Shown: piece by piece, positions 1 through 64,000 of the stretch
Layout of the letters: each line of letters opens with the position of its first letter
Numbering within the stretch: position 1 is the first letter of the stretch
Source of the DNA: Astropecten irregularis
Taxonomy: Eukaryota; Echinodermata; Asteroidea; Paxillosida; Astropectinidae
DNA length: 64,000 bases
Direction: 5' to 3'
Assembly: GCA_963971285.1 (NCBI GenBank)
Contig: OZ020252.1
Span: 19,691,662-19,755,661, forward strand
Made by a program: the position numbers and the translations under genes
The notes under the pieces: model-generated
Database searches by the model: none
Seen by the model: only the letters and a program-made list of their open reading frames with translations
Told to the model about the DNA's origin: nothing

Positions 1-386
1 TTTTGGGAACGATGGCACGTTCAGGTTCCTCTGTATACCTTCATGTGGTCGTTTATCATCATTTCCAGCTGGTAACTTACCTTTTTTATTTCTTTGTAAG
101 ACCTGGCAAGGATGCCGAGGGCCTGGAGACGAGGCTGGCAATGCTTCCAAGGGTCTCAATCCTGAAAGACGTCTGACAGGAGAAGGTCTCTTAATTAGTC
201 AACGGCTGTTGCCTGAATGAGAAAACAAATTAAAATCAAGAAGGTTTTTTTTATCAGCGATACCAAAATTACAATGAAAAAGCTGAAGTTTGTCATTTGT
301 TTCTGTTTTCTTCCCCAAAAACGTGGGAAGAAGCTAGAACCGTTCACCTTATTCCAATGACGTCACAAACAAAAGTCAGTAATTAT

Positions 387-606
387 GGGCCTTTACGAAA
401 CCTGGCTTGAGGCTAGGCTTGGTACTTTTTTTGCTACCGCCATTTTGAGGCCAACAAAACGAAAAGAAGGGATTGGGCCCCATGATGAAGTAGAAGAAAG
501 GCTCCAGCTTCGCCTTGTATCTCAGACCCTTCATTTCATTTAGGACACAAAATGGCAGTAGCAAAATAAATCCCAAGCCTAGCCTCAAGCTTCATTTCAT
601 AAAGGC
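387..606. repeat. Foldback repeat, family E copy 1
   Basis: Starts with GGGCCTTTACGAAACCTGGC and ends with an inverted counterpart reading CCTAGCCTCAAGC..TTCATAAAGGC. The interior holds GGGCCTC and CTTCGCC patches. Related copies lie at 4561-4771 and 12663-12858. It is a short inverted-repeat element with no coding capacity. Confidence 0.65.
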
Positions 607-1001
607 TCTATGAGTCTTACAGAAACAAAATGGAAAGGTTTGTTCCCATTTAAAGACGTGCATAATTAATGATTCAATACCAATAGTATAGGAGATTGTA
701 TCAATATAAAATGTAGCGGTTTATTTTGGTTTTTCTACCAGTTTAGTAAGCATGCTGCCTCCCACATACTGCCTTGTATTTTCACCAATAGGAACTAGAT
801 GTTCGGGCTACCAATAACGACTCATACGATCTGGCATTTGGTACGGTCTCTTTAATACTCGAGATTTGTAGGACGGGAAATGAACGGAAATAAATGAAAA
901 TGAAAATGAAATTAAAATGACGTCATGGTATTGCAAAAAGAGCCGCCGTACCAGCGTCAGTGTGTCGGCTGCTCGGATGTGTTCATGCAATGCCGCGACC
1001 T

Positions 1002-1156
1002 GGGACCGATTTCACTAATGCTTTGCGCCATCATCGCTAAAGCCCAAATCCATCGCTGAACAGTGAATCGATCGCTACTTTGCGTAACAATTTTCCGTTA
1101 AGCGATGCCGATTTGGGCTTTACCGATGACCGTAAAGCGTTAGTGAAATCGGCCCC
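1002..1156. repeat. Hairpin MITE, family A copy 1
   Basis: An almost complete palindrome: the left arm GACCGATTTCACTAATGC..AAGCCCAAATCC is mirrored by GGATTTGGGC-like sequence and TTAGTGAAATCGGCCCC. The two arms cover nearly the whole 155 bp, leaving only a short loop. Other copies: 10902-11050, 40755-40901, 48123-48272 and a decayed one at 58905-59062. Non-coding. Confidence 0.8.
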
Positions 1157-2242
1157 AGATCCCCTTAGGATCATCCGTGCCCCCGTGTCATACAACAGAG
1201 CAATATCCAGAATCGGAAAAGAAAATTCCCATCTAAGTTCAAATTCACATTTTGCGCGGCTTTTCAGCAGTTTAATAGCAGTACATGAGTCCCATGCATG
1301 CAACAGTCGTCAGGGGAAGAAGGTAACGTGGAAAGAGCGTTGCGCTTCTGACCGTCGTCTAGATATAGATGTGTATCTACGTGTGGGTGGTGAGCGTTGG
1401 CCTTTGAAATCCCCATTAGGGGACAAAGCTAACCTCCCCTTATAATTGGCAATGGGAGAATCAGGTGCTACAGAAAATGACTTTATGGAGATCAATTAAT
1501 GAATGACGCAAACGAAAGCCTAACGCACTGTAATGAGGGAAACGGGTATCCCCCGCAATTTATTACCATTTCGACAACTGAACTTTTGTTTGTTTCTTTA
1601 TTGTGCTGTTTGACGGTGTGTGAAACGATATTGATTATGTTCGTGAGGGGTCCGAGTTTGAGGTTATATAAATACAATAATTGAATTATTAGGAGTTCGA
1701 TATGAATTTTTTTCTTTTGGGGTGGGGGAAGTTCATGCTCTTATTGTGTGGGATGCGAGTTGAGACTTTGCCTCTCAACTCGAAACGGAAACCTATTTTT
1801 AATACGATCCTTGCTGAAAAAGAGAAGACTCCCTTGACTGCCCAGAAGGTCTATGTTTGGCTTTTTCTTTGGCTAGATCGTAGTTCATTTATTCATATTA
1901 GTGCACTATTTATCAGTCCCCACCTCTTCAGTGGCCTATTTGCCCTCTCCCAATTAGTCCTGATGAGACTGAGAATATATAAGCAATGAGGCATGTCGGG
2001 AGCAGGAAAACAAGCAGAAATGTGAATAATTCACCAGAAAGAGGTGAGCAAATGAACAGGAAAACATAAATAAGCAGGGGAAAAAGCAAATGACCTTGTA
2101 GACACGTTAACACCAAAATGAAGAGGAATGTGAATCCATGAGTAACAATTCGGTAATTTGCCACAAATGAAAACATTCTCTAGTCAAGCCCCAATGTTTG
2201 CTCATTTTACAATCAATGATTATGCGCTTTACTATTATCCAT

Positions 2243-2394
2243 GGGGTCGAATTTTCACCAAACTTATCGTAACTTACCATCAATCGTAGGATCTTTGATG
2301 TATTGCAGCACCACATAAGAAAGGCCATCTACGATGGGTTATCCTTCGTAACTCGAGTTACGATCGATCTATAGGGCTTCGTGAAATCAACCCC
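2243..2394. repeat. Hairpin MITE, family B copy 1
   Basis: Ends are GGGGTCGAATTTTCACC and GTGAAATCAACCCC. The interior contains the B-family words TTATCGTAACTTAC and CGTAACTCGAGTTACGATCG. The element folds on itself over most of its length. Related copies are at 2856-3008, 6772-6912, 24926-25070 and 50527-50675. Confidence 0.75.
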
Positions 2395-2855
2395 AAGGTC
2401 ATTGGGCAACATTAAACATTAACATTCCTGAAAACATCTCAACAAGGTGCACAAAGGCTAATCAAACCACAATGCACTTTGCAGGCAGCCTAGGGTTGCA
2501 TGCTCCCAGGAAGTTCAGATTGTTTCAGGATTGCTCTATATAAAAATCTGCTATTATTGATATTAAATGATAAACTGATAATTTTTATGTTCCGTTGACA
2601 AATCAATCACCGATTATTAATTGAAAACTCAACACCATTGATATTCATTTCTGTTCTGGCTAAAAGGAAAGGCAAGTAGACCTACTTGTTTTGAAACATA
2701 TCGTGTGGTCAATGCTCAAGTGGCAACTGCAATCACTCACTGCATGGCTATTAGTTGTAAACACGTTAATGTTGATATGATTTTAGTTCTGGTTGAGCAG
2801 AAACAAGATACCTAATTCGATTGGTATCATTTTTGCTGTAAAGGTAAAGCAATCA

Positions 2856-3008
2856 TGGGTCGATTTCACGAAACCCATGCGATCGATCGTAAATCGAGTT
2901 ACGAAGGATAACCCGTCGTAGGGGACGTATCCCACGTATAGGGCTTAAATGCATCAAATGTCCTATACGATTTGTATAAGTTACGATGAGTTTGGTGAAA
3001 TCGACCCC
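2856..3008. repeat. Hairpin MITE, family B copy 2
   Basis: Same family as 2243-2394 in opposite orientation: GGGTCGATTTCACGAA at the left, GGTGAAATCGACCCC at the right, with TCGAGTTACGAAGGATAACC inside. The two copies lie about 460 bp apart in inverted orientation. Confidence 0.75.
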
Positions 3009-3387
3009 ATGCCTGTTAACTGAAAACACAATACAAATTTTTTTCATGTTTTTGGTATAATGGGAAAGAGTGTTACTCAATTTGAAATACTGGTGAGGGA
3101 TTTGCTCATCTTGTCATCACATCGAATGCTCTAACCCCTCAAAGATTACGAAGACAATGTTATTAAGAGCACCGATATCCACGTGAGTATACCAATCCGG
3201 TCACATCTGCTGCGACAGAACGACCCCCAAGATATTAAATGGAATCTAATCAACTCCTGGAGGACACATATTTATTTCTGGCCGTCGATGGCGCGTCCGG
3301 ACCTCTCGCTACGAAATCTATTGGCGGAATCCGACGTCTGTTACGTAACTTTGGACCAAACCTACCCCGAGGAAGGAGAGCGAGACA

Positions 3388-3396
3388 TATATAAAG
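3388..3396 (+). promoter_or_regulatory. TATA box of neurotrophin-like gene 1
   Basis: TATATAAAG followed by GGCGG lies about 200 bp upstream of the start codon at 3595. Transcription would be expected to start near 3418, giving a 5' leader of roughly 175 nt. Genes 2 and 3 have a similar box at similar distance. The role is inferred from sequence and position only. Confidence 0.55.
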
Positions 3397-3594
3397 GGCG
3401 GTTTGAAAACCTTAGGAGTGTTACAAGCTTCTCTGAGTTTTACAAGCACGGGAAACAGTTGTTACGAGAACTGTCTACTTGTTGATATTAGGGTAGCAGC
3501 TTGATAGGTAAGATCTACCATCAGCCACAGACACACAGGCCGATTAGCTAGTTCATCAATCAGTACCACCGCAACCGAGATACAAACCAGCGCC

Positions 3595-6500
3595 ATGTCC
3601 GTGTGGAATCGGCCAACTTCCTGTTTGTGTGCAGTGCTAAGCATCTTGATCCTTCTTAGCAAATCTGGAGAGGGTAAGTAGAAAACTTTCCATCTATACG
3701 ACAAAACTTTCTTTTGCGTGCATGCGGATGAATATACCTTAAGTAGTGAAACGCGTGAGCTGTCGTTGTTTTCATGTTTGCCTTTGAAGGTATAATACAT
3801 GATTGGTAAAGGTCAGAGAAAAGCACTCACACTCTGTCTGATCCAACATGTACATGAAATGTATAATTGAGTTTAATTGGACACCTGAGTCACGAGTAAA
3901 TAGCGAAAACCCTACTAAACTTTTCTTATAAACATGAAGAATGGTTTTGATCTTACCCCGAGATCAAAACTGTTTTCGGTCTTTGTTTGCGTAGTTTCTG
4001 AATAAATACACCATTTCAGGTGGAAATATTTTAACAGTATGTTTCTACCAGCACCATCTTCATATCCTGAAAGTTATACATAAATCTGTAAACATTTCTG
4101 TTTGGGTATGTTACCAATCCTGTACTGTACATTTTAGTCATTGAAAGTTGCGGTTCGCTTTTAGTAAAAGGATGGCCTGGCGTTTCGATCCAGCAGGATC
4201 AGACTCTCGATTCAAAAGGTCTAAGCATTTACTTTATCTAAGGCCATTATTTCGGTTGATTGGCAAGTTTGCAGCAGCAGGGTATGCCTATATATGTAGT
4301 AGTGGATTGGTTTTATTTGTCTCTTCCAGGTAATGCTCGCATATCGAATGAAGATGATGACGTTGATGACTTTATCAGCGAGATGACTGGTATTGGTGAG
4401 TACTCATTTTTGATAATACACCCAAAGTGTGCCGTCTGTACCTTTCCTCAATTCTGACAACCTGGCATTCAAACCAGCCATTCAACAGACTCACACACAA
4501 AAGTAATGAAAAAATTGCAAGATCAACTTTCAGCTAGCTGTTGATAAAGTATATACGGTAGGGCCTTTACGCCCTAGAAGGCTCGGCTTGGGAATTATTT
4601 ACCTAGCACCATTTTTGTGTCCTGAATGAAATGAAGTGAAGGGCTTGAGATACATGGCGAAGCTGGAGCCTTTCTTCGGCTTCGTAATGTTTGTGGCCAA
4701 ATACCTTTGTTTTGTGGGCCTCAAATAGCGGGAGAAAAGTACATTACAAGTCTAGCCTCAAGTCTGGTTTAGTATTGAGGTCCACAAATTTGTTACATGT
4801 TTTGTTTGTGTTTGTGATTGTTTTTTGTTAGACAATAATGGTTCCCGAACAAGACTGTTAAGGTTTATGATAGCTTACCCAATGAAATGATCGCATGGTT
4901 TGGCTTCTGACTTCCAAACGAACAAAGATAATTGACTAATTGACTACCACCAACGTAGGGCTCGATAGCTCAGTTGGTAGAGTGTCTGTACGGTGTTCAG
5001 GAGGTCGCCGGTTCGAAGGACGTTGCAGCCAATTTTTCTTTGTTCATACATGTATATAGATTGTTTCCGTATTGAGAGTGATCGGTCATCTGAGTAAAAA
5101 AAAATCCGTGCAAAATCGTATAGCTTGTTCAACTGTATCAGGCCAATACCATTTCTGCCAAACAATGTATTTTGTACTTTGCGACGGGCACATTTTGGGC
5201 CTCGCAGTCGTGTACGTGTCCGGTCGCAAACAACGTACATGCCGCGATTTTGTAATCGGTTTTCATATTTTCTTTGCATTTTTTTCCACTCGGAGCAAAT
5301 TTGTAGAGGCCTACCAATCGCCTTTATGATGTTGATGCAAATGACGTGAATTGTTATTCTTGCCTTTCTCTTTGAATAATATACCGAATTTGTTTCATTG
5401 ACAGGTGCTGGAAGTACCAAGCATGGCCCCAAGAGAGATATGAAACCCTTCCCCAAGATAGTTCGAGACAATGGGATGTTCCACTTCGTTCTCAAAGGTG
5501 AGATACTCAGCAGATATTAAATTTAAATGGGTTTCTTTTATTGTTGTGAAATGGTTGAGTCAGGTTGGCGTAATGGTTCCTTCCTTGCCTTTCACCTCTG
5601 GCGGACCGTGAGGTTCAAGTCCGGCTTGGACATCCACAAGTGGATTTGGTTTCCAGTCCCTACCGGATTCTGTGGGTTTTACCCAGGATATTACTCTTGG
5701 GTTTTCCTCCCACCTCTAAAACTGTATCTTCTTCTCATCATCTCTCTATAAAAGGTTTCATCAGGCTAGAGCGCTTTTGAGGATTCCTTGGTTTCATTAA
5801 CAGAAATAAATAAATAAATAAATAAATAAATACTTTTTTTTTACTTTTCAAAGTATAACTTTATTTGGAAATCCTCAAACATGACAAAAACATATAAACA
5901 AATATATACAGAAGTGGGAAGATAAGAGGGTAATATGATTTATATGGAATATACATATGCCTGTCATTCGTATCGCGCTATTGAGAAAATTGCTTATGCC
6001 ACATTGCTTATCTTATATGGAATATTGTATTTTGGGCTCCTTTCGGTAAGGACTATGAAATATAAGATTATAGATTTTATACCGGTATAATCAATGCATC
6101 ATTGAATGGACGGAACTCGGCAAAATGTAACCAATACCAATATCAGCAAGAACTATGTAGTCCATGAAATTTTCATGCGAGTGGAAAAGTTCATTCACCC
6201 CAGTAAAAAAATTGACCGAGTTTGTGGAAGAAGCATTTGTAATTCTGTTCGAATTTTGTTCAAATTTGGAAGATATTGCACATTTTTCCGAGTGTCTGCC
6301 CAAAGATAGAAAGAAAAAAGTGGATGATTTCAGTATACCAGCCTGCTTCGCACAACTAATATAATTTTGGACAACACCAACATAAGAACTTGATGGCTCA
6401 GTAAGTAGAGAGCCAGTAAGGTATTCCGGGGTATTTGTACATCCTTTCAAGGGACTCGGTTTTTTTTTTTCATTCTGCCAGATATCGCCGCTGAGCTGGT

Positions 6501-8401
6501 CAAACTCCTGGAGGAGGAAGGCGTGACACTGAACACACGTCAACGGGACCTCATCCACGACAAGATCGAGAGCATCTACCAGAGGAGCTTGGATCATCCA
6601 GCCTTGGAGAGTGACCTGATCGCCTTTGAGCCCAAGAAGCCAGACTTTCACCAATACACTCCGGACTCTGTACTGGTAACCCACGCACAAGAGCAGAGGG
6701 TGAGTCTTCATTGTCAATGCTCATAAATTATAAACCTTCTCTAACCTGAATAATGAAAAGATACAAAATCTGGGGTCGATTTCACGAAGCGCTGCGATCC
6801 ATCGTAGCTCGAGTTACGAAGGATAACCCATCGTAGGGGGCCTATCCCACGTAGGGCTGCGATGCATCAAAAGTCTTTGATAGTGGGTTACGAAGAGTTT
6901 GGTGAAACCGACAACTGAGCTGTTATGGCTTTTTTTCCATTAAAATGTCAATTTCCATTATTTTGGAATATCACATTGATGCCACTTGACAAATGATGCA
7001 GAAAACCAACCAAGGCAAATGGAGTTTAGGGTGACACGCAATGAATTGTTGCTGATTTCCTGTGATTAAAACATTCAAATAGACGTGTGTTCTGGAATCT
7101 AGGATTGTGAGCAAACGATTTACCTCAACCCAATTGCAATTATTTACCGGTATTAAATGTATATCAATGACATTTTCAGCGCAGACGAAAAAACAAGAAA
7201 TAAATGCTGGATAAAAATAACTTTTATGTCCCTGGTTTGAAAACACATTGTATAGGCGAAGCGAGTGAACGGCGGTCCGTACATCGAGGTATGCGAGAGC
7301 GACTTGGTGTGGGATACCATGCCTTTTGCAAGGATGCTGAACCACACCAGGGCCAAGGTATTCAGGGGTTTCCAGTTCCACATGAAGCAGTGTACCGCGG
7401 CCAGCGAGGGACGAAGCTGTCCGGGCATCGACTCAGGGTAAGGAATTCAACAATTATTAATATTTACAGGGAATGGGCCATTGTGGAGACCTTCTCATTG
7501 CGTCATGCACAAACGTTACTTATATGTACCTATTTCTAAACATCCTCCAAACCAACGAACTTAAAATTGACATATGTTCATATTGACCGCATTCTCTGTC
7601 TTATATTAAAATATGGACACTTAAAACATGGCTTTAAAAGGTAGCTGGTATAATAGGGAGACACCGAAAAGTCCTACCGAAAAATGCTCTACCTATTGTC
7701 ACTGATAGGCCATGGTTAGCGCTGAGTGACGACATATGAACTTGCCGACCATGATACACTGCGAACCAAAGCAGCAAGTTGTATGGTTTTAAGACAATAA
7801 GCTGCCAGGATTGTTTAATCTCAGTATACCATTTTTTAATTTTTTTGGTGGGGGGGGGGGGCATTTACGAAACGGAGGCTTAGGCTCCGTCTCAGGCTCT
7901 GGCTCCATTTTCATGAATCCATTCTGAAATAACGAGCATCAAAATAGAATCCTTTGGCTTCATTCGGAAGTAGATTCTCTGGTTTGAAAAGGAAAACAGA
8001 GCTTCAGCTTCAATGAAAAACCACACCCTTTATTTTCAGTGTAATTATGAATGTCAGAGTTGGAGCCTGAGCCCGAGCCTAAGCCTCCGTTTCGTAAATC
8101 CTCTATAGCAGGGTATCTAGCAAGGGCTAAAAAACCTAAAGAAACACCACATACACAGTATAAGCAAGTGACTTATGACTTTGGTCGCATCTGTTATTAT
8201 TCCCTACACAGCCTGAGATCCGAGTGCCAGACCACTGGGACCTGGGTGCGAGCGTTGGTGTGCGGTCGGTGTAACTTCGCCCAGGACAGGACGTGCAACC
8301 ATCACTGCCCTTCCAACCGACGGGATTTCTACGACTGGGAATGGGTCTACACCCCTACCTGCTGCAAGTGTGCCTACGAAGCCGATCTCCTCTTCAACTG
8401 A
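3595..8401 (+). CDS. Neurotrophin/Spätzle-like secreted ligand, gene 1 (six exons, 275 aa)
   Basis: Exons 3595-3673, 4330-4395, 5405-5497, 6482-6699, 7256-7437 and 8212-8401, all with GT-AG borders and matching phases (1,1,1,0,2). Residues 1-26 form a signal peptide with a leucine-rich core. Exon 2 is acidic (EDDDVDD). The prodomain carries I-A-F-x3-K-P at 126-133, and K154-R155 is a dibasic convertase site. The mature part has cysteines at 165, 198, 207, 218, 263 and 266, which match the six neurotrophin knot cysteines. C-P-G-I-D (207-211) and C-Q-T-T-x3-V-R-A-L (218-228) resemble the vertebrate neurotrophin signature. It adds C264 next to C263 and a C-x2-C-x7-C-x3-C insertion at 230-245. 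Expected role: a secreted, probably dimeric ligand for Trk/p75-type or Toll-type receptors; the receptor cannot be told from sequence. It is the most divergent of three tandem paralogues. Trunk/PTTH or noggin membership was considered; the neurotrophin pattern fits better. Confidence 0.85.
3783..4136. repeat. Inverted-repeat element, family G copy in intron 1 of gene 1
   Basis: Starts AAGGTATAATACATGATTGG and ends CCAATCCTGTACTGTAC. The interior has the family words ACTCACACTCTG, GCGAAAACCCTACT and GATCTTACCCCGAGATC. About 350 bp, non-coding. Further copies are listed across the window. Confidence 0.75.
4170..4201 (-). repeat. Penelope-like / hammerhead-like motif fragment, intron 1 of gene 1
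   Basis: On the minus strand this reads GATCCTGCTGGATCGAAACG followed by CCAGGCC: a GATCC hairpin followed by GAAACG. The same word occurs at 27445-27490, 36695-36815 and 63820-63950. The arrangement (stem, CGAAAC, GNGTC) resembles the small ribozyme motif of Penelope-like retroelements; the assignment is tentative. Confidence 0.4.
4561..4771. repeat. Foldback repeat, family E copy 2, intron 2 of gene 1
   Basis: GGGCCTTTACGCCC..GGCTCGGCTTGG at the left and TCTAGCCTCAAGTCTGG at the right, with ATACATGGCGAAGCTGGAGCC and GGGCCTCAAA inside. Same family as 387-606 and 12663-12858. Confidence 0.6.
4957..5036 (+). repeat. tRNA-derived SINE head in intron 2 of gene 1
   Basis: Contains a tRNA A box (TAGCTCAGTTGGTAGAG) and B box (GGTTCGAAGG) at pol III promoter spacing, but the flanking bases do not form an acceptor stem. 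It is therefore a SINE head, not a tRNA gene. Similar heads occur at 6381, 16048, 27660, 35316, 55167 and 57853. Confidence 0.65.
5555..5832 (+). repeat. tRNA-type SINE with AAATA tail, intron 3 of gene 1
   Basis: A tRNA-like head (GGTTGGCGTAATGGTT, then GAGGTTCAAGTCC) is followed by a body rich in GGGTTTTACCC and CCTCCCACCTC, then CTTCTTCTCATCATCTCTC and a tail of about six AAAT units ending near 5831. Head, body and A-rich simple-repeat tail are the SINE layout. Confidence 0.7.
6381..6465 (+). repeat. Degenerate tRNA-headed SINE fragment
   Basis: CTTGATGGCTCAGTAAGTAGAG is a decayed A box, and the later GGTATTCCGGGG part resembles the head at 57853. It ends about 20 bp before exon 4 of gene 1, close to its polypyrimidine tract. 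Confidence 0.45.
6772..6912. repeat. Hairpin MITE, family B copy 3, intron 4 of gene 1
   Basis: GGGGTCGATTTCACGAAGCG at the left and GTTTGGTGAAACCGAC at the right, with CTCGAGTTACGAAGGATAAC inside. Lies in the intron just before the mature-domain exons. Confidence 0.75.
7862..8101. repeat. Palindromic element, family D copy 1, last intron of gene 1
   Basis: Left end ATTTACGAAACGGAGGCTTA, right end CCTCCGTTTCGTAAATCC. The arms contain repeated GGCTC/GAGCC words (GCTCCGTCTCAGGCTCTGGC against GAGCCTGAGCCCGAGCC). Ends about 110 bp before the last exon of gene 1. Related copies: 30743-30970, 42359-42590 and a partial one at 57972-58140. Confidence 0.75.
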
Positions 8402-8628
8402 TTCCATGAATACCTATCGTAGAGAGGTCATTTATTATACCACAAAGAGAGTCTTTGATGTTCACACTAAATTAACATGACCCGTCCCTTCCCCCTTAAA
8501 ACAATCATTGGTTTTGTTTTTATTTCATTGTGTCAATTTTGTTGTTGTTGATGATGCTAATGATGATGATAACGTGTTTTGTTGACGTTCTTCCACTACC
8601 TTTATGAAAGTTGATGAACACTTTTACA

Positions 8629-8634
8629 ATTAAA
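8629..8634 (+). terminator. Possible poly(A) signal of gene 1
   Basis: ATTAAA lies 228 bp after the stop codon at 8399-8401 in AT-rich sequence. No AATAAA is seen closer. Inferred from the variant hexamer and position only. Confidence 0.35.
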
Positions 8635-9982
8635 TCAAACATCTTCGATTAATTCTCTACTTTCAGAATATGCAAACAAAATGATCCATGGCTAAAATGA
8701 TCCGCTTTTCAGGAAATCCCCTTTTATCGAAATCGATAACTTATGACGTGATATGAACTTTCCTCAATGCGAGGTGTTCCTGTTTACTTCGAAGCATTCT
8801 GGATTGTTTCCCAAATGTCATATCATCTTTCTGAAGTTTCCGTCTTTCTAGGAATGCAGGGATTATTCCGGACTTGCAGTCATGCTTCTAGGAAGTGCGG
8901 AAGGTCTATTTAACATTACAAATATTCAGCGAGGAACTGTAAACAGGAACTTAAACGACCGCCCATAGGCAAGTGCGTACTTTGTGCTAGGATGAATGGC
9001 TTTGATTAAGGGGGGTTCACATGGAACACGCAAACGCAAGCGAACGATTTGCGATGGATGGATGTCGAAAAAATTGCAACGTCCAACAGTTGCATTTTAT
9101 GCGTCGTCGATTGTTCGCGGTCGTCGTTTTTCGTTCGGCGGGAATTTCAAGTAAATTTGAAATTTCTTGCGAACGTTTCCCGCATTCCGGGTCGTGTTTT
9201 ATCGCGATTATTTTGTTATCACAAAATGTTTTGTCACTTCCAATCACCGCGTGTTTTAAAACGTCTGTGTCGTAAAGTATATTGTATCATAGAGTGTTTA
9301 TATAATATGTCGACATATATATTGCAAAATTAATAATCAACACGGTCCTTTGTGTCAGTCTAAGCACTTACAACTAATCTTACGATACATTCAGAAAACT
9401 TATCTTTGCAAAATTCGGGGAATAACAAAGCCTGTCTATTAACCAAATAAGTAAGTCTTTGATCTTTTAAAGTCAGGCATATTTGTTCGTAATTTTACAA
9501 AACTTTCCTTTAAAAGCACTACGGATTCAATTTGGAGGTTCAAAACGCGTAGTTCTATTGCGCGGTATCAAGGAACACTTGACACGCAGGACAGACACAG
9601 GGAGGGAATACTTCCACCATAATTCTCTTCGAGAAGTATTTATGTTGTGCTTTGAGATGTATCGCATTGCTCAACCACGGCTCTGAGCCTGAATCGAATC
9701 TTTGATAACACCACACTTCACCGCTGAGAGACTGTTGTTGCACTGAATGACATTATAGGCCTATATCATGTATATTATGCATAGCTCGAAAAGCCACACT
9801 GATTTTATTGCATAAAAATTGAGATTGATCCGAAGATAAATATTGTTCAGTAATGATATACGACTTATGTTTGAAACTTACAAAGTCGGACATTATCCAG
9901 GGCAGCATAAAAACAACTTATGGAATCATTTATATTACATGAGTTCTTCGGTGCTGCAGTTAAGCCTAGTTAGCCTTGTAAT
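8635..9982. other. Intergenic DNA between genes 1 and 2, first part
   Basis: No gene recognised. The stretch 9010-9260 is locally CpG-rich (many TCG and CGA words), unlike its surroundings, but short ORFs there lack motifs and splice context. Confidence 0.5.
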
Positions 9983-10350
9983 ATCCTTGAGATTTTCAGC
10001 CCAGGTGGGAATTATGGACAATGTAAAGTTAGAAAGACTGCGTTGATATATACAGAAATGTAAAATATCAAAATGTCAATTCCAAAAATTTACGTGTTTT
10101 AGAAAATAAATATGAACGGTTTTCCATACGGAACGTGGGTTCTGCGGAACTTTTGTATGCATTTTACGCATGTTCATATCCTTGAACGTTCAACCCAGGT
10201 GGGTGTATTTGGCAATGTTAAGTTAGGAAAGCCGCATTAATATAGAAAGGAAATGTAAGATATGAAAATGTCATAAATAATTTTAACAAAAATGTATGTG
10301 TTTTAGAAAATAAATATGGACAGATTTCCCTTCGGATTCAAGAAGCGTAA
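9983..10350. repeat. Imperfect tandem duplication, unit about 195 bp
   Basis: The segment starting ATATCCTTGAGATTTTCAGC with CCCAGGTGGGAATTATGG is repeated from 10176 as ATATCCTTGAACGTTCAACC with CAGGTGGGTGTATTTGG. Both units contain TTTTAGAAAATAAATATG. Two copies, clearly diverged. Confidence 0.6.
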
Positions 10351-10374
10351 TGATGTGTATATAAATAATGTAGA

Positions 10375-10632
10375 TTTCAAATGTTTTGATACATTTAATT
10401 ATGTTTTTTACATCGCGCCAGCCTTGTCATTCATCGGCGTAGATGGGCATTGCACACTCACTGCTAGCTTGTTGCCTGCACATAAATAAATCATGTGCAA
10501 GCTCAGGTGGGATTCGAACCCACGACTGACCCTAGCTAGCTCGCGTGGCCTAGCGATATTGCAAAATTGTTTCATGTGCACTCAACAAGTGTCTATAGTA
10601 CACAGTGCTCATCTACGTCGGTGAAGGGCAAG
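10375..10632 (-). repeat. tRNA-related repeat (SINE-like)
   Basis: Contains GGGATTCGAACCCACGAC, a reverse-strand B box, and ends TGCTCATCTACGTCGGTGAAGGGCAAGCC. The same 3' segment returns inverted at 62995-63052. Likely a SINE family different from the TAGCTCAGTTGG type. Confidence 0.5.
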
Positions 10633-10659
10633 CCTTTGCATAGAAAGAGAAAATGAAAT

Positions 10660-10901
10660 ACAAAAGGCCTAAAGACTGCAATTGCAAAAAAAATTGCTTA
10701 AGCATGAAAAGACTTCTTTGATCAAATAGGATTACCAACCAAATTTTCACGTGATGTTTCCTGCTTTTGACTCGTATCCGGCCATGGTTTGCTGAGCGCA
10801 ACAATCACAAAGAGTTTTGGCTGGCATATTGATGTTATTTACCAAAGTATTTGGTGCTGAAGCAAATTATGGTGCTTAAGCAACTCTATGAAATTGGCCC
10901 A
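10660..10901. repeat. Foldback element, family C, 5'-truncated copy
   Basis: Contains TTGCTTAAGCATGAAAAG, GGTTTGCTGAGCG, TTTTGGCTGGCAT and the right end TTAAGCAACTCTATGAAATT followed by GGCCC. The left terminus is not recognisable. Directly followed by family A element 10902-11050. Confidence 0.6.
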
Positions 10902-11050
10902 GGGGCCGATTTCACTAACGCTTTGCGATCATCGCTAAGCCCAAATCCATCGCTAAACAGAAAATTCCTACACAAAGTAGCGATCAATTTTCCGTTTAGC
11001 GATGGATTTGGGCTTAGCGATGATCGCAAAGCGTTAGTGAAATCGGTCCC
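10902..11050. repeat. Hairpin MITE, family A copy 2
   Basis: GGGGCCGATTTCACTAACGC at the left; TTAGTGAAATCGGTCCC at the right; arms CATCGCTAAGCCCAAATCC and GGATTTGGGCTTAGCGATG are nearly perfect reverse complements. Abuts a family C element. Confidence 0.85.
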
Positions 11051-12662
11051 AGGACTAGCAAAACGTGTGTCTTAATCTATGGCCAATTTTAGATTAGGTG
11101 AAAGCGATCCATAATATTATAATCTTTTCTGAATAAAAAAACAAGACTCATAAATCATCATACATTATTCCCCAATAAAACAAAGTCCCACTAGAGATAG
11201 AAACATAACTTGGGCAAGCTGAGACAGATACATCCATTTATTTATTTGTTTATTCATGTTAGTGTTTTTTTTTATCTATACACCATTTCAGCGAGACAAT
11301 CGCCAATTACAGGAACGATTAACAGAAAGAAGACTGATATGCACAATGAACCTAAAACGATATAAATAGAAATATATATACATATATACATGTACATCAA
11401 AATAGCATTCTATATTTAGCAACAACAACACTCCGGAGAGTATAATAAAGGTGTAGAAAAGGGACATATAGAAGAAGAAACAAAGAAAAGAAAAGGAAAG
11501 AAAAGGAAATATAGAATGTAAGGAATGTACTCGAAGGGGGCATAGCAATATATGAAGCATTGCCTTGGAAATCTACCGATGTCCCAAAAGACCAAAGAAC
11601 AGCTATAACCCACTCCTGTCACAGACCAACCTCCACATCATGTCGTGGGAGGCTCGTATTAATATTGTCAGTGTGGGTTTTGTATAATGACAAAGGTATA
11701 TTTCTTCAAGGAAGATTCAAGAGGAGGCAAAAAATGTACAGTTGCTGTTTTTTTTCTGGAGTCTGGGGTACAGTATATACAAGCTACATGTATCTGTCTC
11801 TCGTATTGTCCCTAACCCTCCCACGTTTCTCTAGTCCATGTTTTCATACTGTATACTGCATTGTGGTTGCACAAAGTGGTGCATGAATACCAGCTTGTAT
11901 CCGACACTGAATCCACTGTCCCCGCACACATCTCTGTAATAATATTTTGAACATCTATTGGGTTTTCTCCTTTCCTTTTCTTTCCCTGTGCAAAGCATGC
12001 AGTGCATGTCCCGTGTCTGAATCTTTGGGAGTATTTTCGGTGTGTTTATTCTTAGACCAAGAGATACAGTACAAACAGAGAGATCTGTGTTTCGGCGATA
12101 TTTGAGCAGAGTTTGAGTCTTTTAAAAGGCTTTGGGGTTACCTACTCTAGACGTCAGAGGTATATTGCCTTGTTGATTCAGGTTGACAACCTGTCTGCAA
12201 TGACCAAAAAGTACTGCCATACTTCGAATCTGTTTTGGAGATGAAGATCGTGGATCTTTTCGAAGCCTGTTTTCGGCACTACGCTTGCGCACGCAAAGGA
12301 CAGTGAGTAATCGTGCGGATTTGTACATCTCTCAGGCCGTGCCCTAGCAACAATTTCACCCAGAATGCTTTGCGCATAGGCCTACACCGTTTGGGTCCGT
12401 TTTGCGCAATCTTCGATAAAGTCCATGGATAATATAACGCAAAGAAAACAATGTTGATAAAAATGCCTTTCTTAAAAGCAATAGTTGCTTTTAAGAAAGA
12501 ATGATTTATTGGAATCAGCAAGTATTCCTTGGAATGCATGCAAATATGCAAAATAAAAGCAACTTAGATGTTACAAAAATGTCTCAAACCGTTGAAATGC
12601 CCAGTTACATTTCAAGTTCGAAAGCACACGTGTATAGTCTGAAGGTGGAGGCCATTGGTTGC
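11051..12662. other. Intergenic DNA between genes 1 and 2, second part
   Basis: No gene recognised. A purine-rich tract (GAAAAGGAAAGAAAAGG) at 11460-11515 and several TACATGTA words are visible. ORFs of up to 108 codons lack splice or family support. Confidence 0.5.
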
Positions 12663-12858
12663 GTGCCTGTACGAAATGAGGCTTGAAGTAAGACTTAGGG
12701 TTGATTTTGCTACCTCCATTCTGTGTCCTTAATAATTGAAGGGCTTGAGATACACGGCGAAGCTAAGCTGGATAGGGGCCTTTCCTCGGCTTCGTCATTT
12801 CGTTTTGTTTTGGGGCCTCAACATGTCGGTATCGAAGTAAGTTCTAAGCCTAGCCTGA
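12663..12858. repeat. Foldback repeat, family E copy 3
   Basis: Left part GAGGCTTGAAGTAAGACTTA, centre GCTTGAGATACACGGCGAAG and GGGGCCTCAAC, right part CTAAGCCTAGCCTGATGATA. Same family as 387-606 and 4561-4771. Confidence 0.55.
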
Positions 12859-13376
12859 TGATACGGAATGGCTAACAAGGCTAATGGCTAACTATGTGTG
12901 CCTCTTGTGCGCACCATCTGACAGGTGTGTCTACGATGCACGTCATGTCTCCAGCCCTTTTTAACACAGTTTTATGCGTCTCGATCAATGTCTGCACCTG
13001 CCTGTGTGCAGTATAGTATAGTTACAGTATAGTAATATGGCAAGGTCTCTTAAAGTGACATTTGAAAGACACGCCAACTCTAAAAGCTTAAGTTCAAAGG
13101 TTCGTGGGCAAAAACAGAGAAACAACATCCGACAACAGCTCATGTGAACTTTTTTCTCTCAAACATAGGCCAAATGTATAGAAATAGTTATCAGGTTAAA
13201 TCAAGTTTCAAGGAAAATGAACAAGAGTACTTACGAGGCAAATCGATTCTGTATGCTAGCACAGAGGATTTCTCGTGTTTGGTGGAAGTATTTGGAGCGT
13301 GGGTTGAGGCGGATACGAAGGTGGATGTTTCAGACCGTGGGTGGACGGCAGAGCTTCAAAATATCAAAGTATACTA

Positions 13377-13872
13377 AAGCCCTTTTCACACGACGCCAAA
13401 AAAACTCTCAACCATTGAGAAATTCTCTCACGGTTGCGAAATCTTACAAAAGTGTAATCGTGTGAAAGGACACCAATGCTTGAGAGTGACCGACGTCCAT
13501 GGTGAATCCTTGAGAGATTTTGACCGAGGTCCAGACCTACGACAAAATTTCTCAAGGGTCCCTTGCGAAGTGCTTTGCACTGCGCATGCTTGTGTTTTCT
13601 ATGTGTTTCATTGCTTTTTCCGACTGCGCGCACGCCCACGTGCTTTACGCGCAACCTCAGCGTCGTGATGGTACTAGGAGCGTTTTACATTCATAAATGC
13701 ATAGTTTATCGATTACCCGCGTTCCGTCTCAAGGGAGGCTTGCGAAATGTTACACTGTGCCGTGTGAAAGGACGCAAAAGTGGCCAGCGTAAAACCGTTT
13801 TGTAAGATTTCGCAACCATGAGAAAATGTCTCAATGGTTGAGAGTTTTTTTGGCGTCGTGTGAAAAGGGCTT
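13377..13872. mobile_element. Long terminal inverted-repeat element, 496 bp (family F)
   Basis: The left 75 bp begins AAGCCCTTTTCACACGACGC and includes AACTCTCAACCATTGAGAAA and TTGCGAAATCTTACAAAA. The right 78 bp is its reverse complement ending GGCGTCGTGTGAAAAGGGCT. The interior holds further GTGTGAAAGGAC words in direct orientation. No transposase ORF, so a non-autonomous DNA transposon. The target duplication is short (TA or TAA) and uncertain. Confidence 0.75.
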
Positions 13873-15483
13873 AAGAGTACCTACTCAAAACACTCAAAGC
13901 TTGTCTTGAATCAAAGTTAGTTGAAGCCGGACATGGCACATTAAACAAAAAAAAACATAAAGCGATCCAATCTTGGACGATTTACAGTGGAGGTACCAAT
14001 ATGCACCTTTGTAGTTACACGAGAAGTTCGCTAGAACTCTCCCAACACATTTGGAACATTTTGATATTTTTCGAGTATTTTTCAACGGGTTATTTCAGTG
14101 TTAAAATCTTACAGCGCGTAAAAGTCAGAAATTTTTGAATGATGTCACCACCAGCCGTCGCCGCCGCCAAAGCAGCATACGGGTTCTCTACTTCATTTAA
14201 AAACAAGTAAAAAGTATCTTTTTAAAGATGAAATATAGATAATGTTTTCATGAATTACAGATAACTCTTTCCGAGTAAATTCCCACGCAACTCGACTTAT
14301 AGGATTTGAGGGTGGGGTTGGGGCGTGGTTGGAAAGGTCATCAGAGGTTCTGTGCCGGTTGCTGGCTTTCGGAGCCCCTGGGATCGAGTGGGAAACTCCG
14401 GGGCATAAATCATTGCTCGCCGAGGCAGTACTGGGTTTCCCACACGATGGGGGCGGCGCTTAGTGCTAATTACTCGCTTACCACTGAGGACAAATCGTCA
14501 AGAGTGATCTACACTATACTGTTGTACCATTTTGAGTCTGTGTAAGTGTGAAACCAAATTGCTTAGCTTGTTTCTAATTAACAGTTGATCATTGGACGAT
14601 AGCAGTGAAGGATAAAGCGTCGTGTATCGTTCCATAATGTATTACGTATTACGATGGTGTGGAATAACTTAATATAGAACGTGCCTTATAAATGATATGA
14701 TTTATTTAGTATTATTCACCGATCATTTCTGTTTTTATACTATGAGGAGTGCAGTCTTTTGTCCTTTAGGTCCCAAACAAGGTTATCAGATCGTCTGAGT
14801 CGAAAGGTACATCGGCACGTTGCAGGATTAGTAAAGTAAAGTCATCTGCAGTATCTGCAGTCTTAAGTTTGTCGAATTTTAAAAGGTGAAAGGTATACTG
14901 TGTTGAAAAGGATCAACAACGTTATTTTTTTCAATCCCGGTCTAAAATTTGGCTTCGTAAAAAAAAGCAATATGACACGTGGATTCTATTTAGATTATAT
15001 AAACCGGTCAACATTTCATACCGTTTCCCAAAGGACAAGACAAGACCGACTGGCTTTCTTCTTCAAATATACTTTATTACTTACTTGATTTGACGGACCT
15101 GTATCTTTTATTCGCTCTCGAGAGAATTTGTGAAGTGGTCATCGACCTTAAGCCATCTATCTGGGGAGGGTAATCCTGGCGTACCGGTACGAACACCCTC
15201 ATCCTTTACAAGGGCACTGCCAGAGCTCAAAGCCCCTCCGTATACATATTCTAATAAGAAAGGGAAGAAGAAGAAGAAACAAGAGAGGGTTGAGCAGTTA
15301 AAACAAACACTTATGGATGGTATATGAGGGACCTTTGGCAGGTGTCATGGGACGAATTGGAGTTGATATCATCTTGGGTATCACATGACACCGACACGCG
15401 GCAAGTACATAAACAGCAAGACCCCAATGAGTCAAAGTCAAGTCCTGGGCAATGCATTAATGTACCGATGGGAAACACTGATT
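13873..15483. other. Intergenic DNA, no feature recognised
   Basis: Unique-looking AT-rich sequence. A GC-richer patch at 14290-14460 has a 79-codon ORF without splice or family support. Nothing further can be named. Confidence 0.5.
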
Positions 15484-15822
15484 TAAAGGTACAGTACAGG
15501 ATTGATAAAATACCCAAACAGAATATGTTCACAGATTTACGAATAACTTTGAGGGTACGAAGATAGTGCTGGTAGAAACATACCGTTAAGATATTTCGCA
15601 TGAAATGGTGTATTTATCCAGGAATTAATAAAACAAAGACCGAAAACAGTTTTGATCTCGGGGTAAGGTCAAACCAAAACCAGAAAAATTGAGTTGAGTT
15701 TCGCTATTTTCTCGTGACTCAGATTGAGCTAAACAATTTTAACAGGTTTATTATTTCATGCACATCAGACAAAGTGTGAGTGCTGCTCTGTGACCTTTAC
15801 CAATGATGTATTATACCTTTAA
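15484..15822. repeat. Inverted-repeat element, family G, complete copy
   Basis: Begins AAAGGTACAGTACAGGATTG and ends ACCAATGATGTATTATACCT, followed by TTAA. Contains GGTGTATTTATCC, GACCGAAAACAGTTTTGATC and GACTCAGATTGAGC. It serves as the reference copy of the roughly 340 bp family in this window. Confidence 0.75.
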
Positions 15823-16047
15823 TGATGGGGCGTGGTTTAGGGTGAAATATTGATGAGGGTTAGTGTGAAATACCGATGGGCGATTATGGGGTTCCTATGA
15901 GAGATAATATCACACGAAATTGATGGCAATCAAGTCATATTAATTATACACCTGTCATGACAGAATTGCTTCTTCCAATAAAACATAAAGGGAAACTGAT
16001 TTGATTAGTAAAATGAAGTCAATTAAAGACGATAAAAAAAATGACTG

Positions 16048-16116
16048 AAGAGGAATTCGAGCCTGCGACTTCCCGAACAACATATCGGTGCTCTACCAAC
16101 TGAGCTATATCCAGCT
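16048..16116 (-). repeat. tRNA-headed SINE fragment
   Basis: On the minus strand: GGATATAGCTCAGTTGGTAG, then AGCACCGATATG and a B box CGCAGGCTCGAATTCC. Directly abuts the G element starting at 16117. Confidence 0.55.
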
Positions 16117-16487
16117 TAAAGGTAATATCATACTTTGATTTTTGTCAAAGAAATACAGATTCATGGGCACAATTCATGGGAAGATACGGTAACAGTCATC
16201 TGTGAACATTTCAGTCCCATACGGTGCCCACTTTCTGAGAAAACTGAAGCAAAAAAACGGCCACGGTATTTCTTAAGTCTTTTCTCTTTTATTTTTGATC
16301 TTTAAAAGATCAAAAATAATTTTGGTCATTGGTTTTACTCTTTTCTAGATGAATACAGCATTTTAGGCAGAAAAAAAATGTAACTGTATGCTTCTATACC
16401 ATCACCATATTTATACCCTGTAAGTTATAGGTAAATCTGGGAACATTTCTGTTTCGGTATGCTACCAAAGTATGATGCTACCTTTAA
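16117..16487. repeat. Inverted-repeat element, family G variant
   Basis: Ends AAAGGTAATATCATACTTTG and AAAGTATGATGCTACCTTT are inverted. The interior has AGATTCATGGGC, CCCATACGGTGCCCACTTT and TTTTGATCTTTAAAAGATC. This GGTAATATCA sub-type recurs at 17557, 21396, 45436 and 57168. Confidence 0.7.
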
Positions 16488-17404
16488 ATGATTTTAACAA
16501 GGTCCCAAACTGTCAAATTCATCTTCATGGTTGACATTCAGAAGCCAAGAAACTGAATTCATGCAGCTATACCAAGGCTTTATTGCAATTATATCAACAC
16601 ACGCTGCTAGCCTTAAATAACACATCGGTATCCCTCACAGATGATATGGTTTGTTTGTTTATTAATGCAAAACAAACACATTTCTTTACCGTGTCCATGA
16701 TTTTTCTCCTCAATTTTTTATTCCCATATTCTAATTTGAACTGCTCAAACACTGCCAGGTCCATAAATTTGCCATTTTAGAGCTTACTTCGACCGTACAA
16801 ACTTAGATTCGAGGTGCTACGTTCAATTAGTTTGAAAGGTCGCGATTATTATAGACGGAATGAACAACTAATTTGTTATTTGGTGAAGGTTCTTAACATC
16901 TAATGAATTTTTTTTAACACGTGATGGGAATAATATAGGATACAAATAAGCATACATCAGTCGGCTATACAAGATGCCCGCTGTGGACTGACGTTGCACG
17001 CAAATGGCACTCGAAAATGGAAAGGGGGATTTTATTTACTATTGGTTTTCCTAATTACAGAAATGCCACTTATTTTTGCAACATCCGCGGGAAATACTCG
17101 TGTAAGGCTGGAAATTGATAGCCTTTGCTATACGTTTTTTTTTTATTATTGGTTCATATGAAACATTGGAAAAATCAAACAACAAGAGCACGACCACGTC
17201 AGATGAATGATATGAACAAAAATAATTATGTCATTGTAACATTAACGGTGCAGATGAAAAGGTTTGTGACTCTGTTTCAGTATGGCCTGGGTGAAGAACT
17301 TCATTATAATCCTTCATACTGAACGTGAATGGACATTCCTGTGCCAGTTTATTAGTTTCTGGATGCTGGATGGAGGTGGATGCTTTTGCATTAATCTGTG
17401 GCTA

Positions 17405-17975
17405 ATGCCATGTAGCTGCTAAGCACAAAACATTGGTTAACACAAAATGTCTCTCCCAATGAAACAAACCACCATTGAAAATTCCATTTGATATTCATGG
17501 TCAGCGTACAACAGCCAAAGAATAATCACAAGTGATACACAACACATGGACTGGTCTTTATCAAAGAAATGCAGATTCATGGCCAAAATATCAAGACAGA
17601 TAAAATAACAGTCATCTGTGAAAATTTCAGTCCCATACGGTGCCCACTTTTTGAGAAAACAGTGAAAACATCCACAGTATTTCTTAAGTCTTTTCTCTTT
17701 TATTTTTGATCTTTTAAAAGATCAACAAGATTTTCGGTCGTTGTTTTACCCTAATTTCTAGATAAATATACCATTTCAGGCGGAACAATCTTAACGGTGT
17801 GTTTCTTCTACCAGCATTATCTTCATACCGTGTAAGTTATATGTAAATCTGTGAACATTTCTGTTTTGATTTCTTTTGATTTCTTATGATACTACCTTTA
17901 ATCCTGTTTTTATCAAGACAAACATGTCATGGTTAGCAGATGTTTGTGCTAAGCAGGGCCGTTCAATTGGCCCCG
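17405..17975. repeat. Family C foldback element split by a nested family G element
   Basis: The left half (about 17405-17556) has AGCTGCTAAGCACAAAAC and AAACAAACCACCATTGAAAATTCC. The right half (about 17897-17975) has AATCCTGTTTTTATCAAGAC and GTGCTAAGCAGGGCCG followed by TTCAATTGGCCCC. Between them sits a G-type element with CAGATTCATGG, CCCATACGGTGCCC and AAAAGATCAA. The order gives a relative age: C first, G second. Confidence 0.65.
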
Positions 17976-19426
17976 GGTGAAAGCTACGTTCGGATTGGAC
18001 TACCTGGCGGGATAAGTGACGAAATTACATCATCGTCAAAGGCGCCACGACTCGCGAATTAGCACCTTATTTTACGGGAGTGCTTTCGTGCATATTTCGG
18101 GCAGAGTCCAATCAGGAATTCAGTCAGCAAACTAATGCGATACACGTAACTCCACTTTCTCCCTATAGTCTGTTGCTTTCTTGCGAAAACCTGTGTGGAA
18201 ACAACCAAATCGGGACGATGATGAAACAGAAGACATGGCACAGGAGGTCCTGTTAAAAATACCTTGCAACGCGATGTATATAGAAATTCCAGAGGGACTC
18301 GTTTTGCCAGCAAACACGTTTTGCATGGCTGTTCGCAATTTTGTGGCGGCCAGGGCTAGGGCTATAGGGTTACGGCTACGGCTTGGACATCTCTGCAATG
18401 AACAGAAAATCAATCATCAGCAACATTAGCCAAAGTCGTTTTAATCGGATTCCGGAAAATATGCCCAAAATGTGGATTATTATAGTGACCCTACGTATCT
18501 TCTGGTCCTCGTCAGTGCTAAGTCCCTTCGGGAACAGAAACCGACGTCAACCGGGAGAGAATTGGATCGACGCTAATGGTCAGGCATCGTCAACTTACAA
18601 AAGATTTGCCACAACTTTGCATAAGATCGTCGACTTTAAACGATAATTATTGACCGATGTATATGCATGTCTTTCAATATGTGGTTCTTTAATATTCATC
18701 TTCAATAAGTAACACATGCACGACGCCAGTAAATAATGGTACAAGACAATAACAAACAGCTCCAATTCTTATTGTCATTGAAATGTACACCGAGTATTCA
18801 TTTCACAATGTAGGCCAGGGTATATAGTTCTGTATATTATCTTCAATTCCTTACATCTCCCTCCTCACATCACCCTTGTGTTAGACTATTCCCAAAGCGT
18901 TTTGCAGTGTAATGGAAATGATATATCGTGCAGTAACGCATTGTCCACCCTACTCAGAAAATATTTATAACCTACAGAGCTCCTGGGAGCTAAAACCAGA
19001 TCTTACGCGAAGGCGTTAGTGTATGAGCGAGTTAGACTTTTTAATAAGGCACTGGTCAGAAGGCGGATGAAAAGAATGCCCCATGTGTATTGAGACTATT
19101 AGCAACAACAACCCTTTACTAAGATAGAGAAGAAAAAAATAAGGTCCCAATTGAGACAGTGCAGTAACATGTCTAAAAGTAAAAGCGAAAGTTTGTAGAA
19201 GGGGGATCTTTTTTGTAGGCGGAGACTGACGTGCGATGAACCGGTAAGAATGGTTCCACGTGACTTTGCTAGTGAGTCTGCCCCCACTGCCGTACCTACC
19301 CACACACCATAGAGCAGTAGAATCAACCGCTCCCTAGCCATTCCGATTGGTACTTGTCTAAACTGCCTATCTGATATTAGTGATGATGATCGGGATGATA
19401 ATGGTTGTGATGCGTGTGTGGTGGGG
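17976..19426. other. Intergenic DNA upstream of gene 2
   Basis: No coding exon can be supported. ORFs near 18181-18430 and 18383-18646 lack motifs and splice context. The last few hundred bases are the presumed promoter-proximal region of gene 2. Confidence 0.5.
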
Positions 19427-19434
19427 TATAAAAG
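19427..19434 (+). promoter_or_regulatory. TATA box of neurotrophin-like gene 2
   Basis: TATAAAAG lies 217 bp before the start codon at 19644, predicting transcription from about 19457 and a leader near 185 nt. Spacing is close to that of genes 1 and 3. Positional inference. Confidence 0.6.
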
Positions 19435-19643
19435 GTAAGCGATCTTTTGGAATTCTTAGCTTGCTACATTTCCATCCACACGGAGAAAGTTGCTGTAGGC
19501 TTGGTAAGGTGTGTCCCGTGGATGGTCAGCAAACTCAGAGTTTAACACACTGTGCTCAAGTCGTTCTTCCTGCCTTTGGGAACAAGTGATACACGTTTGG
19601 CAGGCGTTCGTTACGACTGGTACCACTACGTCTTGACATAATT

Positions 19644-22600
19644 ATGTTGACTTTTCAAGCTGCCATGAAACTCCAATCAATGACTGTGTTAGTCATAACA
19701 TTATTAGGTAAGTCGTTTGTTTCACTCCGCTGATACTGCATACCTTTCAAGCGCATTTCCAACTTTTTTTTCCAAAAAATTCACTTTCACTTAGTCATCA
19801 AGATGAAACGGGAAAATTATTTGCTAAATTAAGCGCAAAAATTAAGGATTGTATGGTTGTTATTGGGTCCTATTTCTTCGCGGGTTGATATTACGACTAG
19901 GTCTATTCTTTCGTATCAGATTTAAAAGAACATGGCATTATTTCATCAAATAAATTGATAACTATTTTCTCTATTTACCAATAGAATAACTCATTCCTGC
20001 CGTAAGCGTACGGTACACTTGCCGCATACAACAATCTGTTACAACAATTTCATTATAAATGACCTACATCAACGTTCACATATCTGCAATACATGATGAA
20101 TAACCGAATGACATGGGTTCAACTGCTCATTAGCAAGAATTTTGAGCTAAATCTTTTTTCAAAATCGACACGAAATAATGGATGTGGACCGACCTTCTAT
20201 TCATTTTGAAAGCATTCTGCTCGTGTTGCGATTCATAGAATATTAGGTGAACATTTGAAGGAAATCTGTAAGCGGCGATCTTTCAAAGAATAATTATATT
20301 ATACACAATTAAACAAGACCACAAGTGGTCGCTATGACAGAGAAATTAGACATTTCTTAACATAAGACCGAAGACTCGATCTCGCAAATAGCCAAGATAG
20401 TCTTGAAATGCCCTTGCATTAATTCTACTGTTGCTACATAGAGCGTGATATTACCGTGAATGAATTTGGTATGACTATTTTTATGATCTGTAAGTGGAGA
20501 TTATGATTGTATGTGACTCCCCTGAACATAAATAGCAATGCAATTATAAAGTCCATCAGTTCTGATCAATCTTCGACAAGATTTAAATTTCACCTTTCAA
20601 ATTTCATAGTATTACCTTGGAGGAGGGCAATGCCAGTCTGACGTTCGGTTCGGTAGTTGTCCCTATTAAGTTGCCTTATAGTTTGAACATTGCCTCATGT
20701 GATACAGCCCTTAAGGGATCTGTGCTTCGTGCGTCACTATGCACGAAACGTCAATTTGCAGGGGTGTCATCACCATGTACATACCGCTGCCCGACGAATC
20801 AATTTTGTTCATTTATTTTCGAGATGCCTGTCATTTTAGGCATACCCACTTTTCATCAAAGCCATAACGTAAAAGCACCTCTTGGTGTATTATGTATATA
20901 ATATGCAGATATTTTAAAATTTCGCGGTTGATCTCCTAAAGTCAACCTTATAAATAGTAATCAACCATCTCCTCTTATAGTGAGTTATGTCTAAAAGCAA
21001 CGTACTCGATCTGATAGAGACACTTTTTCATAGCAAATGGTCACGCGTTATCAATCAAAATGGCTTTGAATTGGCGATTTGTTTCTGTCGGAGTAAAACA
21101 ATTTTGCATGATAAAAAAAAGTGTGAGTAAAACTGAGAAACGGTGAAATCTGAGATGAGTGTGTATCCATTAATTGCTGAAAGAGATACGTGGGGATGAC
21201 ATGTTTTAACATTGGCATCGAATTTTGAAACTTGGTGAATTAACCAAAATAGGTGAGCCAATGATTAAAGGTATCATGCAGTGTTAGACAATTAGGCTTT
21301 GCCATATAGAGCGCGGCGTTAATTTGCCAATACATTAATGAATCATTCAAAATGCTGACCAGTGATGGATTTCACAAAACACAGCGATTAATCTTAAAGA
21401 TATAACTTCATGCTTTGGTTTGTGTCCCAGAAATGCAGATTCATGGGCAAAATTGTCAAGACAGATATACAGTAACAGTCTTCTGTGAAATTCCCAGTAA
21501 CATAGTGCCTATGTTTTGAGAAAACGGTAAAAACGGTTATGGCATTTGCAAATCTTTTCACAGGAGTTTTGTTGTCCTTATTCGGGGGTAATTGATTTTA
21601 CCCTTTCTGGATAATAATAATAATAACATGCAATTATAGAGCGCTCTTACAAAGGTAAATTTCTTAACATTAAATAAATACTGGCACAAATGAAAAGATA
21701 AATAAAGCATTTCGGCCAGAAAGAAATTGACCAGTGCTGGGCAGAAAACCCGACTAGTCGACTTGTCGCGACTATGTTTCTACCATTAAAAATTATGCCC
21801 TGTAAGATATAGGCAAATAATGTGAATATTTCTGTTTTGGTATGCAACCAAAGAATGATAGCACTTTTATCTTGGAACTGCCAGTATCATCATGGTGATA
21901 TTGCGAGTTCACACTTAACACTTGACAGTTCGGATTGATTTATACATTAAAGGGATGGTACAGAATTGGTAAGACAAAATACACTTCAAGATCACAGATT
22001 CACATAAAACTTACACAGTATAATGGTGATGATAGGAGAAAACATCCCATGAAATGTTTTTGTCTGAAATGGCATATTCGTAAAAAAATAAATGAAACTA
22101 TTTTCCGATTGGAATAAATCGCTTCGAAGTGTTTTATTCATTCGTTAAAATTTGTAAATGGGTTTTCACTATTTTTCTCGTGACCCCGATGGCTGAATGA
22201 CCTCAAACTTCTACAGGTTTATCAGTTTAGGTATATGATGGATTACATAATGTGCTTTCACTGTCAGCAACGGATTTGTCGCAAAAACCAGTTTTGTACC
22301 ATCCCTTTAAGATGATAAGATTTGGTTCTATCTTAAATCGAAGCCAGACCACAAGACATCACTATTTGTTGCAGTGTATACTTTAATGTACATATTCCTG
22401 TATCTTATTACGGCTATGAGAACATGCCGCGGGCCACAATGAACTGTTCATTTCGGTCGACAGTTTCTGGTGTAACTGGCCAAATCTCAAAAACAAAAAT
22501 GTTTTATAAAATAAACGGAAGGGAGAACATAGAACTAAAGCTTTAAAGGCAGCGTACAGGATTTGCAAGGCCTTCAAAAGAATTATTGAGTTTGAAACAG

Positions 22601-25600
22601 AAAGTGGACTCAACAGTTCGTAAACAGTGCAAATAGTCACCATGGGAAATCCTATTTCATCAGATGCTGGGTTTTTCAAGGAAATCCAGATTTGGTGTCT
22701 AGTTTAATATGATCATTCGTCCGAATGATTTAGTAGCATTTCGAAAGTGTGGTGTTACCGTGAAGGATTCGGAGGGGGCAAAATTATTTCGGCCGTATTT
22801 CTGCTATCCAGATGAACAAAGCGTAAAATGTACATGAAACAACGTCTGCTTGTAAGGAAGTTTAAGACCTTCACTTCTGTTTAAGTACCAAATTCAGCCA
22901 AAACGCACATCTTTGCAAATCCCGTGATATGCTCCCTTTAAAGGTACAATACATGATTAGTAAAGGTCACAGGACAACACTCATACTTTGTATGATCAAA
23001 CATGTACATGAAACAATAAACCTGTGAAAATTTGAGCTCAATCGGACATCTGAGTCTCGAGAAAATAGCGAAAACCCGACTCATTTTTTCTTATACCCCG
23101 AGATCAAAACTGTTTTCGGTCTTTGTTTTGCGTATTTCTGTGGATAAATACAGCATTTCGGGTGCTAACTAAAACAACTAAGTGAGGGTGTCATTTATGT
23201 TTGTTCAAAATATCGTTCGGACGAACGATCTTTGGAAAAGACACTAATTCTTGATTTCCTTGAGAAACCCAGCATCTGATGAACCAAGATTTCCCATGGT
23301 GCCTGTTTGCACTGTTTACGAACTGTTGAGCCCACTTTCTGTCTCAAACTCAATATTTTATGAGGCTTTACAAATCCTATATTCCATTCATTATCTAATG
23401 CATAATAGCTGTCATGTGTAAGGATATTATCCACAACTTACTCTGCTTTCCTTGCGCTTATTTTTGCTGATACTCGGAAATGGTTAGTAAAGTGTACACG
23501 TCAAACCCCTCATTGACAGCGGTAAGATAACTCAGAGAACTTTTCAAAATAGGAGGGAAAAGAGTCATCAGCCTCAGCTTAAAATATCAACCGGGTGCGT
23601 AATCGTGCGTCATTGAAGTCAGGTGTTGATTTAAATGTCTCCTTCAGGATTTCACATGACTACATCACGGCTCGGTACTCCTTATACCGGTTGAACGCAC
23701 AGCCTGACGAGTGCTGGACGTGAGCAGCGTGGTTGACTAGCTTCTCTTGAGAAGCTCTGTTCCACAAAGTGTTTAAATTTAGTGTCCATTAGCATTCGTC
23801 TCCCAAGTTGTTTTTCGAGTCCGAGGAAGATAGGATAAGCAAAAGTTGTTATCGTTTCCGCAATAACCAGCCCGTAGAGGGGCACTTGAACAATTTACTC
23901 GACAAGACTGTATTATTTGCGATTAAGGGTGATTCAGCTCAATCCAGTTATAAAGCAAATCTTACCGTGTCAATAACGCCCCCACCTCAAGGGAAACAAT
24001 TAAAGTATAGACTTCGAGATCTTGGTGTTTGTCATCCCTCAAATTGCTTTATACACTTGAGAAGTTAACCACAGTTAAATAACAGTTGATTTTTGTTTTA
24101 TGCAGCTCTGGTTTTGGCGAGGTACCCACATGCAAGAAACGATGCAGACCTCCAAATCAACAAAGGGGTAAGGGTGTTCTGTATCATTATGTGTTAAATT
24201 TATTTAGCTCTGACTACCAAACGTGAATTTGAAATATCCCTTTCTTTCACATGGAAAATGGACGTATAGGCATGATCGGTAACAAAGACTGCTTTCAAGC
24301 ACATTCGTTCTCCGAGTCTTGCTTATACAATATTTTGCTCAATAGCCACTCATTGCTTGCTGGTTTGGTTTGGTTTGGTTTGGTTTGGTTTGGTTTGGTT
24401 TGGTTTGGTTTGGTTTGGTTTGGTTTGGTTTGGTTTGGTTTGGTTTGGTTTGGTTTGGTTTGGTTTGGTTTGGTTTGGTTTGGTTTAGTTTGGTTTGGTT
24501 TGGTTTGGTTTGGTTTGGTTTGGATCGAATTGTGGTCAAAAAGCAATGGATTTTAAAGATTCTTGAAACTTTAATACGAGTGTTCTTGGGTGTTTTTTTT
24601 CCACTTGTTACACGTTATATAGTTATTTTTCTCAACATCAAAAAATGTGTTGTTTCTTTTTACAGTCACAGCAAAATGATGAGCCTGATCAAGTCCGTAA
24701 ATTCCTGGACATTCTGCGAATACCTCTGAGGCAGCGCCCCTTCCCTCCTGATATGCCGTCATTTTATGACTACCTGGATATGCCCTCCATGGAAGGAGCA
24801 AACGCCCACAGGATTGCATTTTCTTCCTCCAAACCAAGTTATTCACCAGCTGTGGAAATCCCTCCGATGGCAAGGGATAGAAGATCACTACCGTATCCCT
24901 TTTATAAGGTAGGCTTACTTATGCTCCTCGATTTCACCAAACTCTTCGTAACTTACAATCAATCGTAGGACTTTTGATTCATTGAAGCCCTACGTGGGAT
25001 ATGTCCCCTGCGATGGGTTATCCTTCGTAACTAGAGTTACGATCGATCAAAAGGGCTTCGTGAAATCGGCATATGGACTGATAACGTAACCTGGTACCGT
25101 TTGAACGCTTGGTGGCAGCAAACAGCTTTTTCTCGCTGCTCACATCTATTTTGAATGGGCCAAAGTTGGAATCATCCAAAGTTCAGCATTATTTAAGAGA
25201 CATTTCAGGTTTATAATTTCAACTTCAGAAACAAAATCCAAATTCTAAAAAAAAAAAATCAAAAACGCCTTTTTCTCTTTCAAGAGGTACTGACTTCATG
25301 CCTCGTGTGGCTAATTTTCGAATGTCGTGCATGATTGTGCTTTATAGAAATCATTTGCCGACTCGGAGGAGACCCTACGGGCTTGCCCGGCGCACAGCGA
25401 GTGGAAGCAGATTGAAAGTGCCACCACTCTGGAGAACGAGGAGGTCATTATCGGAACACGGCAGTGGTTCTGGCAAACGACATGCTTGGACGAGAACGCT
25501 AGCTGCTACGGCTTCGTGCAAACGCCCCACATGACGTCCAGCTGTAGACCCGTCTTCTCATGGGTCGTTGCATGGGCACGGCCGGTGGGGGTCGTCAACT

Positions 25601-25665
25601 ACACGTGGCGTTTCATCGCACTGAAAACGTGCTGCTCGTGCGCTGTTAGTTTGACCTCACGTTAA
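19644..25665 (+). CDS. Neurotrophin/Spätzle-like secreted ligand, gene 2 (four exons, 228 aa)
   Basis: Exons 19644-19707, 24106-24167, 24666-24908 and 25348-25665; phases 1,0,0 are consistent and every junction is GT-AG. Residues 1-34 form a signal peptide with core MTVLVITLLALVLA; Met8 is an alternative start. The prodomain (about 36-123) includes FLDIL, I-A-F-x3-K-P at 92-99, R-D-R-R at 112-115 and K123-K124 at the last junction. The cystine-knot domain is one exon, with cysteines 136, 169, 176, 189, 218, 219 and 221. Q-W-F-W-Q-T-T-C and Y-T-W-R-F-I-x4-C-C-x-C match the neurotrophin/Spätzle pattern. N-A-S and N-Y-T are glycosylation sequons. Expected role: secreted, proteolytically processed growth factor; the seventh cysteine could bridge a dimer, as known in Spätzle. 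The first intron is 4.4 kb and filled with repeats. It aligns with gene 3 along its length, including the prodomain. Receptor unknown. Confidence 0.88.
19708..21395. other. First part of the long intron 1 of gene 2
   Basis: AT-rich sequence with no recognised exon; phases of the flanking exons (1 to 1) need none. At 21361-21395 a fragment ATGGATTTCACAAAACACAG with GATTAATCTTA resembles the left end of the hairpin element at 54148-54295 and is cut by the G element that follows. Confidence 0.5.
21396..21873. repeat. Family G variant interrupted by a further insertion, intron 1 of gene 2
   Basis: The G words CAGATTCATGGGC, CAAGACAGATATACAGTAACAG and TTCTACCATTA flank an extra segment at about 21612-21770 containing ATAATAATAATAAC and AGAGCGCTC. 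The copy is longer than the usual 340-370 bp for that reason. Confidence 0.6.
21947..22311. repeat. Inverted-repeat element related to family G, intron 1 of gene 2
   Basis: Left end AAAGGGATGGTACAGAATTG, right end CAGTTTTGTACCATCCCTTT. The interior retains TCACAGATTCAC and TTTTCTCGTGACCCCGAT, as in G elements, so this is a sub-family with distinct ends. Confidence 0.65.
22541..22938. repeat. Family H repeat, copy 1, intron 1 of gene 2
   Basis: Begins TTTAAAGGCAGCGTACAGGA and ends GATATGCTCCCTTTAAAGG. Internal words are GTGGACTCAACAGTTCGTAA, CATCAGATGCTGGGTTTTTC and TTTCGGCCGTATTTCTGCTA. A second copy is at 44344-44728 and an inverted piece at 23196-23385. Confidence 0.65.
22939..23170. repeat. 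Family G element, truncated, abutting family H
   Basis: AAAGGTACAATACATGATTA, then CTGAGTCTCGAGAAAATAGC and CGAGATCAAAACTGTTTTCG. It stops after ATACAGCATTTCGGG, missing its other arm. Confidence 0.6.
23196..23385 (-). repeat. Family H repeat, inverted fragment
   Basis: GAAACCCAGCATCTGATGAA, CTGTTTACGAACTGTTGAGC and CCACTTTCTGTCTCAAACTC are reverse complements of the H element at 22541-22938, so two H copies lie in opposite orientation within 850 bp. Confidence 0.6.
24361..24523 (+). repeat. Pentanucleotide microsatellite (TGGTT)n, intron 2 of gene 2
   Basis: About 32 nearly perfect 5 bp units with one visible variant (TTTAG in place of TTTGG near 24486). All six frames stay open here, so ORFs reading W-F-G-L-V or P-N-Q-T-K repeats are artefacts. 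Lies between exons 2 and 3 of gene 2. Confidence 0.95.
24926..25070. repeat. Hairpin MITE, family B copy 4, intron 3 of gene 2
   Basis: CTCGATTTCACCAAACTCTT at the left and GGGCTTCGTGAAATCGGC at the right, with AACTAGAGTTACGATCGATC inside. It begins about 18 bp after the exon 3 donor of gene 2. Confidence 0.7.
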
Positions 25666-25719
25666 TTTTCCCGCCAAAATTAACAAACGAACAAACCAGA
25701 AAACGCCCCTATTTGACAA

Positions 25720-25725
25720 ATTAAA
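25720..25725 (+). terminator. Possible poly(A) signal of gene 2
   Basis: ATTAAA lies 55 bp after the stop codon at 25663-25665. Variant hexamer; no AATAAA is seen nearby. Confidence 0.35.
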
Positions 25726-26457
25726 CCTTAATACCTTATAAAGTTGAAACTTTAGTTGGCAATTAACCTTTTAAGAAAAGTAAATTTGGCGTTTAGTTTT
25801 TTTATTCTTAACTCGAATGGTTACGACATCATCGAAATGATTTTTCAGTCATTAGCATTTTATCTCTAAGCCCATTGATGGTGTAGATGCCAAGGGGATA
25901 TGACGTCATCTTGCCAGTCGTGGAAGTTATTAAATGCGGTGATGATGAGGCAAGCGTTGTGGGTTGGTCAACGTGATGTGATTGGGTGGTGAAGGTGACG
26001 TAATGGGTGGTGAAAGTGACGTCACATGGAGGTGGTGAGAATGAGAAGAGTTTAAAGTAGGGAAGAATCAGCTGAGATGAACAGCGCCGAGTGTATAATT
26101 GTACGTTCCTTGGCTGATGAATCAAATGGAATTGATCGACTCATAAAAAGACTTGATAATTTTACATAGTTTAAAACCAAATATCAACGAGTTCAAGGTG
26201 AACCCCAAAATGTGGAATAACCGCCTTTACAACCCTTTAAGAAATACAATGACATGAAACTAGTGATAAAACTAGTATTCCGAGCAAAAATGCTGGTTTA
26301 TTTCAATTGCAAAAATCTATTAGTGAGTAGTTTATAGCTGTATATTATGTTATTGAATTCCAATATTGATTTCGATTTCCTGTATTTAAAAGTCATTCAA
26401 ACTTTTTCCTTCTTAACCTTGCACTTGACTGATTTCATTAAACACAATTGGCATGAA

Positions 26458-26795
26458 TTAATGCTTTAATTCTACTGATTTACAAGACTTGACGCCGTGA
26501 ATCGTTCTTTTCTGTGGGGATAAGTTATCGTCATACTTATAGGACTGAACAATCTTGCCATCGTTGGTGGCGCTATTGATAAAATCTGTTACCATCTGTG
26601 GTTCATGTACTGTAACGCTTGTACAATATCTTGTGGGGTTTGCGCAATTTTGTTTAGTATCTTTAACATTTATGTTAACGATAAGGAGAGTTCTGCAGCG
26701 ACCCTTTAACAATTGGATCCTTGCAAACGTTTCTGTGTTAATTGCTTCTGTCAGAAAACACTTCAAATTGAGCAGATATTCTCTGCTGATTCAAA
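26458..26795 (-). CDS. Unidentified ORF, possible terminal exon (low confidence)
   Basis: An open frame of about 110 codons on the minus strand ends in TAA at 26458. It can be read from a possible acceptor (CAGCAG near 26795) through S-x-E-Y-L-L-N-L-K-C-F to K-S-C-K-S-V-E-L-K-H. It has four cysteines in the middle and no signal peptide or known motif. An AATAAA on the same strand lies near 26296-26301. Codon bias is weak; it may be a chance ORF. Confidence 0.2.
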
Positions 26796-27444
26796 ATCTC
26801 TATAAGCACGGATTATTCGGTAATTGATTATCGATAATCGATAACTGATTATCACTACGTCTTCGGGTAACAGGAAACTGTTCCTTCTGGTCGCAAACAA
26901 ACTAGAACAGCTGAAGAGACGTAATATCACCTTTATTGGGCAAACTATCAAACATGTTCAAAGTATAAAACCACTTGAAGCATTCGTGTACCACTTCCTA
27001 GGGGACTGAGGTTAGACAGACGACAGGCCAATTTATTGTTATGTCAACCTGTTGACATAACCAAGTATTGGCAATTATTGTGCTATAATCACACGAGTCT
27101 CAGTGAGAATTTTTACAATTTGTTTTTCATATCTATACAATTTTACATAAACTGTACTGTCTAAATCATTTATCTAAATTTCTCTAAATTGTCACCCTTA
27201 ACTTCTCAAGCTCACAACATGTATAAGCGCGATTTACACACCTATCACCACGAGAGGGCGCTTGAGAGAACGCCCATGAGAACACCAATCTTTTGACAAG
27301 TATTAGTACGAGCTATCAGTACGTGTACGTGTTTCCAAGCGCCCACTGCTCTACATGCTCGATTTTTGTAAAACAAACAGTTTATTCATACGATCTTCAA
27401 ATAGCCACAAGGAAAAGTGACTGGATAAATATTACACTTGGAGT

Positions 27445-27490
27445 GAATGCCTGACGCGTTTCGATCCTAGCAGGATCTGTATCGAAGGCT
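27445..27490 (-). repeat. Penelope-like / hammerhead-like motif fragment
   Basis: Minus strand reads GATCCTGCTAGGATCGAAAC followed by GCGTCAGGC. Same word as at 36695-36815 and 63820-63950. Confidence 0.45.
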
Positions 27491-27659
27491 AAAATGACAA
27501 GAAAAAAAAAAAGAACATGCAAGGAAAGATACACATAAATGGATGAGGGGATCAGAACAAAGTGGGTTTAAAGTAACCAGGTGGGGTACGCAAGTGTGGT
27601 GAGGGATGTTAGGTATTGTATTGGATTAATTTTAAGTCAATAAAAAGTGAACAAAGACA

Positions 27660-27735
27660 AATTCAGTGGAGGAGGATTCGAACCAGCGGCTTCCGTCATG
27701 ACGTACCGGCGCTCTTGTTTGGCAGCCAGACGCCA
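27660..27735 (-). repeat. tRNA-headed SINE fragment
   Basis: GGAGGATTCGAACCAGCGGC is a reverse-strand B box, followed by GACGTACCGGCGCTC as in the heads at 35316 and 55167. The A-box half is decayed. Confidence 0.5.
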
Positions 27736-28313
27736 TGAAACCACTCACATTATCGCTGGATCTCAAGAATCATTACGCGCAGCATTGCAATGCTGCAATT
27801 AACCGTGAGAAGAGGAGTGAGAATCACTCAAAGAGGATATACTGTATCATAATTGATACATTATGTCAAGGTAATCAATATGATATAAATTTGAACTTCC
27901 ACAAAACCGCAGAATCACACAACGTTATTCAATGTCGTCTCAAAATACCGACTTTCACCAATAAAAGTTTAGGTTAAGTTTCAGGAATTGCATTGAACAG
28001 TATTAATCGAGATTGAGATGTTAACAGCATGAGCAATGGTCTACTGCTTCACCTTAATACATTTTCACGACTGAACATCGGCAGCAAGAACCGACCTTCA
28101 AGAAGCGGTACCCAAACTCCTATTGATACCAAAGTGGGAAGAAGTGTGGCGCGTAGGTGATGGGTGAGTTGGGTTGGAGACTATGACTGTAGTCATCAGT
28201 ACAGTCAACATACCAGTCAGTCAGGTGATTTTGCGTCGATGGTAAGGTGATAGGGATTGGTGGGGGAAGTGTTTAGTAAGTGGTGAGGGATGCTCATGGG
28301 ATTTTATGTCATT

Positions 28314-28335
28314 CACACACACACACACACACCCA
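28314..28335 (+). repeat. (CA)n microsatellite
   Basis: About ten CA units with one CC interruption. Intergenic. Confidence 0.9.
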
Positions 28336-29642
28336 CACAAAGGGGAAAGTTGATGTTCAGTTTTGGAATTGTGGTACGAATATTGTACTTTACTATCTAA
28401 ATCCGTATGAAAGATCAGTTCGGCGACGTGAAATCTACCATTCCTATACCCACAATGTACAAAGCTGCCTTCTGTGGCAAAGCACACACACCACTTCCAT
28501 ACAAAGCCTGCTGTGTGTAGGAAATACGCATGGTGTCCATAGACGAGTACATTATAATTTTACTAAGCACCTATCTAGGCCTATTGGATAACCATTAATG
28601 GTTTTTGATTATTCATACCCTGTGCTGCATAAAAACGATATCACATTGGGGAGCTGTAGGTGGAAGGTACCTATACCGACTGGACGCTTTTTAAAGCCCT
28701 TTTGGTTCCATGGCTCGATTTACAATAATTCAAAATCTTATCATTTTATGAAAGGCGCCCTCTAGTGTTTGAAAAACGAAAGTAATCATAGTTGTGAAAC
28801 TGATGAATAATACCAACGCGCACGTGGTATCATACAAACGCTCAGGGACGTTAGATTGGATCGCCAGAGCTGTGTACAAAAATTGAATACCAAAATGTAC
28901 TACAATAAATCGATGCCTTTTAAGAAAAGGTCTTTTCCTTCTCTCGATTATTAATCTTTGACCGATACCGAATCAAATTGACGACCCACAAAAAACTGAG
29001 GCTTGTTAAAAACAAACCCACACTCTTCAAGCCTGATTTCGTTTTTCACAGAGGCCAAGGTGAGCACAAATTGTAGCTGGCATTTCGTTCGTATCTGTGC
29101 CTGTTTACAAAAGACGCCCTTGAGACTTTCTTAGATCTGATAAGTGACGAAGGAAGGGGGGGCTGACTCTTGAAAGATAGGGAATCGTGGATCTTGTTTA
29201 CACTCGCCCCCTGACAAGTGTACGTGGAGTATTCATCCACGACACTTGGAGAAAAACATTGCCATTGTTTGAAGAGTTGTTGTAGTGATTGTGAAGATGC
29301 GGCGTGTGGTAGGCCTACTTTACTTTGCTACAAACAACATTGAACATTCCGAGCCCAACTAACATCGACAATTCCAGATAATGCTGCACATCGTCATTCA
29401 TAAAATATGTATATTGTATTATTGTATTCGTGCCAGCAATTTGCAGCCCGAAGGACTGTGCCATTAGCGACCTTTCCACACCGCCTGGAGTATGAATAAG
29501 TCAGTTGAGTGTCAAATCGGATTTCGCATTAGACTTAACCGTGTGTAATAGGTCAAGGCAAGTTGTATACGATATGATATCTGTACGGAATGAGGTGAGA
29601 TAGCGTCTATGGATAGGGTGATCAGAAATCAATGACATCACG

Positions 29643-29833
29643 TCAGCTATAGCCCCAGCCTGAACCAAATTCGGTAAGCAGTCAGGCGAGGATATTATAG
29701 AAAGCAAACACATTTTGGAGTTAAGAGCAAAGTTTAGAAGTCAGCTATAGCCCCAGCCTGAACCAAATTCAGTCAGCAGTCAAGCGAGGATACTATAGAA
29801 AGCAAACACATTTGGAAGAGCAAAGTTTAGAAC
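29643..29833. repeat. Tandem duplication, unit about 98 bp
   Basis: TCAGCTATAGCCCCAGCCTG opens both copies (29643 and 29741). Both contain GATATTATAGAAAGCAAACA-like sequence and end AGAGCAAAGTTTAGAA. The second copy is a few bases shorter. Recent, with a few substitutions. Confidence 0.85.
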
Positions 29834-30018
29834 ATCACTTTGATAAAAATCAAAGAACCTACCAACACTGAGCCGGCTTTTAACATTTGTTTCTAGTATA
29901 GGCCTGATGGGGAAGAGGAACAGTATATATTCATAACCTGCTGCAAAATGCCTAACAGCCGGAATACTGACCCAAAATATATCATGCATAATAACGTTAG
30001 GACGACTTGAAATCTAAC

Positions 30019-30225
30019 ATGGCCAATTTCATAGAGCTTGCCCAATAAAACAAACCACCATTAAACATTCCATTATTTTGATATCCATGGTCAGTGAACA
30101 ACAGCCAAAGAACAATCACAAGTGATACACAACAAATGGACATTTGGTTGTTAATCCTGTTTTATTAAGACAAAAATCTCATGGTTAGCAAGTTTTTGTG
30201 GTAAGAAGGGCTGTGAAATTGGCCA
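30019..30225. repeat. Family C foldback element
   Basis: ATGGCCAATTTCATAGAGCT at the left and GGGCTGTGAAATTGGCCAC at the right, with AAACAAACCACCATTAAACA inside. Confidence 0.7.
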
Positions 30226-30742
30226 CTGATCGTCACGCAGTGTTGTAGGCCTATACACTTGACTAAGAATCAAGAATTTTCAGCTCAATTTTTTTTTTGA
30301 TTGACGCGTGGACTGTCTAATTCGGATTCAAGTAAATCAAGACCAGAGTTCTCTGTTAGGTAAAATGATATCATCGCTGGGTAGAATATCTGTCAACTAG
30401 TCAGAAAAACTACAAGTCCCTACAACCTGATATTCCTATCATGACACATGTTATCATATTATACAGATTAATTTCCGTTTCAGTGGAATAATTATGTAAA
30501 TCTTGCCGTCCCAACCACCCACGGACTGGCAGGTCACTATAGGTAACGCAGTAAAGTCATGGCTCGTCATCGGACGGTGGTTTATATACCGTGTGAGTTA
30601 TATTGTAGTGTTTTAATTCGACTCTATTATAGAAACTTCTACGGTGGTTAAAAAAAAAAACGTTTCAATTTGCTGGTACTTTACTGGTATCCGTTTCAGT
30701 GCATTCTTTGAACAACAAACACACATCAGGCTTTCTTAGGGA

Positions 30743-30970
30743 GTTAACGAAACGGAGGCTTAGGCTCACGCTCCAGCTCTGTCATCCATATGCTGAAAAT
30801 ATAGGTTGTGGTTTTTCATTGAAGCTGAAACTCTGTTTTCCTTTTCAAACTAGAGAATCTACTTCAGAACCGCAGCCAAAAGTCTTTATTTTGATATCGT
30901 TTATTTCATAATTTATTCACGAAATGGAGCCGGAGCCTGAGACGGAGCCTGAGCCTCCTTCGTAAACGCC
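30743..30970. repeat. Palindromic element, family D copy 2
   Basis: GTTAACGAAACGGAGGCTTA with GGCTCACGCTCCAGCTCTG at the left; GAGCCGGAGCCTGAGACGGA with GCCTCCTTCGTAAACGCCC at the right. Confidence 0.7.
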
Positions 30971-32792
30971 CTTACATTTAATGTAACCGGAAGCAAAAAT
31001 TATCAAGAAGAGATTGTATCCAGGCCTCTGTTATTGCTGATTTTTTTTTTTTTGTCTTTTGATGATTACTTAAGCAGTGAGTGTGCTAGGTTTTATTGAA
31101 CTTCACGATTTTGTTCTACAACAAATCTCGTTAATCATTATTATTATCATTTGTCACAATTTTATATAATGCCATTTTCACAAGTTTGCATTTCATTTTA
31201 CTGTTTAATGGGCCATTAGACAAATAATTATCTTTGTAGATTGTCTTAATTATTCATTTATATCACCCCATCATGAGGTTCATCGCATTCCAATATATTG
31301 GTATGGAATTTGCGCTTTATAAATGAATAAATCAGTATCATAATGTATATGACCTTTATTTCGTTAGCTAGCCCTGAACCAATCCCAGCAGGCCAAATTT
31401 AGCTTTTTAAAGGTATTTGTTCTTGGTCCGTTTTGGAACGGACGATGGCGAAAACTCAACACCACCCCCCACCGATTGGAGAGACGTGACTGCTGTATAA
31501 AGGTCAATCATCGTGTCCAATGATTATAAGCATACTGGCGATTTTTCCGAAGAGGTTTTACACGATATCAATTACTTTGAGAAATCCGAGTTGTGAAATT
31601 TGAGGAATTTAAAACAAATAATGTTTTAAACCCACACACAAGTTGAAGATGCACTTTTGTCAAGTATTGAGGTATATTATAGGCCCTACATACAAAAATA
31701 ATTTCATTGTTAATTTGTTAGTGTTCGCCCAAATACGTACCTTTAAGTGAATGGTGGAAAATCTCAAACCCCCCCCCCCCCCCCCCCCCCGGTACCTGTT
31801 TCGATAACATTTTATTTGCTCACTCGAACATTAGAAATAAGGTGTTCATGGTTATCAATAAATTATTGTAAAACAATTACATTTCGTCATTTGAAAATAA
31901 ATCATAGTGTTGACGTTCTTAGCCGTTCGTTTTTATTGATATTATATGTAACATCACATCCATGAGTTTTTATTCATCGAGTTAAAAATTTAATAATTTA
32001 ATAATTTAGAGTTAATAATTATATTTATTAGATTTATCTCATGAAGCACGAGTCTTGATCTTTCAAAGAAAGCCAACAATTAGTTTTATTTGACTTGTTT
32101 TATCTTGTTTTTTTACTTTAACAAAGGAACCACCACTTTTCTCGAGATTTAAACAAAATCATAATTTTAAGAAACAACAAAATAAATCAACAATAATGTC
32201 TGCAGGCTTACTGGATTCATGGTCACTCATAATGTAATAATTCAACAGCGGTGTCAAGCAGGTAATGCTGCTTAATTTTCATATTAGTCCTTGAGCTATA
32301 TAGAAACACAATCATGTTACCGCCAGTAAAGCTGTCGAGCGTTCTAGCAAGTGTCGCTCCTCGTTTTGCTCATTATACATTGGCTAATTACTTCTGCTTA
32401 TTGTAATTATTATTCGGCAATATTGTTTCGCATCTAACTATTTTAGTTCCACTGCTGTAATTGAGCGCGATATGAAGCAATGGTGTGGAAATTGAAGTAT
32501 GACGTCTTGGATTTGTCAATGAACAACACTTCCATCCAATTACGCCCCTGCACGTACATCGTCACGTAGTAGACTTGGCTCCTTTATGAGCATAATTTCT
32601 TCACGACAACCATGACGGCCAATGAATAATTCCACTGATTTTCATCGCGGGGCATTGTCTCCGCTATACGTCCTGTTTTGGTGTATTTTGTTCAAGTGTT
32701 TCCACGCCCACATTTTAGTCATTACTTTTTATATGTGAAAAAAGCCGTCATTCAGACCGTAATAATTGGAACCTAATACGCAAAATAACTGG
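30971..32792. other. Intergenic DNA upstream of gene 3
   Basis: AT-rich, with no exon supported. A run of 22 C bases lies at 31769-31790. The 500 bp before the TATA-like box contain GTACGTCGTCACGT-like words and ATGACGTC but no recognised element. Confidence 0.5.
31769..31790 (+). repeat. Poly-C run
   Basis: Twenty-two consecutive C bases; length is likely to be unreliable in sequencing. Confidence 0.9.
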
Positions 32793-32800
32793 CATAAATA
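32793..32800 (+). promoter_or_regulatory. TATA-like box of neurotrophin-like gene 3
   Basis: CATAAATA followed by CTGGGCAG lies 263 bp upstream of the start codon at 33056. It is a weaker match to TATA than those of genes 1 and 2, but the spacing is similar. Positional inference. Confidence 0.45.
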
Positions 32801-33055
32801 CTGGGCAGCTTTGTCAAGTGTATCCTGTCGATCTTAGGAACGGTACATGCAACACAACACCAGCGCTTGGTGATGCGCACAAGCAGAACCGGTACAATAT
32901 TACAGGCCGTTGTTTTCAGAGAGTAGGAGGACTACATGCTGCATACGACTGTCAGGCTCACTGTAAAACTCCAACAAGCGACTTCTATTCTGAAGTATTT
33001 GGGGATGATTAGCACGACTCTGGCGACACGTGTGTTTTCATTTGAGCATTTCAAG

Positions 33056-36000
33056 ATGCGCGCTCTCATCGGGAGAAACGTAGCCGTGCTCTTTGTGACA
33101 CTAATAGGCCTGGGTAAGTTCCAAAGCAGTTTGCAAATGTTTAACCGATAAAGTTTTATTTCTATGTTTTATTTTTATGTCTCCCCGTTGGTCGCTTATT
33201 CAATTACGCTTTCCATGAATACAATAATCGAACTGTGGGTTCGAATGAGAATTATGACCATTAATTCATGCTTTGTCACAGCCTGCGCCTGGCGGCCCTA
33301 CCTTTCCCATCAGGCCATCGGGGGTCTTCTGGCCGGTGGGAATACCCACACCCAGGACACCAGAGACCCCACTCCCACACCCCCTTTTCCCTCAACCACC
33401 CTCATTTTAGATAACTACCCCATCCCGTGTATTGCTTTTTCCTTGGTCATTTTGGTCTCCTCTTCGTGTGTTTTTGAGTGTCCATGGAATGACTGAGACA
33501 TGGGGTATACCTCCTATGTCTGCCAGGCTGGTACTCTTGAAATTAGTCCGGCTAAACGTACCCTTTGGTAACCTCTTTGCCTGTTTATGTTTTACTGCCT
33601 TGTTATCTTGTTATGCACCAAAATATACTCTCTATTCTCTCTTGTAAGTAACGTTTACCGCCGTCATATATTATTGCATGTATAACGCTTATTTTGGTCA
33701 CATCTGGATGATTGTTTGTCTTGTCATCCCTGTGCGTAACGGTTATCTGTCATCATGACGTCACGTTGATTTGTCTGGCCACAGTTGAATTGTCAGATCT
33801 TGTATATAACGTTTATCTCCGTCAAAACGTGATATATATCCAAAGTATTTTTTAAGTATTTAACGTAAAAATTCAGCTTTTTATGAATACATTTTCCCTC
33901 AATTTATCAATTGTATACGCATTGATTTTTGCTACACTTTTGTTGTTACTCTTTTTCTTTTTTCACGATTACCTCCCTTAACCTATGAGCTGATTTCCGT
34001 CTAAGCTTTTATTGAATATCAACAACTAATGGGTAGGTTTCTTACAATATCACAACAATTATACGATTATAATGCGTAAATTCCACATGGATTTTCAAAT
34101 TACAGCCATTGGGAAATAATCAAGTCATATTCGTTTTGCTACTCCTAATTTAAGCCATCCTGGCGAGTATTTAGACGGAATTGCGTTTTTGATATTGAAA
34201 TTACATAATTACATTTTTCTCCTTAATTTAGTTAATTTACCTTTCAAAGTGCAATACTGCGTGAGGTAATACGGTAGGAAATGGTGACATCCCAGAGTAG
34301 GGATGTTTCTCTTCTTAATGCAACTATGACAATTTACCCATATTACCAATCGACGATACTTATTTACGAGTGCCATGTTCTTCTCACAGTTATTCTTGGT
34401 AAAGCAACAGTGGAAACAGGGGACTCCCACCAAAACCCTGAGGTGAGAATTTTACAGACTGCACTTCAATGAAACATCTTATTTTATGAATAAATAGCGA
34501 TCAATTACAAAATGTGACATTTTGATTGGTTTTCAATAGTTAGATATAACGACTTCAATCAATTCAATAATGCACGTGATACAAGAGGCGGTAAACTGGT
34601 GGGTTTTTGACAACACGATTCTTCTTTTTCTTCTTCTACCCGAAGCCCTTTTTAGATATACTAGACATCCCACCAGAATTGAGGAGCCTTCCTGGAACGC
34701 CAAATATCTACGATCTTCTCTCCATTCTATCCATGGAACAGTCAGCCAACAACAGAATTTCCTTCTCAGCGGACAAGCCGAGGCATAACCCCGACCTGCC
34801 CCCCGAGAGATCTGCTGCCTGGACCGGCCACTCCTCGGAGTTTAGGACAGAACCGGCAATCTCAGTTCTAAAAGTGAGGAATGAAAGAGGGAATCTCTAA
34901 ATGCAAAAGAGTGAAAATGCCACTCGTTCAAAATTGAGTTGTTCTTCATACGGCTCTTGAAAAAGAGTGGTGGGTATTTCACTCTTTTGGAGTGGTTTTC
35001 ACTCTGGGCAAGAGAGAAAATCACTCAAAACGATGCAAACGTCAGTCTAAAAGAGTGGAAGACAACTCGAAAAAGAGTTGCCCCTCATTATGGCTCTTCA
35101 AACAGTGGCTTTTCATTCATTTGATTTTAGAGAGAATCGTATCTATTGTTGTGTTTACCAGTAGTCCCATCTTTGCTCGGGCTTAAAAATGGCAGTGATA
35201 CTTTAACAATATTCAATTGGATTGTATGCAATAGGTAATCTCAGTTGATAATTTGTTTGCATCCTATTTTATAACCATTACAAATAACGATTCTAACATG
35301 TCCTAAAAAAATCATCAAATAACCACAAGGGAAACTGACTGAAACTGCGCGACCTCCTAAATACTGTACAGGTGCTCTACCAACTGAGCCATCCAGTCCT
35401 ACGTTGGTGGTGACCCCAAAAGTCAACTATATTTGTTCGTCTTCCTAAAGAAGACAGAAAGTGGTACAAAAATAAATATCAGGGATACATCCAAGGGTCT
35501 TCCCAATGCCGCATCAACTATCTCAAGGAAAGAAAAATGGTATAGCTTTGTTCCTTGTAATACAAAACCTTTGTCTGCATGGAAAAGACGGTGGGGAAGG
35601 GTTCGGAAATAGGAAAGAAAGTGAGTGTTTTATTGTGGATTGTGGAAGAAATTTGCAAACTTCTTTAGGAAAAGTCTTCCGCATACTGGCATTTTATCAT
35701 TATTTCAAATCTCATCATTTTATTTTGCTTTCATTCAGAGAGATCAGAGTCCGCCCCTACGAGCTTGTCCCGTTCAGCACGAGTGGGTTAACATACAAAC
35801 AGCTACGGACATTTACAACACTGAGGTGAGGTCAAATCGTGTACTTCTGTAACGAAAAATTTCACACCAAATTAATGATGGACGAGCAATTATTGTCCGA
35901 GACAGAGAGGAGCAGGCCGGGGGCGAGGGGCAAAGACCTCGGGTTGAAAAATGAATCAAACCCCGGCTGTCTGCCTCCAAATCTCGCTGAATTGATTACT

Positions 36001-37113
36001 ATCAATCCTATACTTGCTTTCGTCAACAGTGATTTGGGGGGGGTCGGGCGGTGTTCTGATAGTGTCGATTCATTGATCATGTTATCGATAATTGATTAAA
36101 GATGATTCTACAGATCTCGCTTTGTTTCATATCATTATCATCATAATATATATACCGAGTTCTCAGCATTAGCGCTGCGCCAGTGCCGTGATTAAAAAAT
36201 GGGAAATTTGTTTATATTTTGAAAAATAATGTGTTGCTCGTTAACCAATCTACCTTTTGTCACATTTTGTGTCGCTGCAACCGATGCAGATTAAGGTTTA
36301 CCAAAATTAATTACGAAAAATGCGTCCAAGCCATACATTTACATATCCTCGGTCGCCTGAATTAATATACATCATTGAATAGGATCTCGAGTTGCTATAG
36401 ACGATGCATGTGCCCACAGGCGCGAATTTATATTCGGTATCACGATATTATAATCCACTTTTAGCTGCTCGATAGGTTGATATTTCTGAACCAGTTATTT
36501 TTCATTGGAAGTTTCATTTGAAACTCGATAATCCTGGCACTGCTGATCGAAAAATTGCATTAATTTTCAGCTTTTGAAATATTTTTTTTTTAAATTCAAA
36601 AGGGGAAAATTCATGACGCTTTGTAGCATCTTTGTTAATGATGGACTTAAACCTATCAAGTTAATACTATAAGAATATATACTAAAGCCTTTGAGAAAGA
36701 TCCTGCTAGGATCGAAACGCGTCAGGCCCTCCTAACTAAGCATTTGATATATTTCAGGTCATGTTGGCTGATGAGCAGTTTGCAGCAGTTTATTACTTGT
36801 ATTGTCTATAAGAATATAATTATCATATTGCACACACGATAGCTTTTTAAAACGCACGATGTGCTCGTTTAATTATCAGGTGGAAGTAAGTCAGTTGCAG
36901 TGGTTTTGGAAAACCACCTGTCTGCAGGCGAACCAGAGTTGCTACGGATTCAACCGGTCCGAGGAGAATAGCTCGACCACCGAGTGCCGAGAGACCAACT
37001 CGTGGGTGATGGCCTGGGCCAGGGAGATAGGTCTAGGAGATACTGACTACTCCTGGCGGCATATCGCAGTACCGGCATGCTGCTCTTGTGCAATCATCGA
37101 GGGGGAGGTATAA
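33056..37113 (+). CDS. Neurotrophin/Spätzle-like secreted ligand, gene 3 (five exons, 219 aa)
   Basis: Exons 33056-33113, 34390-34442, 34646-34873, 35739-35825 and 36880-37113; phases 1,0,0,0. Residues 1-22 form a signal peptide (core VAVLFVTLIGLVIL). Upstream in-frame ATGs at 32936 and 33002 exist, but only Met 33056 puts the hydrophobic core at the N terminus. The prodomain has FLDIL (39-43), I-S-F-x3-K-P (75-82) and a dibasic K113-R114 split exactly by an intron. The mature domain has cysteines 123, 156, 163, 178, 209, 210 and 212, with R-A-C-P, Q-W-F-W-K-T-T-C, S-C-Y-G-F and Y-S-W-R-H-I-x4-C-C-x-C. N-Q-S, N-R-S and N-S-S are sequons. It is the nearest paralogue of gene 2, differing by an extra intron inside the knot domain. 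Expected role: secreted, processed cystine-knot growth factor; receptor unknown. Confidence 0.87.
34876..35125 (+). repeat. Sequence rich in AAAGAGTG/CACTCTTT words, intron 3 of gene 3
   Basis: AAAAGAGTG, GAAAAAGAGTGGTGGG, TTTCACTCTTTTGG, TAAAAGAGTGGAAG and AAAAAGAGTTGCCCC recur in both orientations within 250 bp, starting right after the exon 3 donor. It looks like a small foldback repeat. Family not recognised. Confidence 0.45.
35316..35415 (-). repeat. tRNA-headed SINE, intron 3 of gene 3
   Basis: Minus strand: CTGGATGGCTCAGTTGGTAG, then AGCACCTGTACAGTATTTAG and GAGGTCGCGCAGTTTCAGTC. The A box is clear, the B box decayed. Flanked by CCAACGTAGG, as in the head at 4957. Confidence 0.6.
36695..36815 (+). 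repeat. Penelope-like / hammerhead-like fragment, intron 4 of gene 3
   Basis: GAGAAAGATCCTGCTAGGAT, then CGAAACGCGTCAGGCCCTCC, and 45 bp later GGCTGATGAGCAGTTTGCAG. The same order recurs at 63820-63950. CTGATGAG and GAAAC..GTC are the conserved hammerhead core words, here in permuted order. Ends about 65 bp before exon 5. Confidence 0.5.
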
Positions 37114-37372
37114 TAACTGGCACTATAACTTTAACGTGCTTGATGCCGTCAATTCTACATGACGTTTAGGCTGCACCTTTTTAAACTTGTGACGTCATTA
37201 TGACTATGAATTCGATCCAACCTAAAACTGTGTTTAGGAACCAAAGATAATAATTATGCCGAGGAAAATACTTTTTTTCCTCCTGTTTTTCAAACAAAAC
37301 GGTTTGACAAATTTGCACTCTGACAAAAAAAATCACTCGAGACTGTTTACCAGCGGACATATACAGCATTGG
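37114..37372. other. 3' flank of gene 3
   Basis: No clear AATAAA within 300 bp of the stop; contains GTGACGTCATTATGAC. The real 3' end is not located. Confidence 0.4.
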
Positions 37373-37722
37373 TAACAAACCAAAACAGAAATGTTCACAA
37401 TATTAGGTATAACTTTCAGGGTATGAAGATGGTGCTGGTAAAACCATATCGTTAAAAATATGTCCCCCTGTAATAGTGTATTTGTCCAGAAAGATTAAAA
37501 CCAAACACCAACACAATTTTTGATCTTGGCAATATCAAAAATCCTTCTGTGTGTTAAATAACAAAAAAATGAGTAGGGTTTTCGCAATACTTTTTTCTCG
37601 GGACTCAGATGTCCGATAGAGTTCAAATTTTCACAGGCTTATTATTTTATATGCATGCTGGATTAGACAAAGTATGAGTGCTGTTCTGTTACCTTTGCCA
37701 ACATTGTACACGCCCTTTAAAG
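37373..37722. repeat. Family G element
   Basis: GTAACAAACCAAAACAGAAA with TGTTCACAATATTAGG on the left and ACCTTTGCCAACATTGTACA with CGCCCTTTAAAG on the right. Central GATCTTGGCAATATC and TTTCTCGGGACTCAGATG identify the family. Confidence 0.65.
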
Positions 37723-38106
37723 CAGAAGAACTCTTGTTAAAAACACTGCGAGTCCCGTTGCATAGCACACACAAATTGCTAGAGTGAAGTTATGTTCCTG
37801 TGCAAAAAATGTGTTCACCACGTTTACAGACATCTGTGTTTACAAAATGTATTTAAATGCTAAACGCAATTTGTTCTATGAACCCATGTATGATTAAGAC
37901 AATAATTTATGGGAAATGTTCCATTTGATCCTGAAAATCAAGACGCCCGTATTTCTCAGGATTAATTTTTTTTAATGTATGAAAGATAAATTTTGTTAAT
38001 GTGAAATGTATTTCAAATCTTAAATTGTGAAGGATGTAATGACTTAAAACGGTCATCAATGAAGGTTAGAAAGTATTTTATACAAACTTACAAAGAGGCA
38101 AAATGT

Positions 38107-38530
38107 GACTCTCGGTTGGTTTGATTGGCTCTGTTTGTTTCGCGAATTCGAGTTGGTTTGAGCTGGGGTTGGTTAGAGTATAGGTTTGGATTGGTTCGGG
38201 TTAGTTCGGGTTGGTTCGGGTTGGTTTGGGTTGGACCGGGTTGGTTCAGGCTGGTTCAGGCTGGTTCGGGCTGGTTCGGTTTCGGGTTGGTTTGGGTTGG
38301 TTCAGGTTGGTTTGGGCTAGATCGGGTTGGCCTGGCTTGGTTCTGGTTAGTTCATGCAGGCTGGTTCGGACTGCTTTGGGCTGGTTCGGGTTGGTTCGGG
38401 CCGGGTCGGGCTGGCTGGCTCGGGCTGGTTCGGGTTGATTCGGTTTGGTTCAGGTTGGTTCGGGCTGGTCACTTTTGGGCTGGTTCGGATTGGTTCGAGT
38501 TGGTTTGGGTTGTTTGGTTAGTTTAATTGG
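38107..38530 (+). repeat. Degenerate G-rich minisatellite
   Basis: About 420 bp of variants of GGTTCGGGTTGGTTC and GGCTGGTTCGGGCTGG, extremely C-poor. ORFs of up to 133 codons reading G-W-F-G-L repeats come from this composition and are not genes. Related in word structure to the TGGTT array at 24361-24523. Confidence 0.85.
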
Positions 38531-38554
38531 CTCAGTTGACTGGTATAAACATTT

Positions 38555-39535
38555 TCTGCCTGAAATGCTGTATTTATCCAGAAAAGAGTAAAACCAGTGA
38601 CCCAAATTATTTTTGATCTTTTAAAGATCAAAAATAAGAGAAAAAAGACTTAAGAAATACTGTGGCCGTTTGTCACTGTTTTCTCAAAAAGTGAGCACCG
38701 TGTGAGGTAGCTGCAGTAACTGTAGCCCAATATTACTCCTGACGTTGTTGTCGTATATAGGGCTACAGGTCAATCAATATGGAAGTCATCTGTTTAGAAT
38801 TCCCCACCCCTAAAATGACTATTATTTAGCGATCTGTGGCATAATGACTCACCCTGGTGTTCCTGATGTCGTGAAGAAGCATTCAGAAGAAACAAAATTC
38901 AATTATCATTTTGGATTTCGACAAAACGAGCAATTTTCGGCCCAAATCTCAGTACATACAAAATGACTTGGAATTCTCAAGAAATTCTCGAGAACTCTCG
39001 AGAATTCTGCACGTGTAGATCAGGGAGTAGACTGGTGCCGTTCGCTCCATTGCACGTAAATGGAATGTAGACTGGACAGGGTACTAGGAAAGAGTTAAAT
39101 TCTTATGTATTTCCTTATATTATTTCGCAAAGCACTGTGGGAAATTTGCCGCAGAATCCAAGTCAAATTGTATGTACTGAGATTTGGGCCGAAAATTGCT
39201 CGTTTTGTCGAAATCCAAAATGATAATTGAATTTTGTTTCTTCTGAATGCTTCTTCACGACATCAGGAACACCAGGGTGAGTCATTATGCCACAGATCGC
39301 TAAATAACAGTCATTTTAGGGGTGGGGAATTCTAAACAGATGACTTCCATATTGATTGACCTGTAGCCCTATATACGACAACAACGTCAGGAGTAATATT
39401 GGGCTACAGTTACTGCAGCTACGTGTGAGGCTGCAATTTTCAGAGATGACTGTTATTGCATATACCTTGTTATTTTTGCCCATTAATCTTTATTTCTGTG
39501 ACAAAAAAAACAAAGTATGATAGCCTTACCTTTAA
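38555..39535. repeat. Family G element split by a nested foldback transposon
   Basis: Left part TGAAATGCTGTATTTATCCA, TTTTAAAGATCAAAAATAAG, GAGCACCGTGTGAGG; right part AGGCTGCAATTTTCAGAGAT, ATTAATCTTTATTTCTGTGA, CAAAGTATGATAGCCTTACC. The two halves join at a 9 bp duplication, and the inserted piece is listed separately. Confidence 0.75.
38708..39421. mobile_element. Mutator-like foldback transposon, 714 bp, 9 bp target duplication
   Basis: Left end TAGCTGCAGTAACTGTAGCC and right end GGGCTACAGTTACTGCAGCT followed by A. Arms of about 265 bp (38708-38973 and 39157-39421) are nearly perfect reverse complements. The copy is flanked on both sides by CGTGTGAGG (38699-38707 and 39422-39430). A 9 bp duplication with long inverted arms is the Mutator (MULE) pattern. 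The 180 bp centre has TCTCGAGAACTCTCGAGA and no transposase, so it is non-autonomous. Arm similarity suggests a young copy. Confidence 0.85.
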
Positions 39536-39845
39536 GTGTCAATCATATAGCGGTATATTATCTGTTTCATCACAGAGATGTCTTTCTAACTGTTGGTGCT
39601 AAGTCACTTACGTAAAGGTATGGGTGCCAGTTCAATTCTACTGCAAAGGCATAAGCAGGCGGGTTCTATGTAACCTTTAATACCTCACTATAAAATAACG
39701 TACTGCTTTATATAAAATTTTTGTTGTTAAATGTGTTGTGTTGATTTCTAAATTTCAGCATAAAGCACAGCCATAACCCAGAACAAAATTTGGTTCTGAT
39801 TGAAAACGAATAAGCTAACACATTATTAATGGCATGGAATGACAT

Positions 39846-40087
39846 GGGGTCAATTTCATAAAACTGTTAAGCACAAAAATTTGCTTAGCACAAAAATGTC
39901 TCGCCCAATAAAACAAACCATCATTGAAAATTCCATTTGATATACATGGTCAGCGAAAAAACAGCCAAAGAACAATCAAACGTGATACACAATACATGGA
40001 AAATTGGTTGTTAACCCTGTTTTTATTAAGACAGAAATGTCATGCTTAGCAAATTGTTGTGCTTAACAGTTTTATGAAATTGGCCCC
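39846..40087. repeat. Family C foldback element
   Basis: GGGGTCAATTTCATAAAACT at the left and GTTTTATGAAATTGGCCCC at the right. Inside: AAACAAACCATCATTGAAAA, ACAGCCAAAGAACAATC and GCTTAGCAAATTGTTGTGC. Confidence 0.75.
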
Positions 40088-40754
40088 AGCCTGTTGACCG
40101 TTCTACAGTTGGCTAACAAGGTTATTATTTCCCAAGTTTGATCAACTTTCCGAAAAAATTAAAAGTAAAACCGAAATACTTTACTTACCGATGTGGCCAT
40201 GAGGCCGCCTGCTACTTCCCATATCCTGTTAATATTCCCAATTATTTCCATGGTATTCGTTGAGTTACCATCATCCACAAATACCCGAAGAAAATCGAGA
40301 TATTCCGAGCTGTGTGAAGTCCTATGTTAGAAGCGACATCATCCAAAATGGCGTCCGAAGTTGTCCTCACGACTTGTTGTTTTGTAGTTAAAATGTGATA
40401 CTTGGTTTGAAGTTTTTGTAGCTTTACCTAGATGCAACTGTCCTGTTCAGCTAACTGAGTTATCGTCGGCCACTTGTACATTTTCCAGCACTAAATATCC
40501 AGTCATTTCCTTCAAAGAAACACAGTAATTCCTGATCATTTGCTTTCATTTTATCTCGCATCACTTGCTAACACACAGTCCTGTTACTGTATATGAAGTC
40601 CAAATTCGGCCGTGTGTATAAGTTGTCTGCTTTGAGGTGTCAATCTTTTGCGCGCGTCTAATTTGCATAACAATAGAATGTATAGAAAAAAGTTTTCATG
40701 GAAATACGTCTGCTACATTCTCCATGTCTGGTGTATAGCATTAAAGCCCTGGCA

Positions 40755-40901
40755 GGGCCAATTTCACTAACGCTTTGCGATCATCGTAAAGCCCAAATCC
40801 ATCGCTAAACGGAAAATTGCTACCCGAAGTAGCGATAGATTTTCCGTTTAGCGATGGATTTGGGCTTTACGATGATCGCAAAGCGTTAGTGAAATCGGCC
40901 C
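40755..40901. repeat. Hairpin MITE, family A copy 3
   Basis: GGGCCAATTTCACTAACGC at the left and TTAGTGAAATCGGCCC at the right; arms GATCATCGTAAAGCCCAAAT and ATTTGGGCTTTACGATGATC are exact reverse complements. The best-preserved A copy, implying recent origin. Confidence 0.85.
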
Positions 40902-42358
40902 TTGGTGTTTGCGCTTAAAGACAAACCGAAACAGTGGGTTTTAAGTCAAAACAGGAAGAAAAGGGAGCCTGCAATAAAATTACAATTGAGTGATATTTGC
41001 ACAATAAGAAAATACATATTAAGGCTAATTTAAAACTTTGTGCAATTTCATTTATTGTTTATTCGGAGGGTCGAATGGGCCTAATGTTTAACCAGGGACA
41101 AATACAATCGTTGTATATACATTCCTGAAAGCCTTGAGTGTTGAATAAAACAGCAAATTCGTAAAAAAATGTTTAAAATATGGCTTGGGATAAGTTCGCC
41201 GTCTTGTAGAAATGTTATGCTCCCAAAATTAATTGCATAGGCCTATAACAAGATTGTTGACAGATTTGTAAGAATTTGAAAAGTTTTTGACCTTAGACAC
41301 GACTTAACCTTATATTCCATTATCACTTTTAATCGTAATTTTTCCCGACCTATACGAGTTATAAAAGATGAACAGAATTTTAAATTGCTATAAAGGCGAT
41401 GGGAAAAGTTGAAAGTTTTGAAAACTTGGTCGAAACACTCAGTTCAAAATTGAAGACTATAGGTTTTATTCACATAAAAAAACGAAGTTCCTGCCTATTG
41501 AAATGTCAGAAGCCTGTCATTCATATATTTTTTTTCGACCAATGACCTTTCAATATGTTTGTCTGCTCAAGATTTTACTCTAGCGATTCATCAAAGACGA
41601 CTAATGGAAATTGACCAGAGCCATGTTATTCTTGGTTATCTCGGCAAAAAGCGAACTCTGATTTGAATACGCTTTAACACGTTCTGATTGACAGTCATTT
41701 TCTGTTTAACCCAGTGACTTAACTAGCATCCTTGGATAAAAAGTAGATGGATCACGTAGCAGCACCCCCCCCCCTTCCACGCCCCCACACATATCATGCG
41801 TGTGAACGCCTGCAATCGTGCCCCCCCCCCCCTCCCCCCTTAATTGTTTTGTTTTGTTTTGTTTGGACTAAAAGTAACTTGGCAGCATCTCCATTGGTTT
41901 TGTACATGCTTTCCAGTCATGGACCCTTTGTCCCTATTTTTATTAGTACATATTTTCGTCGATGCAAATACAAACAAAACCTCACTCCCTATAGTAATGA
42001 AAAGACTATACAGGTTCAGTATATGATGTTGTTTGGACAAGTGATGACAACTGACAGAACTGACGGCAACTGTTGTGCCGATATTCTGATCTTTTATTCA
42101 AAACCTCTTTTTTTTTCCCCCACAACAAAAATAAGTAAATCATGCCTATAAAAGCGCTACACGGGTAAATGGTGCCCTCTATGCATACTGCAATAATTAT
42201 GTCGCGTGTCAATCATGTGTCTGTTCAAAGTGTCGTCATGACGAGGCGACAAATACGACAGTGGCGATGACGATGTTGCTGCACCTGATGAATGTTTTTG
42301 AGGTCAATAACCTTGTTGCCAGACAGTTGGTGCCGAGCAGTTGCTGGTATTGTGTAGG
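40902..42358. other. Intergenic DNA between gene 3 and the NXPE gene
   Basis: No gene recognised. Poly-C tracts at 41766-41775 and 41821-41832 and a TTTTG run at 41848-41865 are visible. The ORF at 41747-42151 is driven by poly-C tracts and lacks other support. Confidence 0.5.
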
Positions 42359-42590
42359 GCGTTTACGAAACGGAGGCTTAAGCTCCGTTTCATGCTAGGG
42401 CTCCACTTCAGGAATCCATTCTAAAATAACGGGTATCAAAATAGAGGATTTTGGCTGCGGTTCTGAAGTAGATTCTCTGGTTTGAAAGAGGAAACACAAC
42501 GTCGGCTTCAATGTGATACCACAACCTATATTTTCAGTATACGGATGACAGAGATGGAGCCTGAGCCTAATCTGCCGTTTGGTAAACTCA
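42359..42590. repeat. Palindromic element, family D copy 3
   Basis: GCGTTTACGAAACGGAGGCT with TAAGCTCCG at the left; GATGGAGCCTGAGCCTAATC with TGCCGTTTGGTAAAC at the right. Interior words AGTAGATTCTCTGGTTTGAA and AACCTATATTTTCAGTAT as in the other D copies. Confidence 0.7.
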
Positions 42591-42601
42591 CACAGACAGT
42601 T

Positions 42602-42830
42602 CTATCAAGCTAGTATCCCGTCGCCTACAGCTGGAGAAACGGTACAGTAAAATGTACACGGGCCTTGTTCTCCGCGGTCCATCTCTACCGGTACCTGTTG
42701 CGACCAAATCTCAGATGAAAATGACGTTAGACAAGAATCTCACTGAGAACGTCCTTGTTAAAACCTTTGACGGTGCTGAGGTGAAGGACGTACGGATGAA
42801 TCACTACGAGTGTTTCTGTTGAACTTCGAC
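42602..42830 (+). CDS. Unidentified ORF, possible exon (low confidence)
   Basis: After a possible acceptor (CACAG near 42594 or CTACAG near 42634) an open frame runs to a TGA at about 42828. It reads L-E-K-R-Y-S-K-M-Y-T-G-L-V-L-R-G-P-S-L and ends N-H-Y-E-C-F-C. It overlaps a second open frame (42810-43079) with C-P-V-G-G-Q-G-C-V-N. Composition is more coding-like than the flanks, and the C-F-C end recalls secreted cystine-knot tails, but no family is recognised. It starts next to a D element. May be a gene fragment or chance. Confidence 0.25.
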
Positions 42831-43079
42831 ATTATGCCAGTCTGCTTTATATCTCAAAGGGTCGCATTACGCCGGCCGGCCGGCCGCTTTGATAACGACA
42901 AGTACAGTGGAATTTGGCACTGCCCGGTCGGTGGTCAAGGATGCGTGAATCTCAATCTTGACAGGCAAAATGGGGTCAGATACCTACACGTGGGAGGGCC
43001 TACGTGTCATGCGAGCCCAGATCAAAAAAAAAACCTAAAATCGGCTCAATATCATTTCACCCGTGAAGTGGGAATCTAA

Positions 43080-43578
43080 AAACAGATTGTGGCATTTTCC
43101 ATTTCACAAATGAAATTAGGATTATCAAGATGGTTTTTTTTTTCTGTCTCTGCCTTTACTCACGTACGCACGTACGTCAATCCGTGAAAGTGACTGGCGT
43201 GAGGGATTTTCTGTTGCCCTTTGATTGATGCTGAGAAAGGTGATCCTTGTGATATTCTCAAAATTGCCTTATCAAATCAGACAAAGCATCGTCAACTCCC
43301 AACAAACAACCCACAAATAAACAAACAATACTAAAAATGGATAAGCGCTTGAACAAAATATTAAGCTCACCAATTATTACCTGAATCGTTTTAATGGTTG
43401 ATATATAGACACACTATGTTTCGTATACATTTCGATAGATATCTCGTTTTCATATAGAAGTAAAAACACCATAATTTACAAGTACAGACTACCAAACAAT
43501 GACTGATTTGTCAAAATGACAACCAATTATCAAGTAAACTATACCCTGCATCATAATTCATGATCGACGTAAAGTTCT
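43080..43578. other. Intergenic, nothing recognised
   Basis: AT-rich unique-looking sequence with no ORF, repeat or regulatory element that can be supported. Confidence 0.5.
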
Positions 43579-43821
43579 GGGGCCAATTTCATAGAACTGC
43601 TTAACTTGAGCACAAAATTTGCTTAAGCATGAAAAGTCTTCCTTTGTTAAACAGATTGCCAACCGAATGTTCATGTGATGTTTACTAGTGACTTGAATTT
43701 GGTCATTGTTTGCTGAACATAACATTTACAAGGAGTTTTAGCTGGCATAATGATTTCAATAACCAAGGCTTTTGGTGCTTAAGCAAATTTTGGTGCTTAA
43801 GCAATGCTATGAAATTGACCC
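43579..43821. repeat. Family C foldback element
   Basis: GGGGCCAATTTCATAGAACT at the left and GCAATGCTATGAAATTGACC at the right, with TTGCTTAAGCATGAAAAGTC and GTGCTTAAGCAAATTTTGGT. Same sub-type as 10660-10901. Confidence 0.75.
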
Positions 43822-44343
43822 ATAACTCGTAATGATAACCACCATTGCATTTTATTAAACACCCATGCAGTCATTTTGCCACTTAGTCCACTAAGAGCTT
43901 TCGTTTTGGAGGTGGCTTTTTAAACAAATCTCTTACTTTCTCCATGGTATAACACATGCACGTGAATCTGACTGCTGTCTATCATGTCTAGATAGTGCTC
44001 ATTGAGCAAAAAATAATGTACACTGATTAAAATGATGTGGTAGCCCTGACTCCTACGCCTACACCACCGATGACACCAGTGGCATAACTAGGGAAAACGG
44101 CGCCCGGGGCAAGCGCTAAAAATTGGATTGTTCATTGGATTAGATTTCCTTTAGTTCAACAGTACAGCTACTACACAAGCGTCATCATCGAGTGCCCACT
44201 TGAGCCAGTGTGCTGCTGACCCGAAGCTCAGGAGAGAACGAAGGCCCGGTATAGTGACGTTTCGGCCTGATGACCAGAGTTAAGTTTACTAGTTATAACC
44301 ATGCATGGACCCCCTTGACCGTTATGTCTCAAACAAGTTGTGG

Positions 44344-44728
44344 CTTTAAATGCAGCGTACAGGATTTGCAAGGCCTCCAAAAAAATACTGTGAGTTTGAG
44401 ACAGAAAATGGACTCAACAGTTCGTAAACAGTGTAATCAGTGCAAAAAGTCACATCTTGGTTCATCAGATGCTGGGTTTTTCAAGGAAATCGAGAGTAGT
44501 GTCTTTTGAAAAGGTCGTTCGTCCGAGCGATTCGGTAGTATTTCGAAAGTGGTAGTGTAACCATGAAGGATTCGGAGGGGGGAAAGATCATTTCGGCCGT
44601 ATTTCTGCTATCCAGATGTACAAAGCGTAAAAAAGTACATGAAACAACGTTTGTAAGAAAGTTTAAGACCTTCACTTCTGTTTAAGTACCAAAATTAAAC
44701 CAAAACGCACATCATTGCTCCCTTTAAG
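44344..44728. repeat. Family H repeat, copy 2
   Basis: GCTTTAAATGCAGCGTACAG at the left and CATTGCTCCCTTTAAG at the right. GGACTCAACAGTTCGTAAAC, CATCAGATGCTGGGTTTTTC and TTTCGGCCGTATTTCTGCTA match copy 1 at 22541-22938. Confidence 0.7.
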
Positions 44729-45435
44729 TATGAGGGCCGATTTGATTCGCAACTGCATCTGATTACACATTATTCTAATTAACATTAAACTGGCATGAGC
44801 AAACACATCTATAATCAATTTTACAATGCAGTGAAAAAAATTCAAACAGTGTACACAGAATACACACCCAGAAATCTACATGAAAGTTGCTTAGCAAATG
44901 TTTGTACTACATGTATGTACATTGCACACAATTAGTATAGCACCATTCTCCATCCAATGTTTGGTTTGCATTAGTTACTTGCATAGTATACTATTACCAT
45001 TATTATGAAAATATGAAATACAAGTGTAAGCTTCCTTTAACTGAAATATCACTTTTCAGTGTAGTTTCCATATTCACATTTCCATATTACAAACTCATGG
45101 AAGCACTTTCACTTCCTATTATCACAGAAGACGCAAGTGGCAAATGCAATATACTATCTCCTATACAATTCTTGGCCACAAATTATTGTGCAAATTAATT
45201 AATATGAATTGAACCATAAATGAATAAATCAATTAAAACCGACTGACGTCAAAACAATCATGCAAAAGGTCATTAATTAACAACATCAACAACCCAAATA
45301 AAATCAGTGACGATGATAGCTACAGGCCATATTCAATTAACGATGTACGCAACAACCAGAGGACGCCTCTCACTTTAATGAAACACATGAAATACATCAT
45401 ACAATCTGAACCAGGACTCACAATCAAACATCAAT
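44729..45435. other. Intergenic, AT-rich, nothing recognised
   Basis: No ORF with support. Several ACATGTA words and AATTAATTAATATG tracts. Confidence 0.5.
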
Positions 45436-45800
45436 TGCAGGTAATACTTTGGTTTTTGTCAAAGAAATGCAGATTCATGGGCAAAAATATCAAGATACAG
45501 TTAAAACGTCATCTGTGAAATTTCCAGTCCCATACGGTGCCCACTTTTTTAGAAAACAGTGAAAAACTCCCACGGAATTTTCTTTATCTTTTCACCGTTA
45601 TTTTTTTTTTTTTTAAAGATCAACAATATTTTCGGTTGTTGCTTTTACACATTTCTTGATAATTGGTTTTACTCTTTTCTAAACACATAAAGCATTTCAT
45701 GCAGAAATTTTTTAACGGTATGTTTCTACCAGCTCCATCTTCATACCCTGTAAGCTATAGGTATATCTGTGAACATTTGTGTTTAGGTTTCCTACTTAGT
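45436..45800. repeat. Family G variant
   Basis: GTAATACTTTGGTTTTTGTC, AGATTCATGGGCAAAAATAT, CCCATACGGTGCCCACTTTT and TATGTTTCTACCAGCTCCAT in order. Ends at TTCCTACTTAGTACATG, downstream of the NXPE gene. Confidence 0.6.
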
Positions 45801-46185
45801 ACATGGCTAAGCAATTTTAAATGTGAGCTAGGGAGAGAATCTTTAATACTGGTTGGGCTTTGGCCAGGCCTGGGCTTTGTCTGGGGTCTAAGTTCTTCTT
45901 TAATCGCCCTAGCCTTGAAATTTCAACTTCAAGCCCCTGCTGTTTCCTGAATCATAGTTGACACAAATGACCGATTAAACTGTTTATCTTGTCCCATTTC
46001 TTTCAAGTATAGCTCCACGGTATTACCAGCAGTTTCCGTACTGATGTCTTCAAAGAGGGGTTTAAAATATTTCATGAAAAGAATAAATATTACATTATGT
46101 TTAATATTTGGTAGCACTGCTAGTGAACAAAAATGCTACCCAGAAATTGTACCATGTATATGATAAGACAATTTAGAAAAAAATT

Positions 46186-49100
46186 TCAAAGATTGGGACA
46201 TAAAAAGTTGAGAAGCATTTTGATTTCTTGGGAAATGACGACTTCAAGGGGGTGGATATGATAGCCTGTGGAGTGACTTAACGTCATATCCCAGACATCG
46301 ATAATAGCTACCCCCGGCTCACCAGATAGTTCCTCCCTCATCACTTTATCCAGCTCCATTGCGTACCAGTTGCTCATATCCATGCTCTGCTGCTCTCTCG
46401 TGTTGGCCGATTTAACGATGATCGGCGTACCGGGGGCTCGCTTGTTCAGCCTGCCCAAGGCACCCTTAATTGCCCTCCAGCGTTCCCGGTAAAACTGGAG
46501 ATTCGTGGGAGTGAAATGAGCCCAGAAGGACAGGAGGATGACGGTATTCTTACCGCCCGGCAGCTGGTCGATTTCATTGGCTGCGTATTTGATGTCGCTG
46601 ACCTTGGTCCAGATATTACGAATGGGGAAGCCGTGGTGGCGATATAAGAGGAAGATGTCGTGGATTTTGTCGCGGGATTTCCGTGGTCCGGCGGACTGCC
46701 TGTTGCCCGGAGTCTCCTCCCTCATGTCGAAACCCAGATGGCTGGACAGGTATTCAAACCACTGACGCAGGGTGGAATCTCCGTAGAGGTACATGCTGCG
46801 CCCCTGCAGGCACTTCAGGGAACCTGTAAGGTGGAAGTCTCTAGCTTGACAGACGAGGGACTGCCAGCGGTGCTGGTAGTAGAAACCAGCCGCAGAGTGG
46901 GGAGGTCTCGGAGGAAGTCCAGGGGTGCAGGGTGGAAGAGGCTTGTCGGTACAAATGCTCACTGTATCATCAGCTTCTGCAGATGTTCAGATATAAACCC
47001 CAAAACCTATGATATACGGTACTGATAAAACACATGTGTAGGTTGTGTCACAGTCCAACGGTCACAGCCTCAATTTCATGTTCAGCAAGGGTTACCAAAT
47101 TTTGCTTACACCAAAAAACAACACACAGTGATTCAATGAGCCATTGGCCCTACACAAACATGCACTAAGGGGCCGTCCATAAAGTACGTACAGACAAAGC
47201 TTGGGGGGGGTTGTTACCGATACATATGCTATGCGTACAGGGAGGAGGGGGGGTTTCAGCCAATGCATACCATACACAAACGAAATTGCATGATCATATC
47301 GCACGAAAAGAGAGGGAAAAAAACGAGAAAAAAGCACTGGGATTGTTTCGTTTTTTCCTGGTTTTTTCTTGTTCAACATAATAAAGATAATAAAATACGT
47401 TAGTAAATGTATAAAAACCTGTTACACGTCATTCATTTCAGAATTTGAAAGTGACATCCCAATAACGGTATACCGGCCTGGATTACTGTGACATTTTAAT
47501 GATGCTAAAGCAAGGTACTGTGAGAAGTGAAAAACCTAATGTGGAATGCGTATGCGTACAGGGGGAGGGGGGGTTGGTACCATTGTGTACACCATGCCTA
47601 CAGTAGGGGGTAAAACATTTCGGCATTTCATGCTCAAGTACTTCACTGCTATTGTTGATGACATTCAATCATCCTCTTCTCGTTATTGGAGAATGAATTA
47701 ACCTACCTCTAGGTATCACTTCAATGCTTGTTGGCCCCGTCTGTTTGATAATGGCAAAACTGCAACAGAAACGGACACGTTCAGAGAATTGATCAGAATT
47801 ATCAGGCAGATGGAAAGGATTTTAGGTCAAAGCTGTACTAGTGTGAGTGGACACACGGCAATGTAACCATGACTTAAATCTAACATGCATCATGAAGCAT
47901 ATACAAGCAATTCTTCACTCTGCTCACAGCCACCAAATGCCACACCCCAGAGGACTGAACTTTCCATGAAGCTGCCCAAATTAATCATTGTGCTGTATCC
48001 CTATGGTGTACCGGTATTCTTCTCAATTGGAACAATTGCTAACAGAAACAAAGTTTGCAGAGCACGAGTCCTATCCTGACTCCTTCAAAAACCTGTCATC
48101 GTTGGAAGGTTTGGACTGATCTGGGGCCGATTTCACTAACGCTTTGCGATCATCGCTAAAGCCCAAATCCATCGCTAAACGGAAAATTGCTGCGCAAAGT
48201 ATCGAACAATTCTCTATTTAGCGATGGATTTGGGCTTTAGCGATAATAGCAAAGCGTTAGTGAAATCGGCCCATGGTTTGCGGTGAAGGACTCAAGCTAA
48301 AGCTAAGACAAGGTAAAAGCTGTCTCAATCCTTTGATATAAAGCAACCAGGTGTGTTGGAGTGTTTCTCTCCTTTTGCTTTTAATAATGGTCCCATGAGG
48401 AATGGAAATTATGAGGCCATTACCTGGAGAGACAGAAGGTTGCATTTGCAAGGAGCAACGGACGCGTTGAAAAACAGTGCAGCATCCATTAGCTTTGCAG
48501 ATGATCGCATCAGGATAAAGCCACTTACCTGTGAATGACCGACGCTGGCTTGTCCCTCAGCAAGAACTTGTTATATTCATGTCCTCTTGGCAACGATCCC
48601 ATGTGCTCCATCAGCGAGCTGCAGGGGAGCTTGGCGGGCTTCAGACAAAACCACGGATAGCCCAGCCTCCTGTCGGTGTAGTCGCAAAACCCCCGGTCCC
48701 TCTGCGGCTCCAGGGCCCCGAGGAACATGTCCTTTGTGATGTGACAGGGCATTATCTCCATCTGACTGCCCAGCTGGAACTTGCCGTCGTAGGCAAAGCG
48801 GGCGGGCGCTATCGTGCGCTGGTCTCGGAGCAGAGCAACATACTCGCTGGACTTGATCAGGAGGACCTGCACATGGACTGTACCGGTCCAGTGAAGCTTA
48901 AATCGAGCCGTGTAGAGACCATTTTGGTGATCAATGATCTCATCTGCTGGCTGACTTGCATAAAGTTCTGTGCTGAACATCTTCACCTACATGGACCAAA
49001 AATAGAGTGGATGTTACCCACAGTGACCTTAATCAGTTTCCTCGTTTTTTACCTGGTTGATAAATTTTTGCTTTTTCATAAAAGGTACAGTACAGGTTTG

Positions 49101-52100
49101 GTAACATACCCAAACAGGAATGTTCACAGATTTACGTATAACTTTCAGGGTATGAAGATGGTTCTGGTACATACCTTTAAAATATTTCCGCCTGAAATGG
49201 TTTATTTATCCAGAAATTAGTCAAACAAAGACCGAAATCAGTTTTGATCTCTGGGGGTACCAAGCTCTGTCTGAAGTTTCTGACATGAAAGCCAGCCTCC
49301 GCCGAGAAGGCAGTTATAGAATCAAAAGCTGCTCTTACCCAGAAGTAATCGCCGCCGTACAGCTTGGGTTGATCGTTGGCATCTCTCGCCTCGATGTGAA
49401 GCTCCAGGGTATCACAGAGCCTGTACTTGGCAGACTCATTAGCATTCTTGACCCTAAAGAAGGTGTTCTGGACGTCCGTGGGATTGTAGCTGTCCACGTG
49501 CGGGAGTCCCTCTGCAGACGGTGGAGTCGTAGGGGAGCGACCCAAAGAAGCAGCTTTAGTTTTGCTGAATACGAAGCTTGTGTCGGAAGAGGAGAGATTG
49601 TCTTGATCTTCGTGGATGACGTCTTCGATGACATGGTAGTCCTTCCACTCTCTGACAACATTGGGATTCACTGGTTTCATAATATAAAGGTGCTGTAAAT
49701 GCAAGAATAAATTTCAATTATTTAACATTTTTCGGTACATAAAGAGGTGAAATAATTGCTAAAAGTAAAAAAACAAACAATTTTTTTATTCACTTTTTGT
49801 TTGCGAATAATTTGTTTTCTCACATGGCGGACCAAATGTAAGTAATCAAGTTAAAAAGAAGAGAAAAGAAAAAGAAAAGAAGAGAAAAGAATTTTAGATG
49901 GTTGAAACTTGTGTGTTCAAGTAAAACACCAGAAAGACTCATCTGAAATCATTAGCAGAGTGAATTTTTCAAAACAATATGATTCAGCTAGAACACTTCA
50001 CAGCTGCATGTTGAATGGCCAAGTCCTAATTATCTGGCTATGACTGGCGATTACACAGCCGCTGCAGCAGTTCCCACAGACCTGTGTGTAATTTCAAGTC
50101 GTAGCCAAATAATTTAGACACAGCAACCCTCAACAGGCTATAAATGATTTCTTATGACAGGAAGTGAAAACATGGGGAAAAACTCACACAACAGCGCCCT
50201 CATCATTGGCTGGCTTATCGTGTGATGGAAGTAAAAAAATAGCAAAATCATTTAATACCTCTGACTGTTTTGGCAATGTCGTGTCTGTTAGTATGCCTGA
50301 AAGCCAACAATGAAGGATTTCACACCAGCGTGCAACTAACTGACCAACTGAACATGGCGTGCCACGTGATTTAACACTGAGAAAGTTGAGCCCTTTTTCA
50401 CACTAAAGTACTTTTGACATGTGTCGATACGTACACAAGTCCAGCCTGTGTCAACTCTTCCAAAATTTCAAAAACAGATCAATTGTGGTCTGTATTCACA
50501 GGGCGCAACACAAAACATTGCTTCAGGGGACGATTTCATGAAGCCCTGCGATCGATCGTAACTCGAGTTACGAAGGATAACCCATCATAGGGGACCTATC
50601 CCACGTAGGGCTTCAATGCATCAAAAGTCCTACGTTTGATAGTAAGTTACGAAGAGTTTGGTGAAATCGACCCCCGGACTTTCAAACCACAAATCTCAAC
50701 ACCCGTTGAAATTTTCAACAAGGGGTCAACTGCTCTTGACCCATCAACTCACGAGTAGTTTTAACAAGGGTCAAGTACTTCATATGGGTCAACGCCATCC
50801 TAATATCTTTGAGTGTGAAAAGGTCGATCACTTTTACCTGGGACAGACCCGTCCACATACAGGTAGTAGATTTTTTTCTGTGGGTGTGAAATTTAAGCCA
50901 CTTCAGTATCAAGTCAGCATGAAATCAGGGCAAACATGGCTGGATATGATTCAGGCATGATAAACTCAATACCTTGTAGGTACTGACAATGCCACACCAT
51001 TTAGCCAATAGGGCTCCGCGTTCGAACTATTTATAGAATACGCCCTTTATATCGAAAGCTAAAGTTACCAGGATGTTCAGACAAATTTCACAATGTTTAC
51101 GTGTAAGTAAATAGGGTATAACATGCGACTTGTTTGCCCGAACATCTAATCAACATAGAGAATCACACATATACTAACAAAAATCTGGCATTATCATTGC
51201 AAGGGTATTTTGGTATCACAACACTGTTAAACCATTTAAATAATAATTAAAGGATAAATCTGCCAACAAAAAAATCCAGCTATTGCAGTATCCTTAAGGC
51301 ACCTTCTCCACACTTATGAAAGTTTGGGCAGGCAAGCCCACAATACAGTGGACTGAACGCTGCTATAACGAACCTGGCGAGATGCACATATATTTTCCCG
51401 TTATAGTGGTCATACTTTATAGTGAATAAAAGAACCATTATTTCGCATAATTATGTCCGTTATTGAACACAAACATTGGGAGCCAAGGATAATGTTCAAC
51501 ATACAGCAAAATGTCTGGTATAACAGTATTCGTTATAGTGGTGTTCCACTGTAAAGCTTTCGTTGCCAATATGATACTCACATGAGTATTGGATACTGCA
51601 ATGACAGCAATGCTAGGACTGATTTTTATTGGCAGGTTTTTTTACAAGGGTTAGGCTACCACTACCAGCATGACTAAGGATATAGGGGATGAGGGAGGCA
51701 GTTAAAATTAAAAAGATTGAGTGGAGGAAGAGAAAAGATGAAAAAACTTGCAAGATGTGAAGGAAAGAAAATAAATTATTCTAGCACACCAAAACCACCA
51801 AAATAAAAAACCTGTACATGTAATTAACTGCTGTGAACTGCACGTCAAGCAAAATAATGACCTGAAATATATAGTGCTTAGAGTAAACGCCAGTTCATAT
51901 ATCGTCGACGTTTTCACGAACTGACGAATCCGTACACACAGCCACGCAAACTATGAACTGAGAAAATCGCGTTTGAAGTTTTACGTTTTTTTAAATCACC
52001 ATCTCGGCGACTTTTAAGCTTCAAATCCCAACAATTTTAGCAAGTTTGGAAAGGACATGAGTTACTTGAGATCTTGAACATACTTTAATATGCAGTTGCT

Positions 52101-55100
52101 TATTAATTAAGACGCTAATCATTACGAAACAGATTCGTCAGTTCGTGAAAACGCAAAACCATGACTGACGCACGGTAGCAAGGCGATTCATCACTGCGCG
52201 CGCTCGATTCGTCAGTTCGTGAAAACGCAAAACCCTGAATTGCACGCGCGCAACACTGATTCGTCTCATACAGCGCATGCGCCCTTCTAACAGGACTGAT
52301 TTTGTGATGCGCGCGTGGCATTCAGGCTTTTGCGTTTTCACGAACTGACGAATCGAGTGATTTTCGGCTGATTCGTCAGTTCGTGAAAACGGTGACGATA
52401 TGGTGACCAAGATCTGCAGCGAAAAACAAACAGACCCATTACCACATCAAGATAAAAACTGACTGCAAGGTGACACGTTTTCAGGCCAAATACAGGGGCC
52501 AATTTCATAGAGCTGCTTTTAATTAGCACAAAAATTTGCTAAGCATGACATTTCTGTCTTAATAAAAACCAGATTAACAACCAAATTTCCATGTGTTGTG
52601 TATCACTTGAAATTGTTCTTTGGTTGTTTTTGGCTGACCATGAATATCAAATTTAATTTTTCAATGGTGGTTTGTCTTATTGGGCAAGCCATTTTTGTGC
52701 TAAGCAATTTTTTGTGCTTAGCAGCTCTATGAAATTGGCCCCTGAAGCGCTGTGTAAAGTAAAATCTGGCAGGAAAACTGTAAAAAATTAAGACATCGGC
52801 CGAGAGCAAGAGGAGAAAGGATTTTGAGACGGAAAGATGCAAAGCAATCTATTTCTGATCTATTTCTACCACAAGGAGAGCACAAACAGACAATACATGG
52901 ATTGCACATGACGTCCAAAATGGAGGGGGGGGGGGAAATCAGCCATCTTGGATGTAATTTCTGCCCATTGTGTTGCCAAAATTGTGTCAACTCCTTGAAT
53001 TTCACAAACTCCTGATTGATCGATAAGTTTTGGTCAGGGGAAGACAAACTGTGGTTGATTGATCGGCAGGCCTGTCATGCCTGTGATGCAGCATGGAACC
53101 CATCTTATAGACAGAGATTTTACTCCAAGATGACATCTGGTAAAAACCCATCTATGGGGTTGGGAGTGGGCTGGGATGGATTTGTAGGCAGATTAGCAGG
53201 ACAGTAGCAGACATATAGCAAAATGGTGAAAATTAATACACTGCAGATTATAATGGTGGTTCAAATAAAAATTGGTGGAAATTAATACATCAAAGTTAAC
53301 ACAGATGGTCATTAAAGTGAAAATGGTATGTAAACTAAAAGTAAGGCTTGCCCGAGAACAGTAATTTTTAGCTCTTTATAGCATACAGTGCTAGCAAATA
53401 CAACTCTTCATGCAAGCCCTACTTTGTAGTTGGTACTATCTGTGTTTTTTTGCCAAATATTAGGGTGAAAATAAGTTGGGAATCCCTAAATCAATGAGCT
53501 TTTGAAATGATATGAGAGAGTTCACAATTAGACCTCAGAATGACATAAGACCAACTTTCAGATTTAAGCGCGGTTAAGGCATTCTGCAAATAATATGAAG
53601 TGATTTTGACCTCATTTGGAAGCAAACAGTTTGAACAAGCTGAAATGTGCTCCACTTGTTTTTATTAAACATTAAGAATATCAAGTTGTGACATAGATTT
53701 TGCCTCACACAAACAATTTGCATGAAGTATAAACTTTACTTTTTTTTCTTGGCAAAATTTGTATGACGACCAATTTCATGCTGAGGACAAGATATCTGAC
53801 TCGCAGTGATCATCACTGGATTGACAATGAAGTATAAACCTTCCCGAGGTTAGTACTAAGCAAATGAGTGATGAAAGCTGGCATGAATGACAAAGGACAA
53901 AGCCGGACTTTCTTGCTAGCTCCTGAACAAATTTCACACTTTAACATAATTTCAAGCAAATCTTCTGCTAGATCTAGCACAACAATTTGCGAACTGTTAG
54001 CAACACTGTGAAACTGAGCTCTGGCAACAATACCCAGGGCTGCTCATAATCATAATCTACTGGTCCATTCACAGATTTCTCAGTCAGCAAGAAATTTATC
54101 ATAAGAAAGCTCAGTGACCTTCAGGACTCCCATTATCAATGTATCCAGGGCTAGATTTCACCAAACACTAAGATTAATCTTAAGATGAGTTGTCAGTACC
54201 ACCACAGTGATTTGTATTGTGACATCACTCTTTGCTTAGCAATTAGGATTGATTCACACTTAAGATCAATCTTAGTGCTTCATGAAATCGGCCCTAGGTC
54301 TATTTTCGACCTCAATAAAACCAGGCAAAAACACAACAGACAGTGAGCATGTGCTGTCAGATACCCTTCACTCTGTGTTTGCAATTAAATGGGCAATGTG
54401 CTGTGCATGGCAAGAGATCGGGACATTCGTAACTTGTAGAAGCCTGATTTAACCTCAACATGTAAATTATGCCTACATGTAACAGAGGCTATGGAAGTGG
54501 CCCACGGCTTGAATTTGGTTCTGAAAGGGGCAAGGCCACTTTTCCATTGCAAGGGGCACTTCCATTTGAAAATCATATTGCCTATGGAAACATTTCAAGG
54601 GGGCACCAAGGCCAAGAACCAGGGCAACGAAGGCCATGGCCTCCGTGGCCTCTGTTAAATTCGAGGCTTGGTGGCCATGACCTTCATTTACTTCCACCTG
54701 TAATCATCTCATTGTTGAAGGTATTGCAAATTTTACGATTTGCAGATGTTACCTCAAGATTTCTTTCAGTAACCACGATCCCCTCAGTTAACAAAAAACT
54801 GCTACAAGTTACCGAATGCGAATTCTCAATGCCAAAAGCACACATCACCTCGCTCATAGTATCAACCCACAACCCAAAGCCAGAACGAAGGATCGTGGAT
54901 GTGATGATCATTTTGAGGTGGGATTTTTGTTCAAGGTTATGATTATTAATCAAGAGCTACACATATATTTATGAGGCTACACAATTAGTTTGGGTGATGG
55001 TGGGTGGGTGAGGGTTTGATTTTGTTAAAGGAAACACGTTGAAAGTTCAAACCAGTGGATTTCCTCAGATCTCCAACGACGTCTTGTCAGTCATCCTAAA

Positions 55101-56752
55101 AGGGACAAGGTTAACAAAGGTAATCAGTCAATAAAAACCGTTCATTGAAAGGGAAGGATACAAAGATAAATTGACTCAGGGAGAGGGATTCGAACCGACG
55201 ACCTCCAGAATGTCATACCGGTGCTCTACCAACTGAGCTATCCAGCCCTCTAGTTGGCGGCGTCCGAAATTTGTCAATTATCTTTATCGCCTTTCATTTA
55301 TGGTGGTTGGCTTTGTGAACAAAATGTAACCATAATTTGATCTTTGTACACATGGCAAAAATTAATGTTTGGAACATTTCTCTATAGATAGGATACACAT
55401 TAATGTCATTTCCATGTCTTCATTCTTGCACATTGACAATGTTGTCATGGTGAATGGCCATGAAACATAATGAACATTTCCGGCTTTGCTCTTAAGCCCT
55501 GCCAACATTAGCAACACCACGACTCCAATTGGTCAATGCGCACAATTTGACTGACAAGGCTGGAAGGGTCCATTTTTTTAATGAAAAGTAAGGTCTGGGC
55601 CCAATTTCATGGAATACGTTACCGTCAGCAAAAATTCCTTTGCTTACGGTAGCAGATTCCATGAAATAGATTCCACATGTAGCAGTGCCCATAAGCACAA
55701 AAATATAGGCCATATTAAACAGGTCCCATGAAATTGGGCTCTGAAAACCAATCAAGAGACATTATTTATGCGTGAGTCTTGGCAGACTATAAAAGCATAT
55801 TCAACAAGAACTAAGGCCCAGGGGAAAATGACTTTAGTCTGTTGGGGAGGGGGCGGGGCATCCAGACCTCGTTAAAGGGAGTGACAACACTCTTTTACTG
55901 TACCTCAACATGATTACCATACTGCAAATAGGCGACGCCATTAATGCCGATGATGAGCAGGAAAAATATGCCCAGACACCAGGCGGATCGGCTCAATCTA
56001 GACAACGACGTCGAGGGAGCAGGTGTTGGGTTGACCACTTGGGCGGTTCTGCCATTTCTTCTTCCCTGCACGGGTAACAAAGCATCTGATGGAAAACAAG
56101 AACCATTGATCTTTTAATGTGCATGGTAACAAACCAAATCAGAAACTTTATAGGTATGAAGATGGTGCTGGTAGGAACATATAAATAAAATATTTTTGCG
56201 AAAAATTCTGAACTGTCGTGACTCAACGGTTTGTACGTGATTTGTCCATAACCATGATAGCTTACGCCATCTACATCTTGATTTTCATCAGTTGTCAAGT
56301 TCATGAGAATGAAAGTACCCGGATGACCGGGACCGCGCTGTGTAGCAAAACATTAATGACAAATTGCCATTGAACATCTGTCTTTGACTGGGCAGTCTGG
56401 GGGTCACTGAATAGTGACTAAAAGTAAAACCATAGATGATGGATAGTTGTGATGATCGTATTTGTAACCCTAAGGTCCAAGTCCCCATGTCAGACCTCAG
56501 GCTAGGGTTACGATCATCGCAACTAGGAGTAGCCTAGGAGTAGGAGTAGGCCCTAACTGAGTAAAGCTAAAGGACATCAGCTCAGTCAGCAGGTCAGAGT
56601 CCGAACGGTTCATCATGAATTATCACACAATTCGAAGTTAAATCTTATTTACACTAATGCTAGGCCTAAGTGAAGATTTAAAAGCTTCAGTTAAGTTTTA
56701 AACCATTAAGCAGGAAAAAAGGTAAAAAATCTAGGGAGAACCGTTTACCCAT
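46186..56752 (-). CDS. NXPE-family protein (neurexophilin-like plus PC-esterase domain), about 589 aa
   Basis: Minus-strand exons in order: 56752-56749 (ATGG), 56085-55904, 49692-49339, 48986-48529 and 46957-46186. A signal anchor (SAWCLGIFFLLIIGINGVAY, about residues 35-54) predicts a type II Golgi membrane protein. The neurexophilin-like region includes Y-R-L-C-D-T-L-E, K-L-Y-G-G-D-Y and G-T-V-H-V-Q-V-L-L-I-K-S-S-E. The PC-esterase part has C-L-Q-G-R-S-M-Y-L-Y-G-D-S-T-L-R-Q-W (nucleophile serine about residue 394) and I-I-D-V-W-D-M-T-L-S-H...H-I-H-P, supplying acid and histidine. The family is thought to act on extracellular glycans or glycoproteins; substrate unknown. Exons 1 to 4 join in phase (1,0,0). 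Exon 4 ends in phase 2 with a strong donor, but the strongest acceptor (exon from 46976) would need phase 1; GAG at 46960-46958 gives the in-phase join used here. A microexon or sequence error is possible. The start exon is inferred from phase. Confidence 0.82.
46979..48122. other. First part of the last intron of the NXPE gene
   Basis: Contains GGGGCCGTCCATAAAGTACG at 47171-47190, a common opening of dispersed repeats, with G-runs nearby (47202-47260, 47560-47575). No extra NXPE exon is recognised. Confidence 0.45.
48123..48272. repeat. Hairpin MITE, family A copy 4, in NXPE last intron
   Basis: GGGGCCGATTTCACTAACGC at the left and TTAGTGAAATCGGCCC at the right; arms match except for a handful of substitutions near the loop. 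Confidence 0.85.
49078..49255. repeat. Family G element, half copy, between NXPE exons 4 and 3
   Basis: AAAAGGTACAGTACAGGTTT to AGACCGAAATCAGTTTTGAT: one arm and the centre only. It ends about 85 bp from exon 3. Confidence 0.65.
50527..50675. repeat. Hairpin MITE, family B copy 5, NXPE intron 2
   Basis: GGGACGATTTCATGAAGCCC at the left and GTTTGGTGAAATCGACCCCC at the right; centre CGTAACTCGAGTTACGAAGG. Arms largely complementary. Confidence 0.75.
51346..51551. mobile_element. pogo/Tigger-type MITE, 206 bp
   Basis: CAGTGGACTGAACGCTGC at the left; TGGTGTTCCACTG at the right; flanked by TA on both sides (51344-51345, 51552-51553). CTATAACGAA and TTCGTTATAG are internal complements. TA target and CAGTGG ends fit Tc1/mariner-pogo non-autonomous elements. 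Sits in NXPE intron 2. Confidence 0.65.
51905..52395. repeat. Element with repeated 22 bp inverted motif GTTTTCACGAACTGACGAATC
   Basis: The motif occurs at about 51908 and 52335 in one orientation and its complement (GATTCGTCAGTTCGTGAAAA) at about 52134, 52207 and 52372. The piece between is rich in GCGCGCG and GCATGCGC. The outermost copies form terminal inverted repeats of a roughly 485 bp unit. Family not recognised. Confidence 0.6.
52495..52742. repeat. Family C foldback element, NXPE intron 2
   Basis: GGGGCCAATTTCATAGAGCT at the left and GCAGCTCTATGAAATTGGCC followed by CC at the right. Arms contain TTGCTAAGCATGACATTTCT and TTTTTGGCTGACCATGA. The most complete C copy. Confidence 0.85.
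52743..54147. other. NXPE intron 2, unassigned
   Basis: No exon recognised. A ten-G run lies at 52925-52935. ORFs up to 106 codons lack motifs. Confidence 0.5.
54148..54295. repeat. Hairpin element, family J, NXPE intron 2
   Basis: GGGCTAGATTTCACCAAACA with CTAAGATTAATCTTAAGATG on the left; ACTTAAGATCAATCTTAGTG with CTTCATGAAATCGGCCC on the right. Ends resemble families A, B and C, while the interior differs. Confidence 0.65.
54515..54640. repeat. Dispersed repeat, family K copy 1
   Basis: GGTTCTGAAAGGGGCAAGGC to GCCAAGAACCAGGGCAACGA. An inverted, diverged copy lies at 60995-61130 (CGTTGCCCTGGTTCTTGGCC). Confidence 0.55.
55167..55275 (-). repeat. tRNA-headed SINE, NXPE intron 2
   Basis: Minus strand: GGCTGGATAGCTCAGTTGGT, AGAGCACCGGTATGACATTC, then GAGGTCGTCGGTTCGAATCC. 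A and B boxes are intact. The best-preserved SINE head in the window. Confidence 0.7.
55599..55742. repeat. Hairpin element, family L, NXPE intron 2
   Basis: GGCCCAATTTCATGGAATAC, TCCTTTGCTTACGGTAGCAG, then CCCATGAAATTGGGCTC. Ends again share the CCAATTTCAT/ATGAAATTGG motif. Confidence 0.55.
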
Positions 56753-57167
56753 CCTGTCTCAAATTCGGTGCGATCGGATGTCTTGCGTTAACTTCTTCGT
56801 CATTGATCGAATGTCTGTTTACAGTGCAGTTTAGCATGCGCTGAGTGAAAAAGAAGCCTGGGAACCGATGTTGGGACAGCATGCACCCGACTAAATCAAA
56901 GCCGGATCCGAATCGATTGGATATGGCTTGAAATTACACACATGTCTATGGAAGCCGCTAGCTATCTTAACTAGCAACATCACTGCCAGACATGTAGCGG
57001 CTTGCATACACGCCGCCGCGCTGGGGGTGGGAGTTATGTAATGGCTGCAACTACCGGCACCGTTATGTAACGGTCAAAATAATTGAATTAGACAAGCATA
57101 AATTAATCGTGTGCTCTTTGTCCACAAGACAAAATTGAAAATTGTGTCCATTCTCTCACTGAAAATG
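56753..57167. other. 5' flank of the NXPE gene
   Basis: Upstream region of the minus-strand gene. A GC-richer patch (GCCGCCGCGCTGGGGGTGGG near 57010) and two GTTATGTAA words are visible. No TATA box at a fixed distance is evident. Confidence 0.4.
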
Positions 57168-57491
57168 TAATGCTTTGGTTTTTGTCAAAGAAACTCATGG
57201 GCAATCAGTAAAAGTCATCTGTTCCCAGTCCCATTATACGGTGCCGACTTTTTGTGAAAATAAAGGGGGGGAAAGGCCCACGAATTTGTTTTTGAATCTT
57301 TTAACCAAAATTTTCCATCTTTTAAAGATGAAACATAATTTTGTCGGTCGTTGCTTTTACAAAACTTGCTAAATACAACATTTCGGGGGGGGGGATCTTT
57401 TATATAACGATATGTTTTTCAGCACGGCATCTACCTGTGAACTTTTATTCTGTTTTGTTGAGTGCCAAAGTATGTGATACTACCTTTAAAA
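57168..57491. repeat. Family G variant
   Basis: AATGCTTTGGTTTTTGTCAA, CCAGTCCCATTATACGGTGC, TTTTAAAGATGAAACATAAT, GCCAAAGTATGTGATACTAC. Decayed but in family order. Confidence 0.6.
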
Positions 57492-57852
57492 CTTTAAAAC
57501 CGGCAGACACTGCGAATTGTAATGATGACTATTTTACAAATTCAAAATTTTCCGAACACTATTACTGAACTTTAAGAAGTTCTGACATTTCAGAAAATTA
57601 ATGTTGCTTTTATAGATCTCTCAAAATCAATGACGGCCTCAATAAAAACAAAAACAAATTAAAAGCCATTTATATGGATGTACAATTTTTTAAATGCCGC
57701 GATTGACCAGTGAATTTTATGTTTATAATTATTGAGGGGCTCAAGCTCACCATATCTCAATTTCATTTAAAAAAATTGAAATTGAATTTCAATTCCTAAA
57801 GATTATCTTTATTTCTATTTGACTCATTTTGATTTTTTAAGAAGCGGTACTC

Positions 57853-57915
57853 CTTGTAAGTTGATAGAGCGCCGGTACGGTGTTCCGGGTTGGCTGGTTC
57901 GAATCCCGATCCCGC
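57853..57915 (+). repeat. tRNA-headed SINE fragment
   Basis: AGTTGATAGAGCGCCGGTAC then GGCTGGTTCGAATCCCGATC: half of the A box and an intact B box. Confidence 0.55.
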
Positions 57916-57971
57916 TTATTAATAGTGGGCATGGAATCATGATTATTTCTTTACTTTCCCGTTTTAGTGGC

Positions 57972-58140
57972 CCTTTTCTAAACCTTGGCTCCGGCTCAGG
58001 CTCAGGCTCCGGCTCTATTTCCTGAATACATTTCCAAATAAACTTAAAGGTTGTCGAAATACAGGCTTTTGGCTGCGGTTTGGAAGTTTTTGAACAAGAA
58101 AACATTCAAAACAGCCTATAGACAGCTTCAGCCTCACAAC
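57972..58140. repeat. Family D, partial copy
   Basis: CTAAACCTTGGCTCCGGCTC, CAGGCTCAGGCTCCGGCTC and TTTTGGCTGCGGTTTGGAAG match one arm and the centre of D elements. The other arm is missing. Confidence 0.55.
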
Positions 58141-58523
58141 CACTGCAACTTGAATTTACCGAGTACAATAATTTTTAGCATGACAGCCATGCTGTGCCAA
58201 AATTCAAGACACTTCAAAGTGTTATAGCGCCACCATTCGTCTTCTATTAGAACCATCATGGCGGCTATTTCGTTTTGACCAATGAATGTGGTTTATTATG
58301 GTCACATGAACAGCTATCGCCAATGAAATTGTTGTTATGTACACTTAGTAGCCGGCTGCGATTAGACACTTCGTGCATATTACGATTGCCATAAAATGCT
58401 CAGTCTGATGTGAAAGGACACTTTCTTTGGACGATTTCTTCTCGATTTTAAGACGTAATCTTCGAGAGTTTAACGTTTTATTGATTCTGTGTTCGGGCTC
58501 TAGCGAAGAAGCAGGCTGTCACG

Positions 58524-58543
58524 ATGTATCACCGTAACACTGG
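58524..58543 (+). CDS. Putative first coding exon of an unidentified gene (low confidence)
   Basis: ATG at 58524 opens M-Y-H-R-N-T and is followed by a strong donor (GG/GTGAGT at 58544). Upstream lie CCAAT words (58281 and 58320) and ATGGCGGCT (58258), a YY1-like word typical of TATA-less promoters of broadly expressed genes. No downstream exon was recognised before the window ends. Divergent from the NXPE gene, whose start is 1.8 kb away. Confidence 0.35.
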
Positions 58544-58904
58544 GTGAGTTTGCCCCGAAAAACCTTTGATTAAAAAACCGTCAGTTGACTTGCCCCTGCC
58601 CGATTTGTACACGTCTGTCATCTCGACAGCATTTTTGTAAATAACCAAACCAGTTTTCCTCTCCAGTTAGCCATGCTTAGCGGTACTCACAGAAGGCCCC
58701 AGTTAGCAATGACAACACTTGGGTGATTGTGTAGATTAGGAACCAGTAGAACATCTCCATTGAGTTCAGTAACACAGCTTGTATTGTATTTGTAGCCGGC
58801 TTAGTAAAAGTTAAGTGAAGACTTAAAGTTAAACTGAATCAGTGAATGTTAGCATGTTTTGATGTTATGATGTTGCAAATTAATGCAAGTCACTTCTCAG
58901 CCTA

Positions 58905-59062
58905 CTGATTTCACTAACGCTTTGCGATCATCGCTAAAGCCTAAATCCATCAATAAATAAATGGAAGAAAGATCGCTACTTTGCGCAACAATTTTCCGTT
59001 TAGCGATGGATTGGATTTGGGCTAATTTAGCAATGATCGCAAAGGCGTTAGTGTAGTCAACC
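58905..59062. repeat. Hairpin MITE, family A copy 5, degenerate
   Basis: CTGATTTCACTAACGCTTTG, CATCGCTAAAGCCTAAATCC, then GTTTAGCGATGGATTGG and GCAAAGGCGTTAGTGTAGTC. More mutated than the other A copies. Confidence 0.7.
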
Positions 59063-62000
59063 TCGATTGATCCTGTGGCTGTGACTGTCCACTGTCTCTG
59101 ACACTGGCACTGCCTGGCATGGGCCTATTGATTTGTTAATTTATTTTTGTCACTCTTTTTTGAAGGTTAGTGTGCTTTAGTCCACAAGGATTATTTTCAG
59201 ACCCCATAATTTCCCTAAAAAAAATCTAAGCCCTGCCCTCTTTCCACAAATTTAACCTTGCTATATTTGAAGAGGACATCAGAACTGGTCAAAGTGAGTT
59301 AGTTTACTGTAGAAGCCATGTCTGAATTTCCTGAAAATAATCCATGTGGACTAAAGCACACTAACCCCCTTTTTTTCATTTGTACAAATGAGGTTGACCT
59401 GCAAAGAATGGAACCTTGAGTAATGTTCTCTTTATGATGCTGACCCTATTTTTGGTGAATTCGGATCAATAATAAATGAGAGGAAAATGTGACTCTCTAA
59501 CCTGACTTTCAGACAATGACACTCCCAGATTAGAGCGACCGTACGGAATACGTTATGTTGCATACAGTGCATGCAGCTACGAACGGGGATACCGAATGTT
59601 ACGATCCAGGGCTCGAAATATCAACTAACATGCTCAGGAGACTGGAGCAGGCTAGTCAAAACGTTGAGACCTTACGAGAAGTGAGAACAAAATAGAAGTT
59701 CGAAAGCACGAACAATTTGTACAAGGTGTTTCCGCAAACCGATCCACATGTATACCAACTGTCAACGTGCAAAACCTCAAATCTTTCGAGAAATTTGTTT
59801 GTTTACCGGTACACAGAATCAGTAAAAACAAAATGTTTACTGTTGGTATTCCATATTCCCCTCCCCAGGGGCAAAGGCCTTCTCTTCTCCTCCTATTGGA
59901 TTTGTTGTTCTCTCCGTGTGATTAATTAATACTCGTTATGAAAATACATGTGTACATAAATGATAATTTAAAGAAACAAACTCCCTAGAATTCTGCAATA
60001 TTTCTGCCTGATACAAATTTCTTCTCTAAAGTTGCAATGCTTTGCCCAATTTGGGAAATGTATTTTGATGCCAAAATTACACCCTCGGCCCCTATTGAAT
60101 CAAGATTGCGTCAAAGCTCTATACGAACGATGCATGATGCACAATGATAGTATGTAATTTTTGCGGCATTGAAGAACAAAACACAATTGTCTAAGAACTT
60201 GTCATGAAGTCTAGCAGGTGCTACACAGTCCATTAATCGCGCTGGCACGATCAATCGAGTAAGTTTGAGAATGAACTAATCGAGTAATCGACACAAGAAT
60301 GTAATCGCAATTAATCGATTAATAGCCCAAGCCTATTTCTATCGCTCTCTAAAAAAAAAAGCGAATGTTAATTAGTGAATACTGTACATTACCCCTGTAA
60401 ACATGGTAAATTATTATTATATTTTAGTAATATTCATTAGTGTACATACATGTATGTTTTCTTCACCCGTACATTTTTCCCCGTAATATTATGCATAATG
60501 TACACGTGTACAATGTACACGATGCACTGTATATGATGTTATAAAAACTTTATTAACCACTGAATGGTCTGTCCACCTGCATCACGGGTCAATACTTGAC
60601 TGGCAGCTCATTAACCCACTGCACACACCGATGGGAATACTTGCAAGACTGTTGCATTGTGTTGTATTAGTCGCCTCATGTACAATGCATAGCATGATGC
60701 ATGTAATCATTTCTACTTCATCAACCTTGATCAATGACAATAAAGGTTGGCTAGCATTTCAAGCATGCATCTCACTGCCATTGTCAAAGTCCTTGATACA
60801 TACTGTACATCATATGTGATGTGATGTAGGTATGCATTTATTCCTCCAGTCCTTACTTGCTTACTAGACGTTGTAATACACGGATAGCAGTTCCGTTCAA
60901 AAACTAGTTCAACCTTTTTCAAAATTTAGTTTGTAGTTTAACTAGGTGCATTCATAGTTATTACATTAAAATTAATATTCAAGCCTGGAAATAAATGGAG
61001 GGCACGTAAGCCACAGCCTTCGTTGCCCTGGTTCTTGGCCTTGGTTCCCCTTCAAATATTTCCATAGATATTATGATTTTCCAATGGAAGTGCAATGGAA
61101 ACTTGGCCTTGCCCTCACCAAACCTTATTTCCAGCCCTGAATTATCTTTATCTAATGTAACAGGATGCTACAAAATTTTCATAGCAAATGAAAAAATCGT
61201 TGCAAAAAAAGCATTGCAACTAACGAGCAGACCTTAGGAAGACATTTTAAAAGCAGGGCTGGAACTTTGTGTTACAAATTTGACCGGAAAAATATTTCTA
61301 CATTTTTGAAATTTAATTTTTGAAGGTGGTTGAAAATAAAGAATTTTGAATAAAAGGAGCCTTAAGTTTTCAATAATTAATTATTTTTAAGTGCAGGAGT
61401 GGAATTTGGTTGATTCTTGAACTTGGGAAAGTTACAATACATGTTATAATACAGTATGTCCGGAGTAGAAACTGGAAACATGGGAAAATTTAAACATGTG
61501 CATTTGACATGTCTGCGGTCTGTACCTGATATGCCCCACCATGTTGCTAGAAAGTAAATGTCAGGCCTGCCATATTTTATTCATATTTCCCAGAAATTTC
61601 CATTTTGCGGAAAGTAAAGATCTGCTTACAATATCAGTAATTACTAATCACAAACCTGAACATTGTTTTAAGTCGCCCCCACAAACTAAACAAAACATGT
61701 GCCACGAATTCATATACAAGTAATTCCCCCTACGCCAATTACATATACTGAACAATTATTTGCATGCATTAACCATTATTGACACAACTTTCATGAAAAT
61801 GCATTGATCACAAACATGACAAGAGTTTGCAAAGTGTTTTATAGTGTGGGGAATTACTTTCTGTATTTTAAAATTATTGTCTGAAAAATTATTTTTCATA
61901 AAATGTCATATTTTTCAATTTAAACTTCCTATGGTTCATTTACATGTAGGCCTAAACCTGTCCTCACATACATCATTCATACATGTACACTGAGAGCTAC

Positions 62001-62268
62001 ATGTACAATTTGATCATTAAAAATGTGGCCGACTAATTTGATATTCGTTTTAATTGGACTCTGCCTGTTCCATCAAAATACAATTATTGTGTGCACGATG
62101 TGTACAGTACTGTACATGTATAATGTACAATAAAATGGGGAAAATTTGAGTGTTTTGTTTGTCATGTTTTATTTGAAGGTTTTTAATAGTGGCTGGTGAT
62201 TCTTAACTTTGATAACTGTGTCCTTCTCAAGACCACACAATCTAACTCGCAGAAAATGTAAATGTTTT
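59063..62268. other. Unassigned DNA downstream of the putative exon
   Basis: AT-rich; no exon can be supported. TGTACATGTA/GTACAC words cluster at 60440-60540, and family K copy 2 lies at 60995-61130. If the exon at 58524 is real, this is its first intron. Confidence 0.45.
60995..61130. repeat. Dispersed repeat, family K copy 2, inverted
   Basis: GCCTTCGTTGCCCTGGTTCT with TCCATTGCACTTCC-type complement; inverted relative to 54515-54640. Confidence 0.5.
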
Positions 62269-62633
62269 AAAGGTATAATACATGATTGGTAAAGGTCGAC
62301 ATAGCAGCACTCGCTCACTTGACTGATCCAGCATAGCTACATGAAATAGTGAACCTGTGAAAATTTGAGCTCAATCGGGCATCTGAGTCACAAGAAATTA
62401 GCGAAAACCAGACTCATTTTTTCTTATGAAACTTAGAGAATGGTTTTGATCTTACCCCAAGATCAAAACTGTTTTCGGTTTTTGTTTGACTATTTTCTGG
62501 ATAAATACACCATTTCAGGCGGAAATATTTTAGCGGTATGTTTCTATCAGCAGCATCTTTATACCCTGAAAGTTAAATGTAAATCTGTGAACATTTCTGT
62601 GATTATACCAATCCTGTACTGTACCTTTAACTG
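62269..62633. repeat. Family G element, complete
   Basis: AAAGGTATAATACATGATTG at the left and CCAATCCTGTACTGTACCTT at the right, with CTGAGTCACAAGAAATTAGC, CCCAAGATCAAAACTGTTTT and ACACCATTTCAGGCGGAAAT. The same sub-type as in intron 1 of gene 1. Confidence 0.75.
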
Positions 62634-62994
62634 TGTATTACTATTAGTAACAGTACATATAATATTTAACACTGTATGGAGCTGTAGTTCAATAATAATG
62701 TTATTAATGTATGCATGTATACTTCTATCATGTCTATATGTAGGTTAAATGGTTTTCTGCTGAAGGGTAAATGTAATGAATAGCGCTCTGCACTAATGAC
62801 GTCACAAAATCCCCGGATGTCAGACAAACATTGACTCACACACGTAGTGTACATGCACGCGCACACCCACGCACGCGTGCATGGTTGCAATGTTTGTCTG
62901 AGGTCCGGTGCTATTTTTAGCGCAAGTGCGGAGCGCTTTTGCCCTTTTGAACATGAATATAAATGATTTTAGTCGGGAGATAGATAATATGCAA

Positions 62995-63052
62995 ATTAGG
63001 CTTGCCCTTCACCGACGTGGATGAGCACTGCGTGCTTGTTGAGTGCATCCTT
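62995..63052 (+). repeat. Fragment of the SINE-like repeat at 10375-10632
   Basis: AGGCTTGCCCTTCACCGACG then TGGATGAGCACTGCGTGCTT and GTTGAGTGCATCC match the 3' part of that repeat in the opposite orientation. Confidence 0.55.
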
Positions 63053-63819
63053 TTAAAATCGAATTTTTAAAGCAAATTTTATAATTTTAATACTCATCAT
63101 GTTCATGCGTAAAAGTGTGTACACTCTTTCTGCCAAGGTCAGGTTAATGTTCATGGTACATGTAGGCCTATTATTTATCAGTTTATTCACCTTTTCCAAC
63201 ATGTCCAACAGCGAAACAATCCGAAATAGCATTGTACAGGAACAGTTAACAAAAACAACATACACATTGACCCTAAAATATGTACATAAAATACATATTA
63301 AAGATAGATTTCGTGATTTATTGATACTTGTAAGACTTAAGGATAAAAATATACTTAATACCTAAAGATAAAAAATGAATAAATAAATAAAAATGATTAA
63401 CTTGGTGAACTCATCCATCCGAAATAGCAGAAATTGCACGATAAATTTGTGCCCGAAAACTTCCAAGGCTGTCAACACGTTAGAAATTCTGTCCAGACAA
63501 AGCCACACTTTGTGACGTCAACACCACTCGTATATCGTGTTCATTGGCAAACCTTGTCCGCCTCGCAGGCACATATAAACTGTTTACACGTAGTTCACTA
63601 CCAGGTAATATTGTCTAAGATGACAGAACACACTATGTTTGTGTACCATGTAGGCTTTATGTAAACATTCTCACAAATTAGTCTTTCCAAGCCTTAGGCC
63701 TACATATGTACTGCATTTGTGTAGTGAAACTACATGTAATAGGACATTGCTATTCTGGCATTTGGTTAAATTTTGATATTCTCAAAACTTGTCCAAAATC
63801 TGTCGTTTTTACTTTGGCC
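63053..63819. other. Unassigned DNA
   Basis: AT-rich, nothing recognised; short ORFs only. Confidence 0.5.
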
Positions 63820-63950
63820 TTAGACTTTGAGAAAGATCCTGCTAGGATTGAAACACGTCAGACCCTCCTGTAACTCCTTAAAGCATTTTACAAATTTCAG
63901 GTCAGTTTTGGGGCTGATGAGCAGTTTGCAGTGCTTTACTTGTATTTTTG
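63820..63950 (+). repeat. Penelope-like / hammerhead-like fragment
   Basis: TTTGAGAAAGATCCTGCTAG, GATTGAAACACGTCAGACCC, then GGGGCTGATGAGCAGTTTGC. Parallels 36695-36815 with the same spacing of about 45 bp between GTC and CTGATGAG. Confidence 0.5.
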
Positions 63951-64000
63951 TTACTTTGGGGTTATTTTGAGTTCCACCGTGGTTCCTTCCAGTTCCCTTT

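Follow-up and report, generated by a model that had tools for sequence, protein, structure and literature searches.

The usual number of neurotrophins attributed to an invertebrate is one or two. Sea stars can regrow both their arms and their nerve cords, processes in which neurotrophic ligands would matter. The closest described system is that of the sea urchin, for which Wilson 2009 (PMC2772990) describes two neurotrophins. Sp-NT has a single coding exon and lies near the chordate genes. Sp-NT2 has several exons, groups with two acorn worm ESTs and is nearer the protostome neurotrophins. It is marked by an extra cysteine next to the fifth knot cysteine, a Spätzle-like proline, and asparagine in place of Asp30. 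An eLife 2020 survey reports no additional neurotrophins. Among the matches listed (titles, abstract starts and open-access PMC text) there was no report of a cluster or expansion of the kind described below.

Three clustered sea star genes are best explained as multi-exon 'NT2'-type neurotrophin-family ligands, the type found in sea urchin and acorn worm, that have been expanded in the sea star (probability about 0.85). As with Sp-NT2, multi-exon precursors occur beside a canonical single-exon gene; genes 1, 2 and 3 have six, four and five exons, and a related gene outside the cluster, g4, has at least four. The finding extends a known branch of the neurotrophins and founds no new family. What appears to be new, judging from the gene models, is the presence of four multi-exon genes of which three are clustered, their likely arrangement as the pairs gene 1 with g4 and gene 2 with gene 3, and the extra cysteines of gene 1.

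Organization of the gene cluster

The window, meaning the whole stretch of 64,000 nucleotides that was analysed, is contig C16:19691662-19755661. The contig is 21.5 Mb long in a genome of 475.7 Mb and 168 contigs. A sequence-only reading had proposed three complete plus-strand genes here, encoding precursors of 275, 228 and 219 aa. Rebuilding the models from the raw sequence reproduced both coordinates and lengths: gene 1 at 3595-8401 (six exons, 275 aa), gene 2 at 19644-25665 (four exons, 228 aa) and gene 3 at 33056-37113 (five exons, 219 aa). All exons lie on the plus strand, 12/12 introns are GT-AG, and the frames are open across the 15 exons.

Gene 1 begins with an exon at 3595..3673 that holds the ATG and a hydrophobic leader, recognized as a signal peptide by eye only, and ends in phase 1 at the donor gtaagtag. 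Exon 2 (4330..4395; acceptor ttccag, donor gtgagt) encodes the acidic start of the prodomain. The prodomain continues through exon 3 (5405..5497), where RDNGMFHFVLK is comparable to QDNGMLHLVLH of g4, and exon 4 (6482..6699), whose LIAFEPKKPDF motif is common to g4 and resembles SDLVVFSPVKP of the canonical neurotrophin. Exon 5 (7256..7437) completes an RAKR cleavage site, encodes knot Cys I-III and ends in phase 2. Exon 6 (8212..8401) supplies Cys IV-VI, an extra cysteine beside Cys V, a four-cysteine insertion and the stop codon.

Exon 1 of gene 2 (19644..19707) is provisional and the weakest exon. It encodes a hydrophobic leader, by eye, and is separated from exon 2 (24106..24167) by a 4.4-kb intron. 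Scanning the 15 kb upstream of gene 2 for signal exons yielded two sense candidates and none in reverse, compared with a total of one in 20 shuffles; over the whole window there were seven forward candidates and one reverse. These counts make this exon plausible as the leader exon, while leaving it unproven. The other sense candidate, ending at 19434, is methionine-rich and an unlikely leader. The prodomain, with the motif HRIAFSSSKP, lies in exon 3 (24666..24908), as does an RDRR cleavage site at about 24873-24884. The whole seven-cysteine knot and the stop codon are contained in exon 4 (25348..25665).

Gene 3 opens with a hydrophobic leader, also judged by eye, in exon 1 (33056..33113). Exon 2 (34390..34442) is followed by exon 3 (34646..34873) with the prodomain motif NRISFSADKP. 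Knot Cys I is in exon 4 (35739..35825), with only a KR dibasic at the junction, and exon 5 (36880..37113) encodes Cys II-VI, the extra cysteine preceded by proline, and the stop codon. A possible further knot exon on the reverse strand at 28069-28116 (FGYRFLKVGSCCRCSV, E 0.21) has a short frame and no partner exon seen in 27900-28700, and the match was therefore taken as chance.

Neurotrophin identity of the predicted precursors

Six knot cysteines align in neurotrophin order and spacing in 5/5 proteins, namely those of genes 1-3, g4 and the canonical gene. The sequence-only reading had assigned a six-cysteine knot; this describes the conserved core and not the full mature count: genes 2 and 3 have seven cysteines each, and gene 1 has eleven. 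The seventh cysteine sits beside Cys V (TCC or ACC) in 4/4 multi-exon genes, where the canonical gene has serine. An insertion that keeps the frame, at about 8261-8323 between Cys IV and V, brings four more cysteines to gene 1.

Gene 2 matches the NGF family PF00243 with 27.7 bits, above the cut-off of 27, and gene 3 (21.5 bits) and gene 1 (10.4 bits) fall below it. Taken alone, gene 1 is short of significance in Pfam (E 0.76), and an NCBIfam scan of it returned no match. A profile built from the three knots matched NGF in the PDB with E 7.2e-8. An early three-row structure model was poor (pLDDT 54.5); it gave no Foldseek match at E<=0.001, and the top 22 of its 62 matches were neurotrophins. 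It was replaced by a model of the gene 2 knot from eight rows, with pLDDT 86.3. For this AlphaFold model 35/35 PDB matches at E<=0.001 were neurotrophins. The vertebrate proteins NGF, BDNF, NT-3 and NT-4 are 22-28% identical to gene 2 in the significant Foldseek rows; compared with them, the genes here are multi-exon, carry the extra cysteine and have Arg103 replaced.

We considered whether genes 1-3 could be deuterostome Spätzle proteins, that is, Toll ligands, rather than neurotrophins. The seventh cysteine is found in Spätzle, genes 1 and 3 have the Spätzle-like proline, and Spätzle, at rank 37 for the gene 2 model, is the next fold after the neurotrophins. There are also weak matches to the Spaetzle family PF16077, for gene 3 (16.6 bits against a cut-off of 27, E 0.013) and g4 (E 2.2e-4). 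However, genes 1 and 2 are unlisted for PF16077 in the Pfam scan at E<=10, and the three-knot profile lists no Spätzle protein in the PDB at the same threshold. Where Spätzle did appear in the PDB profile search (Drosophila C-106, Aedes Spz1C), the sequence match was far weaker, E 0.086 at best. Wherever a search lists both, the neurotrophins come out ahead, in profiles, PDB sequences and folds alike, making the Spätzle interpretation very improbable. By their sequence, and by the modelled fold in the case of gene 2, genes 1-3 belong with the neurotrophins and not with Spätzle. The proposal that the cluster encodes cystine-knot precursor proteins within the neurotrophin/Spätzle superfamily is therefore upheld for the superfamily and narrowed in type: the neurotrophin half stands, and the Spätzle half is disfavoured.

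The sequence-only reading had also proposed a comparison with Trunk/PTTH and noggin; that genes 1-3 belong to one of these or to some other knot family is scarcely credible. In PMC6660194, Trunk is reported from hemichordates and is tied to PTTH and noggin in a cluster map. Against this, Pfam at E<=10 lists no families but NGF and Spaetzle for these genes, a comparison from which a Trunk model may be absent, and the significant Foldseek matches of gene 2 are exclusively neurotrophins. No Trunk/PTTH chain occurs among the VIA-align rows, which proves nothing.

Relatedness of the clustered genes

The alignment of genes 2 and 3 runs from the leader through to the final cysteine and scores 381 (z 67, 0/1000 shuffles as good), with 46% identity over 194 aligned codons. 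Their prodomains alone give z 18 (1000 shuffles). An alignment of this pair through prodomain and knot, with gene 1 more divergent, had been noted in the sequence-only reading, and both points are borne out. At full length gene 1 is still significantly similar to gene 2 (z 11.1) and gene 3 (z 9.9) in the shuffle test. Between genes 1 and 2, the knots give z 6.4, with 1/1000 shuffles as good. Their prodomains are marginally similar (z 3.0, 12/1000 shuffles), and the prodomains of genes 1 and 3 are not significantly similar in the shuffle test (z -0.5). A tree of eight knots left 4/5 inner branches open.

Such divergence raises the possibility that genes 1-3 are derived from neurotrophins and no longer signal, being decayed or unexpressed duplicates. 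Gene 1 is very divergent, with a branch of 4.4 in the tree, and gene 3 is without a full furin site. Yet the 15 exons keep an intact frame, their introns are uniformly GT-AG, and all knot cysteines are kept. Changes between genes 2 and 3 number 95/60/127 at codon positions 1/2/3, and those between gene 1 and g4 number 85/78/125. This third-position excess in both pairs is as in coding sequence under constraint, and we regard decay as quite unlikely. The preferred reading remains that these are NT2-type ligands.

Other family members in the genome

The genome search scored the best candidates only, exon by exon, and the family counts are lower bounds. With the NGF family, seven candidates were scored and two were kept, gene 2 and C16:1693907-1694221 (84.8 bits). 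The latter holds a whole canonical neurotrophin precursor in one open frame, with an NGF Pfam match of 82.6 bits. Gene 1 is similar to this canonical neurotrophin (z 19.4), also in the prodomain alone (z 7.2, 0/1000 shuffles). The prodomains of genes 2 and 3 are not significantly similar to that of the canonical gene (z 0.3 and 0.6).

Of the five rows from a genome query with gene 1, three were its own exons, one was the canonical gene (E 1.65), and the fifth was a weak match at C16:16.7 Mb (E 0.2). The weak match proved to be part of a real multi-exon gene, g4, 3 Mb from the cluster. Its modelled exons lie on the minus strand at C16:16700546-16700641, 16700094-16700314, 16698613-16698791 and 16697990-16698119. 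It has an LKKRR site and an NGF match of 33.0 bits, above the PF00243 cut-off. The six rows of a g4 query comprised two of its own exons, gene 2 (9e-8), gene 3 (4e-5), gene 1 (0.17) and a single row of noise. A gene 3 query also gave six rows, of which two were gene 3, one was gene 2 and three were noise at E about 2.5 or more. A candidate on C21 (L006, E 2.5) was examined and dropped as noise. Other genome rows above E 2 were L007, L008 and L021.

g4 is 39% identical to gene 1 over 190 codons and has three intron positions and phases in common with it. Against g4 over its modelled length, gene 1 scores 308, gene 2 159, gene 3 147 and the canonical gene 104. With the knot alone the corresponding scores are 127, 134, 131 and 85. 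By its knot, g4 is at much the same distance from each of genes 1-3, so its link to gene 1 rests on prodomain and introns. The multi-exon genes thus likely form two pairs, gene 1 with g4 and gene 2 with gene 3. The best match of gene 1 is g4, which has its prodomain exons and the positions and phases of three introns in common with it, so the three clustered genes probably did not arise by a single local triplication. The local expansion suggested earlier holds for genes 2 and 3, which are a local pair, and probably not for gene 1, whose best match is 3 Mb off.

All five genes are on one contig, C16. On these gene models the genome would contain at least four NT2-type genes, genes 1-3 and g4, beside one canonical neurotrophin.

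Comparison with the echinoderm neurotrophins

The gene at C16:1.69 Mb corresponds to the canonical echinoderm Sp-NT. It has the knot with six cysteines, and its prodomain motif and knot are homologous to those of gene 1. It differs from genes 1-3 in having one coding exon, a longer Cys I-II loop, and TSCNC rather than TCCxC.

The multi-exon genes were compared with Sp-NT2 and the acorn worm proteins NTa and NTb through the marks given in their published description. The extra cysteine next to the fifth knot cysteine, a mark of the NT2 type, is present in 4/4 multi-exon genes and not in the canonical gene. The Spätzle-like proline of the NT2 type is present in genes 1 and 3 and absent from gene 2 and g4. 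Asparagine at the Asp30 site is found in g4 only; genes 1, 2 and 3 have methionine, threonine and aspartate, respectively. Further differences from the described proteins are the number of multi-exon genes (four here, three of them clustered) and the four further cysteines of gene 1. The genome resembles a repeat of the two-type pattern of Sp-NT and Sp-NT2. The fit is good and, with proline in genes 1 and 3 only and asparagine in g4 only, incomplete. Since gene 2 has neither residue and gene 3 has the canonical aspartate, orthology to Sp-NT2 is unproven.

Receptor loci and predicted mode of action

A Trk kinase locus was found at C21:1596122-1598915, with exons joined by eye; it matches human TrkB with 1.3e-122 versus 5e-87 for MuSK. 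The top row of the Trk genome search, C17:193013 (E 4.2e-86, 50% identity), was rejected as a ROR kinase (ROR1, 9.1e-121 in the PDB search). The second row of that search was at C17:14.4 Mb. A p75NTR locus at C16:17.41 Mb encodes TNFR cysteine-rich repeats, the p75NTR transmembrane domain (46.4 bits) and a Death domain. A search with PF16920 (LRRCT_2, 45 positions), a family of the Trk LRR/Ig region, gave one row of 19.4 bits (E 0.64), below the cut-off.

NGF Arg103 is a TrkA hot spot. At the aligned site gene 1 has tyrosine, genes 2 and 3 alanine, g4 lysine and the canonical gene threonine. None of the five ligands keeps Arg103, not even the canonical one, so ligand-receptor pairing is unreadable from sequence. 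The receptor question is narrowed only insofar as putative Trk and p75NTR loci exist in the genome.

Each precursor would be expected to enter the secretory pathway and to lose its prodomain to proprotein convertases; the predicted sites are RAKR (gene 1), RDRR (gene 2), LKKRR (g4) and, for gene 3, no more than KR. Dimers of the mature knots would follow, and by analogy with Spätzle the seventh cysteine may form a disulfide across the dimer. Such dimers could act on Trk, p75NTR or both. The idea of several parallel ligands in one animal agrees with these clustered knot precursors.

More speculatively, the sea star may have a second neurotrophin system. It would consist of covalent NT2 dimers, including the eleven-cysteine knot of gene 1 with its four-cysteine module before Cys V, and its receptor use would be shifted, perhaps onto p75NTR alone or a receptor of the Toll type, so that within a single deuterostome it would link neurotrophin with Spätzle signalling. 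We consider this bolder version unlikely. A sea star with at least five predicted neurotrophins, four of them Spätzle-marked, and with candidate Trk and p75NTR loci makes the receptor of this branch (Trk, p75NTR or Toll) testable, and the answer would bear on how neurotrophin and Spätzle signalling parted.

Mitochondrial contig

The cluster had been placed in an invertebrate deuterostome, and the mitochondrial code is that of an echinoderm; the host is probably a sea star. On the mitochondrial contig, C168 (16,335 bases), the COX1 segments FSTNHKDIG and IYNVIVTAHA were read under codes 9 and 14 and not under codes 2, 5, 13 and 24 (six tried). AAA in this COX1 falls at conserved asparagine sites, and the contig has a tRNA-Lys with anticodon CTT. 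Flatworms also read AAA as asparagine, but the Trk and p75NTR loci and the ligand family speak against a flatworm host. The tRNA order is I-, L-, G-, Y-, D+, M-, V+, C-, W-, A+, L-, N-, Q+, P-, COX1, presumably the inverted order of sea stars.

Linkage of the p75NTR and neurotrophin genes

The p75NTR and neurotrophin genes are linked on contig OZ020252.1 (C16). The p75NTR gene lies at C16:17413000-17419000, on the contig common to all five neurotrophin genes, and its position falls between those of the fourth multi-exon gene (16.70 Mb) and the cluster of genes 1-3 (19.70 Mb).

Other features of the cluster and assembly

Exon 6 of gene 1 carries an in-frame insertion, CGRCNFAQDRTCNHHCPSNRR (window 8261-8323), that places four additional cysteines ahead of knot Cys V. 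Inspection by eye revealed no GT-AG intron able to splice out this insertion. A long (TTTGG)n array occupies 24363-24530 within intron 2 of gene 2, and a diverged array of a 10-base repeat is found about 1 kb beyond gene 3 (about 38169-38469). Further downstream of gene 3, on the opposite (minus) strand, is an NXPE-family gene (46186-46986; NXPE4 C-terminal domain, 236.7 bits). Additional minus-strand ORFs near it reach 49713 and may be its remaining exons.

Repeat elements with matching ends (TAAAGCCCAAATCCATCGCT) at 10903-11049, 40755-40901 and 48157-48239 are MITE-like. ARAGORN detected no tRNA genes in the window, despite repeats resembling tRNA at 16049 and 55182.

COX1-like sequences were also observed outside the mitochondrial contig. 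The copy at C25:9951047, on another contig of the assembly, contains 7 TGA codons and appears to be a nuclear insertion of mitochondrial origin. The COX1-like gene at C131:32162-33484 is open for 552 aa without stop codons, whereas mitochondrial COX1 has 10 TGA; C131 is possibly a bacterial contig within the assembly.
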